Shown in pieces: positions 1-64,000 of a stretch of 64,000 nucleotides of DNA. A program made the position numbers and the translations under genes. Each line of letters opens with the position of its first letter. Positions within the stretch are counted from its first letter, which is position 1. Below the pieces are notes generated by a model, which was not told the origin of the DNA, made no database searches, and was given only the letters and a program-made list of their open reading frames with translations. Origin of the DNA: Macrolepiota albuminosa (Eukaryota > Basidiomycota > Agaricomycetes > Agaricales > Agaricaceae). The stretch covers positions 1,325,270-1,389,269 of the forward strand of contig JAMWFC010000058.1 in assembly GCA_027475525.1 (NCBI GenBank). The letters are read 5' to 3'.

Positions 1-473
1 TTCAGATAGATGTTATGGTTGACGTCGACGAGGACGGGCACGACGTTCCAGCAAAGAATCGGACATGTGCTGTGCGGTCACGATCACGGAACTATGTACT
101 TGAAAGCAGAACATCCACGTGACATATATATTGTTGACACCTACACGCTGCGGCCCCGTTGCTGAGGTCTTGTTCAGGTCTATTCATTTCTGAGTCTTAC
201 TGTACCAAACAGTCACAGAAATCAGAATCTGAAGAGTGCTCCTTCTAAGTCTTGCTTGTCAATACTCTTCCTACGAAATTGTACTTAAGCCACTGGGACC
301 ATTCTATTTCCGCCATTGACATATTCAGGGGTTCTCCGTGGGCTCTGTGACATATCTTGCAATCCCATTGTGTTGTCCTCGTGCCCATTGAATCCATCGA
401 TAACCATTTTTCCATAAAAAGGAAGAGGTGACTGTTTCTCCTCACTTGCCTAACTGTTTGCTCACCGCTCGCT
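1..473. other. Window edge and upstream region of the FunK1 kinase gene
   Basis: No gene is recognised. A plus-strand frame is open from base 3 to a TGA at 120-122 and could be the tail of a gene cut by the window edge, but it resembles nothing I know and 40 codons are weak evidence. The rest is the 5' flank of the kinase gene that starts at 474. Confidence 0.3.
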
Positions 474-3427
474 ATGTCCTCACTTCGTCCAACGCTTACT
501 GATACCCCTGTCAAATCGGCACGTTCAGTTGGCTTAACACACGACAAGAAGCACATGGAAGATGTCAAACAAGACCTTGAAAGAGATATTAAAAACACTC
601 TCTTCACTACCGACACCAACGAGTTCTTGAGCAAGAGAATCCCTTTGATACCTACAATAGATAAGAGCCTCAAAATATTGAAGGCTCTAGGTATGTATGA
701 TCAGTCTCGTTGGGAAGGGTTTCCGCAGATAGCTCCTCCAAGCGAGAAACCACTCTATACGCCTTTTGTCAGGATTTTGAATGCGATTGTTCATACTATG
801 TCTTTGGAGCACATCCATACCAACATCCTATACATCGATCCCCACAATCGAACTCCATTATCTCTTGAAGAATATACGGCGGCAGGGCGTCCTGATGGCG
901 TAGGAGCTCAACGTGACGCTAATCTTGAAGAAATAGAGAAGAAAATGCGTCTCGAGATAGAGAAAGTTAAATCTCAGGGGAAAAGTGGTATTGCGAGGAT
1001 CAAGAAGGCCATTAAACAGTGCACGGAAGACACAGAAGAGGTTGTAAGTGTATTCATAATCTACCGACAGATACCTTATTGATTATTGACTTCTGCCAAG
1101 CTTGGATTGGATAAACTCTGGTGGATGTGCATCCATATCGTTTACGAGGTCAAAGTGGTCAAATCAGAAAAGCAACTGTTCTTGGCTGTAAAGCAACTTT
1201 TGGCATATATGCGTCAAGTCTTGACCGAACAGTTGGATCGGCGCTTCGTATTAGGCTTTGTTCTCTTATTCGATGAGCTCACGCTAGTATCGTGCGACCG
1301 ATCTGGAGTCACAATGACAAATACGCCAATCAACATCCACACAGTAAGGAATAATTTGCCAAGTAGCCCCTTTTATTGACAAAGTGTAGGAACCGGAAAA
1401 ATTGATTCAAATCATAACTGGCTTCTCGCATATGAATCCCGTACAGCTCGGCTGGGACACAGCGATGGAGATTTATCGCCCTCTTACAGATGATACCAAG
1501 CCATCTTACAAGATTGCCAACAAGTTTGAAGGTATTCATGGACAAGGTCGTTATAACATCCACTGGGTCATCGATGTCGAAAAAGACGACAAGGTGGAAA
1601 GGTATGTTGCGGTGGCTATCATCTCTGCGATACGCTCTGCAGAGATCTGTGGCCGTGCTACTGTTGTTTACGAAGTTGTCAAATTTGACGAGAAAGAAAA
1701 TCCCAAGGAGGTCAGAACATATCGCTACTTTGATTGAATCGTCTATTGATGGTATTTTGTCAGACCTATGCGCTCAAGCGTTACTGGAGGCCCATTCGGG
1801 CAGATTCAAATGACCCGAACTTGTATCCGTCCGAAGGTCAAGTCTACGACATCCTAGACGAGGGACAGACTGATAAAATGAAGCATGCTATTGTGTATCA
1901 TGACGTCAAGATCGATGGCGAGGTTGACAGTACATTAAAGCTGATTCGCTGTGGTCAGGATGCTCAACCTTATGGACGTCCCGTCAAAAGGCTTCCAGAT
2001 ATGAGAAGTGAGACTGATGCTGATGCTGAACTTCGGGCAGAAAGGCGTGATGTGTTGGAGGAATCTTTCAATTCCTATCCCGACCCTTCAAATCTCGTGC
2101 TTGTGGAACGTTATCATGTGAATATTCTCATGCCCATGGGTGAGGTGATCAAAGCGTTAAGCTGCCGTTTGGAGCTTTTAATATGTTTTCGATGCTTTGT
2201 CAAAGGTGGGTGTGTCCATAATACCGCTCATGTTCATTTACTCTGACAATTGTGATTATAGAACACAAGTGTGGTCACAATAAGCGCATCCTCCACCGCG
2301 ACATCAGCACTGGAAACCTCTTGATTTTTGAAGCCGATGATGGTAGCTTTTTTGGGCGTGTCATGGATTATGATCATGCCAAGAAGGCTAGTGGTATGGG
2401 TAAAATAGAGTCCAAGATAGCTGGTCTGCCTCCTTCGAAGCTCAACAATCAACGAGACGCCCTCAGGCATTCCCTTCAACATATAGTGGAAGATGAAGTC
2501 GAAGATAACGTTCTTGACGTAGCCCTTAAATGGACTGGGTTCAAGGGTGCTGTTCAATATATCAGCGACGTTGTCACGTCGTTTGAGTTGAGCAACATTG
2601 CTTCAAAGAAAACTCTCTGCCTGGCTGATTTTCGATGGTCCAATACCGTAAGCATATTTTCACTTTATTGCTGCCCCATTTTGTCACACCTCCATGCAGG
2701 ACCCAGCTAAACCTCATGATTGGCCCGATTTCGGAAATCGTGAGCCTGGCCCGGGAGAGCGTACTGTAAGTTCATATATTCGTATGCAGAATGGGCATTG
2801 ATTCTTTTCAAGGGCACTGTTCCGTATATGAGTGCCGAAGTGATTTCCAGACAGTCTCTCTTTCGTTTGCCTGGGCAGAGAATAGTTCCGCCCTTTATGC
2901 ATCAGGCAATTCACGATGTTGAGTCGTTCCTCTGGGTACTAGTTCGCCTTTGTTTAAGCAGAAGGGGTCCTGGGGTCAACATGCGACGAGAAGAGCTGGA
3001 CAATCATTCTCCAAAGTATGATCACGGGCTTGCAACAGCCATTGTTGACCTATTTGAGGGCAGCGATGCCCAAGTCGAAAAGAGCAAAACTAAGCTGATA
3101 CTGAATCCAACCCTATTTGAAGAGACAGTTGTGGTATACTTTCATCCTTACTTCGAACCCATCAAACCCTATGTGCTCCGATGGTGGGATACCCTCATTC
3201 TTGGTTACATGTATCGCGGAGAAGAATTCTACAACATCCACGATCACATCCTTCGTATTCTCGACGAGGCCATTGCCGAGATCAGTAAACATGATATCGA
3301 AAGCGAAAAAGCCAAACAAGCAGCTGAGCTCGACCGCAGGAGAAAAGACAAGGAAAGGCGTCTGGCTACTTTTAGGGATTTGGCTACTCGTAGGCTTCAG
3401 AGCTTGGCGACGCCTCCCGCAGCCTAG
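474..3427 (+). CDS. FunK1-type fungal protein kinase, about 880 aa, seven exons
   Basis: Exons inferred at 474-1043, 1101-1343, 1390-1710, 1764-2205, 2262-2647, 2700-2765 and 2813-3427. The phases agree and give 881 codons including stop. The catalytic loop reads HRDISTGN (about 2295-2318) and is followed by VMDYDHAKKA, where the usual DFG is DYD, as is normal for FunK1 kinases. The activation segment has GTVPYMSAEVI and then HDVESFLWVL, the family's helix after the P+1 loop. The long N-terminal part before the kinase core and the basic, charged C-tail are also typical. FunK1 kinases are expanded in multicellular Agaricomycetes; substrates are generally unknown. The ATG at 474 opens the longest frame; a later start is possible. 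No disabling change is seen. Confidence 0.85.
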
Positions 3428-4344
3428 CCCGTTTCTATCCTTGATCTTTATACCATCGCACCATGACGGATCGTCCCCGGATGATCACTCTGCTTCGCCT
3501 GCTGTATCGCGCCGGAAGCACATCATTTTCTATAACCATACATTCATCAATCATCCTTGACGATAGCAATGCTATTGGCACATTTGCAGTTATATTGAGA
3601 CAATAATACAAGTTGACAGTTGAGCGTGATGAAGCCTTAGGTAGAATTTAAAATTGAAAGCTGGCTCCCAAATCCACGGTCTGAAAGCCCAGCTTATGAG
3701 CGTCCTGATTTTATCAATCCAATGTCAATGTACAGCGTGTAGAAACTCGATTATAAAACGGTACAACGCTCAAAAATTGATACGATCAGGTCAAGTATTT
3801 CAAGCTGTATAATGCATACGGTGATCGATTGTTACAGATAACTCAGTCCGTGTATGATAGACTACATTCCGGGTGATGTACCTGTTATAGTTCAAATAAC
3901 TGGTAAATATGTGCGAACGATCAATCAAAGACATACTTATTCAATTGCGTATTTTATTGTTTCGAGAACGACCGGCCAGTCATGATCCGTGCCGATCAGG
4001 ACGAACTGAAGTGAAGATATCATTACTAAGTAAACACCTATCAATTATGACATTGTTCGGCATCTGTCAAACGTTTTTCAAGAGCGGTGCGGTGGAGCAA
4101 ACAAATTTGGTGCTCAGTGGAGTCCATACATCTACGACATATACAGCCAAACACGATAGACGTGTGCAGGGACAAAATGCTGTGTGCAAAGATGGAGCGA
4201 TATTCATGGACGGGGAAAATGGGAGGGGTATCGTGATGAAAGTCAGCTCGTATAGTACGGTCGTATCATGACTTCCGATTATAATTAGCAGTCTGTGACG
4301 TAGCATCTAATTCAAAAAAGTTTCTCCGACACGGAACCACACCA
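3428..4344. other. Convergent intergenic region, no gene recognised
   Basis: It lies between the 3' ends of the kinase gene (+) and the chitin deacetylase gene (-). Short open frames on both strands (3909-4271, 4067-4306) overlap each other and resemble nothing. It probably holds the two 3' UTRs and terminators. Confidence 0.4.
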
Positions 4345-6108
4345 CTAAAGGAACAAAGCAAGACCAGCTGCCAGGCCAGTGACAGCAGTGAGAGATCCAG
4401 CCATCAAATGAGAGCCGAAACGAAGAGAAGACCCAGAATTGCCGTGATTACTCACGCTGGCGGAACCAGTGGCAGTCGCGGCAATACCTAATTGTGAGGT
4501 AAGTAGAGCTGCCAAATGAGTAGTTTAAAGAAACGAACCAGACACAGGAGGGGGGTTGGTTTTGTTGTCATTCGTCTCAATGTATGCATCAGATAATGGC
4601 TTCTTTAGACAAGTAATGACAGGCTCAATAGTGAACGGAGGTTGGTGCGCCATTGCGTCGGGAAGAATGTAGCCAGTTGCAACCTCCACGGATTGTTGGA
4701 AAAGATCATGCTCGAGAACGATGAAACCATTCTGCATAACAGTCGCATTGCCGATGATATTCTCCCAGTTCTGAAGAACCTGTTGAACGGTGCTAAGACC
4801 CCCATGAATGTTGAAGTCTGCATACCATCAGCCTGAAGTCATGCTAAATATAATGAAGAAAATGATGCACCATCAGTGTCAAAGGTTGCTGTTGGGCTGA
4901 TACGTGTCCAAATGACAGGAGTAAGGCCCATGGCGGCAGAAATAGCACGGACACGATCGCTGATCATAGATTCAAACTCCCGTCCAGAGAGGAATGAAAC
5001 GGACATACTCAATATCACCATAAGGTGGGCGCATCATGTTCGGAGTCACACCCAAAACATCCTTGATGACCTTTTTCGACCACCCAAGTTCTGCAATGAT
5101 CTGTTCGTTCGTAAGCGAGGTTAATGGTGGATGACTCCAAGTGTGAACAGCAATCTGGTGACCGGACATGTGCTCGGTCTGAAGCATGGCAGGGAACGAG
5201 ATGACACGTGAGCCAACCACGAAGAAAGTTGACTTCAACTGGACTTGATCAAGATAGGTCAAGAGATTAGGAGTGTAAAAAGCAGGACCGTCATCATAGG
5301 TTAGACCCCAAGTCATTGCGGTCGGGCACTCGGTAATGTCAGTCTGACGAGTGCAACCACCGCATGTCCACCAGCAGCGGTCACCATCGGCAGCAGCAGC
5401 AGTGTTGTTGGGGCATCCACCTAAAGAGGAACGTCAGTGGAGTCACCATTGATAACATAATGATTAAGAACTCACCAGGACCAGTTGGAGTATAGTCGGG
5501 AATAGAGATACCTGAATTGGCGACTTCCTGCACCCACTGCTTCACTAGGTCAGAATCAGTGGGGGGTACGCGATCGAGGGCCGGGTAGTTCGCGGGTGAG
5601 AGAAGAGCAACTGTGGAAATACATTTAGCCTACAATTTGATTCAGAGTGCAACCGAGACCAACTGTTTGGGAGACCAGGTGCGCCAGAGACAGCGGAAGG
5701 CGTTGAGCCGGGAGCGAAAGTGGTAGGGAGCGGAATAGTGGCAGAACTGGCAGCTGTAGATACAATAACAGACAAAGGAGCGGCAGTAGGGTTGGTTGCA
5801 GCAAGCGAGAAGGTGAAAGTCGTAGTCGGGGTCGTCGAGACCAGTGAGGTGACTGAAGAAATGGCACCGGTGACGGAACCCGATACTGGGACGGTTGGGG
5901 CACCAGATACGGGGTGAGTCACGACGCTAGTGCCTGCAGGCACCGTCGTTCCAATAGCCACGGGGGAAGATGGAGCAACGGAGGAAACGGGAGCAACCTG
6001 GCGGGGATTATGGGCTTTGCGAAGACCGACGGGGTGCTCGACGTGTGCGGCAGCGAGGAGCGGGACACTGGCAACGGAGGCCAGACGCGACGGAGAAAGG
6101 AACTTCAT
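4345..6108 (-). CDS. Chitin deacetylase (CE4), secreted, GPI-anchored, 500 aa
   Basis: Six exons read downward: 6108-5664, 5610-5476, 5420-5009, 4959-4871, 4817-4539 and 4487-4345; phases agree (501 codons with stop). The start MKFLSPSRLASVASVPLLAA is a signal peptide, followed by a long Ser/Thr/Pro/Val-rich stretch likely to be O-mannosylated. The CE4 NodB core shows TYDDGP (motif 1, catalytic and metal Asp), HTWSHP (motif 2, metal His pair), RPPYGD (motif 3) and a C-terminal VLEHDL (motif 5). The last exon encodes a Ser/Gly-rich stretch and a hydrophobic tail ending LAAGLALFL, a GPI-attachment signal. The enzyme removes acetyl groups from chitin to give chitosan in the cell wall. No disruption is seen. 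One of the best supported genes in the window. Confidence 0.93.
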
Positions 6109-6581
6109 GGTGGGTGCGGCAGGAATGAGGGTTCTTCTCGACCGCAAATTTATTAAGCATTTACTATCACGTGTTATGGCTTTCAAAAGGGTTGGGAGTT
6201 TCAAAATCCAGAATACTAAGAGATCGTGGACATGGAGCCACTGATCTTTCAAGCGATATATTAGTTCAATAGGAGTACAACATAGTTGACCACAAAAATG
6301 AAGGGATACACATCTATCTATGTTGCGATATAGTCAACAAGAATAGAAAATGGAGAAAATTGTATTCAAAGGGTTCCGGAATTAAGTGTCAGTGAGCAAA
6401 TCAGTACCAAAGTCTCCAAGAGTCTTATAGACCTCTCAGAGAAGTAATCTTCACGATTTTAGAACATCCTGACGTGTGAGGCATGAGATACAAGAAACAA
6501 GGTATTTGAGCGTGACTTACTATTGATTTGATTCAAAGTCCGCTCAACGCGTCGCGTCGCGTTTCGTTTAATCAAGTATTC
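6109..6581. other. 5' flank of the chitin deacetylase gene; holds one 16-bp motif copy
   Basis: This is the promoter side of the chitin deacetylase gene. It contains gttgggagtttcaaaa at 6191-6206, which recurs inverted at 7239-7254 and 7416-7431 on the far side of the transposase remnant. Nothing else is recognised. Confidence 0.4.
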
Positions 6582-6986
6582 ATGCCTCCTCGTCACAAAG
6601 CTTCTGTCAAGACCTCTTCTCAGCAAAGTAGCATCAGTCCTGAAGTTGAAAAGCTTATTCAGGAGGCATGCATCCTGCTCCATGCTGAGGCAAAGCCTAA
6701 TTACTCTAAAGTTATCAAAGAAATTCTGGATCGCACTCATATTGCCCTTCCTTATCACACTCTGCGTAATCGCTTTCTTGGCAAACACATTCCTCCACAC
6801 CAGGCTCATGCCAGTCAACAACTCCTTTCTTCCGAGGCTGAAAAGGTCCTTATTGATTGGATCAAGTTTCTGTCTGACACGGGTCATCCACTTAGCAAAC
6901 GAACAATCCGAAGAAAGGCTGAAGCTCTTTGTGGAAAGAAGCCAAGTAAATCCTGGATTCGATATTTCCTTGGACGTCACCCTGAG
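6582..6986 (+). pseudogene. N-terminal fragment of a pogo/Tc5-type transposase
   Basis: The frame from MPPRHKASVK encodes about 135 residues that look like the two DNA-binding modules of pogo-like transposases: a psq-type helix-turn-helix (KLIQEACILLH...YHTLRNRFLGKHIP) and a CENP-B/Tc5-type second HTH (SEAEKVLIDWIKFLSDTG...SKSWIRYFLGRHPE). The DDE catalytic domain that should follow is absent; the frame runs instead into three 19-bp tandem repeats and stops at 7113-7115. I infer a 3'-truncated, dead copy, though a domesticated DNA-binding protein cannot be excluded from sequence alone. Confidence 0.65.
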
Positions 6987-7043
6987 ATGTACCACATTTG
7001 TTTCAATGTACCGCGTTTGTTTCGATGTACCGCATTTGTTTCG
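6987..7043. repeat. Three tandem copies of a 19-bp unit
   Basis: Units at 6987-7005, 7006-7024 and 7025-7043 share atgtaccRcRtttgtttcR and differ at two or three positions. They lie exactly where the transposase reading frame loses family resemblance, so they may mark the truncation junction. Confidence 0.8.
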
Positions 7044-7238
7044 CTCACCATCTCGTATCTTGCAAATCTTGACCTGTATAATTTTGTAAGACAATATTTA
7101 GTTATGCATACTTGATAATTTCTCTACTTACTCTTTGAATATGGGAGTGCGACGGAAAAGCAATTCGACCGTGTGCTCAATTGCCGTAGCGGAGTTGAAA
7201 TTTCCCCTATGAGTCAGCGTTATGATGTGTGACAAAAG

Positions 7239-7431
7239 TTTTGAAACTCCCAACTTTTGGGACACGCCCTACCGGCATCGTCCCGACACAACAACACGTC
7301 CACCATTCTCAAATCTGGTCTGGGAGTGTCTTGTTCGAAATTTATCGCACCGACTACAGAAGTCCGATTGAAATAGAGTATTGTCGATGTCTCTTAATTT
7401 ACAAATTGGTAAAATTTTTGAAACTCCCAAC
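7239..7431. repeat. Two direct copies of a 16-bp motif, inverted relative to 6191-6206
   Basis: ttttgaaactcccaac occurs at 7239-7254 and 7416-7431; its reverse complement is at 6191-6206. Three copies in 1.2 kb, one inverted and flanking a transposase fragment, suggest remnants of terminal inverted repeats. No TA target duplication is obvious at the edges, so the assignment is tentative. Confidence 0.4.
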
Positions 7432-7574
7432 CAACGATAGTATTTTTAGTCTCCTGTTCTCTTGTCATCGGCAAGTGATGGCCGACGAAAACGAAACTAT
7501 CAAAAACACTACAAGCCCTAACGACAGCAGATATAGAAACACTCTATAGATTTCAGATCTCTCATGGTCCAGGT

Positions 7575-8606
7575 TTAGACCTTTTGTTTCTTCGACCTTG
7601 GTTTCTCAAGGTCGATCTCTTCCGCGTCGTCATCGTCATCGTCCTCATCATCATCAGAGTCAAGCTCGTCCCCACCCGCGTTGCCCAAGAAATAGTCAAT
7701 AGCCTCGGGGAAGATCTCGCTGGCAATGCTGATGCCCATCTTTTTTTTTGAAACAGTGAATGTCAACACTGCCTGCACATTGCAAAGGCGTGCAGTAGGC
7801 TTACCTCGAATGGGTCAGAGTCACTTTCAAAGAAGTTGAAGAAGCTTCCGGGGTCTGCCACAGCCTCGTCCTCTTCATCGGTGTCACGAGGATACAATTT
7901 CGTCAAAGATTTATTCGCATCCTTCCAGTTGATTTTTTGGCCCTGCCACAGTCCTCAGACCTGTCTTGAACAACCGCAGCTTATCAACCGTACTCACCGA
8001 AGCCACGACGTCACGCTCCCACGAGAACTCAAGCATAGAATCCGTAATGCCGTCCTCGTCCGGCTTTTCGTCAGCAGCAGCTGGCGGTGGAACATACTTG
8101 TATTCCTTCTTAAGTACCCTGTCTGCAAAGTAAGGGTTCTCTTTGAAGGTCTAACTCCAGATGTCAACACTGTGAATGCCACAATTGTAAATTACACACG
8201 AATTCGATGGTGTAGCATCTAGGCTCAGCAGGGTCTCGCTCGACCCAGAGGTCCTCCAGATAGCTCAATGCAAGCTGATCTGCACTGTGTTGTACGTGGT
8301 AGGCAAATAGAGTGTGGTTCATCAACGCGACTGGCCAGAACTTGGGAATAGTTTTGACGATTTCGCGACGCTTTTCATACGCGGGGACCAGCTTCTTCTG
8401 AGTGATGCGGTCTGGGAGCGGTAACAAATTAGTGATGACACGAACAGCGCATAGAGCAGTAACAAACCAAGAACCAGCTCAACACGCGCGATCTGGCGTT
8501 GGCTGATTCGAAGTTTCTCAGCGTCCTCGTCACTGAGTTCGACTTCAGCGAGGGGGTTCTTTGCAGCATCAGCACCGGGAGACGGGCGTTTTGTACCCTT
8601 AGCCAT
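7575..8606 (-). CDS. SET/TAF-I type NAP-family histone chaperone, 268 aa
   Basis: Five exons: 8606-8468, 8411-8200, 8150-7998, 7942-7805 and 7739-7575 (269 codons with stop, phases agree). An N-terminal helix (VELSDEDAEKLRISQRQI) corresponds to the dimerisation helix of NAP proteins. The earmuff domain follows with IPKFWPVALMNH and ALSYLEDLWVERDP, then FKENPYFADRVLKKEYKYV, GSFFNFFESDSDPFE and FPEAIDYFLGNAG. The C-terminus is a long Asp/Glu tract followed by the basic ending RSKKQKV. These features match the SET subfamily more than NAP1. It would bind histones H2A-H2B or H3-H4 in nucleosome assembly; the basic end is a likely nuclear signal. Confidence 0.9.
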
Positions 8607-10557
8607 TGTGACTTGATGGGGGATGAGTTTAAGGGTTTGTGAGAGGTATGAATTTCCTTACTGATGATGTTGTTTAAAATTTGCAGTGCCCACAACTTGC
8701 AACTCCGCGAACCCCGTGACCTAAAAACCACAGCAACCATCAAGTCCTTACTCATATGAATGCTAGAACACTGGAAGAGTCTAGGGAACTTCCCGAACTA
8801 CATGTTCGAGGCGGCATACTATTGTAATACTTTGAAATAGATAGGTCAATGTATTGTAATTGCAATCTGGCTGAAAGGCTGTAAAGGTCTTGTTAACTAG
8901 GTGACGATGCGTGACAATCGTGTACTCGAAAACCTGCTAGATTAGGCAGTTCCAAACAGTGCAGGTGTTGGTTTGTGTAGTTACGTAATATTAACACCAG
9001 TTTTCTAGGGTTTTGTGTAAGGTTGTGACGCATAAAAAGTGTACGTGACGTGTAGTGACACTCATCATGCATCATGTCCTACATCCGGGGTCCTCAGGTC
9101 CTTGTCTGACATTCAGCGCGCGCAAGGTGTCACCCACGACGCTCAGGCTGCTCCATACCGGCCGGTAGTTGTAGCGCTGCATCAATGCCACCGCTCATCC
9201 TTAATAATATATGTGGTTGTGATTGACGAAGCGAGTCCTCTAGCCTCCTTTTCTTTCCTGTTGCGGTCGATAATTAATGTGCCCTTGGTATCATTCAGTG
9301 TCATGGACAGCAAATGGTCCAGAAGTCTCCCTCTGAGCAGGCTTGATGTGAGAAGATGCTTTAGGGGTTTCATGACAACCTTGAGCGGATCGTGTAAGCT
9401 TAAGGATTTCTTGCGCTTGGAAGCCTGTCGTCGATTCTCCATTGAGGAAGGAAACGGAGTTACGCCAGCAGCTGAGAAACAGGTAACCCCTTTCTCCAGA
9501 CTGCGAGATGATTCTGACTTGTATATGGAGCTGCTCGTTATTTCAAAAGATAGCCAGATTGAGCATTTGAGAAATTCATATATTTCGGGATCTACGGAAA
9601 TCTTCGCTATTTAAGACGCACTAGAAGCCGATGAGAATTTTTTGAGTGAGATATTGAGCCTGAAAATCAGTGGAGCTCAAGAAAATCCTGCTCGCCTTAT
9701 GTCGCAAACGGCTGTGACATTCGATGGGTAATACACGCGTCTAAGATTTGCAACGCCTTTCTGTCTAATTGATATCTGATGGTCCTTGGACATTTTTGAC
9801 CGCTGCCAGAATGTGTCCAAAACTTTAAAGCGCCCTCACCGACACAATCAATCAGGAAATGATGACAGATTTTTTTCTTCGTTGTTATGTTCACCATACC
9901 CCTCAGGCCCAGTCGTTAGCGCTGTCGGCAGATGGGCTGTTCGCTGCTCCGTTACTTAGATTGAGCCAGGGATCCCTTTCTGTGTCTGTGGCCATGAACA
10001 ATCATGATATGGACTGGCTCCTACTCATTGGCACGTGTCGTATCTGTCAACAATCTGATATCACTTCACTTGGCCGGTCCGAACAATCGTGAATATAAGA
10101 AGAATGTTTTTTTGGAAGAACGGTTACTACCGATGACCCAACTATGAAAAGAGATTTTGGGTGACTTCGGCCTTTATCAATATTGAATAGATAGATTCCT
10201 TCTAAAATTTGAGGCTTACATCTCTTCTATCTCAAGTACATGTATGCAGTTTCGTATATTTTCTCATTCATGGAGGGATGCCATAGACATCCTGATGGGG
10301 AGGGTCGTTTTGAACAAGAAATGAAACGTATCAGGGTGTGTGCCATCTTATCTGCCCGGACAGGTCACGTGACGTATCAAGTGAAGACCAAGGCCTCAGA
10401 TCTCAGACATCTCCTGGCCACCAAGATGAACAGTCAATCCGCCATTCTGGAAAGTAAGATCATCAGCCTCAATGGGCATGTTGCCGGACAAGACCCTTTT
10501 TTTAATGTCAAGATTGACTGGCTGGACCGGATTGACTGTCTTTAGACTGCCTCGAAG
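8607..10557. other. About 2 kb without a recognised gene
   Basis: Only weak open frames are present (9039-9614, 9859-10092, 10240-10545, all +). Apart from the 9303-9731 frame listed separately, none resembles a known family. The last 300 bp directly precede the Crinkler-like pseudogene and might hold decayed upstream exons of it. Confidence 0.4.
9303..9731 (+). pseudogene. Unidentified coding-like frame with one internal TAA
   Basis: From MDSKWSRSLPLS the frame runs to a TAA at 9612-9614 and then stays open for 38 more codons to 9731, with coding-like composition on both sides (for example LRDDSDLYMELLVISKDS before, ADENFLSEILSL after). That continuity suggests one frame cut by a nonsense change. 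I do not recognise the family; a decayed mobile-element ORF is the likeliest reading. Confidence 0.25.
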
Positions 10558-12080
10558 ATGCTAAAATCTCAAACATTGGCCGAATTCGATGTTGACAAGC
10601 TCATCGTATATAAACTGGGCGATGATTCTGGGATTTCTGCAGACAAGATAAAGGTAAGTTTGCATTTCAGTTTTCATGAAATCTAGGCTAATGATATTAC
10701 TTCAAAGGATGGGCCGACCATCACTCAACACCGAGATGAAAAGGCTAACTATGAGTTAACGCCACTTCTTGGCACTCGATTCATCCACGAGTATTGGAAA
10801 GGTATCAAAAATCCACTTTCCATCCAGTGCCACTTCGTCTTGGAATTGCCGAAGGCAAGCGGAACACAAGGTATGATTTCTGATCCGATTGTGAATGTTA
10901 ATGGTGCATTGATCATTCCACAGACTCTACTTTTTCAATCTCGCTAGATATTCAAGCTACGGACATTGGCATGATGAACCGCCAGGTTCTCGAGTTCAAA
11001 CCAGGAGACACCATCTCGACGCTACTGGCCTTCTATCGCAACCATTCGGAAATAAACCAAAGTTTTGAGGTCGTCTATCGCAATGGTGGAGTCGAAGAGA
11101 TGACACTCGAAACAGATCTACTCGTCGTTGGTGGTAATCATCATCTTCGCTTTGCCGCCACTGCGTCTGGTACACCGTGGGACACAAATATCGGAGGTCC
11201 TGTAGTCGAATTGATTCGCAGCACAAAGCTGAAGCAGCTATTGGATCATGTCGCATGTCGCCTACCAACGTGCTGTCACGGTGAGAGCGCCACCCATGAC
11301 TGGGAAAAGCGTTCTCGGCAGACAGTTACTACGATACAGAGCGCTCTTCAATGTTGTCGAATTGTTTGACTTGAGCAAGTGGTATCAAACTGCCTGAAAC
11401 ACTTGCTGACCTAACCGACATGCCGCGAACATTGTGGATCTTTGACGAAGCTCAAAAACTGAATCGCTATCCACGTACGCATAGATTTTGGATGATAATG
11501 AAAGCAGTCGAAAATCAATATTCACCAAAATTGCATCTTATCCCTCCTGTCAAATCACGGCGAGGGTCCAAGCTCACAAGCTATCATAACTGAGCACATT
11601 GCCGCCCTCCAAACAATTTCAAGCTCGACTTCGATATTGTGCTTTTCGATCGTTCGGAATTCGATATCATAGTCCATAAATATAATTCAGCCACGAAAGG
11701 GGTGCAAATACATGGCAGGGTCTCCGACTTCGTCTTTCATTATTTTGGTGGCCATCCCGGTCTCACCGCGACATTGTTGAACTTCCTCCATCTCTCCTCA
11801 GCTTCGGTTAGTCTGCGGAACAAAAATGAGATAAATCGAACATATAGCACAAACGATATCCTTGACTTGATCATCGATCGAATCAATGAATTGCAAGGAA
11901 TTCGATGCTTGCCTTCACTCGTCAATTCAAAGTTGTCATCTCAGTCAAAGGCGATCCTGCAGCTTCTTTTTGATAATGGAGGAGAAGTTACGTCAACACT
12001 TTGTAGCATTCTGCCCCCAGGCGGGCTCAGTCGGCCCGAGAGCCGAAGTACTGAGCTCCCATGGGCATACTACACTCTAA
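10558..12080 (+). pseudogene. Crinkler-like (CRN) P-loop NTPase gene, N-terminal and NTPase part, broken
   Basis: Exons at 10558-about 10653, about 10708-10871 and from 10924 join in phase. The first about 90 residues (DVDKLIVYKLGDDSG ... LSIQCHFVLELP) match the ubiquitin-like Crinkler N-terminal domain. Downstream lie a Walker A motif APPMTGKS (11287-11310), a Walker B LWIFDEAQ (11432-11455), then LFDRSEFDIIV and GHPGLTATLLNFL, seen in the fungal CRN NTPase family. The Walker A is in a different frame from the upstream exon because of a 7-bp tandem duplication (11247-11253/11254-11260). A further frame change occurs near 11380 and a stop near 11591. The frame finally runs into a 35-nt T tract. 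Intact CRN proteins are proposed intracellular effectors; this copy cannot make a full product. Confidence 0.6.

Positions 12081-12085
<5 letters not shown>

Positions 12086-12120
<35 letters not shown>
12086..12120. repeat. 35-nt uninterrupted T tract
   Basis: A pure T run on the plus strand, i.e. a 35-nt A tract on the minus strand. It lies about 240 bp downstream of the stop of the minus-strand VTT pseudogene, where a poly(A) tail of a retrocopied transcript would lie. It also ends the recognisable Crinkler-like N-terminal segment. Confidence 0.9.
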
Positions 12121-12121
<1 letters not shown>

Positions 12122-12361
12122 GAGTAGCGTTTGGGTGGCTTGGTCCGTCGCCTTAGGCAAGGTACCTTTTTGCTCATATTTGAAAAGTCTGATCAGGTTT
12201 TACTTTGTTCATCATGTAGTAGATATACCACATTGCAAGGTGATGAGGATTGTTATAACAAGGACGACGTCGGTTATGATTCGACTCTTGGTGTCGGTAG
12301 TGCCTTAGTTGTTGTACGTGTTGTTAAGGATTCAGAAGGAAATCTGAGGGATTGTTCAGGT

Positions 12362-13053
12362 TCAGCACTCACCAGTCGTCGACTGTTCTAGAAGTACACT
12401 GAGATACACTGTTTTTTTTTGCATGGACAGAATAACAACGAAAGAGAAGACAACGATGCCCATGCCACATGTCGAGAAAACCGCGGTCATGACTTGTGAC
12501 GAAGTGTTAGTTGCCTATCGAGTACGAGTGAAAAGATGGTATATGTACAATGTCCCAGGATGGCACTCAACCGCGCATCGAGCGCAATCTTGAACCCGCC
12601 GTCTCTGACGACTTTTGGGAGGCAGGCATTCTGGATGGATGTTGTCCTTTTCGAGCTTTTTGCCGCGTGCACGACAGCAGAACCTAAAAGCACTACGATG
12701 GATGGAAATGAGTGCTTGTTTCTCGGGAAGCAGAAGCACGCACCAGAAGTTGCCGACTTCGCCGAGGAACGTGCCCGCGGCGACGATGACGAAACCGATC
12801 CACATGCCCCAGACGTGGCCGCAGAGGATGACAACGATCTCATGGCCAAAGAACAGAGGGAAGGAGATGACGAAGAGGACGCCAATAGGGACGAGCCAGC
12901 CGAGCCGAGCTTGAGGTCGTGCAGCCAGCGTGTGGCAGGTGTGAGCCAGTCGACAATTTGATAGATGGTAATGAGCGCCGTGAGCATGACAACGACGAGG
13001 GTCATGTAGTACGCACGAACTAGAACGGAACCATTCCTGGCAGCTGAGCGCAT
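12362..13053 (-). pseudogene. VTT-domain (SNARE-associated Golgi / DedA / Tvp38-TMEM64 type) membrane protein, frameshifted
   Basis: Minus-strand pieces in family order are: a hydrophobic segment ending IYQIVDWLTPATRWLHDLK, then GVLFVISFPLFFGHEIVVIL, GHVWGMWIGFVIVAAGTFLG and EVGNF (VTT core), FRFCCRARGKKLEKDNI, VVRDGGFKIALDARLSAI and TAVFSTCGMGIVVF. Two introns fit, one after EVGNF and one after LSAILGH. Two frame breaks remain that splicing does not explain: a 5-bp tandem duplication at 12901-12910 and a 4-bp tandem duplication at 12633-12640. Removing one unit at each restores family order. The C-terminal end after VVILSM also departs from the family. VTT proteins are lipid scramblase-like Golgi/ER membrane proteins; this copy looks dead. 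The start shown (13053) is the first plausible ATG; upstream exons may exist. Confidence 0.6.
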
Positions 13054-13530
13054 TACGGAGGGTACGACGACGACATGGAGATCACTGCGATCACACGCTG
13101 GGAACGACGTCACTGACAATAGCTGTGAATGTCTAAAGAGAAAATGAATCAACAGGGCACGTCGACACCAAAAGATGGTGCAACGTGTGACTTCGGAAAA
13201 TGGGAACTTCTGCTTGTCCTGTCCAGTGGATGCCTGTCGACAATACAATATCCAGAGAACCATTTTCGTAATCACAGATTGTCGATGGTCATCCTGGTTC
13301 GATGGTGGCGCAACAAAGGCCATCGTTTACTCTTTGTTTTCCGCCAGTTCTCAAGCCAATAATCGCAATTAAGCGGCACGAGACAATAAATGATGCATTC
13401 GCATGTTTGAGGCTATGCAGCAAACGAAGCCGCTTCTCAGGTTTGTAATACGCAATGCCATAAGGCTGTGGAAGCTTCTGCTACTGTACTTTCACCCACT
13501 ACGTGAACAAGCCCACCACCTACGCTTATC

Positions 13531-16500
13531 ATGACTGACTCATGTTTTCGCGCTAATCCGGATATCTCTGGCATCGGCGTGAGGACTGCCATATATGCCC
13601 AGAACCTACTCAGTTTTGCTCCTGCACTTTCAGCTCTCAGAGATGGGAAGGTATCACACACCGAGCTGGAGAGCTTGAAGACACAATCTACGACTATTCT
13701 CATTACTGCCTTCGCCATTCTTGTCTCGACCATCATACAAGCTCTCGCTCCAGGTAGTATCACCAATTATCATGCGACGATCATCCTTAATCTCAGCTGG
13801 ATGAATAACACAAATTTGTTCATTTACTTACTGCTCTACATCCAGCATAGGGTCAATTTCTCCAAGGAGGAGTTACGCGAAGAAGTTGAGGAGATGGTTG
13901 GTGGTGAAACATATAGAACCGATTTAATCCTCAGGCGCCGGTGGAAATATGAAATACGCAAGATTTGTTCAAACTTTGTGGTGATTGTGGGCTCACTCCA
14001 CTTGACGTTGATGTCTACGGTCGGTCTCTGGCTTTGGATCAACCCAGTCGGATTTGGGCCCTCTAAGCCATGCTCTCTTGATGCACCAATCTTCATCTTG
14101 GGAATACCAGTTCTATTAGGTTCTGTGGGACCCAAAGTCTGGTACATTATAATCTATGGCATTCTCTTGATCCCAATTTTGAATCTCATTATTCCTGGGA
14201 TTTTTTTCGAAGCAATACTCTTGACTTTCCACACATTTGGTAAAATATGGTGGCCCGGGCATCATTGGAAACATTTGATCACAGTGACATCAGCCCTTGT
14301 GACTTTGCTTATAATCAATATTGTCTTGCTTGTTGATAATGAAGTGACAATCAGAGCCAATATGCACCGGGAAAACCTTGGTCCAGGTGAAACAACATGG
14401 ACATTTGGTCAGACTCTTGCCCTTCTTTTACTCCTTGTGCCACTTCGTGAGCTTGTAGAGTCACTATTAGAACATCGTGCTGGGACACTTGGAAAAAAGC
14501 TTTACAATGCATCAAGAAAGGGGAAGATAGATATTGTCCAGTATGTACTTGATCTTGGGGCCAAGACAGATGTAGTTGGTAAGGATGTATCAACCACTTG
14601 ATACAATTCAGATGCTCATGCTATTTTAGATTCATCAATTAAAATTGCATTAAAAAATGGCCATCTACATGTTGTTAAGTATCTCCTCAAGTATAATGAA
14701 GATGCAAATGCAAAAAGTAGGAATTAATTCTTAGTAAATTGCATGTTTATATCCTCAAGCCAGAAAAGGACTGGTCTACTGAACTCAACTCAGTGGCAAT
14801 GAATGGACATCTAGACATTGTTGAACTTCTGGTTAAATGCAATGCAAACAACAATGCAAGTAAGAGTTGCACTTGGTGTATTGCATACACTTGCTAATAT
14901 TGTCAATTTAGATATACATCAGTGGATTGCACTGCATTGGGCAGCAGGAGAAGGACATTTGAATATTGTCATGCTATTAATTGACTATAATGCAGATGTA
15001 AATGCAAAAAGTGAGATTCATACATAATAGATGGTACATATTACTGATTTACTGTTTTAGACAAACATAAGTCAAATGCACTTCATTGTGCAGCAGAAAA
15101 AGGGCATCTTGGTGTGGTAAAGCTGTTAATTGATTACAATGCAGATTTAGATGCACAGGGTAAGAGGTAAACCTGATAAATTTAACATATAGCTGATATT
15201 GAGTTGATTCAGATGATAGGCAGCAGTCTGCACTTCATGTAGCAGCATCCAATGGGCATCTAGATATTGTAAAGGTTTTCATCAAGCACAATGCAGATGT
15301 GAATGCAAAAAGTAAGAGTGAAGTCTGATAAATCTCACATATAGCTAACATTGAGTTGATTGAGATGAAAGACAGCAGTCTGTACTTTATGTAGCAGCAT
15401 TCAATGGGCATCTGGACATTGTAAAGTTTTTGATCAAGCACAATGCAGATGTGAATGCAAAAGGTAAGATTTAAATCTGACAGACTTCACATATAGCTGA
15501 TATTATGTTAATTCAGATGATAGACAGCAGTCTGCACTTCATGTGGCAAGATTCAATGGATATCTGGACATTGTAAAGTTTTTGGTTGAGCACAATGCAG
15601 ATATAAATGCAAAATGTAAGAGTTGAATCTGATAAATTTCATATATAGCTGACATTGAGTTAATTCAGCTAATATACAGTGGTCTGCACTTCATGTAGCA
15701 TCATTCAATGGACATCTGGACCATGTAGAGATTTTGATTAAGCATAATGCAGATGTGAATGCAAAAGGTAAGAGTTAAATCTGATAAATTTCATATATAG
15801 CTGACATTGAGTTGATTCAGATGATAAGCAGCAGTCTGCACTTCATGTATCAGCATCCAATGGGCATATGAACATTGTAAAATTTTTAATCAAGCACAAT
15901 GCAGATGTGAATGCAAAAGGTCAAAGTTAAATCTGATAGCTTTATGTATAGCTGACATTGAGTTGATTCAGATGATAGGCAGCAGTGTGCACTTCATTTA
16001 GCAGCATCCAATGGGCATCTGAACATTGTAAAGTTTTTAGTAAAGCACAATGCAAATGTGAATGCACAAGGCAAGAGTTAGATCTCAAAGACTTTACATA
16101 TAGCTGACACTGAGTTGGTTAGATGCTATGCAGTGGTCTGCATTTCATCTGACAGCATCCAATGGGCATCTGGATATTGTAAAGTTTTTGATCAAGCACA
16201 ATGCAGATTTAAATGTACAAGGTAAGAGTTGGACCTGATAGATTTGACATATAGCTAATATTGAGTTGATTCAGATGATAAGCAGCTGTCTGCACTTCAT
16301 GTGGCAGCATACCATGGGCATCTAGACATTGTAAAATTTTTGGTTGACCACAATGCAAATGTAAATGCAAAAGGTAAGAGTTAAATCTGATAAATACACA
16401 TATAACTGACATTGAGTTGATTCAGATGAAAAGCAGTGGTCTGCACTTTATGCAGCAGCATTTAATGGGCATCTAAACATTGTAGAGTTTTTAGTGAAGC

Positions 16501-19252
16501 ACAATGCAGATCTGAATGCAAGAGGTCAGATTTAAATATGTAAAGTTCACATACAGCTGACATTGAGCTGATTCAGATGACAGGCATCAGTCTGTACTTC
16601 ATGTAGGAGCATCTAATGGGCATCTGAATATTGTAAAGTTTTTGGTCAAGCACAATGCAGATGTGAATGCAAAAGGTAAAAGTTAAATCTGATAACTTTA
16701 TGTATAGCTAACATTGAGTTGATTCAGATGATTGGAAGCAGCTTGCACTTCATATGGCAGCATACAATGGGCATCTGGACATTGTAGAGTTTTTAATTGA
16801 GCACAATGCAGATGTAAATGCAAAAGGTAAGAGTTAAATCTGATAAATACACATATAACTGACATTGAGTTGATTCAGATGAAAGACAGTGGTCTGCACT
16901 TTATGCAGCAGTATCTAATGGGCATTTGAACATTGTAAAGTTTTTAATCAAGCACAGTGCAGATCTAAATGCAAAAGGTAAGACTTAAATCTGTAGAGCT
17001 CACATATAGCTGACATTGAGTTGATTCAGATGATAGGCAGCAGTCTGCACTTCATATAGCAGCATCTAATGGATATTTAAATATTTTAAAGTTTTTAGTT
17101 AAGCAAAATGCAGATGTGAATGCAAAAGGTCAAAGTTAAATCTGATAGCTTTATATTTAGCTGACATTAAGTTGATTCAGATGATTGGAAGCAGCTTGCA
17201 CTTTATATGGCAGCATATAATGGGCATCTAGACATTGTAGAGTTTTTACTTGAGCACAATGCAGATGTAAATGCAAAAAGTAAGAGTTAAATCTGATAGA
17301 CCTCACATATAGCTAATATTGAATTGATTCAGATACAGGGCAGTGGTCTGCACTTCATGTGGCAGCATTCAATGGGCATATAAATGTTGTAGAGTTTTTG
17401 ATTGCTCACAAAGCAGATGTAAATGCAAAAAGTAAAAGTTAAATCTGATTGCTTTATATGTATATAGCTGACATTGATTTAGATGATATGCAGCAGTCTG
17501 CACTTCATGTAGCAGCATCTAATGGGCATCTGAATATTGTAAAGTTTTTGATCAAGCATAATACAGATATAAATGCAAAAGGTAAGATTAAAAATTGATA
17601 TACTTTATGTATAGCTCACATTGAGTTGATTCAGATGACTGGCAGCAGTCTGCACTTTATAAAGCAGCATTCAATGGACATCTGAACATTGTAAAGTTTT
17701 TGATCAAGCACAATGCAAATATAAATGCAAAAAGTAAGACTTAAATCTGATAAACTTCATATATAGCTGATATTGAGTTGATTCAGGTGAAAAGCAGAAG
17801 TCTGCACTTGATGCAGCAATCTTCAATGGGCATCTGGATGTTGTAAAACTTTTAGTCAGGCACAATGCAGATGTGAATGCAAAAGGTAGGATTTAAATCT
17901 TATAGACTTCATATATAGCTGACATTGAATTGATTTAGATGATTGGCAGCAGTCTGCTCTTTATAAAGCAGCATTCAATAAGCATCTGAATATTGTAAAG
18001 TTTTTGGTCAAGCATAATGCAGATGTGAATGCAAAAAGTAAGACTTGAATTAATAGCATTAATATATAGCTGATATTGAGTTGATTGAGATGAAATGCAG
18101 TGGTCTGCACTTCATGTAGCAGCATTCAATGGGTATCCAAATATTGTAGAGTTTTTAGTCGAGCATAAAGCAGATGTGAATGCAAAAGGTAAAACTTAAA
18201 TCTGTAAAATTCACATATAGCTGACATTGAGTTGATTCAGATAATTGGCAGCAGTCTGCACTTTATGTAGCAGCATTCAATGGGCATCTGAACATTGTAG
18301 AATTTTTGGTCAAACACAATGCAGATGTGAATGCAAAAAGTAAGACTTAAATCTGATAAATTTCATATATAGCTGACATTAAATTAATTTAGTTTACACA
18401 CAATTATCTGTACTTCATGCTGCAGCATGGAAAGGGCATCTGGACATTGTAGAATTTTTAGTTAAGCACAATGCTAATGTAAATGCAAAAAGTAAGAGTT
18501 AAACATGATAGACTTTATATATAGCTGATATTAAGTTGATTTAGATGATAGGCAGTTGTCTGCACTTCATATAGCAGTAGTTAATGGGCATTTAGACATT
18601 GTAAAGTTTTTAATCAAGCATAATGCAAAGGTGAATGCAAAAGGTGAGACTTAATCTGATAAACTTTATATATAGCTAATATTGAGTTGATTTAGCTGAT
18701 ACACAGTTGTGTGCACTTTATGTGGCAGCAGACAAAGGGCATTTAGACATTGTAAAGTTTTTAGTTAAGCACAATGCAGATATAAATGCAAAAAGTAAGA
18801 CTTAAATCTGATAAACTTTATATATAGCTAATATTGAGTTGATTTAGATGATAAGCAGTTATCTGCACTTCATGTTGCAGCATTCAAAGGGCATCTGGAC
18901 ATTGTAGAGTTTTTAGTTAAGCACAATGCCAATGTAAATGCAAAAAGTAAGAGTTAAATCTAATAAATTTCTCATATAGCTGATATTAAGTTGATTCAGA
19001 TAATAGGCAGTTGTCTGCACTTCATATGGCAGTAGTCAATGGGCATTTAAACATTGTAAAGTTTTTAATCAAGCACAATGCAGAGGTAAATGCAAAAGGC
19101 AAGGTTTAAATCTCATAGACTTTATATATAGTTGACATTGAGTTAATTCAGATGTATTTGATATGGCAAGATTTAATGGACATCTGGATATTATAACATT
19201 TTTCTATCAGCATAATGCCACTGTAAATGCACAGAATAAGAGTTTTGCTTGA
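13531..19252 (+). CDS. Multi-pass membrane protein with 31 ankyrin repeats, 32 exons, 1,373 aa
   Basis: Exon 1 (13531-14578) encodes a fungal membrane domain of about 350 residues with at least five hydrophobic segments (for example TTILITAFAILVSTIIQAL, FGQTLALLLLLVPLREL) and the start of an ankyrin helix. Exons 2-32 each encode one ankyrin repeat with consensus SALHVAASNGHLDIVKFL then KHNADVNAK. The first two repeat exons are 105 and 96 nt, the next 28 are all exactly 99 nt, and the last is 101 nt to a TGA at 19250-19252. All junctions are phase 1. The total, 4,122 nt, is a multiple of three and I found no in-frame stop. Donors are mostly gtaag; two are GC (16071, 19099). Oddities: intron 1 would be only 33 nt, and the last repeat has lost its donor. 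Function unknown; ankyrin repeats bind proteins. Confidence 0.75.
15213..19252 (+). repeat. Tandem exon-intron array, 27 units with a 150-152 bp period
   Basis: Exon starts fall at 15213, 15365, 15517, 15669, 15821, 15972, 16123, 16275, 16426, 16577, 16728, 16879, 17030, 17181, 17333, 17483, 17635, 17787, 17939, 18090, 18241, 18393, 18545, 18696, 18848, 19000 and 19152. Each unit is a 99-nt exon plus a 51-53 nt intron. The introns are as alike as the exons and keep the branch-site stretch gctgacattgagttgattca about 20 nt before the acceptor. Units therefore spread as DNA segments including the intron, as by unequal crossing-over. Confidence 0.92.
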
Positions 19253-20082
19253 TGAAATACTTATAAAGCTGATTTTATATTTAAAAGCCTTAGCTGAAGC
19301 TAAGCATAGAAATAATCAATTTAAGCAATTAATTCTAGTAATGCTACTGATTGAGAAAATAATAAAAAATAAATAGATCTGCAAAAGTTATTGGAGAGAA
19401 AGAAGGCCAACTGTTATCCTACTTATATTGCTTGAACTATTTGAGCTTATCTACTTGTGAAATATAGTCTTCTACTTTATCTCTTGCTCTGCTTCTTTAA
19501 GCTATCAATGTTCAGAGCCATTGTCTATGCATATGTGACATAATGTGAATTATTGAATAACTATTTTCAATCATGTAACCTCTATACTTGTGCCAAAGCC
19601 AGATATATATAAGTCTTAGTCCTAATATTTTCCAGCTACTATTGCAATTCAATATAATATAAACTAAACTATCTACAGTCTAGCTTTACATGAATAGACA
19701 TAACTAGAAATGCTGAATATGGCAAATACTAAAAATCAGGCAGAGGTAATGTAGCATAGTGTGCTATGTGGCTATGAGCTACATAGCTTTTAATAAGTAG
19801 AATTAGACTGATATTATATATATGTAGTTACTATACTGCTTTATAAGCAGCTTATTTTCTTGTTCTAACTACATAATTAATAGACTGGACTGGTCTGATT
19901 ATGTGCAGTATGAACATTAAGCTCTTACAAACTATAACATCTATTACATTTTTTTGAATCTTCTAGCTAGGATTTATTGCTTAGTAATCAATATCAGACA
20001 TAGAATTCATTAACAGAACTGTCAGAGGACTCCTCATTTCTTTCTTCCTTCACTTATTATCTCTTCACTCTTAGTATCAGGA
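19253..20082. other. AT-rich, CpG-free intergenic stretch after the ankyrin gene
   Basis: No open frame of note. It contains no CpG dinucleotide at all, continuing the CpG desert that starts at 14477 and ends at 20134. It presumably holds the 3' end of the ankyrin transcript. Confidence 0.5.
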
Positions 20083-20569
20083 TGGTGTTGAACCATTGCT
20101 ATCTGGTTATTACATAGCAGACCATTGGAGTGGCGCATATCGAATCACTACACCATTTCACTACTTTTATTACCTCAGTCAAGGTCCCAGAATCAATCAA
20201 ACCAGCCTTATCGATTGGTCTCTTCGCAGTCTAGCTATCTCTGTCCTACGCGATACGCGCTCTGTTGGAGTCAATCGACTAGTACTTGGAGACGCTTTCA
20301 AGTGTGCGCTAGTGGTGCAGCTGACGGCACATCTTCCTCATGATTGGCAATGTCATACCGAGGTTGGCACATTCTATGATTATCCAGGGCGGGTGGACCT
20401 GTGGATTTTGCCAGGCAGATGGGCTATAGAATTATTGCGCAATTATGGGCGAGATCAAGAACACTATGAACAATTTCAACCCGACAGTCGCTACACAAAT
20501 CTCAATGCAACAGAATATCTAGTCATCAATGTTGTGGAAGAGAAGGATGTATCGTGCTGTCAGATTTGA
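20083..20569 (+). pseudogene. C-terminal fragment of a Crinkler-like (CRN) protein
   Basis: The frame reads DGVEPLLSGYY, ITTPFHYFYYLSQGPR, SLIDWSLRSL and then GRVDLWILPGRWAIELLRN, followed by a charged stretch ending EYLVINVVEE. This order and the D-x-W-I...W-x-I-E-L-L-R pattern match the C-terminal, restriction-endonuclease-like part of fungal CRN NTPase proteins. It is the part missing from the broken gene at 10558-12080, which stops just before this region in family order. It has no start of its own. It is either the far half of that gene, separated by about 8 kb of inserted sequence, or the remains of a second copy. Confidence 0.55.
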
Positions 20570-20771
20570 CCCGACTTCGATTTACCAAAAGTTTGGCACC
20601 TTCATTGGGATCACCACTCTCCATTTATGGTGTTGAGAAGGTACGGTCAAGCAGATCAAAGGTTGTACTGTGCCAATTTAACCTCTGCAAGTGCTCTTCA
20701 AGGCTTGCTTATATAAACACAACAAGTTGATTAAATGATGAATTAATTCGTGACCGATGAGGAGATGAGAT

Positions 20772-21136
20772 TGTTGGAATCCGTACAGATAGCAGCAATA
20801 TGTTAGGTGCGACCAACACCTAGATCAATACTTTGTAAGTCCTTAATCCTCAGAACGTATAAACGGAACTATATTGTGTGTACCTAGATCAATACTTTGT
20901 AAGTCCTTAATCTAGGTTTATGTATGAGTTATCGGTGAGTATAAGTGAGTAAGTAAGTAACGCACCCTCAGAACGTATAAACGGAACTGAGGGTGCTATT
21001 GGCGTATGCCAGTATAAGTACATTTGTCGGACAAAGCAACTGCGTCAAAGCAGCTGTGCCACTCGATGTGGCCCTGGCCACTGTTCGCGGCACCCCTCTG
21101 TGTCGTCACATATATCACATCCGCGACACTCTAACA
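20772..21136 (-). repeat. 3' LTR of the Copia element
   Basis: 365 bp, TGTTGG...CTAACA. It carries internal sub-repeats: the block beginning acctagatcaatactttgta occurs twice, and ctcagaacgtataaacggaa twice. It is 3' relative to the minus-strand gag-pol. Confidence 0.95.
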
Positions 21137-21189
21137 CTCCTCCTTGCCGTGGACACGGTACAGACGGTTCTCCTCCTCGCGCATGAATG

Positions 21190-24100
21190 TCAGGATACTC
21201 CGAGCATAAGGCGTAAGCGGGTAAATAGGGGTTTTGGGAGGGGTTTCGTGAATAAGTCGGCGACATTGTCTTTAGTGTTGATATACTTGATGATTATGTC
21301 GCCCATATGCGCTCGCTCACGAATGAAGTGGTACTTGATGTCGAAGTGCTTTACTCTGGCGTGTGCTGTGGGGTCCTCTGAGAGTACAATGGCGGCCTTG
21401 TTGTCGCAGAACATGGTTGTAGGCTTTGCTGTAAAGTCAAGACCGATCTCCTTTGTCAGCGTTCGAAGCCAGATGCATTCCTGGGTGGACTCGTACGCTG
21501 CCATATACTCAGCTTCGCACGAGGAGGTGGCGACGGTCTTCTGCTTTCATACAGACCAGGATATGGCACCGCTGCCTAGGGACCACGTATATCCGCTGGT
21601 GCTCCTCCTTGTGTCGAGGCAGCTCGCCCAGTCCGCATCCGTGAAGCCTCGCAGGACGATTGACGGACCCCCTATTCTTAGCTTCAAGTCCTTCGTTCCC
21701 TTGAGGTATCGCAGTAGTCGTATTGCGGCGTTCCAATGCGTTCTGTCGTGGTTGTCCAGGAACTGGGAGAGCTGCTGTACGGCGAATGCTATGTCGGGGC
21801 GTGTCGCAATTGCGACGTACAAGAGGCATCCCACAAGCGACCTGTAGGGTAGGCGTTCGATGTCTCTCTTCTCCTCCTCAGTCTGACTCTCACGGTTTGG
21901 TCTCCTCAGCTTCAAGCCAGGTTCCATGGGCACTGAGAGGGGGTGGGCCTCGTCTTGTCTGAATTGCTGCAGGACGCGGTTAATGAACGCGGTCTGAGAC
22001 AGAGCAACCGTACGATTTGCTTTGTCCCATTCCACCGACACTCCGACGAGGTGCTTTGGGGTTCCCAGATCAGAGATGGTCCAGGTTTCTCTCATTTGCG
22101 CTTTGAAACTCTCGTTCTCGCCTTTCGAGCTTGCCACGGCCAGGAAGTCGTCAACATGCACGGCCACGATCACGGTCCCTGTGGGTCTGGTTCTATGATA
22201 TATGCAGGGTTCGCATGCTAACCTGGTGAATCCCCATGCCAGCATCCGCTCGTTCAGCGTCTGGTTCCAAATACGCCCCGCCTGCTTCATACCGTAGAGC
22301 CCCTTCTTGAGTTCGCACACCCAGTCTTCTTTCCCTGGTTCCCGGAAGCCCTCAGGTTGCTCCATGTACTGCGTCTCGTTTTCAGGTAAGTCGCCGTATA
22401 GGAATGCCGTCTTGACGTCGATCTGATTTGCGTCCCACCCCTGCGCTGCCGCAATATGCAGGAGTATCCTCCACGATTCCATGCGCGCTGTCGGGGACGT
22501 GGTTTTGCTGTAGTCTCTGCCATAGATTTGTTCGTACCCTTTGAATACCAACCTTACTTTATACCTGACTGGGTTCCCGCGTTCGTCTCGTTTGATTTTG
22601 AAAATCGGCCGTCCCTTTCTGACCTTTTGTCCTTTTGGGACTTGAGAACGTGGGATTAACCTGTATACGCCCATTTCCTTTAGTGACTGGATCTCCTCTC
22701 GGTAGCCATCTTCCCATTTTTGCGCGTCAGGGCTGTTCTTGGCTTCCGTCCAGGAGTTAGGCTCATCGGGTAAGTTTGAGGGTAGTGGGTCAATGTCACT
22801 TAGCTGAGTTAGAGCCGCAAAGATTCTGTCGTGGTCGATTTCGTCATTTGTGGGCGCGGGCGCTTGTTCGGCTGTTTGCATGTGGGCGTGCGTGGGCGCT
22901 GGCTCGTCATCTGCGGTTCCTGGATCGGCAGTTACCTTGGCTTCCTTCCTCTCTCTCACTCTTCGTTCACTGTCTCTGACTTCTCCCACCGCTCTTTCCA
23001 GCCTCGTTTGGGGGCGGTTCTCCTCAGTGCTTGCCTTCTCGGTTGGTTGCCTGGTGCGCGTGGAACGTCTTGGGAGCGTCGTCGTCGTCTCGTGAGTTTG
23101 ACCTTCAGTCGGCGGTTGGCTGGGGGTTGCTGAGTCTATTTCGAATTCCGTCAGGTCGTCATCTTCTTCCAGGGGGACTGGCGATGCTGAGTCTTCGAGC
23201 TCTTGTAGAGATGGGACGTGTAGCTGTGTCGTAGCGGCGTCGTTCTGGTCTGGGCTGGGGGTGAGAGTTGTCTCGTGACGTTCAATAAACTTTACGTGAT
23301 ACGACTGGTAGACTTTCATCTTTGTTTTGTCCCAGCAACGGTATGTCTTCGAGTTCTGACCATAGCCTATTAGGGTGCACTCGAGTGATCGCGGCCTGAC
23401 CTTTGGATTGTGCCCAGGGACGAGAACAAAGGCTCTACAGCCTATTTCACGCATGTACGAATAGTCAGGAGTGCGGTTGAACCAGAGTTCATAGGGCGTT
23501 TTTCCGTTGAGAGATTTCGTTGGCGTCTTGGCATGAAGGTGGGCAGCGGTCAGATAGAACTCGTCCCAGAGATACTCAGGGCAGTTCGCGTCCAGTCTCA
23601 TTGTTCTTGCCTTTTCCATCAAGGTGCGATGCATGCGCTCGACTCGTCCTATGTGTGCCGAAGTGTATGGCGCACTGCGTTCGTTTCTGGTGCCCCTGCT
23701 TTCCAGCCATTCCATCATCTCGTTGCTGGTCAGTTCCCCATCAAACCCGGTCCGATACTTTCCCAGCTTACATCCACTTTCGTTCTCTCGAGCCAGTTCC
23801 CAGGTTTTTAATGCGTGAAAAGCATCCCCTTTATTTCGTAACGGAATAGACCAAGGCATATTCGAGGAATCATCGACTATGTCGAGTATGTAATAATTTC
23901 CAGATCTGGACTGTACGCTGACTGGCCCCATCAGATCTACCCACACTATCTCCAGCTTACGCGTTGCCCTGTGCCCCTCCTGTCGCATTTTAGGGACTGG
24001 CATCTTGGTCTGTTTACCAATGATGCAACTGTCACACTTGGGTATGAGATTGTGGGGGAGGGTAGGCGCACCTTTGATCTTTTGATCGCGGGCTAGCTGA

Positions 24101-25875
24101 AGTATAGCTTGGTAGTTTGCGTGGCCAAGGCGACGGTGCCAGGTGGTCAGGTTCGCACCCTGGTGAACCGTGTATGCGTGTTCCGTTGTGGTCTCACAGA
24201 GGTCGATGGCGTACAGCCTCCTCCTTTGCAGCAGGGGTCCCCGAGCAATCACTTTTCCGCTATCACGATGCTTGATCGTTACTCCTTGGTCATCGAAGTA
24301 GGAGCTAGCGCGGCTGTCGATCGAGGTCCTGCTGACAGAGATGAGGCGGACTGTGGAGTTTGGGACGTAAAGGGCATTCTGGAGGCAAAGGAGGTCTCCA
24401 TCTTTGGTACGTAGCTGGATTTTTCCTACGCCGCGTGCAGTGATCGCGGACCCTCCTACTCCTTTGATGTCCCTTGGCTCGATGGGTTGGAGTATCGAGA
24501 AGTCCGATTTGTACGGCGAGATGTGGACAGTTGCCCCGGTATCGACATAGAATGGGCAGTCAGCTGTGGAGATGAGGGCGGTTTCTTGGTTTCGATCATT
24601 GACCTCCATGTGGTGTTTCCAGTCAACAGACACCGTTAGCTCCTCCTCCTCAAGGAACGCCATCCAACCTTCCCACTCGAGCTCGTCGGCGGTAGCGGAA
24701 ACAGCAGTGGGTACGTCATCAGTCGTTAACCCCGCGAAGCCAATCGCAGGTGGGGCGGTGTTTAGCGTCTGGAGCTTCTCGAGATCGCTGTCCTCAACAA
24801 GGTAGACCTTTCCTTTCGGGCCGGTGAGCTGGGTAAATACCTTTGCTGTTGTACCGCCCATGCTGGCGGGCTTCCCTTTTGCATGTTGCGCAGGGTTAGT
24901 ACTAGCGGGGGAGGCGGCGCGTGCTGCATTCCGGGCAGCTTCGACACCTAACTTCTCCATAGCTCCTCCAGGGTGTGCACAGAACTGTGCCTCGTGACCT
25001 CCACAGGACCGTCCATGTGTGGCGCATGTGGTGCAGCACTTGGCGCCCGCGTGGTGCGTGTGTCCTGGGAGCCAGGGTTTCTGTGATTTCCACCGTCCTC
25101 GTGTCGTTGCGGCGAGCGCCGCATCAGTGCTGAGGCCGGTGTTAGAGGACTTTAGGTTTGTTAGGTTCTGCATGGTCTCCATCAGCTTACGGATGTTGTC
25201 TGAGGTGTAGGGAGAGCTCTTTGTGGCGTCCGCAAGGCCCCTCGACACTTGGGCTTGGATCGGTGCGTACTGCGGACTGCTCAGGCTGTTCAGTAATATG
25301 ACGCATTTGAAAAGATCCTCGTCCAGTGACTTGATCGCAAAGATGCGATGGACTGTGTCGCAGATCTTTTTGGCGGTGGTGGTCAAGGGTTCGGTAGTGG
25401 AGCACTGAATTTTTAGGACTTCCTGGATTAAGGTGACCATGCGGACCGGTCCCTCGCCTTCTGCCCTAGTCTTGACCCTGTCGTACATGCCGGCAGCGGT
25501 GCTTACGTCGTCCAGGCCCTCATATTCTGAGTCGTCAAGTGCAGTGAGTATTACTGCCCGTGCGAGGTCGTCATTAGAGACCCAATTCTGGTACGCCACA
25601 GGTTCTGTGAGCGCGCTAGGGCATGCCACATAAGCCGGGAAGACGTAGAACTTAAGGCCAAGAAGGGAGAGGTGTATTTCGAGAGCTTTGGACCATTTTC
25701 CGAAGTTGGCTGTGGACGAGTTGCGAGAGAATTTCTCTTGTTTCCATTCAGCCCCTCGGACTGAGATGGCGCGGATAGATGGATTGCTGGCGTCGGTGCT
25801 GGACATCTTGGATTCGACTGACATGCGTGTTAACGTGGGTTCGTGCTTTCGAGCGCTGTTATCAGCCGATAACAA
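21190..25875 (-). pseudogene. Copia Gag-Pol polyprotein, one in-frame TGA in RNase H
   Basis: A single long frame begins at or near 25875 (a Met 17 codons downstream is also possible). In order it carries a Gag domain, the protease motif FYVDTGATVHISP, a GAG-pre-integrase zinc motif (HRRLGHANYQ...CDSCIIGKQ), an integrase core (VWVDLMGPV, APYTSAHIGRVERMH), a Copia-type RT with AVHVDDFLAV, and RNase H (FTDADWASCLDTRRSTSGYT). A TGA at 21547-21549 cuts the frame after GAISWSV. The same frame then continues with KQKTVATSSCEAEYMAAYES to a natural stop near 21190. The stop most simply arose from CGA by a CpG transition. Everything else looks intact, so the element is young and one base short of a complete polyprotein. 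Confidence 0.9.
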
Positions 25876-26016
25876 TAGATGTGATTTCTAGATTTGGGTT
25901 GAATCCCCGACAAGGGGAATAAGACAAAGGCGACAGGAGGTTTTTCCAAATGGGGAAAGAGGATTCCAAGCGAGTAGTGATACGACCAGTAGCCTACTCA
26001 AGGAGAGCCCATAACC

Positions 26017-26381
26017 TGTTGGAATCCGTACAGATAGCAGCAATATGTTAGGTGCGACCAACACCTAGATCAATACTTTGTAAGTCCTTAATCCTCAGAA
26101 CGTATAAACGGAACTATATTGTGTGTACCTAGATCAATACTTTGTAAGTCCTTAATCTAGGTTTATGTATGAGTTATCGGTGAGTATAAGTGAGTAAGTA
26201 AGTAACGCACCCTCAGAACGTATAAACGGAACTGAGGGTGCTATTGGCGTATGCCAGTATAAGTACATTTGTCGGACAAAGCAACTGCGTCAAAGCAGCT
26301 GTGCCACTCGATGTGGCCCTGGCCACTGTTCGCGGCACCCCTCTGTGTCGTCACATATATCACATCCGCGACACTCTAACA
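26017..26381 (-). repeat. 5' LTR of the Copia element
   Basis: A 365-bp copy matching 20772-21136 without a difference that I can see. It is 5' relative to the minus-strand gag-pol and should carry its promoter. Confidence 0.95.
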
Positions 26382-26459
26382 GAGATGGAAGTAAGACAGA
26401 ACTGAATAGATGAGCTTAACTGTTTGAAGTCGCAGTGTGGTGTTTGCGGGAAAGAAATA

Positions 26460-27010
26460 TTATTGATTTCTTGAGTACAGCTTGTAAGTGTCGCCACACC
26501 ACCGGCCGAGGAGCTGGATCTCATAGTCCGAGTATCCCACCGAGGCAGCACCCTGCCTGAAACTATGGCCTACGTATGGGCCAGGGTCAATGCCTGCGTG
26601 GGCAAGCACGTTACGGACCTCTTGGATGAAATATGCACATGATAGGGCCCTGCCATCTGGCTGCTTAAACAGGGGTGCATCACCTTCCTGAGAGCATTCA
26701 AGGAACAAAGTTTTGAGTGCCACTACTAGGCATGAAGGCCACTCAAGTGCTGCTGCCATGGTGATCGTGACCCCTTTCAGTTTTAGAGGCCGGGAGCGTG
26801 AGCTGGATGTGGATAACTCAAAGTTGGGTAAGAATTGGATTGCGCTACAGTAGAGGTTAAGGCTCGCATTGAATTTACCTCCTTTTCCAACGGTGAATTC
26901 TCCGCTGCATAGCAGTCCTTAATATGCGAGGCAGCACATGGCATAAATGCTAGTGTGGCCCAGGGTGATGCCTGGATGAAGCTGAGTGAGGAGGGTGATG
27001 GGCTGGACTG
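26460..27010 (-). pseudogene. Tyrosine-recombinase (integrase) C-terminal fragment
   Basis: The minus-strand frame contains GHSFRQGAASVGYSD and LLGRWCGDTYKLY, i.e. the H-x-x-R box and catalytic Tyr of fungal tyrosine recombinases from DIRS/Crypton-type elements. Upstream in the same frame are LKGVTITMAAALEW and LLCSGEFTVGKGGKFNASLNL. The latter is the box that normally has an Arg where a Cys stands here, and it is preceded by an in-frame TAA. The fragment is therefore inactive. It abuts the Copia insertion on its downstream side. Confidence 0.7.
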
Positions 27011-27477
27011 GGTGGCGGTCACATTCGCCGTGAAAAGTATACTGAGGGACAGGTAGGCCGAAAGTCCGGGCAAGTATAAGAATGTTTCGTATGCCCAGAA
27101 TCAAGGTTACGGTTAAGGTTAAGTAGAGAACTTCTATAGCTAGCGCTATATAAGCATTGTCAGATAGTTCAACAAACTGCGTTGAGGCTGCAAAGGTCAC
27201 AATATCGGAGGAGAAAAAGTCAAAGGTTAAGTGATCATCGATCATTGGAGAGTACAAGTTCGAACAGCCAATATGCCAAAGACATCCGCAAATAATTCTG
27301 TCCACCGAGACCCTCAGAAAGGTCTACATACTATCTGGTATACAGTAATGTGTACTGTCGTACTCAATAGGTATCATGTAGGTCTGACTGCTGATACTAA
27401 GTACTTAGAATTATAACCTACGAAGGATATCTAATGGTCAACAATAAAAATCGAATACACTGAGGAAAAATAAGAAA
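27011..27477. other. Intergenic, nothing recognised
   Basis: It lies between the recombinase fragment and the 3' end of the SAC1 gene. It contains a short ggttacggttaaggttaag stretch (about 27106-27125) that is not telomeric. No gene is seen. Confidence 0.4.
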
Positions 27478-30202
27478 TCAATCGACTCGTTTCTTTATTT
27501 CTCCTAGTTCAATGTGGTCTGCTCCAGAACCTGCTCTCTTGATACCGAGCCATTTCGCTCTCCTCGCGAGTCCAAAATTGTCCCTGAGCCCCTTGCCATG
27601 GTCCCCCGACCGGAATCCTGGACCATTATAGTAGATGACATCCGTAAGTGGTATGAGTCGTGGCCATGAGACATAGTCGATTCCATGTATGAACATAAAC
27701 ATGAGAGCTGCTGTCAAAAGACTGAACCAGAACATGAAGTAGTAAAAGAGGGAGTAATCTGATGGTCCGGTTATTGTAAGACAAACTTCAAGATCAAGGA
27801 GAAACGGACCAGATGTACGAGGGAGAGTCAGACCAGCACAGATCATAAATAAAGAGAATGACGCGATAGCAGGAACCTAAAGATCATGAATGAACAACAA
27901 ATTACGACATGTCTTCAGAACTCACCGAGCGAGTGATTAAAGGACGAGCATCAGTGACAAGGAACATTGCGCTCTGCGGATTCTTCCGAGGTATCCATGT
28001 TCCCGTTATTAAGTCAAACGCATCCTAGACAAGATATGAACGAAAAAACGTAATGTCTGGTTGAAGGACTGACCTGGCGTGCTCCATCGAAATAATTGTT
28101 CTTAATGTACCTCAAGGTAGACTTAACTCCATCTTCTAGAACACCCTTACGCGTCCGCTTGTTAGTTCGCGTGAAGTCAGACTTGAGGGCTCCAGAGCCA
28201 CCGTACGCGACTGCAATTGCATCGGCATGGTCAGCCCAGACTAAGCAAGAATTCAGAATGGCGGATACATTAGTGAGCAAGATGTACATACTCTGCCTGA
28301 AATCCTTGCTAAAGGTTTCGTAATCATCTATACTCGCACCAGGCGGCAGGATTTCCAACTCAACGAGTTGTTTGTTTAGTACACACTTTGCAAGAGCGCT
28401 CTGTACGACGTTGGTCCGGTCAAGATTATCCATACAGTTGGTGCGTACAACGCCTTGTTGCAGTTTGACTGGCTTGGGCTGTGACGCATCGAGTCGGAAG
28501 TACCTACAAAAGGAAAAAACGTCGTTCTCTTGACACAAAGAAGGTTAGGGTAAGCTAGGCTACATGGACATACCCTTCTTGCTCCAAATCGTCCTTGAGA
28601 ATATCGGTTAGGATAGAGATACGATCCCAGCGCATATTCTTGCACTGTGTATGAAAGTCAAAGTACTCATATCGGACGTTTGGCATGTTGAGCTAGAGTG
28701 AATGAGCATACCATATGCACCAATGCGGAAGAATATGCCTCACCTCAGTTACATAACGTTCATATGCATCTTTAACCGGCTTTTCGTAACCTTTATGGTT
28801 GACAAGATTTACCAAGTACTGGTTGCCGTATATTGAAATCAGTCCTTGCAAGTGTTTTCTCATGACATTAGCCTGTCATACAAGTTCAGAATTACTTGAA
28901 TTGGTAAAGGGTACAATCAGAAGCCGCACCGTTTCTTGCAAGTCCATGACTTGTAGGTCTGGTTTGTAGCGCAAGGTATTCACTTCAGCCCAGAAAACAG
29001 GTACGCTGCCTCTTATCTGAACAAAGCTCAGCTCGTGGGCGTACTGGTCGGAACAAATATGCTTGGTTTCGAGGGTATCCGGATTCTCAACAAGGAGAAG
29101 CTGTTCTGTCTCATTAAAATTGGCAACGTGGGCCTCGTTGTCAATTCCACGCCGGAAGTAACGTGTGCCAGCACGAAAACGCGACCGACGACTGATGAGG
29201 CAGAGCTGTACGTGTCTCCCGTGGATGAAAGCTGAACGCAGATCAAAAGCTGCCCAACCAGATTCAGTCTACTTCTTTATATGGCCCTTGAACAATTTGC
29301 TTACTTCCATACATGATAGGAAGAATGAATTTCGAGAGCTAATCAGAGGGACAGTCAGTGTCGATGTCGGAATCAGAGCTTCTGAAAATGCACATCTTGG
29401 TTCGCATTTGCCTCGATCATTTTAGTCTGCAAGAACCTAAACAACTTGAAAGTGGGCTTTGGGAATAAAATCGCTGCGACCCACCTATTCCAGAAAAAGC
29501 GGTCGTCCGCCTATCTCCGGTGTCCAATGGTAAACCGAAGCCCAGATGTAGTACAACGACATACCATCTCCCAAAATGCTTTGTGAGCCGCCTGTTGTTG
29601 CGACTTCCATTGTGCCTGCAAGCGCCGGGTAAGGTCCCAGCCATAAGCAAACAGAAAGTTGCCTCCACGTAGATGGGAGGAAACGAGAGCTAAAAGATGT
29701 GCTTCAACAGGATGCTGAGGGTTGTGGACGGAAACTCTTGGATTCAATGGGAGAATATCAAAGTTCGAAGCACGGTAAACATCATGGCCCATGAGACGGT
29801 CTTTTAGTTCGCGGCCAGTAATGACAACAATGTAGTCGGCTAATCAGAAATTTAGACCCGTAGTGACATTTGCAACGCAATGCAGCACACACATAGAGAC
29901 AAAGATATTAGACCAACGATGCCATATATTGTACTTTGATACCGGTGAGCACTGCGAGGCAGGGGCGTCTTGGGGCCTTGCTACGAGATCAGTTTTGGTA
30001 CAGCAATCTTCATCATACTAACCGTTTAGAACGATATTGCCAGACCCCCGGTGTATAGCCAATGAACGAGTCTCAATGCCGTCGTCTACAGGGACAAAAA
30101 TATACGTGTCATCGTCAACGTATCTAGAAGAACATGAGCAGCTTTGAACACGGTTCTGCAATGGACTTCGCACAAATGGAGACATTCGTAAAGAGTCTTC
30201 AT
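27478..30202 (-). CDS. SAC1: SAC1-type phosphoinositide phosphatase, 678 aa, 14 exons
   Basis: Exons downward: 30202-30174, 30123-30023, 29976-29893, 29839-29565, 29510-29485, 29436-29394, 29338-29305, 29249-28930, 28872-28744, 28692-28574, 28503-28292, 28240-28074, 28024-27926 and 27876-27478; the sum is 2,037 nt in phase. The Sac domain has YIFVPVDDGIETRSLAIHRG, DYIVVITGRELKDRLMGHD, DDRFFWNR and the catalytic Cys loop RTNCMDNLDRTN. Two C-terminal membrane segments (IASFSLFMICAGLTL; YYFMFWFSLLTAALMFMF) and a Lys-rich end (EIKKRVD, dilysine-like) fit an ER/Golgi enzyme. Sac1 removes the 4-phosphate of PtdIns4P. Its start is 130 bp from the divergent LEA1 start, so the two probably share a promoter. 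Confidence 0.95.
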
Positions 30203-30332
30203 GGCTGCAAGGAGAGAGAGAGAGGCACAGCAGCCGAAACGTGACGGTACTTTGAGCAGGTGTTGAACGCGTTGAGCTGAGTTCAAACTTTTCCTCTGCA
30301 AGGTTCTCTCTCGTGGCTACTCCGTCTCGACG
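30203..30332. promoter_or_regulatory. Bidirectional promoter between SAC1 and LEA1
   Basis: Only 130 bp separate the two divergent start codons (30202 on -, 30333 on +). All core promoter and 5' UTR sequence of both genes must fall here or overlap the neighbour. It contains a gagagagagag tract (30211-30223). No TATA box is obvious. Confidence 0.6.
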
Positions 30333-31285
30333 ATGAAGCTCACTCCAGAGCTGCTAGCTCAAGTATCAGCGGGTCTCAATCCCGTAAAGGAGCGTCAATT
30401 AGACCTCCGAGGTGTGCACTCATGCTTTGCTCTTCCGAATGCTCATATAAATGCAAGGTAGGGTACAAAATCCCAACCATTGAAAATCTTGGTGTGACCA
30501 AGGTGCGTGTGCACAGTAACTTTCTTCTGCTTAGCGTATCCCCTTACTGCGTGTATAGGACCAGCACGATGCAATAGACTTCACAGATAATGCTATCGTC
30601 ACGCTTGGCAACTTTCCGCTTCTCAAACGCCTCCGAACTCTCCTCCTAGCAAACAACCGAATCACCGCCATATCGCCCTCGATACACTTGTCTGTCCCCA
30701 ATCTGACCACTCTTGTTCTCAGCAACAACAATATCACCGAGCTGGGCGATCTCGAACCACTCAAGGAGCTCAGGCATCTCAAATACCTCTCCCTTTTGGG
30801 AAATCCAGTTCGGGAGAAAAAATGGTACCGAGAATGGCTTGCCTGGAGATTTCCTGGGCTAAGAGTTCTAGATTTCCAGAGAATTCGGGATAAGGTGCGC
30901 TCACCAGCACCCTCTCCTATGGTCTTGCGACACGAAAAGCTCATCGAGTCTTTCTCCGGCCAATCGGCTCATCTCTGCATGCCCGCCATTTTTCTAGGAA
31001 CGTAAAGCAGGCAAGGCACTCTTTGTAACGCCGGACGGCCTACCGACCGCACTTGCAACAACACTACAGACAACCGTCACAGTGCACTCTTCAAAAGTGC
31101 TATTGACATCTGACGAACCGAAACCAGCACTACCTTCTGGCAAGGCCGGTCGCTTAATGTCAAAGGAGGACCAAGAAAGAGTTAAGGCTGCAATAGCCAA
31201 GGCCACATCGATGGAAGAGATAAGGAAATTGGAGAGAAGTTTGCGGGAAGGTTATATGCCGGAGTTAGAGACGGTCGGGGCATAA
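30333..31285 (+). CDS. LEA1: U2 snRNP protein A' (Lea1), leucine-rich repeats, 247 aa
   Basis: Exons 30333-30411, 30462-30502, 30559-30894 and 30998-31285 (248 codons with stop). The start MKLTPELLAQ, then GYKIPTIENLGVTKDQHDAI and leucine-rich repeats (LRTLLLANNRITAI, LTTLVLSNNNITELGDLEPL, LKYLSLLGNPV), followed by the LRR cap (YREWLAWRFPGLRVLDFQRI), are diagnostic. The length fits human U2A' (255 aa). The C-terminal helix region EERxK-like ends TSMEEIRKLERSL. It binds U2B'' and U2 snRNA in the spliceosome. An intact, confident gene. Confidence 0.95.
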
Positions 31286-31428
31286 TGAGAGACAGATTCA
31301 GCGCTGTATGACTTTGTATATTTTTACTCAGTTCTTTTGCTATTGACAATGCGCATATCGTGCATCTGATAAACGTTTACATTGTGAGAAAGATAGATTA
31401 TCAGTCCCCAACAACAAAACAATTATTA

Positions 31429-32211
31429 TTAATTCGTCTGAATGCCGAAGTTGCCTATCCACAACCCATGGAAACCCAGAGCGATGACAGCACCGAGATT
31501 TGCGAGCGAACTAATACCATGCAGGGTGCCAAACCTGCGATTGAGCGCCTTCATATCATTTGACACCTATAGAATAGTTCAGGGTAGTCAATTACGGCAA
31601 ATGAAGACAATATATACTCCAGGTTCATTGTAAGACTTTCCTTCCTCCTTTTCCAGCTTATGGCGCTGGAACATGGTGCTACACGATTTTTCATTAACAA
31701 ATGAGAGTTTGTCTACCTCGAAATCACTTGCCTGCTTGTCAAAGGTCCGATCACGAAGTAGTTAAATCCCTGTCCCAGGAGAACGATCGCCAATGCATAT
31801 GCCTGTGCGACGTCGGCTACATAAGGTCGAGTGATATGGTCGACGACATTAGGGTGCGAAATGGTCCAGAGAGTCAAAAGAGTGGACGACAAGATCATGG
31901 AAATCACAAAGTATATAGGGAAAGTCTTGTGCTGGAGGTTTCCAAACATCTGGCGCGCTATGTTTCCGAGATGAATACGCTTGTTCGTGGTTTGATTGAG
32001 CACATACGCAAGGTCCTAAAAGCGATAACACCTCCAAAGAATGTTACCCAAAGGGCTATATCAGGCGCTTTCAATGTCATGAAAGGTCCGGCAGCATTTC
32101 CAAAGGCTTACACATGCCAAAAAGCCAGGCATATCCCAGGAGGTAGAGACTATTAGTGGAAGTGACGAGGGCCCAGAGAGAGGCTAAGGTCAGGGTTTGA
32201 ACCTTTGGCAT
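31429..32211 (-). CDS. TMEM205-like (DUF4149) four-helix membrane protein, 194 aa
   Basis: Exons downward: 32211-32112, 32067-32008, 31957-31732, 31678-31618 and 31566-31429 (195 codons with stop). Family landmarks are LWVTFFGGVIAF, FGNLQHKTFPIYFVIS, ADVAQAYALAIVLLGQ, FVIGPLTS, TMFQRHKLEKEEGKSYNEPG and LNRRFGTLHGISSLANL. Hydrophobic segments correspond to the four helices of the DUF4149 domain. The third intron needs a GC donor (gcaagt at 31731-31726 on the minus strand); it is phase 2 and restores the frame. Human TMEM205 is linked to drug export; the fungal role is unknown. Confidence 0.88.
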
Positions 32212-32327
32212 GATAGTTGTGAGAGACGTGGAGACATCTCGCCATTTCTCAAGAAATAGCTTATGTAAGGCCAGGAATCTAGGATTATACTAGTCTTTGT
32301 CTACGGGAATAGAGGACGGCAGTAAAT

Positions 32328-33324
32328 CTATCCAATGATAACCTTGCCCTCTGCATCATTGAACTCGTAAGCAGGAATCTCCAGGTTTAGAGGTGCAGGT
32401 CCCTTGCGAATACGCCCGGCTGAAGATCGGTCAGCACTCCAAAAACCGGCGAGTCAAGGAAAAACATACAAATGTCGTAATGGGAACCATGGCAGGGGCA
32501 AAACCTAAAGGAGGCAGTGTGTAGGCGGTGGACGTAATTTACTTGCAAATGCGACTTACCAGCCCCCGAAGTCTCCAGACTCACCAATGGGCACGCATCC
32601 AAGATGGGTGCAAACACCCAACATGATCAACCAGTCGGGCTTCTTCACGCGGGTCTCATCGGATTGAGGATCCCTAAAAGTGTTCCAGTCGGCAGAACGC
32701 GCTTCTTCAATCTCACTGGGTGTCCTATGCCTGATGAAAACAGGTTTGCCTCGCCACTTGATGATGACATTCTTGCCCTCCGGGATGGTGCTGAGGTCGA
32801 CCTCAACCTTGGCCAAAGCCAACACATCGGCAGAGGCAGCCATGGTTTGCAAAAATTCAGTTACAGAGGACTTGGCAGCGGAAGCAGAGAGAACACCAAG
32901 CGAGCCAACCATGAAGTAGGAGAGGGCGCGGTTGCTGTCGGTGTTGTTGGCGCGGTAGGAGGAGAAGTCAGGGACTTCTGGGGCATCCTTGCGGGCGACA
33001 GAAGTGTGAAGAAGGCGCTGCTGGAAAGACGGGATTATGGGCACTGCAAATGTTTTCAGAAACCTCTGCATCTCGAAACCCACCGCCGATTAGCATACCA
33101 TTAACGTATGTCTTGGAGACAAGTCCTGCAGCAGACCTGGAAACGCCTCCTGTCCACTTGGGCTGCACGTCGGCACGGGGACCTGAGGGCCCATGGTGGT
33201 CATGACCAGATGACGGGGCGCGCACGGAGAGATTGAGGAAGGGAACGACGGGAACACCCTTGGGAGAGGCACGGATGGTAGGGGCGAGGTTGAGCGCCTT
33301 TTTCACGGCTTGGAAAGACGCCAT
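32328..33324 (-). CDS. RIP1: Rieske iron-sulfur subunit of cytochrome bc1 complex, 278 aa
   Basis: Exons 33324-33099, 33043-32560, 32504-32470 and 32419-32328 (279 codons with stop). A basic, hydroxylated N-terminus ([20 protein letters not shown]) is a mitochondrial presequence. PDFSSYR and [20 protein letters not shown] form the stalk and transmembrane helix, followed by the hinge ([15 protein letters not shown]). The 2Fe-2S ligands are in CTHLGC and CPCHGSH, here divided over exons 2 and 3. The C-terminus [11 protein letters not shown]...KVIIG is canonical. It transfers electrons from ubiquinol to cytochrome c1 in the inner membrane. Confidence 0.97.
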
Positions 33325-33446
33325 GGATGCTATGGAGGAGCAGCGTCGTGCTTAGGCGGAGTTTTTGGCCACTTCCCGATCCGTCCCGTGCTTTTGATGC
33401 GCCAAGTTACAATCACATTGAAGTAGTAGTATACGACTTTATAATC

Positions 33447-34948
33447 CTACGTAAATTTCGCTAAGCACTCAAAAACCTTCGTCTCATCAAAGCCTTGAGC
33501 GACTCCCCGTCCCTTTTGTTGAAGAAGGCGACGCAACTGGCTGGGAAAGTCCGTGATCAGACCGTCGACTCCTTGGTCAAGCAGCTGGTCTGCGACGTTC
33601 CAGCGATCAACCTGAAGTGCCCTATCAATCATCCTGTACACACACTTGTAAAACAAATTCGATTGGCTTACCGTCCAAGGTAAAACTCTCATCCCGAGTT
33701 CATGGGACCGGTCAATCATAGCTTTTGTGGTAAAGGGAATGTAACCGGCCTCCGTGGGATCTGGTACGGGGCTCACATCGCTATCAAATGAAGGAGATAA
33801 GATGTCGGCCTTGATGGCTTTCGCAGCTTCAGCAATCTTGACGTCAATTGTGGCGCCAGGGAAATCGCTCAGCTGCAATCCAGCAAACCAAGGAGTCGTT
33901 CCATTGATATCACCAGCGGTCGTGCTTTATCAACCATTAGTATTACATGGTAAAGGAACGCATTCCAAAAACTTGCCTTGAAACAAGAGCAGCGGTAGCA
34001 AGACTGGGTTCAAGAGCCTTCATGCCCACTAATGTCCTCCAGTCAAAGCTTTGATACTGGGCAATTGAGCGAAAGCCGTTCGAACTAACATATCACGCCG
34101 CTTACAGTGATTGATTGAAGGCCATAACCACTGTTCTTGAATACTGCATGCTGCAGTTGAACAAAGTCATCAACACCGCGAGATTGCGAGGGTGCAGTGG
34201 GGTCAATCTTTGATTCTACATTGAACTGCATCTGGCGCTGAGGGTCGGCGCAAGCCACAAAGTCGAACACCTCCTGTAACGTTGGCATTTTGTTGCCCGG
34301 GTACTTCAGTTGAGTAGCTGCATGTATGTAACATGTCACCATGTGCCATACAAGGCCAGTGTGAACTTACGGAAGTCGATAAGACGCTCAGAACCGCAGT
34401 CGAGAGTTTTGATCTGAGCCAAAGTAAGGTTGACGATAAACTTTCCAACATAAGGGAAGTCTGGATCATTTGCAAACTTTGAGCAGTTAATAGGTCTTTA
34501 ATTTCAATCTTTTAATGCATAGACGTTGACTGACAACAGGGGCGGTATCTTGGCATTTCTCTGGTGGTATAAATTGATCATGGGATACGACAACGACACC
34601 ATCCTTGACATAAATGAGCATTCGAGCAGTGCAATAATTATCATTTCCACCTTGGTTATTCCATTATCGAGTTCGAGAGTTTTAGCCCCGTCAATCAAAC
34701 CCCTAAGCAACACAAGCGATATGGAATCGCATTTGTCAAACAAGATTAAGTCCGTACCATGAGAAGCTATGAAGCGAATTCTCTATAGTTTCGCCTCGAC
34801 CTCCACGATGAGCCTTGACTGCATGATCAGAGGCAATGCGTTTATACCGAATCAAAGAATATACCTGCAGATCAAACACCTCCGGGACTGGGAGTCCTGC
34901 GACTAAAACAGTAGCAAGAAGGGTAGCACACAAGCCAACTGAAAGCAT
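33447..34948 (-). CDS. Secreted glycerophosphodiester phosphodiesterase, about 350 aa
   Basis: Starts MLSVGLCATLLATVLVAG, a signal peptide, in a first exon ending after VFDLQ. The GDPD catalytic core follows over several short exons: AHRGGRGETIENS, GAKTLELDNGITK, DGVVVVSHDQF, then KMPTLQEVFDF, FNVESKID, GLQSITYQSFDW, GMRVLPWTV and GVDGLITDFPSQL. His and Glu/Asp residues of the metal site are present in the first three motifs. The last exon ends VFECLAKFT at the stop 33447-33449. It should hydrolyse glycerophosphodiesters outside the cell or in the secretory path. I place about nine exons; minor junctions are not certain. Confidence 0.9.
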
Positions 34949-35409
34949 CGGTTGAAGTCAATGGAAGGGAACACAAGAAGCAGAGCGTTCGTAGGTCGGA
35001 TACCACGTAAGCACTGGCGAAGGATCTCTGAATTTCAGGGTTTATAAGCCCTTGACGTTCGGAAATCCCGCTGCCAACCCAGGCTCAACAAACGAGCATA
35101 ACTAAGAGTTTTCTTCTCTCAATACATGAGAGAAACAAAACCACCTGACTGTCCCGACCAGCGCGGTCCTGACACCTCGACCAAAATGGTCTGTCGTAGT
35201 AGAATTGATGGGCGAAAGACGACGTGAAATATAGAAAATAACGCTCGTGCGCACTATCATTGGTTTAGTGCCAGGGAAAGATTGTGCTTTTCCGGCATTC
35301 GACTCAACAAAACTTGCAGATGGGAGAACACGTTCATTAAGAGAAGCCTGAACCATGCGATACAATGATTCTTAGGTTTCCCTGTCACCACAATGCCTAA
35401 TTGAAGAGC
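34949..35409. other. Promoter side of the GDPD gene and 3' side of COX19; no gene seen
   Basis: About 460 bp. An 87-codon minus frame (35102-35365) shows no family features and I regard it as chance. The DNA should contain the GDPD promoter and the COX19 terminator. Confidence 0.4.
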
Positions 35410-35799
35410 CTACGATGGCGCCTCCGTTGCAGGGGAATTCTGATCCTTTTTGACGAGGTTTGCCATCCCCAAATTACTCCATTCATCACGTTCCATCAAA
35501 CCCCTGGAGAATATCAGTGTGAGAGGGGCTCATACCAGAAAAGACGTACTTTGACATCCGGCATTCCAGATAGTTCTTGCTCAGTTCCCTGCAAGTCGTC
35601 GAAGTACTATCATTTTCCCGCATGCATTTCAGATATAGCGTCATAGTATCCTTGCATTCGCCTAGGTCTCAATTATTATTTGAAAGATCCACATACCAAA
35701 GAACTTTCACAGACCATAGTGGTCCAGAGGGAAGGATCCACGGTCAGGCGGTGACGTCTTGAAGCCAATGTTAATTGATGGTGGTCGTCCAAAGGACAT
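35410..35799 (-). CDS. COX19: COX19-type twin CX9C mitochondrial protein, 96 aa
   Basis: Hidden by introns in three short exons: 35799-35715, 35661-35550 and 35503-35410 (97 codons with stop, phases agree). The N-terminus MSFGRPPSINIGFKTSPPDR and FPLDHYG, then two CX9C motifs, CKDTMTLYLKC and CRELSKNYLEC, and the ending GLMERDEWSNLG are characteristic of Cox19. The protein works in the intermembrane space in redox and copper delivery to cytochrome oxidase and folds through Mia40. Length matches the family. Confidence 0.93.
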
Positions 35800-36163
35800 A
35801 GCTGATACTTTCCGAAAGCGCGGGTCTCAAATGTCTCACGCTCAAAAAAGCTCTTGCATGTCCATTCATATTTTGTGTCCGTGACTCGACCTTCACCTGT
35901 AAGATCCCGATGGTATCGACAAACCCAATTATCTAGCACGGAGGAGGGTATAAATAAAAGCCTTACTCGTTCTTTGGCTATATGTTCTGTCTTTTTATAC
36001 CCCTTCTTTTTATAGTCATCAGACGATTTCCCTCCCTTTCTGGACCTACGGAATACAGACTCTCGATGGCTGCGATACAATACATGCGTGATATAATTCA
36101 CCCAAGCTGGGGTTACTGGACTCCTGTGATTAGCCTGCTCATGCTCATGGATCCATACTCCAT
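35800..36163. other. Intergenic, COX19 promoter and bZIP terminator
   Basis: A 141-codon minus frame crosses this region and the first COX19 exon, but only the COX19 segment shows conservation. Nothing else is recognised. Confidence 0.4.
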
Positions 36164-37208
36164 CTAGGCACTATCATCCAGAGGATCACTCTGTCTTCTG
36201 CTTCGCTCTGCTGCTCGCTGCACACTGTCTGCAATGATATTACTTGCTAGATTTTCCACAGCAAGTCGGCTCCCTTTGAGAACAACTATCTCCTTCAACC
36301 AACCGTTTTCGCGTCGGAGATCAGCAGCTTCACGCTCCAAATCCTCGGCGCGCCCCTTCAAATCGTTAATCGTCCTTTCAAGGTTGATCGTCCTTTGTTT
36401 CTTTTTAATCCTGAAACGTGCTAGCCAGAAAGATCTGGATGGTGTCCCATCAACAAGAAAGAATACGACTTACCAGACGCTTCTGTATTCCTCCGTCTTT
36501 TCTCTTCGGCTACCGGAGGACGCTCGAGTTCTGTCTGGGTTGAATCTGGTTCAAATGTTGACCCAGACGCAAACGCAGTGGCATGGATAGACGATTGGTC
36601 GAGGCTCTCTGAATGATTTACATTCTGGATTGTCAGAGAAGGTCCGCCGGAAGGAAGTGATGATGGGCTCGTTGAAGAATTCCTCTGTACTTGTGGAGAT
36701 TGATCTGGGTGTGCCTGTTGGCTTTGATGTTGGGACAGAAAAAGGTGCCAAGGAAGGTCGAGAGATGTAAATGGCGGCAATTGTGTATATTCCACATCTT
36801 GGTGATTAGACAGAGGGTCGGACAACCCGAAAGAAGAGAGACAGCCTCCTTGAACTAGTGAGGAGTCATCAGGAATTGCCTGTGATGAACCGTGAATGGA
36901 CACCCCCGTGCCAGTTGTCAATTGCGTAAGTAAGGCGGGGTCATCAAGCTGAGCGTCTAATCGACCATATGTAGATGAATTTCGATGAATGGATACAATT
37001 AGGCAGTTTTTGAATACATGCAACAGCACATACCGATGTTGTGGTTACCCCCTGACACTCGTGTGATTGGTGGTGAGAATGGATGAGCTCGTCGCTCACT
37101 GGGCGGAGCAGAAGTGTGCGAACTTGAATAATCATTGCCCGTATCAAGTGAGAACCGAAATTGTTCCCGAGACGAGGGCGTTAACTCTGGTCTTTCGGGG
37201 GGATACAT
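36164..37208 (-). CDS. bZIP transcription factor, 304 aa, C-terminal bZIP
   Basis: Exons 37208-37034, 36956-36474 and 36420-36164 (305 codons with stop). Residues 1-220 are Ser/Pro/Gln-rich and low complexity, as in activation regions (RVSGGNHNID, LDLPWHLFLSQHQSQQ). The basic region spans the last intron: RRRNTEAS / ARFRIKKKQRT, followed by a zipper (NLERTINDLKGRAEDLEREA ... LRRENGWLKEIV). The NTxASxRFRxKKK signature is that of the fungal Cys3/Zip1/GCN4-like group, often acting in sulfur or stress control; the exact target is not predictable. The start at MYPPERPEL is chosen as the first good ATG, but an upstream in-frame exon cannot be excluded (see 37316-37546). Confidence 0.82.
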
Positions 37209-37315
37209 AACTACGATAACAGTTAAGCTTGGGTGTCGAAATAGCTCCACCCTGGGAGAACGAGATGTACGGAAGACTTAGCATAGGTGGTAATGCCCAA
37301 AATCGTCATCCACTC

Positions 37316-37546
37316 TCATAATTGCGACAGACAAACGCAGATATACGCCACTTGCCGAATGTGACCGCCCCCACTTTCACCTTTTGGAAATGCACGTTCA
37401 ACAAAGCTGGCTCTGTGGGTCATAAGTAGCTCTTCAATTTTAGAGACAAATTGAATCCAGGATTGATATTTAGAGTTTAACGTGTTCAGTTCCGACAGTT
37501 TACAAAATCGATCAGCAGTTCTTATCTTCCAATCGGCATGATTCAT
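37316..37546 (-). CDS. Small helical ORF, or 5' exon of the bZIP gene
   Basis: The frame opens MNHADWKIRTADRFCKLSEL and remains helix-like through KIEELLMTHRASFVERAF. It is not recognised. After GGHIR a GC-type donor (gcaagt) could splice to an acceptor near 37255 and continue in frame into the bZIP gene upstream of MYPPERP. That would give a longer bZIP protein across an intron of about 115 nt, long for this window. Alternatively it is a separate short gene or chance. Confidence 0.3.
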   Translation of the reverse strand: MNHADWKIRTADRFCKLSELNTLNSKYQSWIQFVSKIEELLMTHRASFVERAFPKGESGGGHIRQVAYICVCLSQL

Positions 37547-37780
37547 CTAGCCGAGAATATCTTGAGACTGTGATACCGTACACACGCAGCCGCGCGGCTT
37601 GTGCGACATACGGACATAAGTGTTTCAATAAAGTCGCATGCCTACCTTGTTTTTCTTGTCTTGCAAAACTGTTTTCTTTTCGACCCTTTCTCCACCACGT
37701 GATGCTGACTCAGCATTACGCGTACGCGTTCTCGAAATAGCTTAAAGGCAGTCAATCATCTGCATCTCATCATATACACA

Positions 37781-40154
37781 ATGGTGAGCCATTGAACTCT
37801 GTGTTTGAGGCAAGTGCTCATGTGTAGAAAAGCTGATTCGGGTAAGATCCAAGGACGGTAACTTCAAGTTCGATTTAAAGCCTACCGCTGACGTATCCGA
37901 GTTGTTCGCCAAGGTATTTTATCTCCTTCCAAGGATCCGGAATTTATGAAGCTGAATCATTCTGCACATAGATTCTTGAGACTACGTCAGATGCTGATCT
38001 TTCGAGCTGCACTATCTCAAATCGACCGCGCGGACATGAAGTCAAGTTCTCACAATTGAAAGGTAGAACCCTAAAGAATATTGGACTCAAGTGAGCTCGA
38101 TGGTGGCATTTACGTGTCAGTCTCACTGATAAACTCTACAGCCACGGAGATCTTGTTTTTGTGGGATACCAATCTAAACAGTCGTCCTCCGTGGCCAATG
38201 ATGTTGTCTCAGGAACACAACAGAATTCAAAGATCGACGCCACGAAACGGCCATGGGAGCTTGTAAACGAAGATCCCGTCGATAGTTACTGGCGTGGTCA
38301 GACTGGAATGTTACCTCGCGGACGCGATGCGCAATTCTGCAAGCACGGTGCCAAAGGCATGTGTGATTATTGTATGCCTCTGGAACCATACGACCTTGGG
38401 TATCACAAAGAAAACAACATTAAACATCTTTCCTACCATGCGTATCTTCGCAAGATCGCCCCCAAGACATCCTCTACATCCTCGTCCCTTCCTCCATTGA
38501 CCCCCTTCTCCTATAAAGTCAAAATCCCCTGTCCGACTGGAGGGCATGCACCGTGGCCAGGAGGGATCTGCACTGCATGTCAGCCATCTGCGATCACACT
38601 CGCGTCGCAACCATTCAGAATGGTTGATCATCTTGAAATCGCGTCCACGGATATCATTGAGCGTTTTCTCCAAGCGTGGCGCACCACCGGCCTTCAACGC
38701 TTTGGATGGCTCATTGGACATTATGAGCCGTATGACAAGGTTCCGATGGGCGTAAAAGCTGTGGTGGAAGCCATTCATGAACCACCGCAAGAGGGAGAGC
38801 TGGATGGGCTGACGCTCGGACTACCCTGGGAGGACGAAACGCGTATACGAGAGCTAGCTAAATCCGCTTCGACCCCTTTGACTATTGTGGGCTACATTTT
38901 CACCGACCTAGATCCAACGCCGGAAGACCGGTCCAAGAATGTGTACAAGCGACACCCAGGGTCGTTTTATCTTTCGTCAGTGGAGGCTATCTTCGCTGCA
39001 ACTGTGCAGAAGGCCAATCCCATTTTGTCGCGGTCGTCATCCACGGGACATTTTGCCTCTCGACTTGTTACTGCCGTTTTGACTGCAACAGAAGATGGCC
39101 ATGTTGATGTCTCTGCATATCAGGTATCTGAGCAAGCTGTCGCCATGGTAGAGGCAGATATGATTGAGGCCAGCGTCGACCCAGGTATTGTTCGAGTGAA
39201 GGAGGAAGATCGAAGTCAGGAGACGGCGCGATATGTTCCTGACGTTTTCTTTACCTATAAGAACGAGTATGGGCTTGAAGTCAAGAAGAGCGCGAAACCT
39301 TGTTTTCCCGTAGAGTATCTCATGGTGAACGTACGCCGCATTCTCATTACTTGTGTCCCTGAATCTGATCTCGCATCGATAGGTAACCCATGGCTTTCCT
39401 CAAAACCCGTCGCCCATATTCAAATCTACTCGGTTTAAAATCGAGAATCGTCCTGGTCTGGAAGATCAAAGTGTTGAACAAACCCGTCGCCCATATTCAA
39501 ATCTACTCGGTTTAAAATCGAGAATCGTCCTGGTCTGGAAGATCAAAGTGTTGAACAGTCCTTTCTGCTCTCCTTGGCCTAGATGCACCCGATATTCTCG
39601 AAAGCCGCTTTGCTAAAGCGGGTGAATTTCACAAGAAGAAGGAACTGGCGATTTACTTGAGCGACTGGCATCTGGTAGCCTTCCTTGGCTCCAGCCAGCT
39701 ATTCTCACCGGTATGCATCCTTTATCAATGCTGTTAGCGAATTCAGTGACTCAGAAAGTCGATTTTTAGGAGGATATGAAGGTGTTGATGCAGACTGTGT
39801 CACGGCAGGATCTTGTAGAAGAACCGTCTGCGCTCGATGCCCTTCTCGTTACAGAAGGATGGCAAACGCTAATGACTTTTACACGAGAAAGTGCTCGTAC
39901 GTCGATTATGACCTTTGCTCTGGCCTTTTGTTGACTTGTCCTATACAGCAGCGCGTCCGTCGTCTTCTGCACCTGCACGTCCGTCATCCCAAATGGATGA
40001 AGACATACCACAGGAGGTATTCGACCAGATCGCGGCCCAGGAGGCTGGCTATGGACATGCGGCCGGTTCTTCTTTCAGAGTCTGCCCTCATTGTACGTTC
40101 GCAAACGAGCACAATCGCATGGATTGCGATGTTTGTGGGCTGCCTCTACAGTGA
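37781..40154 (+). CDS. NPL4: NPL4, Cdc48/p97 cofactor; broken in this assembly by a 77-bp duplication
   Basis: Exon 1 is the ATG alone (37781-37783). Then follow 37833-37913, 37972-38090, 38142-39330, an exon from 39383, and two more ending at TGA 40152-40154. The N-terminal ubiquitin-like fold starts MLIRVRSKDGNFKF. The zinc/MPN-like core has QFCKHGAKGMCDYCMPLEPY, CPTGGHAPWPGGICTACQPS and FGWLIGHYEPYDKVPMGVKA. The C-terminal NZF finger reads CPHCTFANEH...CDVCGLPL. In exon 5 a perfect 77-bp repeat (39404-39480 / 39481-39557) breaks the frame. Collapsing it to one copy still leaves the downstream LLGLDAPDILESRFAKAGEF one base out of frame. With Ufd1, Npl4 delivers ubiquitinated clients to Cdc48. 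I infer an intact gene in the organism. Confidence 0.9.
39404..39557. repeat. Perfect 77-bp tandem duplication inside NPL4
   Basis: Copies 39404-39480 and 39481-39557 are identical. It is one of five unrelated duplications with exactly this period in the window, so most likely an assembly join. Confidence 0.97.
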
Positions 40155-41019
40155 TGCTTGAGAGTTTCTTGTAATTTCCTTATTGACATAATATAATGAT
40201 ATTGCTTGCATTGGGTAACAACGTTGGGATTACCGGAACAGTCAATTTGTATACGACGTCCACACTTCCACATCCGCTGATGTGTGCGTTGCAGTTGTTT
40301 GGGATACCCATCGAGAAAGCGTTCGAGAAAGCGAGGGTCTGATGTCCAACAGGACGATAATTTGAGAGCCTCCGTGGGAGTGAAAAGTCGAGAAAGCGTT
40401 CGAGAAAGCGAGGGTCTGATGTCCAACAGGACGATAATTTGAGAGCCTCCGTGGGAGTGAAAAGTGCCTCTTGTGCCAAATGGCTCAAGCAGCTTGAGTG
40501 TTCTGCTACGGCATTTATCTATCCATTCAAAAACTGCACGCAATCAGGCATGGGACCGCGCCATGGGCTCAATACCAATTCACTTTACAGCTTCTATTTC
40601 ACAGGCCCAAAACGCCCCATTTATCGTGTTCTCTAATCTAATGTCACCAATCTCATCATTCCACGATATCTCTCATTCACATATTATACAGATTGGTACG
40701 AAGGCGAAGAAGGCAAATCATGTCATTATCATAACGTCATCATCTCCTGCGTGAGTATTTAACCATTTATGCGACATAGGGAACTGCCTCAATATGGATT
40801 GAGAACGAGGAGATCGCGTAAGAAGGAAACTGTTGGGGAAAAAAGAATAGAAAAATACGCCTGGAAAAAGAAAAAATCCTAAAGGTACAGTCATGGATGA
40901 AAACAGTGTCTGTTGGCTGACTCGCGCTGTTGCGTGTTGCGATTGAAACCGCGAATTGATTGAAAAGAAATGGAGTTTGCACGGTACGAAAGCGACAAAT
41001 GAAAGCTGACCAAGCGGAT
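40155..41019. other. Convergent intergenic region between NPL4 and the Nudix gene
   Basis: It contains the 77-bp duplication at 40312-40465. A 151-codon minus frame (40088-40543) overlaps the NPL4 end antisense and is stretched by the duplication; I see no family in it. No gene is called. Confidence 0.45.
40312..40465. repeat. Perfect 77-bp tandem duplication, intergenic
   Basis: Copies 40312-40388 and 40389-40465 are identical, with period 77 as at four other unrelated sites. Confidence 0.97.
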
Positions 41020-42548
41020 CTACCGGCTGAATAACCACCAAAGTGCGAAACCAACACCGCACAGGATGCCGAGTGCGCGTGCGACGATCACAACAACTAG
41101 AGCCTTGCGAATGGCGGCGTAAAAGTTGCTGAGGGCCGATCCAGACCAGTTAATTCTAGGTAAAGGAAATCAGGCTTCATATTCAGATCACATGGCATAT
41201 TTCATACCGTCTGTCGTTTGTTCCTCCTGACCGAACACTTGCTTCCCAACCACGCACGACCGCCCGATACCGCTTGCCAAAGACCCTACACCACAGATCA
41301 ATGAACGGACGGTCAAAGGTACAAAAAAAGACCTACCATATCCAAAAGTTGACGTCAGGGTAGGAGAAACGGGGGAAGACGCTTGCGAGGCTTGGAGCAA
41401 CGATATCCACACGGAAAGTCTCAAATTCGGCCGGATACGGCAGTTGCATCGATCCCAACAGCGGGGAGGATACTGTCGAATCAGCATCCTCTGGATTGCT
41501 GAGTTGTGGAATTGGGGAGGGGAAGACCATGTACGACATCAAATCAAGTGTCATGCCGAGAGATAGACCCCATAGTTTGAGACTCTGAGGCCGAGCCAGG
41601 ACGCCTTTTTCAAGAGTGCTTTGAGACTTCATGTCGGCGAGAGGGGTGGATGAGCTAGTGTCAAGGACGATGGCAGGAAATTCCATTGTACCAATTAACA
41701 GACGAATGAGGAGTCGCAGGGCAGTGTTGTGTTTAGGTGCGAGACGAGAAGCAGCATCGACAGTGACTGTGGACCAACGAGGCGGAGTCGAGGGTGAAAC
41801 AAGAGATGCAAGGGGCGTCCAATGAAGAGATGTGGAGTCGATGGGATCTGGTGGTGGAGCATTGGGAGTAACCTGGAGGAAAACAAAGGGCGAAAGGATC
41901 ATGAGGAGGCGTTTGCCGAGAGATGTGGTGATTTCGCGGTCGTCGAGCTGTCCGATGCAGGTGTATTGGCGCTCGGCGAGGTCGATGCCTATCTCCTCCC
42001 ATGTTTGACGCATGGCTACTCCGCAGATCAATAAAAAAGAAGGGACCGAGTAACTGATTGCGCACCAGTGTAGAGTCCACCCTCGTCGTCGGGTTCGGTC
42101 CTTCCACCGGGAAACGCGACATGGGATTCCTGAGTGCTACGAATACGTGATTGAGCTAGTGAAACCTCATCTGCAGATGCATTGTGGCGATGAAGGAAGA
42201 GGATCTCGGGTCGTGCATTGGGGTCGTTGACCCATTCTTGCTCAAAGAATTCAGAGAGAGTAGGTGGTGTTGCAGGGGAAGAGGGTGCAGGTGCGGAATG
42301 AGACGGAACAACACGGATGATAAGGGCGACAGAGGCCCTTCGAGGCTCTAGATAAGATGAGAGAACGTCAGGAAGGGCATTGAGCTGAGAAGAGGTACGG
42401 ACGTGTTGGAGGAGAGGCAATGACCCGGGGGGGAGTGGATCGGATGCGGTGGAGAGCTCTGGAAAGCAAAGGGATGATTGACGCAGGTTTTTCTGTGGCG
42501 CAAGTGAGCAAACAAGACAGAATTAGCAGGAAACGGACCTTGCGCCAT
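41020..42548 (-). CDS. Nudix hydrolase with C-terminal membrane anchor, 431 aa
   Basis: Exons 42548-42539, 42458-42066, 42015-41337, 41285-41208 and 41155-41020 (432 codons with stop). The Nudix box is FPGGRTEPDDEGGLYT / AMRQTWEEIGIDL, split by intron 2. Its usual REUXEEXGU reads RQTWEEIGI, with Gln in place of the first Glu, while both metal-binding Glu remain. After the fold (QLDDREITTSLGKRLLMILS) come long low-conservation linkers, then a C-terminal hydrophobic helix (ALVVVIVARALGILCGVGFA) before LWWLFSR. The length and the anchor resemble coenzyme A/nucleotide-diphosphate Nudix proteins of fungi; substrate not predictable. The first exon is only 10 nt. Confidence 0.85.
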
Positions 42549-42654
42549 CGTAGTTGCACGCGAGCATCTGCGCCCCAAACTTTTCTTCTGACGTAGCTTC
42601 GGCCGTTTCCGCATCCCCAAAAGGCAGATCGCCCACGCCCAAAAAAGCCACACA

Positions 42655-42733
42655 GGCACTGCCAGGGTTCGAACCTGGGTTACGGGAATCTTCATTTCAA
42701 AACCCCGAGTGATGACCACTACACTACAGCGCC
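42655..42733 (-). tRNA. tRNA-Gln (UUG) with a short intron
   Basis: Minus-strand transcript from 42733. Acceptor GGCGCTG pairs with CAGTGCC (one G-U). The D-arm is GTGTAGTGGTCATCAC, the anticodon stem CGGGG/TCCCG, the loop TTTTGA with anticodon TTG, and the T-arm CCAGG TTCGAAC CCTGG. An 8-nt insertion (AATGAAGA) follows position 37, where nuclear tRNA introns lie. The discriminator would be T (42654), as in yeast tRNA-Gln. It lies in the leader region of the Nudix gene, just 12 bp after the stop of the tricalbin-like fragment. Confidence 0.9.
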
Positions 42734-42745
42734 ACATGACTACGT

Positions 42746-43670
42746 TTACGCCGACGCCACCACGTCCCACGATGCGCTCATCCTCAGGTCGCCACTCGTG
42801 CACCCGCTCAATGGCCACCACTCATTGCCATTAGCCAGGTCGTCCAGCCCCAGGGACAGTTCACCAACGACCCCTTCCTGATCATCTATAATCCTCACTA
42901 CAATCACGCATTTGGCCAGACTCTGACAATAAAAGGCACATGTGGCTTCCCATGCAGGATTTGTTCCGCGTATTCGGCGTGTCGCATGTACGACTTCACC
43001 ATCATACCCGAGGCTTACTTGCGCCACCGTACGCAGGCTGTCTGCGGTTGATCCGCGCAGGGCCAGCCGCCGTGCTTCCGAAATATGCAAAGTGACTATC
43101 CCCGGGACTGATGTCAATGTCAGTCCGTGAATCGCGCATCTAGCATGCATCTCACCGTAGTCGGAAATGTGACTATCCCCGGGACTGATGTCAATGTCAG
43201 TCCGTGAATCGCGCATCTAGCATGCATCTCACCGTAGTCGGAAATGTTACTCGCTTCCATATCAATTGGATAATACGTCAACTGACCAGCAAGTCTCCTC
43301 GCTGTTTCTCGTCTTTACGTAAAGGCAAGTTGTATCCCCCATGGGCCGTGTCCTCTTTTAAATGCGATAATTTAAACTGTGCTTCTCCGAGCAACCCATG
43401 TCGTCGGTATTCGTGATGGTCAAACAACCGCAGGTTCAGTACTCCGGTTAATGTGTATATCACTATGTACTTTGTTTCCATCCACGTCGGTTCGAAACTA
43501 AGTCGTCAAGATCGTCGAGTCTTTTTCCGGGTTACAAAGTATGTACATACTCATGGCACAAATGCTTCGTTCTGGCAATTTCTGCTGCACCGTCGATATG
43601 GATGCTCACAAAGGGATCAGGAGCACTTCCTAGAAACCTACTCCAAGGTATTATGTGTCCGGATTGAATA
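42746..43670 (-). pseudogene. Truncated tricalbin-like gene: last two C2 domains only
   Basis: Minus-strand exons read DPFVSIHIDGAAEIARTKHL, then EPTWMETKYIVIYTLTGVLN, HGLLGEAQFKLSHLKED and LVSLTYYPIDMEASNISDY, then PGIVTLHISEARRLALRGS to NEWWPLSGCTSGDLRMSAS, ending DVVASA. These align by eye with consecutive C2 domains of the full-length tricalbin at 47135-52539 (for example DPYITLSINERAELARTK) but with many differences. This is a diverged paralogue, not a fresh copy. No start, membrane or SMP part is present upstream; MTQ2 begins at 43834 on the other strand. The copy also contains a 77-bp duplication. It may be a real remnant or a truncation caused by a misjoin. Confidence 0.65.
43094..43247. 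repeat. Perfect 77-bp tandem duplication in the tricalbin-like fragment
   Basis: Copies 43094-43170 and 43171-43247 are identical. It covers the splice junction between ISDY and PGIVTLH. With one copy removed the exon phases agree. Confidence 0.97.
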
Positions 43671-43833
43671 GTCAGGCAAAGCACGCCGATTGGGCTCATA
43701 TACTACGATTTGATCTCGAACTGAAATCGTAGCAGTATCGATGTGAGTAGAGCAAAGGAGCGATAGTATCTTGTCCACGATAAGAGAAACCACCCATTGT
43801 CCGTCGGAGATAAGATAAGATTCTCTTTCACTT

Positions 43834-44806
43834 ATGATACCTACGCCAGATCTATCTCATTTGGCCGCAAAAGATTACGAACATGTCTATGAGCCCGCAG
43901 AAGACACATTCCTTCTCCTTGACGCGTTAGAAGAGGACGAAAAGGAACTCAAGGACCTGCATCCCAGCATATCACTTGAAATCGGGTCAGCTGCATCAAA
44001 CATCTATCATTCAAAAACTTCTCTAAAGGTGGCTCTGCAGTTCAGGATCAGGCTGCGTTTCCGCATTCGCAGGAAAAATCCTTGGGCCATCTGTACGTGC
44101 GTTGCTCGACTCTTAAACCTCCTGCACGCTTGGTATCAACACACCTCCAGTATACCTTTGCACCGACATAAATCCACACGCATGCACATGTACACGTGCG
44201 ACTGGGACTCAAAACAAAGTTTGTCGACTATATCGTTTCGATTACGAGCCTGAGATATATGAATCTTATAGGTGGTGCTGGACTCCATAAACGCGAGTTT
44301 CGCCTCGCCGCTATTCACGCGACTCAAACACGCAGTAGACATCATATTATTCAACCCACCCTACGTCCCTACAATCCCAGAAGAGATGACTGCCGCGCAA
44401 GATAGTTGCAGCATCTCAGGTTCTTGGGCGGGAGGTACGAATGGCATGAACGTGACTGACATATTTCTCGAACATGTCGAGGTAACACTCAGTTTACCCT
44501 AGTTTCTGAAAGCCTGTTTGTTGAAACGCTCTGTCTATCTATGAACAAGAAACTGATGTCGGAGCGGGGCCGTTTTTACCTTGTTGCTGTGGCAGAGAAC
44601 AATGTGCCTGGCATTCAGGAACATATGTTAAGATTGTATGGGCTGCGAAGCGATGTGAGTATTTTATCTTGAGATCTGCTGTCCTGCCTTCTGATACAGA
44701 ATAGATTGTGTTAAGCCGTAGGGCAGGACGCGAGCACCTATTTGTGATAAGGTTCCTTCGTCGGATGCAAGAGATTAGTATCAACACTGCCCCCCAAGAA
44801 CAATGA
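43834..44806 (+). CDS. MTQ2: MTQ2, eRF1 glutamine methyltransferase catalytic subunit, 230 aa
   Basis: Exons 43834-43985, 44041-44096, 44151-44218, 44272-44481, 44550-44654 and 44705-44806 (231 codons with stop). The N-terminus contains YEPAEDTFLLLDALE, motif I is LEIGSGSGCVSAF once the first intron is removed, and STDINPHACT-like CTDINPHACTCT follows. The HemK-type catalytic NPPY motif is in DIILFNPPYVPTIPEE, and WAGGTNGMNV and RRAGREHLFVIRF close the fold. The enzyme, with Trm112 as partner, methylates the Gln of the GGQ loop of release factor eRF1. No defect is seen. Confidence 0.93.
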
Positions 44807-44914
44807 CCACTTCGCCATTCCCAGTAGCAACAATCAGGCAGTACAGAGCGATGGATTAACGGAGTCAACAGCGTATCAAATGGTAGGGGCTACATACACC
44901 GCTATTTGCGAAGG

Positions 44915-46893
44915 TCATGTCATACCTCCACTCGTTCTCCTTTCTATGAATCCACGAATATTCGCATGCCCTTCTATGCGGCCAAAGAAACACCGTTTGC
45001 TTGCGTTCTCCCATAAAACAACATCAAGCTCTTTTGCATAACCGAGCACTAATTCATAGTCTGCCAGAGATGTGAAGGATGTATAAAGGTAGCCTATCAT
45101 CAGAAGTTCGTCAATTATGTCCATTGCCCGAATAATAATAGTGTTGGACCTTCTGAAGACTTGAGTCGGTTTCTTTCAAGCTCCCAAAGTCGGATCTGAT
45201 CTTGGACCGTTACTGGTAGTAAAGGATTCTGGGAAGCGTCATGAGTATTTGGACTACTAATTAAAGAGATAGCTGACATTTTTTCGCATCTGGGGATGGG
45301 CATGAGTCATGAGATAGCTAATGATCTATTGAACAAGTCATTGTCTGTGCATTTATGGAATAGAAAAACCTTACCTGGTCTGCTGTTATCCCATTATTGA
45401 GGGCCTTCTTCACACTATCACGAGTGATGGAACCAACTACGAGATTTGGAAAGCGGTATTTCAGTGAAACAAAAAGATTTAGCACGGCAGTTCGCAAAGG
45501 ATTGTCTAAAAGCACGTCAAAACACATATGATACAACAGGTTTTAAATGTACCAGTATAAGCATATATCCGATAGTTCGTTTCCAGAACAATGAATCCAT
45601 CTTGAGCTCCTGCACCTGTTCCTGTCGCCGTAGGCAGTGGGGGAGACGACGACGTCAATGTAGTCGACAATCGTGTCGGACTAAATCGTTTGGACGATGG
45701 CTAGATGATGATCAATTTCCGGGATCATACTATGAATGGCATAATTCACCCTTCGCTGCCATATGAGACCGTAGTCACGCAAATCTTCTAACATCGCGTT
45801 TTGACTAATGCCTAGTTTTTCAGTGGAGTACTCCTTGTTCACTAGGTATCGGAAGATGTAAATTACATCAATTGACCAGACTGACCCTGCCAAGCTGCAT
45901 TGTAGACAGCATGAATAGAAAATTTAGAACTTCAACAAGATCCATTTGTCGTTGCTGGAAAGTGTGATGGTCAGAGCACAAACCGATTTCAAAGTGGTGG
46001 AAAAACCTCAGCCATGTCTAGATATTGGAGTAAGAGGGCCCAAAGCTGGTCACGTGGAGAGTGAAGGAGGAACTGGAAGCCAATGGACGTAATTTGCAGA
46101 GGTGATCCACTGAAAAGGTATTGGACAATGGTCAGAATGTCGAAAAGCGGACTCACCGATGGCTAACCATCAGTCCGCTTCTTTGAAGCAGATATAGAAC
46201 ACCCGTGGATGGCTTGGGTGGATTCTGTCCTGTTCCAGATGACACCATGTAATGGAGGATCGTCTAGCTTGCACATAAGCCGATGTTGGCAGATTGGTTT
46301 AAAATGATAAGACTCACCTCCCACCTCTCCAATGCATACCCATCCAGTCCTTCAACGTCAAGTGGTGCGCGTTTGTCGTCTGGCTCTGCCGGAACTCCAA
46401 AGCTTCCACTCGTGCCGCTATACCCCGTTTGAGCAATCTCGTCTTCTAAAGTACCGGCTAGACCTTACCTTCCTGTAATGGCTTGCCGAAAGCTTGTCTT
46501 GAACGTCGGATTTAGTGCGAGTTTGACTAATGAATTCGGTACTATATGTAGTTTGTTAAGGTTGCTGAGTGAGTCGTCGTACAACCTAATTGGCAGAATC
46601 ATGAGGCCGTCCAGCGCGAACACCATAGAAGCACACATCTAACGCAACTGTTTTCCTTCCCGAACAACCCATGCTGACATTGTCGAAGCAGGTATGGCAG
46701 ACTCAAGCCAGAGCAAGTTCATCACGATTTGTCTTTCTAGGGGCGCCAGAAGACGGTAGATAGCGAGACATGAAGAAGGGAATTGATAGAGGCGAGTGAG
46801 TGTATTTTGCGATTGCAGCTGCAGAAATGGTACGAGAGGGTGCGAAGCCGACGAGTTAGAATCTATTTCATGCTCCCCACGCCGGGAGGACAT
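44915..46893 (-). CDS. TFB2: TFB2 (p52), TFIIH core subunit
   Basis: Several exons on the minus strand. The N-terminal exon (46893 downward) contains [20 protein letters not shown] and [20 protein letters not shown], the start of Tfb2. Middle exons give [20 protein letters not shown] and [20 protein letters not shown]. The end reads [37 protein letters not shown] and [17 protein letters not shown], canonical for the Tfb2/p52 C-terminal dimerisation domain with Tfb5. The stop is at 44915-44917. Tfb2 anchors and stimulates the XPB helicase in transcription and nucleotide excision repair. I did not resolve every junction in 45900-46640. Confidence 0.88.
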
Positions 46894-47134
46894 CGTCGTT
46901 TGGTGGTCAACTCAGTTTGTCCAAGTTGACGCGTCTCATGGCAGTCGCGTTCCGGCAACGGACAAACTAAAAATTAGTTACCATATATAATAAATAAATG
47001 TATCAGGTACGTAATAGGTCGTAGCATGTGCTTCACAGCTTCGGCATATATACATGTGTCAAGGAATGAAAGTATAAAGTGTGCTAAAAAGTCCAAGGGT
47101 CACCCCTTTTACTACAGGCAGGTTGTGCTTGGAA

Positions 47135-50100
47135 TCACTCGGCATCAGTGACAGTTCGGCGAGACCGTCCTCCTATGCTGAACCGTGAGGGTGAATGTGT
47201 TATGGACGGAGCCCTAGGCGGACGTTCGTCCGATGAAATTGACGCACCACTTCCACTCGGACGCAGAGTAGAATCATACTCCAGACGTAGCCGTAAAAGG
47301 CCGCCTTGGCGAAGTTCAAGGGATACCTCTGCTGCGGAATTTCCACGAGGCTGTATGTGGCGCCAGATCTGTGACAGTTAATTAATGCCACGTCCAACAA
47401 GATAAAAGGGCAGGAACACCAACATCGACTTCACCGTCGCCAAGATCCTTGTCTTTACCAATAGTTTTGTGCTCGTGTATCCATACATAGAGCTTGGCCG
47501 TATGTTGTCCGGCACTGAAATTGAACGACTCGTTCCTATGAAACTAAATTGAGAAGCTACCATAAGCTAGATAATTGCTCGCTTACCATTCTGGACTAGC
47601 CGTTTTCGCAACGTACTTTGTCTTTACCTCCTTATCACCAACGCGTAGGACAGCATATGGCTTCGTTTCGCCGCCGGACAAGTCTTTAGCATTTAGAACG
47701 GTGACTCTGAGAGTTCCAGGCTCAGAAGATCCGTTGATTTCTGAGCCGGTAGCTCCAACAGGCAATGCTGTGGGGTGGCTCGTTGCACCTACAGGCTGTG
47801 AAGCCTGGCCAGAGGGGAGGTCGCTCGTTGCCAAGTGCTCCTCCGACTCCCGGGGCGCGTGCTTGAAAAGACCCGTGACACCGTGGAAAACCCCTTTCCC
47901 AGCAGATATTCCAGCGGTAACGGGCAACGCACCGATCTGTGTCACAGCCCTTCCTGCGGTTGAAAAAGTCGATGTGTTCTTTCTGGTCTTCGCAATGATT
48001 GAAGGGCGGAAATTCATTCGGATGCGGACATGGCCTTTCTCCCCATGTTTCGATTCTTTCTGGTCTTCGCAATGATTGAAGGGCGGAAATTCATTCGGAT
48101 GCGGACATGGCCTTTCTCCCCATGTTTCGACGAAAAAGATTCAAAGTACGTTCAACAGCCTGGAATGGCTCAACGTCCTCGAGGTTTATCTGCGCGGTGC
48201 CCAAAGTATCTGATGAGCCCATCTGATCCCAGTCGAATACCTCTATTTCAAAGTCTGATCCGACCCGAGATGACTGCCATACATTACATCTTGTGGAAAC
48301 AGAAAAGAAACAACGCAGAGACACACCACTTCGACGTCAAATGTTTCATTCCACTCGGGACTGAGTGTTTTCTTCTTGACTTGAGATTTATATACCTTGT
48401 CACCATTTAGTGAGAAAACAGCGTAAGGATCGGATTTTCCTGGGTTGTTCACTATCAGAAGGATACTGCTAGCCAATGTAGAACACTTTACCTCCTCTAT
48501 CAGCGGCATGGAGCTTCTGAGCGTCAACTAGCTCCACATGAAGTATTCCTTGGTCTTAAAATCGAACAATCAACAAACAAATCATGCATAACTCCATGGA
48601 GCTACTGAGAGGTACGCACTCATGAAAGATTCACGAGGTTCAAGTTTGACTGGAACCGGGACATATCGCGTTTCAACTTTGACGGTCGAGACGTTGTCAT
48701 CGGTGTCATTGACTAGCGTAAATGTATGCACTGCATTCTACGGCAGAGATGAGCCATGTTACAACGGACATAGTTGTCCAAAAACATACCAGCGTTGATC
48801 GCAAGAAAGCCTTCGCGTCTCCCTTCCATTCAGCGACAATGTCATCCCGGTCTCCTTCATCAGCGACGTTCAATCGTAGCCACACTCGGTTGAAGTCAAT
48901 CTCCTTGATAAACCCTTCACCAGTAAAATCCCATTGAGCATGAGTGCTTCGCGCTTTCGTTGTAGAGAAACATGGCCAGTATCCGTCGTTGAGAAGGACT
49001 TCCAAACGAGCTTTTTTTGCGATGTTTCCAGACACGATATTGAAAACGATGATACCAGATTCTATGCAAAATATGAGACAACAAGCAAGGGACCCCAACT
49101 TATGACTACGCACGTTGCATAAGAAGTTCATCTACGGTCATGTCAACACCCTTTGGCTGCTGTTCCTCCTTTGGAGCAGCATCCTGCTCTGTGTTACTTG
49201 CCTCGGGTGTGGGAGATGAGCTCCGGGGAGACGAGTTCACAGGTGAAGGGGTAGCAGCAGCGGGCGGATTTAAAGAGGGAGTGGATGGCTTGATGGTGAG
49301 GGGAACAGGAGCGCTATGATTTGATGACGATATTGACGCGGTCTCATTTACCATCTTAGTGGTAGTATCGGTAGTATCTCGCTTGTCAAAGCTAACACCA
49401 TTGAGTGCCAAAGCTGGAATGAACGTGGCACGATAATGAAGTACCCCTTTGTAGGCATTCCCTGGTAGTCGAATAGGATCAGAAGCCACCTTGAGGCCAG
49501 TGGACTCAAACGGATATCGATAATCTTGGGATTGTTTTGCTAGGTCGTTAACATGGAGATCGACCGTGCCAAGGGAGCGATCCTGCGGTAAGTGAGGACT
49601 AGAGTACGCGGGAAATGTAATTACCCACTTTCGTTAAATTCTGGTAGTCCATGACCTCCAATAGAAGATTCTGATGGTCAATGTCAAGCTGAAAGTTTCT
49701 TGCGTTAATTAACTGTCACCCACCTGACGCATGCTATGAACTACAAGACCGTTAGAATAAGGGCTTAACAAGTAGGGAACAAAGCAAAGCATACCAGGGA
49801 TGTATACAATCTCGTTCCAGACAGGACTGAGATCTATAGGTCATTAGTATTATTAGTCACGACAAGAGAAAAAGCACCATACTATTATTGATTACTTCCG
49901 TTCGTGCCTTTACTTCATTATTAACCAAGACTCGTACATAGGGGTCGCTCTAGAGGCGTGGTTTTAAGGTTTTAATTATGAGCAGTGTGAAAGGACGTAA
50001 AGACTTCATACCTTGCCACCCAAAGTAGCTTCGACATTCCTATACAGGGATCAGTCAAAAAAGGCCTGGCATAAGTGCCAAAACGATGACTCACTTAACG

Positions 50101-52539
50101 TCAGTAGCCTTGTCCAACGACAGCCTGACGACTCCAATCGGCGGGGTATACTGCTCCGCACCATGCAAGCTACCTGCCATACTCAGCGGTTTCCATTCTG
50201 CAGATACCCTGATTTTTCCAGTCCGACAACCGCTCAAAGGGAACCAATCTCTGCCTGCTTCGCCCATTGAGGCAAGCAAGTCTGTGAGCTTAATAGACAT
50301 GTAACCGATCACGGGGTCTTTCAAGAAATCGCGGTCATCAATGACCTTGATAGTTACGACGGAGGACGCTTTATCTGCACACAAAAATTCATGAGCTGAT
50401 TCCCAGACGGGGCTGTTAGTATGCTTGAAAGCCGGGGTAATGTATGCGGGCTTCCTGGAATCACCCAAGAAGACTTTGGCCATAGGGTTCAGATCACCCG
50501 AGAGAGATTTCGAAGCGTCCAAATCCTTCGCCTGATGCAAAGTAAGACGGACGATACCAGCCGCTAATGAGAAAACAAGAATATAAATTGTCTCTCGACA
50601 AAAGAATGAAACCGATCTTACAAGTTTCAGGTAATTCTTTTCCCTCTTCTGCCTCTAGGACAGGATAGTACGAGATATCATATCTGAGTTCACCACGATC
50701 TTTACCATCCTTGAGAATAAGTGAATGGATGTCCTCCTGAGTAGCGTCTTCGAGAAGCTTAGACAGTTCAAAGCTGGTGGAACCCATGAGGGAATCTTTG
50801 CGATGATCGTTGTAATCCCACAGAGTGAGGACTAGCGATTCCTGGAGTGAATTGACGAGGACAAATTTAGTCTCGTTCCATGTTGGGTTGAACCTGCAGG
50901 AGAAGGTGAGAAACATGAAGTGAAGAAAGAATGGGACGTACGTGTTATTTTGATATTTAGTGCGAGCCAATTCAGCGCGTTCATTAATGCTCAAAGTAAT
51001 GTAAGGATCCGGAGTTCCACCACCAATCTTTGTTCCTTTAATGCCACGCGCAGCACGGACGGTAACCTGGACAACGCCAACTGCAGTGTCTAACGGTTTG
51101 CCAGAGAGCATTTGCTCAAGGTTGAGCGTGAAAACATTAGGGTCATACATCATTGGACCAAGAATGCCATGTGTCATGTCGCGAATAAACGAAGACAGTC
51201 CAGGAATCTGCGTACATGTATGAAATCGTTTCCTGTAAGAACTACGGATCGGCTTACACTGGCAATATCAAATCCAAATGTTTCTCCACCGATTGGTTTG
51301 AGGACATAATCTATAACGGGCTTCTCCAAGAAACAAACGTCCACGACCTGGACGTGAGGAAAATTCGACATCAATTTCATCCGAATCCGCATCAAACCAC
51401 TGAATGTTATATCCTCAACAAGAATGGGCATAGAGGCGGTTGCAAACCCTTTTCCTAGGCGAACAGACAGGACAACCTTGGGATTGACTTTGTTCGCAAG
51501 TTGACGAGGCGTGAGGTCCTCAACATCGTTCGGAGTGAATGAAATGCCCCAGTCCATCATAATAATATCATCTGCAGTTTTTGGGAAAGTCCTGACTTTG
51601 TCGATGCGGGGAGCTTTCGTGCCAAGGGTGAAGGTCGTTAAGCGAAGAGAATCCAAGAACGCAGGAGTGTTGGTACTAAGGATTTGATCGGCAGTTCCAA
51701 CAATTGTGGCAGAAAGCACAGGCTCATATATCAGCCAAAAGCGGTCGAGGAAGTTGTTGATCCATTCAGCGGATTCGTGTTCTGAAGCCAAGCGTATCTT
51801 GACTAATTCTCGCTGGATGTCGTCACGCGATCGGCGCCTAACACGCGCCATTGATGTAGAGTAATAGGTGCTGCAAAACGCCAAGATAATGAACAACCAA
51901 CCCCACCCAAAGTTGAATCGAGTAAGAAAATGGGTAGCAAATACAGCCTTCTGGATATCAGAAAGGGATGCCACAACCACCACGAAGACTCACGAAAACG
52001 ATGATAGCAGCGTTATGAAACCAGTCACCATAGTACTGCTCCTTGAGAAATAGGTCTAAAACACCCTTGTCTTTTTCCTCTCCTGAGATATTGTCGTCCA
52101 CTTCAACCATTTGATGCCAACCCACACGGTACCAATCGGGAATAGTGGAAGCGGTTGGCGTCGAATATCCGCCCGGAACGGAATCTTCTTCCTGTTGGAC
52201 AAGCTCTGCTGACTGGTCAGTTCCAGAGGCAACCGTTTTACTGCCCTCATCTGTGTCCTGGACGGTAATTGTGGGTATGACAGTAGGCGGACCATCCTGT
52301 AATGGCAAAGCTGGACAATGTGATTAAGTACTATGGTAACCAACTAAGAATCTCAACAAACCTTGCGCTCCTAGTCCCCCTTGATCTGCAGCGACACTTT
52401 TAAGTTGGTCAAGACCTTGGCTTGCTGCTGCCCCTTTTTCCTCGGGCGAGGCTGAAGGGTCGAATATATGTACAGGAACGCCTGCATCTGCGTCTCGCTT
52501 GAGGATGCCATTAACTTCAGCCTGGCCGACGGAAGTCAT
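47135..52539 (-). CDS. Tricalbin (extended synaptotagmin), SMP plus multiple C2 domains; broken here by a 77-bp duplication
   Basis: Start MTSVGQAEVNG at 52539, stop at 47135-47137, many short introns. In order: an acidic cytosolic leader; a membrane hairpin (GWGWLFIILAFCSTYYS); the SMP lipid-transfer domain (ESAEWINNFLDRFWLIYEPV ... FPHVQVVDVCFLEKP ... GLSSFIRDMTHGILGPMM); then C2 domains starting at GVVQVTVRAARG, GIVRLTLHQAKDLD, GVVRLSLDKATDVK, GILHVELVDAQKLHA and GTLRVTVLNAKDLSG. A Ser/Pro linker lies between the third and fourth. The C-terminus is Ser/Arg-rich. Tricalbins tether ER to plasma membrane and move lipids. A 77-bp repeat (47977-48130) splits the exon before KHGEKGHVRIRMNFRPSIIA, and one copy alone still leaves a one-base offset. 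I infer an intact gene in the organism. Confidence 0.9.
47977..48130. repeat. Perfect 77-bp tandem duplication inside tricalbin
   Basis: Copies 47977-48053 and 48054-48130 are identical. It disrupts the coding frame between the fourth and fifth C2 domains. Confidence 0.97.
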
Positions 52540-53142
52540 GGTGGAGGGAGGAAGAGCGCGTGAACGGGGGGCGAACTTGAATTTACGGGGGTATATGAAT
52601 TTTGGGACCAATCTTGATGTCACCAGGTTGCCTCAATTATTGATGTTTGTTACGTCAAATCCGGTGCTTTGGTCGTTATTCGCGTTCCTGAGCAGCGGTA
52701 CGACGAGAGAAGTAATGTATTCCTCTAGACTACCTGCTTCTATTAAGTCTAGGGAGAGGGGACACGATATCAGCCGCGAAAGTTTCTCCATTTAAGGCTG
52801 AAACTGGGTCGAAACTTGGTCGAATCGTTTGTCTTAGTTTGATTTATAACCGATCTGTCATCAGCAAAGTATTTCTGGACACATACACAATCCTCGTGGC
52901 TGCAGAAGCGGCCATTTCTATAGTAAGTATAGGGGCATCCGATAGAAGTGGCTGTTTATGCTGCTTGCGATCAGCGATTAGGCTCCGCTGTTCAAGCTCA
53001 GCAGAGGAAGGCACAACGCGTCTCAACCGCGCGTAGTATGTGCATATTTGGCCCTGTCGGCAAGCACATGACACGGCTCCGAAGATGCTGCATCTCGAAG
53101 GTCTACAAGAGCATCCCACTTAGTGCGTCGTTCCACTAGGTG
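52540..53142. other. Divergent promoter region between tricalbin and UGO1
   Basis: About 600 bp between two divergent starts. A 91-codon minus frame (52844-53119) has no recognisable features. It should contain both promoters. Confidence 0.5.
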
Positions 53143-54698
53143 ATGAGCGAGCCATCATCGCTGCGTGATCTCTACATTGACACCTCATCGACGTGGGCGT
53201 TCGTACCGCCTGCAATTCCTCAAACAGCGGCTTCCGAACCTCTTTCGTCTGGCGCTTCCTACCAATGGTCGAATAGGCCGTCACATAATCCAATTTTCGA
53301 CCTCTCGCCGTCTCTAGACCTCGACGAGGTATCTGGTATAAATGTCGCGAACTCATTGAAAGCACTGGCTGCATCCGCAGTGCTACAGTATTCAAGTACC
53401 GCAATTGCTATGCCTTGGGAAGTTGGAAAACTCCTGCTTCAGGTACAATGGGTTCCTCGAGACGCTGGAGAACTGGAGGAGCCTGAAGTAGTCGATGACA
53501 ATGATGACCTGGTACTAGCTCACCTCAAAATTCGTAATATCGACTGACCCTTAACCGTAGCTCAGCGACTCCTCAGAAGATGATTCCTACTTTGCTGACC
53601 CCCAAGCTGGACCCGCCCGTCGTCCTGTTCCTCGGCCGACAGATGAACAGGTTTTCACCATGCGTAGGTCCGTGTTGGAAGAGGGGACGCGACCAGAATA
53701 CATCATCCCGGTAGGAAGTGCCAATGGTGTATGGGCTATGATGAAACGAATAGGAAGCTTCCGCAGTGAGGGTTACCTGGCTTTATGGAAAGGCATGTAC
53801 AGCTATACTGGTAATCTCATTAGCCCTTTTGAATGACGTTAATCTATCAGGCCTATTGACGTCTTGCATTACGGAAATTCTTTCATCGACTTCGCAGCCT
53901 CTCATTCATAACTTTTTGCAATCCCTCTTCTTCCCATCCATGTCCCCCTTTCACCGACCTCCACTCATTCTTCCTGTTGCATCACATCTCATCACCGGTT
54001 TTTTACTGTCTCCTCTAGATCTTGTTCGCACACGTCTCATTGTTCAATCACATACATCCCGCTATCGAACATATACAGGACCTGTAGACGCTCTTTCTCA
54101 AATCTTGCGCGATGAAGGCGGCCTGAAAGGCATTTACTTTCATCCTCATCTCTTCATACCGACAATCATCGACAACGCTCTCCGTCCCATCGTATCTCTT
54201 GCATTTCCATCCATTCTCGCAGGATATCTCGGTATGCAGATATCAGAAGAGACGAACCCTTGGGCCTGGGCCTGTATGGAACTCGGTGGAAGCTGTCTCG
54301 GACTGCTCATCACCCTTCCCTTCGAAACCATCAGAAGAAGGTTACAAGTACAAGTACGAGGCACAGCCAAGCCCTTGAAAGGTTGCGTGGAGCTGCGGCC
54401 AGCACCATACAATGGCATTGTAGATGCATTCTGGCATATTTTGACAGAAGAGCGGTCCGACCTGCCTATTAAGCGACGAATAAGGAAGCGTAGAGCTAGT
54501 CAGGCAAGTCTCAAGGGAAAGGAGTGGGCTGTGTCAAATGACAATGTCGATGTTGACGAGGGTGAAAGCTGGTTCAGGCATAGCGGTATAGGCCAGCTTT
54601 ATCGTGGATTAGGAATGAGATTGGGCGCTAGCGCTATCGTTTTCTGTCTGGCTTTCTTGACTGTAGAAGAAGGTGATGGCGGATGGGCGGAGATTTGA
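53143..54698 (+). CDS. UGO1: Ugo1-like mitochondrial outer-membrane carrier-family protein, 482 aa
   Basis: Exons 53143-53511, 53561-53792 and 53851-54698 (483 codons with stop). The start is MSEPSSLRDLYIDTSSTWAF. A central acidic linker (SDSSEDDSYFADPQ) is followed by GSANGVWAMMKRIGSFRSEG and LALWKGLLTSCITEIL. Mitochondrial-carrier-like repeats follow: ITGFLLSPLDLVRTRLIVQS (the PxDxxRxR signature) and GLLITLPFETIRRRLQVQVR. The C-terminus is SGIGQLYRGLGMRLGASAIV. This degenerate-carrier architecture is that of Ugo1, which links Fzo1 and Mgm1 in mitochondrial fusion. The second intron uses a GC donor (gcatgt at 53793). The gene looks intact. Confidence 0.88.
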
Positions 54699-56783
54699 TG
54701 CAAGCAGGATTGGAATACATGTAAAATGCTTTTCATATACTTATATAGCTAATTGTGTATAATCGACGATCGGGGTATGTGGAAGGATTGATGTTGATAT
54801 TAACGGTCCTTCAGCCATCTACTAATCGATAGAAATGGAGACTCAAGGAGGAAGCATTTAATGTGCATGTATTAAACTTGGTTTGATGATAGCCTGCATT
54901 TGTGATTTCGCAGCTGTTTTTTTTTTGGTGGTTCTATGGGTTCCTAGACGTATCTACATGTGTTAGCTTCTAGGTACCAGAAAAGGAGGGGTCTTGTTTC
55001 ATATGCTTATTGAGTATCTACTTATGTCGGCCCACCTAAGGGAAATGCTGTTACGCACTGCGTGTGGGGCTCGGGATATCTTATCTCATCTGTTCCGCCC
55101 TGGTGGTCGGTCACCGGTCAGTACTGGTCAGTACCCATACCCACTAAAACCCTTATTGTCGATTTCCAGACCCTGTGTGGTCTCGCGTGTTCCTCTGTGA
55201 CCGCTGTCCACGTTTTGGTTATTAGTTTTTCATCTAGGGCTCTTTTTCCGTATCTCTTGCTGTCAGATGCTAGGCAAACCATCTTTATTCTTTTTGCGAT
55301 GGCATTGTGCCATTTGTTCGTGATTTCCTCTGTTGTAAGTATTCACTCAGGATCTACTTCTCTTCATACTATCATGTGTCACGATGTGCAAAGGGTCGCT
55401 ATGTGCAAAATACATTACTGAACTCGTTCTGCTCACCTGTTGGGTCTGGCAAAAAATCTGTAGATACCTAGAGTATATATCAAGACTTCCCTGTACTTTT
55501 TTTCAGACAAAATCAAGATGTAAAAATGTCAGAGGCATGAAAGTGTGAAATCAGAGCCAGTTTTGTCACTTACCGGAGCTCGGTCAAATGACTCAAGATG
55601 GAATATACAAAATCTGAGTATACAATGCTTTTCTATGCATAGAAATTGACTTAGAAACACCTTTCCTAAGCATACCGAGTGGCAGAAAGCGGTTATCTTT
55701 CTGTGCAATGAAAGAGAGCATGACAACTAAGGAGCCTTTGAAGCTCCGCATACGGCTTGCGATGAAATGGGGCGGAATTTGAATTTGGACTGTGACCCGG
55801 TGTGACGGATTTAGTCATTTGGTACCTCTCACTCGGTCATCAGCCGACACGACTTCTGCAACAATAAACCTCTCATAAAAATTATAAGCCTCTAGCCAAG
55901 AACTATCTTGAGATGTTCTGAAAGTTCCAAGGCCGTACGTGCGGAAGACAAGCCTACAGAAAAAGAATGGCTAGAATTTGCACTTCCCGGCATATGACAG
56001 TATCCGCTGATTGGACTTTCGCGATGAACGCCTTTCCTATTTTAGGAAACCTCTCTTTCTCTCTCACGCCACTTATTTGTTGTTCTTTATTTTTTTAATC
56101 TATCTAGAATAGGGAAACCCGCCACCCTCAGTTGACCACATTACACGGAGTCACTGAGGACTAAAACTCTGTTTTATCTACATCTGCCAATCGCATCTCA
56201 GCTTCCATATCAGCCTTGCTGACTCCGACATAATTATTCGGTACATCCGGCTACCTGCTTCTGTCGCTTTGCCATTTGCATGCTTGGGTCGTACTAGATT
56301 GCAGCCTAGGATGAGTCCTAGGCTCTTTTGCAGAGTCGCCTTGTGAGGGCCCAGATCTCTTCCTGACCTGACGCTTTCCATTGTGTCATTGTGTTCCATG
56401 TGTTCCATTGTGTCGCATATGTGGCACCTACCCCTCGTTTCGTAGTTCGGTATCTTCTCCCAATAGGCTCCGATCTTATATGCGTTTCAGTGATTTCGCA
56501 GCTGTTGGACACTGGAAACGTACTCCGTGGTGTAATATTATCATTGACTCCGATTTGAAACTTGATGTTTTAGATTTTTGGTTCACCCCTCTGAAGAAGA
56601 ATCACAGGGACCTCACTCAGCGACTGCGTAGGCGTTTAACACTACGTCAGCGCAGCGTCATCCTGGAGAATTTTTGCTGCTCAAGTGATCCTGCTTCGTA
56701 ATGCATTTTGGCGAAGAAGTGGCCCAGGCATTCGAGTAGGCTTTAATTCAAGACGTACTATGATTGATCAAATCCTCTAAAGC
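54699..56783. other. About 2.1 kb with no recognised gene
   Basis: Short frames on both strands (54994-55200, 55062-55421, 55529-55726, 56381-56701) have no family features. Small local repeats occur (gtcagtactg/gtcagtaccc near 55118-55138; gtgttccatgtgttccattg near 56390-56410). It ends at repeat A1 of the DIRS-like element. Probably decayed mobile-element and intergenic DNA. Confidence 0.4.
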
Positions 56784-56943
56784 AAGAGAGTTGGCCTTGT
56801 GATCCAGTGAGGAACAAAAGGGAGAACAGGGTGGGGTCTTTGCCTGACGTGATCGTGTGGTCACGAGATTCAACTCTTTTTCCTCTGTGACCACATCGTC
56901 GAGTCTCTTCGCCACGTTCGAGTTGAACTCGTCTCATAATTTA
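56784..56943 (+). repeat. Split direct repeat A1 of the DIRS-like element
   Basis: About 159 bp matching A2 (63264-63421). The three clear substitutions (aacaaaag/aacgaaag, cgtgtgg/cgcgtgg, gccacg/gccgcg) are all losses of a CpG in A1 that A2 keeps. Confidence 0.9.
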
Positions 56944-57006
56944 GTTTATCTCAGAGAATAAATCGTTTCATCAAATCGAGAAAGTTATCATTTCTGCAAA
57001 AAGAAG

Positions 57007-58667
57007 GTGCTATCTATGATCACTATTGTCGTTGACCCCAATTCAGAAGTGCCGCCGAACTTCATGCTGGATGAACACAAGTTCACCAGAGAGGCCATAA
57101 TGTACGATAGAGCAGGGATGTCTGATCAACGAGCTGCGGAGATCCTATTGGAAAGGTGGAACGAAGCATGGGAGCAGAGAAAAACCCAGTGGATAGAAGA
57201 GAGAGCTGAAAGAGAAGCGGCCTGAGCGGGTGGTCCCCAGCAGGAGAGACAAGAAGAGGGGGGGGGAGGAGTCAGACCCTGGAAGCCGAGTCCGTTCATG
57301 TGCGGCCATCTAGAGATGCTACTCCAGAGGAGGTCAAAGAAGGGCCGAAGTTGGTATCAGGGAAAGCCATCCCTGAGGTAGTGGACTATCCACCTGCACG
57401 ATTTGCGATCAAAAAATTAAGGGAACGAGACTATATCGAGCTGGGCTACTTCACGCCGGAAGCTCGAATGGAGGCATCCAAGACTGAATCGGTGTCATCT
57501 AACGATGTTTTTACCTTGACTCAGGAAGAGAGTATCTTGGCTTTAAAGCCAGCTTCAAATTTCCGAGCGAAAGCTAAAGTCGTGCAAGACGAAGATCTCA
57601 CCTGGGAGCAGCTGAGTGTTGCGTCTTTATGCTTCCTGGAACATATAATTCAGGAGAAATAGCCAAACAACATGATTGACGCGATGCACACCTTCTTCTT
57701 TAGACTGATGCACCACAAACTTCGTAATGAAGGTGAAGAAGGGAATAAAGTGCTCCTGATGTATCAGGCCAGAGCCAGACAAGAATGGCATCGGCAACTA
57801 AAGAACCCACCCAAGGATGGAATTTTCGACTTGGGGCTAATTGATGAAAGGTTTCTTTGGACGTTGAAGGACCAACTATACGACATAAAAAGGAAGACAC
57901 TCATGGCAGGTCAGTAAAGTCCTTGGTTGTAGTCAGGCAACTGCTAACATTCTTACGTCTTTTCCTTCTCTCACTCTGGCCTACCTAAAAATGGATGAAT
58001 ACGGATTTGAACGACGATTGCGGTATCCTCATGCAAACAACCTGAATGCTGATGACGACACTCTCGTCTGCATAAATGTGCGACATTCTTGCTTGCTAAT
58101 AACATCAATTTAACTGCATTGAAACATGAACGGCGACACTCTCGCCTGCGTTATACAAAAAAAAAAAATTGTACCTCACATGATCGGAATCACATTTCGT
58201 GGCCGATGGCATGTGTGGGGTTTGCGTATACAGAGTTAACGGCGCTGAAAGCCGATGCATTAGCGGCAGCCAGCCCCAATAAACAGAAGAGGAAGCGTTC
58301 CTCATCGCCAGAGCACAAGAGAGAGCAAGGCGATAGAGCGAAGAAGACCAGAGAGTTTTTTCCCATCCACGCAGGCACATCAACCGACAGGGTCAACTCC
58401 CCCAACGCTGCCTGCGCGGTCTGCCTTGGTCAACACACGCACGAGATCTGGAGCTGCACAGCTCAAACCATGTGGAATGGTCAAAGAACCTGGGTACGAA
58501 GGAACAGAAACAATCGCCTCATCAACCCAGAAGGGAGGGAGATATGTACGGATTGGCAGAAGCCCAGGAGATGCAGAATCTTGTCACACGATTACAAACA
58601 CGAGTGCTCTGGATGCGGAAAAAGAGATCATGGAGCTCAGAAGTGCCATCTGGCACAACCGCTTTAA
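57007..58667 (+). pseudogene. Gag-like region of the DIRS-like element, with zinc knuckles
   Basis: Consecutive frames 57007-57225, 57300-57662, 57672-57917 and 58089-58667 look like one capsid-type ORF interrupted by stops; the last three share a frame, with TAG at 57660-57662 between two. The last piece has a basic Lys/Arg-rich stretch and Cys/His motifs (CAVCLGQHTHEIWSC; CSGCGKRDHGAQKC) common to Agaricomycete DIRS Gag proteins. Not functional as it stands. Confidence 0.65.
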
Positions 58668-60627
58668 GTTTTCGTCCCCCTATAAGCCAGATCGTTGGCG
58701 AGAACAAATCCAGAGAGCTGGTATCGAGAATAGATTCCCTAACCTGGTGGACCAGCTGGTGCATGGTTTTGACGCAGGTATTCCAGAAGTTTTGCACACA
58801 GTTACTCCAGAAAACAAGAAGTCGATTGGGCAGCTTGAAGAGGAGTTCTGGAAGATTGCACAAGCAGAGTTCAATGCTGGGAGATACCTGGGTCCCTTCA
58901 CTTGAGAACAAGTGGAAAAAATCATTGGTCCTTTTCAATCTTCCCCAATGCATATCATCCCCAAACCGAACAAGCCAGGGAAATTTAGGCTCATTCAGAA
59001 CCTATCCTTTCCTCACTCTCCTACAGATGACGTGGCCTCAATTAATAGTAGGATCAACTCCGCAGATTTCCCGTGCACATGGGGCACTTTCGGAGTGGTT
59101 TTCTTACTCATTGCTAGGCTTCCACCAGGTTCCCAGGCAGCAGTGCGAGATGTCAAGGAAGCCTATAGAACAATCCTGATCAAGCCATCGCAGTGGCCAG
59201 GCATTGTGGTGCGGCTCCCTGGATCAGATGCCTTTGCAGTGGACACAATGGATTGTTTTGGTCTTGCATCAGGCTGTGGTTGCTATGGGATTGTTGGTGA
59301 TGCAGGCTCTCAGATTATTCGAGCCAATGGGATGGGACCATTATCTAAGTGGGTGGACGATCATATTTTCTTCAGAATCCGAAGAGAATTCTTGCCAATG
59401 TACAATAAGTCAAGAGAACGATGGGCAGAGGATATCAGAAAAGAAGGAGGAGAGAAGCAAGTGGGTGGTAGATGCTGGTTTCAAGGAGCAAAAAATTTCG
59501 ACGACTGTTTTGATGAATATGATGAAGACATGTTGGAGCCTATCAAAGATCTCGCACTCTCCTCTCCAAGAGCAGAAGAAGATCTCCCCTTCACTTACGC
59601 CATTCAAGACATCGATAACATCTCAGATGAGCTTGGCATCCCTTGGGAGCGAGGAAAAGACATTACCTTCAGAGAGGTGGTACCATATATCGGGTTTGAG
59701 TGGGATCTCAACAGGCGCCAAGTCAGCATCACAGCAGAAAAAAGACAAAAATACTTGCAAGCTATTACTGAGTGGAAAGACAAATGCACACACACTCTGG
59801 AAGAGACACAAAAACTGTACGGAAAGTTGCTCCATGTTTGCCTGGTCATCCCTGCAGGATGAGCTTTTTTCACCAACCTGGAAGCCCTCATGGGACTGTT
59901 TCATAACAGTCCATTCAAACCACGGACTCCTCCACGAAGGACACCAGAGGACCTGTCCTGGTGGAAGCGAATACTATCTAAGCCAGTGGTGAGACCAATT
60001 TTAAAACCTCAACCCATCCTCGACATTGAAGCCTACTCAGATGCTAGCTCAGCCATTGGGATCAGAATCACAATCGGACAAAAGTGGAGGGCATGGAAGT
60101 TGGTTCCTGGATGGAGAAAAGATGGGCGAGACATTGGCTGGGCTGAGGCAGTCAGATTCGCATTCTTGGTCAAAACAGTCATCCTCGAAAAAGAAAGAGG
60201 AAAACACTATAAAGTGTTTGGAGACAACAAAGGCGTTGTTGAAGGGTGGTGGGTTGGCCGAAGTAGAAATCGACAGATCAACAAGATCTTTAAAAGAGTG
60301 CAGAACCAATGCGAAGAGAACAGGATCTCAATACACACTAGATATGTTCCGAGCAAGCTTAACCCAGCTGATGGGCCATCAAGAGGTCAATACCCACCAG
60401 AAAGTCTCCTACTGCCCCCCTTTCCAATTCCGGGAGAACTTGAGAGATTGGTCATCAACTTTGACGAGCGAAACAGTCCTGCCGAAATCATCAGTGAGCG
60501 AGAGCATGAAGTACATGGAGAAGAGAATGATTCCCTTTCCAACCAAGCACAAAATCAACCTGAGAGTCCTGTTCAAAGCCCAATCTGGAAGCAGTGGTCC
60601 TTCGGAAAGCCTTGGCAAAGAGCGTAA
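58426..60627 (+). pseudogene. Reverse transcriptase plus RNase H of the DIRS-like element
   Basis: One frame crossed by two TGA codons (58903-58905 after YLGPFT, and 59860-59862 after LVIPAG). Both sit where an Arg CGA would continue the family sequence. RT motifs are FQSSPMHIIPKPNKPGKFRL, AVRDVKEAYRTILI, FGLASGCGCYGIV and the catalytic KWVDDHIFF. RNase H has DIEAYSDASSAIGI, GWAEAVRFAFLV, FGDNKGVVEGWW and YVPSKLNPADGPSRG. The order and motifs are those of DIRS elements. The 3' end overlaps the start of the recombinase frame, as is usual in the group. Confidence 0.85.
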
Positions 60628-61127
60628 GCAATTTTATGCGAGTACTATAGCGAGGACAGAATCGAAAATACCACGCAAACCAAAGCCCTACCCCAAAGGA
60701 TTGGAGCTTGAGGTGTCACCTCTGAGACCTCATGTGCTAGCTCGAGATCGATTACGCCTCTGGACACCTGCAAAGAAAAGACACAATGAGAGAGGGCGCA
60801 GCAGCAAGCCAACAACAACAGAAGAGGACGTGATGAAAGTCTTCGAAGTCTTGAATGAAGCCTGGGCTGAGACAACAAAAGAAACTTACGGGACTGGCTT
60901 GCTAATTTTCCATGCTTTCTGTGACTTTAGGCACATCCCCGAAAATGAAAGAGCACCAGTAACGCTGATGAGCTCCCATTATAGATGACCACAGATAGCG
61001 CCAACACAAGCATCTCACATTGGCACACTGGGACCACCAGGAGCGGCACGTCTTAGCGCTCCAGGGGCTAATTTTTGCATATTTTTATGTTAATAACTCG
61101 CAGCTGGAGCCTCTAATTACTCCAGGA

Positions 61128-61281
61128 CCACTCTTTATGGCACCATCTATTCTTAGCACTCCTCTTGACACCTTGCTGCACCTTGCCACTCACCCTTCAG
61201 GGCCCCACTCTTTATGGCACCATCTATTCTTAGCACTCCTCTTGACACCTTGCTGCACCTTGCCACTCACCCTTCAGGGCC
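61128..61281. repeat. Perfect 77-bp tandem duplication
   Basis: Copies 61128-61204 and 61205-61281 are identical, apart from the arbitrary cut point at the shared cc. Period 77, as at four other sites. Confidence 0.95.
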
Positions 61282-61754
61282 ATACATGGACACAGACACT
61301 TGGCACCCATGATGCTCTTAGCCAGTGGCAGTAGGAATGATGAAGTATTTTATGACAGACAGCTTGGAGTTTCACCTTAGCACCTGACGTCGCTTAGCTT
61401 CTTGCCGACTCAGACTGACAGCATGATTGTGGACTTCTTCACCATATAGTTTAATTCAGGGCATTTACTTACATATAAATACTTACTTTTTGTTAGTAGT
61501 ACATCATCAATTTGGCAGTAGGGATTGTATCCCAACATTTTGGTCACTCTACGCAACAGACTACCTTTTTGTTGACCGTGTCGGCAAGGGGACTCTGCTT
61601 TAGTTCTCTCTCACCCTTTCTGTCTGCAATCTCTTAGTGTCTTGCAACTACGGCAAGGCATTTGCGCTTAGATCTGCTAAGCAATCTCGTCATTTTATCA
61701 TCTCTTTTAGGTGCTAACACTTAGCACCTCTTAGTGACCCCTTTACAGTGTCTC

Positions 61755-61898
61755 TTAGCGCCTTTCCTTGGCGACTCTCTCTCGCGCTCCTTAGCGCCTT
61801 TCCTTGGCGACTCTCTCTCACGCTCTTTAGCGCCTTTCCTTGGCGACTCTTTCCTGCGCCTCTTAGCACCTTTCATTGGTGATTTTTAGCATACTCTT
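61755..61898. repeat. Four tandem 36-bp units
   Basis: Units start at 61755, 61791, 61827 and 61863 with core ttagcgcctttccttggcga, the last more diverged. The gcgcc...ggcga halves could pair as a small hairpin in each unit. Confidence 0.85.
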
Positions 61899-63068
61899 GC
61901 CGCATTTTTGGGCCTTAAATAAGCGCCAATCTCCCCTTTTCCTTACCACCAACCTCTTGCCTACTGTGCGTTCTCTGGGACCTGTCCGGGACTCTCTCCC
62001 ATACTTAGCGCATCCAAAGCTATATTGACTAAGTAGCTGTACTAGTGATAGTGCACCTTAGCGCAATTTGGGCGTCATCAACGCACAGTGTCTTAGAAGC
62101 CTTTGTTGCTGCTATAGCAGGAGCCTGTTCGAAATCAGCAATCGAAAATTTCCTGGCAGGAATACGAGCATGGCACCTACTTCATGACATTCCCTGGACA
62201 ACCAATCAGGATCGCATGAGCGCATTGATGAAAGCGGCAGATCGGCTAGCACCTCTGGCAGCCAAGAAGAAAAAACGCAAGCCCTGCACCCCAGCTTTCC
62301 TAGAGGAGATGCACAAACAACTGAGATTGGATGACAGTGATCCAGACCCACTAAACGTGGCTGTATTTGCTTGCGCTACTACATGCTTCTACACAGCTGC
62401 CAGATTAGGAGAATTTACTGTTCCGACTCTGACTGCTTTCGATCCCCAGGTGCACGTTAAACCAGCAGACGTAACGCTGTCCCGTAACAGAGAAGGATTG
62501 TTGACAACATCTTTCTTCTTGCCAAGGACAAAAACGGCAGTGCATGGCGAGTCAGTATCGTGGGCAAAGCAAAGTGGATGCTCAGATCCAGAAAAAGCCC
62601 TCCAAGACCACATGCGCATCAACGCCCCTCAAAGTGAAGGCCCACTCTTCGCTTACAAGAACAAGAAAGGGAAGAGCGTTCCACTTACCAAGAAAAAGCT
62701 CTTGGAGGTGCTTTCAAAAGCAGCAAAAGCTGCTGGACTAGAGCCCTTACAAGGGCACGGAATTCGAATTGGCGCAACCCTCGAATATCTGTTGCGTGGA
62801 GTACCGTTCGAAGCCATGAAAGCTATTGGACGTTGGTCCAGTGACGCCTTCTATGGGTATCTATCTAAACACGAGCAGATCCTAGCGCCATACTTACAAG
62901 CAGTGCCATCGCTTCACGAGTCCTTCATTAGACTCACTCTTGCATTCAGAAAATAAGCTGGTAAGCTTTAGTCTATTTATCGCAAACCACGGCTAAAGAA
63001 GGGGTATCGCGAGTAGCAAGTGTGTCTACGCGCGATGCGTCGTGGCCTCCTAGCCAAGGTCCTGGGGG

Positions 63069-63194
63069 GAATCGCGGCTGACACACCTACTCTTCTTCTC
63101 TCAACAGACAGCCTTTCGCTCGTGGGGACGAAAGACCCTCATGGGGTTTTTACCCAAGGACGCTTAGCAAGTAAGAAAATTGCTGTACATATTG
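63069..63194 (+). repeat. Split direct repeat B1
   Basis: At least 126 bp identical to B2 (63875-64000), at an offset of 806 bp. The true right end of B1 cannot be set because B2 is cut by the window end. Confidence 0.9.
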
Positions 63195-63263
63195 TATTAA
63201 TCAGTAAACAATACATGTCATATAAATTTACCCTCAACTCGGAAAACCTCGCGGCGAAGGCAA

Positions 63264-63421
63264 AGAGAGTTGGCCTTGTGATCCAGTGAGGAACGAAAGG
63301 GAGAACAGGGTGGGGTCTTTGCCTGACGTGATCGCGTGGTCACGAGATTCAACTCTTTTTCCTCTGTGACCACATCGTCGAGTCTCTTCGCCGCGTTCGA
63401 GTTGAACTCGTCTCATAATTT
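63264..63421 (+). repeat. Split direct repeat A2
   Basis: Matches A1 at 56784-56943 over about 158 bp. It keeps three CpG sites that A1 has lost. Confidence 0.9.
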
Positions 63422-63874
63422 ACCCTCCCTCCCAGCCCAGTGAAGAGAGATGGCGTTCCGAAAGAGCGACCAGCACCGAGTTTGCTGCCCCGGGGTGCAC
63501 TACCTGCAGGATTCATGAAAAGACGAACAAATCAGTACCCTAGCCGCCCCTCCTCCTCCACATAGATAATCAACGCTCGAAGTAGCACTCCGCATCCTCA
63601 GACCCAAGAGGGGGATAGCAGCACCAGTGAGAAGGCGAAGGGTAGATAGCAGATGCGGAAATCGACGAGCACTGATGGCTACAGAGAATGAATAAAAAGA
63701 GAACGTATAGTCAAGCTACAGAAGCAACGAGCCCTGAGTTAAGCGTGGATAGTAGAAGTGTGAGTGAAGACGGTTACCTCGAGTCAGAAAGAGCAGCACA
63801 GTAAGGAGAATTAGGTAGGCAGTGTCGTCTTAGTGCGCGAGTCGTTGATTTTCTTTTTACCCACCCTCCCTCCC
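63422..63874. other. Spacer between A2 and B2, no ORF
   Basis: About 450 bp bounded on both sides by ccctccctccc (63423-63433 and about 63864-63874). No gene is recognised. It may be part of the element's right end or a later insertion. Confidence 0.4.
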
Positions 63875-64000
63875 GAATCGCGGCTGACACACCTACTCTT
63901 CTTCTCTCAACAGACAGCCTTTCGCTCGTGGGGACGAAAGACCCTCATGGGGTTTTTACCCAAGGACGCTTAGCAAGTAAGAAAATTGCTGTACATATTG
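63875..64000 (+). repeat. Split direct repeat B2, cut by the window end
   Basis: Identical over its whole visible length to 63069-63194. The element must continue beyond the window. Confidence 0.9.

Follow-up and report, generated by a model that had tools for sequence, protein, structure and literature searches.

Fixed-length 77-bp tandem duplications in a Macrolepiota albuminosa genome assembly are most likely an artefact of assembly software

We analyzed a stretch of 64 kb (hereafter the window; C85:1325270-1389269, C85 being contig JAMWFC010000058.1) in the genome assembly of Macrolepiota albuminosa (GCA_027475525.1), which comprises 100,137,612 bases in 129 contigs. The plus strand of the window carries an Npl4 open reading frame (38095..39438) with the Pfam domains NPL4 and zf-NPL4. 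Its best three named matches are from Termitomyces, followed by other agarics, and Termitomyces sp. T32_za158 matches it with 93% identity over 89% of the query. On the minus strand lie a C2-domain (tricalbin-like) reading frame, with a tRNA-Lys gene (anticodon ttt, 42654-42733, minus strand) directly downstream of it, and a tricalbin gene with an exon reading frame at 47583..48140. The region from 58.0 to 63.0 kb is occupied by a repeated element, one stretch of which (60990-61420) occurs in at least 40 copies. The last open reading frame of this element gives a weak match to Pfam Phage_integrase (tyrosine recombinase; E 2e-4), below the cut-off, and its arrangement is one that we would associate with DIRS-type retroelements. 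The window also contains an array of 152-bp units on the plus strand (15136..19154).

The first-pass annotation, made from the window alone, had reported five 77-bp segments that are each immediately repeated without mismatch. This is borne out by our analysis: the five pairs with period 77 are all exact at the positions given below, and Tandem Repeats Finder lists the same five in the window. We call such junctions seams. Seam 1 (39404..39557) is located inside the Npl4 gene, whose open reading frame enters it and is broken there. Seam 2 (40312..40465) lies downstream of Npl4, at a place to which no gene was assigned. Seam 3 (43094..43247) coincides with the C2-domain frame on the minus strand, which it shifts, and seam 4 (47977..48130) breaks the frame of the tricalbin gene, on the same strand. 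Seam 5 (61128..61281) belongs to the repeated element. The runs of equality at period 77 are 78, 78, 79, 77, and 77 bases long, respectively, as expected for a 77-base unit with chance matches at its edges. The chance of an exact 77-base repeat is 4^-77 per site, and no such repeat is expected in 64 kb. We searched the window for other complete or nearly complete exact two-copy tandem repeats with periods of 20 to 1,499 and found none.

To assess what the seams do to genes, we compared the translated units with homologous proteins, using the best 120 of 1,495, 701, and 270 hits and leaving out P0001, which is the window's own reading. The peptide encoded by the unit of seam 1, THGFPQNPSP..ENRPGLEDQSVEQVLS, occurs once in homologs (e.g., P0002). 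Copy 1 is in the frame of the homologs and the extra copy does not share the frame of the downstream sequence; the right edge of copy 2 is one base short of what the homologs need. Among the listed homologs P0002-P0120, the Npl4 unit peptide is found once in 81 of 119 and twice in none of the 119. The same holds for tricalbin: among the best 120 listed, the unit occurs once in 56 homologs of the full protein and once in 115 of the exon readings, and never twice in either set. Homologs without a match to the unit at the threshold used are presumably fragments or divergent sequences.

The tricalbin exon reading frame starts out of frame, within the extra copy of seam 4, and the corresponding segment is single in two Termitomyces homologs (P0121 and P0122). 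The closest comparison is provided by P0241, a tricalbin exon reading of 187 residues from a contig of 10,923 bases with the source label lgn. It is identical to the window over the 29 residues before and the 156 residues after seam 4 (185 of 187), and differs only at the seam itself, with two serines there and the unit present once. Since its contig has 10,923 bases and that of the window 1,393,254, P0241 probably comes from another assembly. Relative to this nearly identical exon, the window has one base fewer at seam 4, and codon reasoning would place the missing base 4-5 bases beyond the right edge of copy 2. At seam 3, judged by eye, the frame seems to pass through one unit with no base missing. 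The Npl4 frame and the two C2-domain frames are thus most likely broken in the assembly only on paper. As for a second haplotype that might serve for comparison, the regions of four of the window seams, seam 2 among them, gave no match in the genome other than to themselves.

Repeated elements allow the same comparison within the genome. Of 506 candidate copies of the element with seam 5, 40 were scored. In 37 of them the match comes in two halves, with the segment present once, and in all 37 exactly 77 bases of the query are missing between the halves. One of the remaining three is the window itself; the others, L026 and L027 (labels of this form denote the loci that we extracted), both have seams of their own nearby. 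For a second repeat, carrying a seam at L006:2506, we scored 40 of 680 candidates: 28 copies are split, each lacking exactly 77 bases, and 12 are unsplit, namely the query itself and 11 more. Of these 11, we looked at nine (L003 and L017-L024), each of which has its own 77-bp seam nearby; the one in L018 shows one mismatch between its copies. Taken together, the paralogs, the homologs, and the nearly identical exon P0241 indicate that the true genome would hold one copy of each duplicated segment.

To determine how far the fixed length extends beyond the window, we scanned a sample of 215,985 bases for adjacent two-copy repeats with at least 90% identity and periods of 25-399. The sample consists of the window, L002-L016, and L030, from six contigs (C85, C1, C5, C20, C100, and C114): in addition to the window, it includes 103,985 bases of the window's contig (L002-L012), 10 kb each of C1, C20, and C100, 10 kb of C5, and 8 kb of C114. 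These stretches are not a random draw, 167,985 of the 215,985 bases being from one contig. Among the 35 tandem loci found, 32 have a period of 77, a constant length that equals a k-mer size; 28 of these pairs are perfect and the other four have one to three mismatches. One further pair, in L022, has a period of 76. The three loci of the sample with other periods are a 61-bp array in L014, which appears in the scan at its multiples too, an 81-bp repeat in L030, and one of 36 bp in the window. The first-pass annotation had proposed a genome-wide count of tandem lengths as a check. Run on our sample, this count gives a spike at 77, and a broad spread of duplication lengths, which it had named as the outcome contradicting an artefact, was not seen there. 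We found no 77-bp seam in L007, L008, L011, L012, L013 (C1), and L030 (C114), so that the sampled stretches of two of the six contigs, C1 (10 kb) and C114 (8 kb), are free of them. The 61-bp array (L014:6005-7017) is exact, has about 16.6 copies, and has 77-bp seams no more than about 250 bases away on either side.

The 152-bp array of the window serves as an internal negative control. It has 26.5 copies, falls below 90% identity and hence outside the loci of the scan, and contains no seam; its longest repeated word is 73 bases and it has no repeated 77-mer. Most of its units have an apparent short intron, exon and intron having seemingly been multiplied together. By eye, the units look like what we take to be ankyrin repeats, e.g., QQSALHVAASNGHLDIVKVFIKHNAD.

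We then asked which bases adjoin the seams. Where three or more paralogous loci were available for a seam, we computed how frequently the base adjacent to the seam differs from the paralogs, and obtained the background from 20,000 resamplings of offsets within the same seams. The first base after copy 2 gives a mean difference of 0.53 over 16 seams, with values of 0.3 or more at 11 of them. The background has a mean of 0.066 and a maximum of 0.319, and none of the 20,000 resamplings reached 0.53. The base preceding copy 1 gives a mean of 0.081 for the 16 seams (P 0.36); two of them (L022:569 and L023:332) have values of at least 0.3. The right edges of L019:390 and L022:569 are variable by construction, because their copies are imperfect, and without them the signal is found in nine of 14. 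Five of the 16 seams show no paralog difference at the right-edge base: L003:6052, L003:9668, both seams of L026, and the one at 61128 in the window. The set is non-random: two repeat families account for 15 of the 16 seams, and most entered the set through their alignment over a known seam; the edge base played no part in this choice.

The right-edge signal is found in both orientations of the element relative to one reference copy (L019 and L023 against L006, L017, L020, L021, L022, and L024) and on seven contigs (C85, C45, C90, C107, C30, C26, and C1). Along the deposited strand, these repeats have a branch site at the first base after copy 2. Since the polarity follows the deposited strand, whatever the orientation of the element, it points to software working from left to right as the origin of the seams.

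A cell cannot see which strand was deposited, and the polarity therefore speaks against a cellular process. Real tandem duplications, made by a process with a fixed step of 77 bp, could account for the few pairs that differ at one to three positions, as old duplications do. However, they would have to have the same length at unrelated sites, whereas the broad length distribution expected of natural tandem duplication is absent from the sample. They would also have to break the frames of conserved genes, to spare the nearly identical exon P0241, which is single-copy on another contig, and to follow an arbitrary choice of strand. Given the fixed length, the single copy in paralogs and homologs, and the polarity, we rejected this explanation as hardly credible. 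That a cellular duplication of fixed 77-bp length should operate across this fungal genome with an edge preferring sites that vary between repeat copies borders on the inconceivable. An artefact arising in library preparation or sequencing, for instance from looped or chimeric molecules that overlap by a fixed length, is very unlikely. It could produce duplicated stretches in principle, and none of our results speaks for it, but neither a fixed length of 77 nor right edges at bases variable among paralogs would be expected from it, and a consensus over many molecules should, by reasoning, remove the duplication.

We conclude that the 77-bp duplications are most likely an artefact of assembly software and not biology. 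The length of 77 is also the largest default K of SPAdes at common read lengths, and the seams are probably overlaps of a de Bruijn graph with K=77 that were left unmerged during a directional, left-to-right stitching. In such a process, a graph step based on short reads would build each final contig by adding pieces rightwards. At a right-branching vertex on the path, the shared 77-mer would be written both when it closes the left piece and when it opens the next one, the genome itself holding one copy. The signal at the right edge fits this, as it implies that a K=77 graph would fork immediately after the repeated 77-mer. If every overlap had been left unmerged, left- and right-branching vertices would both be expected to give seams, but only two of the 16 left edges show a branch signal. 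The silence of the left edges hence requires a directional step, which would proceed from left to right and fail only at the forks ahead. Contigs of up to 6.5 Mb, together with the roughly 1 kb of exact 61-bp array, suggest that long reads were used too.

The first-pass annotation had read the duplications as contigs joined end to end without merging their K-base overlap. The technical origin and the duplication of an overlap of length K stand, given the spike at 77, the paralogs, the homologs, and P0241. Plain symmetric end-to-end joining is insufficient, since it leaves without explanation the left edges that lack a branch signal, the lost bases, and the imperfect pairs.

Several seams are irregular in this way. 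The right edge of L019:665 lacks one base relative to eight of nine paralogs, the ninth having its gap two bases away. L006:194 is one base short at this edge compared with its one paralog, and L022:569 is two bases short compared with several paralogs. Among the right-hand alignments of the two repeat families, three of 18 have a gap at most five bases from the edge, and that of L028 stops at the edge. In most repeat seams the right edge is gapless, which rules out a uniform loss of one base at all seams. In L019:390 and L022:569, copy 1 has the bases of the paralogs and copy 2 the variant. We also considered a rule by which copy 1 always ends in the majority allele. Judged by eye, it fits L017, L027, L006:2506, and L019:390 and fails for L020, L021, and L019:665.

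Base losses and imperfect pairs are not predicted by an exact overlap written twice, and they call for a later polishing or a k-mer-based correction. Together with the signal restricted to right edges, they leave either directional joining or k-mer-based correction as the source of the seams. In the latter case, a corrector or gap-filler with k=77 would have run from left to right over finished long-read contigs. At the first disagreement with the short-read k-mers it would have re-emitted the last matching 77-mer, leaving the error in place. Such a tool would account for the polarity on the deposited strand and for the loss of bases at the right edge or close to it in Npl4, tricalbin, L019:665, L006:194, and L022:569. 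It would also explain contigs of up to 6.5 Mb and the survival of the 61-bp array of more than 1 kb, which is beyond the reach of a K=77 graph by itself. On the other hand, most seams of the two repeat families have lost no base, the deletion in tricalbin would lie 4-5 bases off the edge and not at it, and the titles and abstracts that we searched name no tool behaving in this way. We regard a corrector of this kind as a close rival of the unmerged overlap, but as rather unlikely.

The preferred reading, an unmerged K=77 overlap, has parallels in other technical repeats. Circular contigs in short-read assemblies end in direct terminal repeats of length K, which are purely technical. These resemble the seams in being exact, technical, and of length K, but they are located at contig ends, whereas the 77-bp copies sit side by side inside long contigs. 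According to PMC7379835, neighbouring edges of the de Bruijn graph overlap by K in most assemblers, and those of SPAdes-type graphs have exactly K bases in common, as here. A correct path through such a graph contains the overlap once. In the seams it is present twice, only the right edge shows a branch signal, and a base is sometimes lost. False duplications in genome assemblies, such as those of PMC9516828, likewise show a single sequence twice and lead to false biological conclusions; the seams differ from them in being 77 bases long, in tandem, and of fixed length. Concerning Termitomyces, two publications mention a genome of 70 Mb in 64 fragments, assembled with CANU and polished with Pilon (PMC10021994), and genome work with SPAdes 3.13.0 (PMC8262964). 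At the level of titles and abstracts, we found no published account of an exact tandem artefact of length K, which is not a claim that none has been published.

The value of these results lies in quality control. At the density of the sample (32 per 215,985 bases), the genome would contain around 15,000 seams and more than 1 Mb of false sequence, a crude estimate that stems mostly from one contig. Such seams would affect gene models, the calling of frameshifts and pseudogenes, counts of duplications, and repeat statistics drawn from this assembly, and any gene model, frameshift, or duplication that is called at a seam needs to be inspected for a period of 77 bp. A spike in the periods of exact tandem repeats, combined with an edge polarity on the deposited strand, provides a screen that can be applied to other public assemblies without reads.

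The window has further exact repeats with different spacing. At its end (63069-64000), there is a direct repeat of 126 bases at a distance of 806 bases, and separate 31-base repeats are found at 20818-20912 and 26063-26157, each at a distance of exactly 64 bases.
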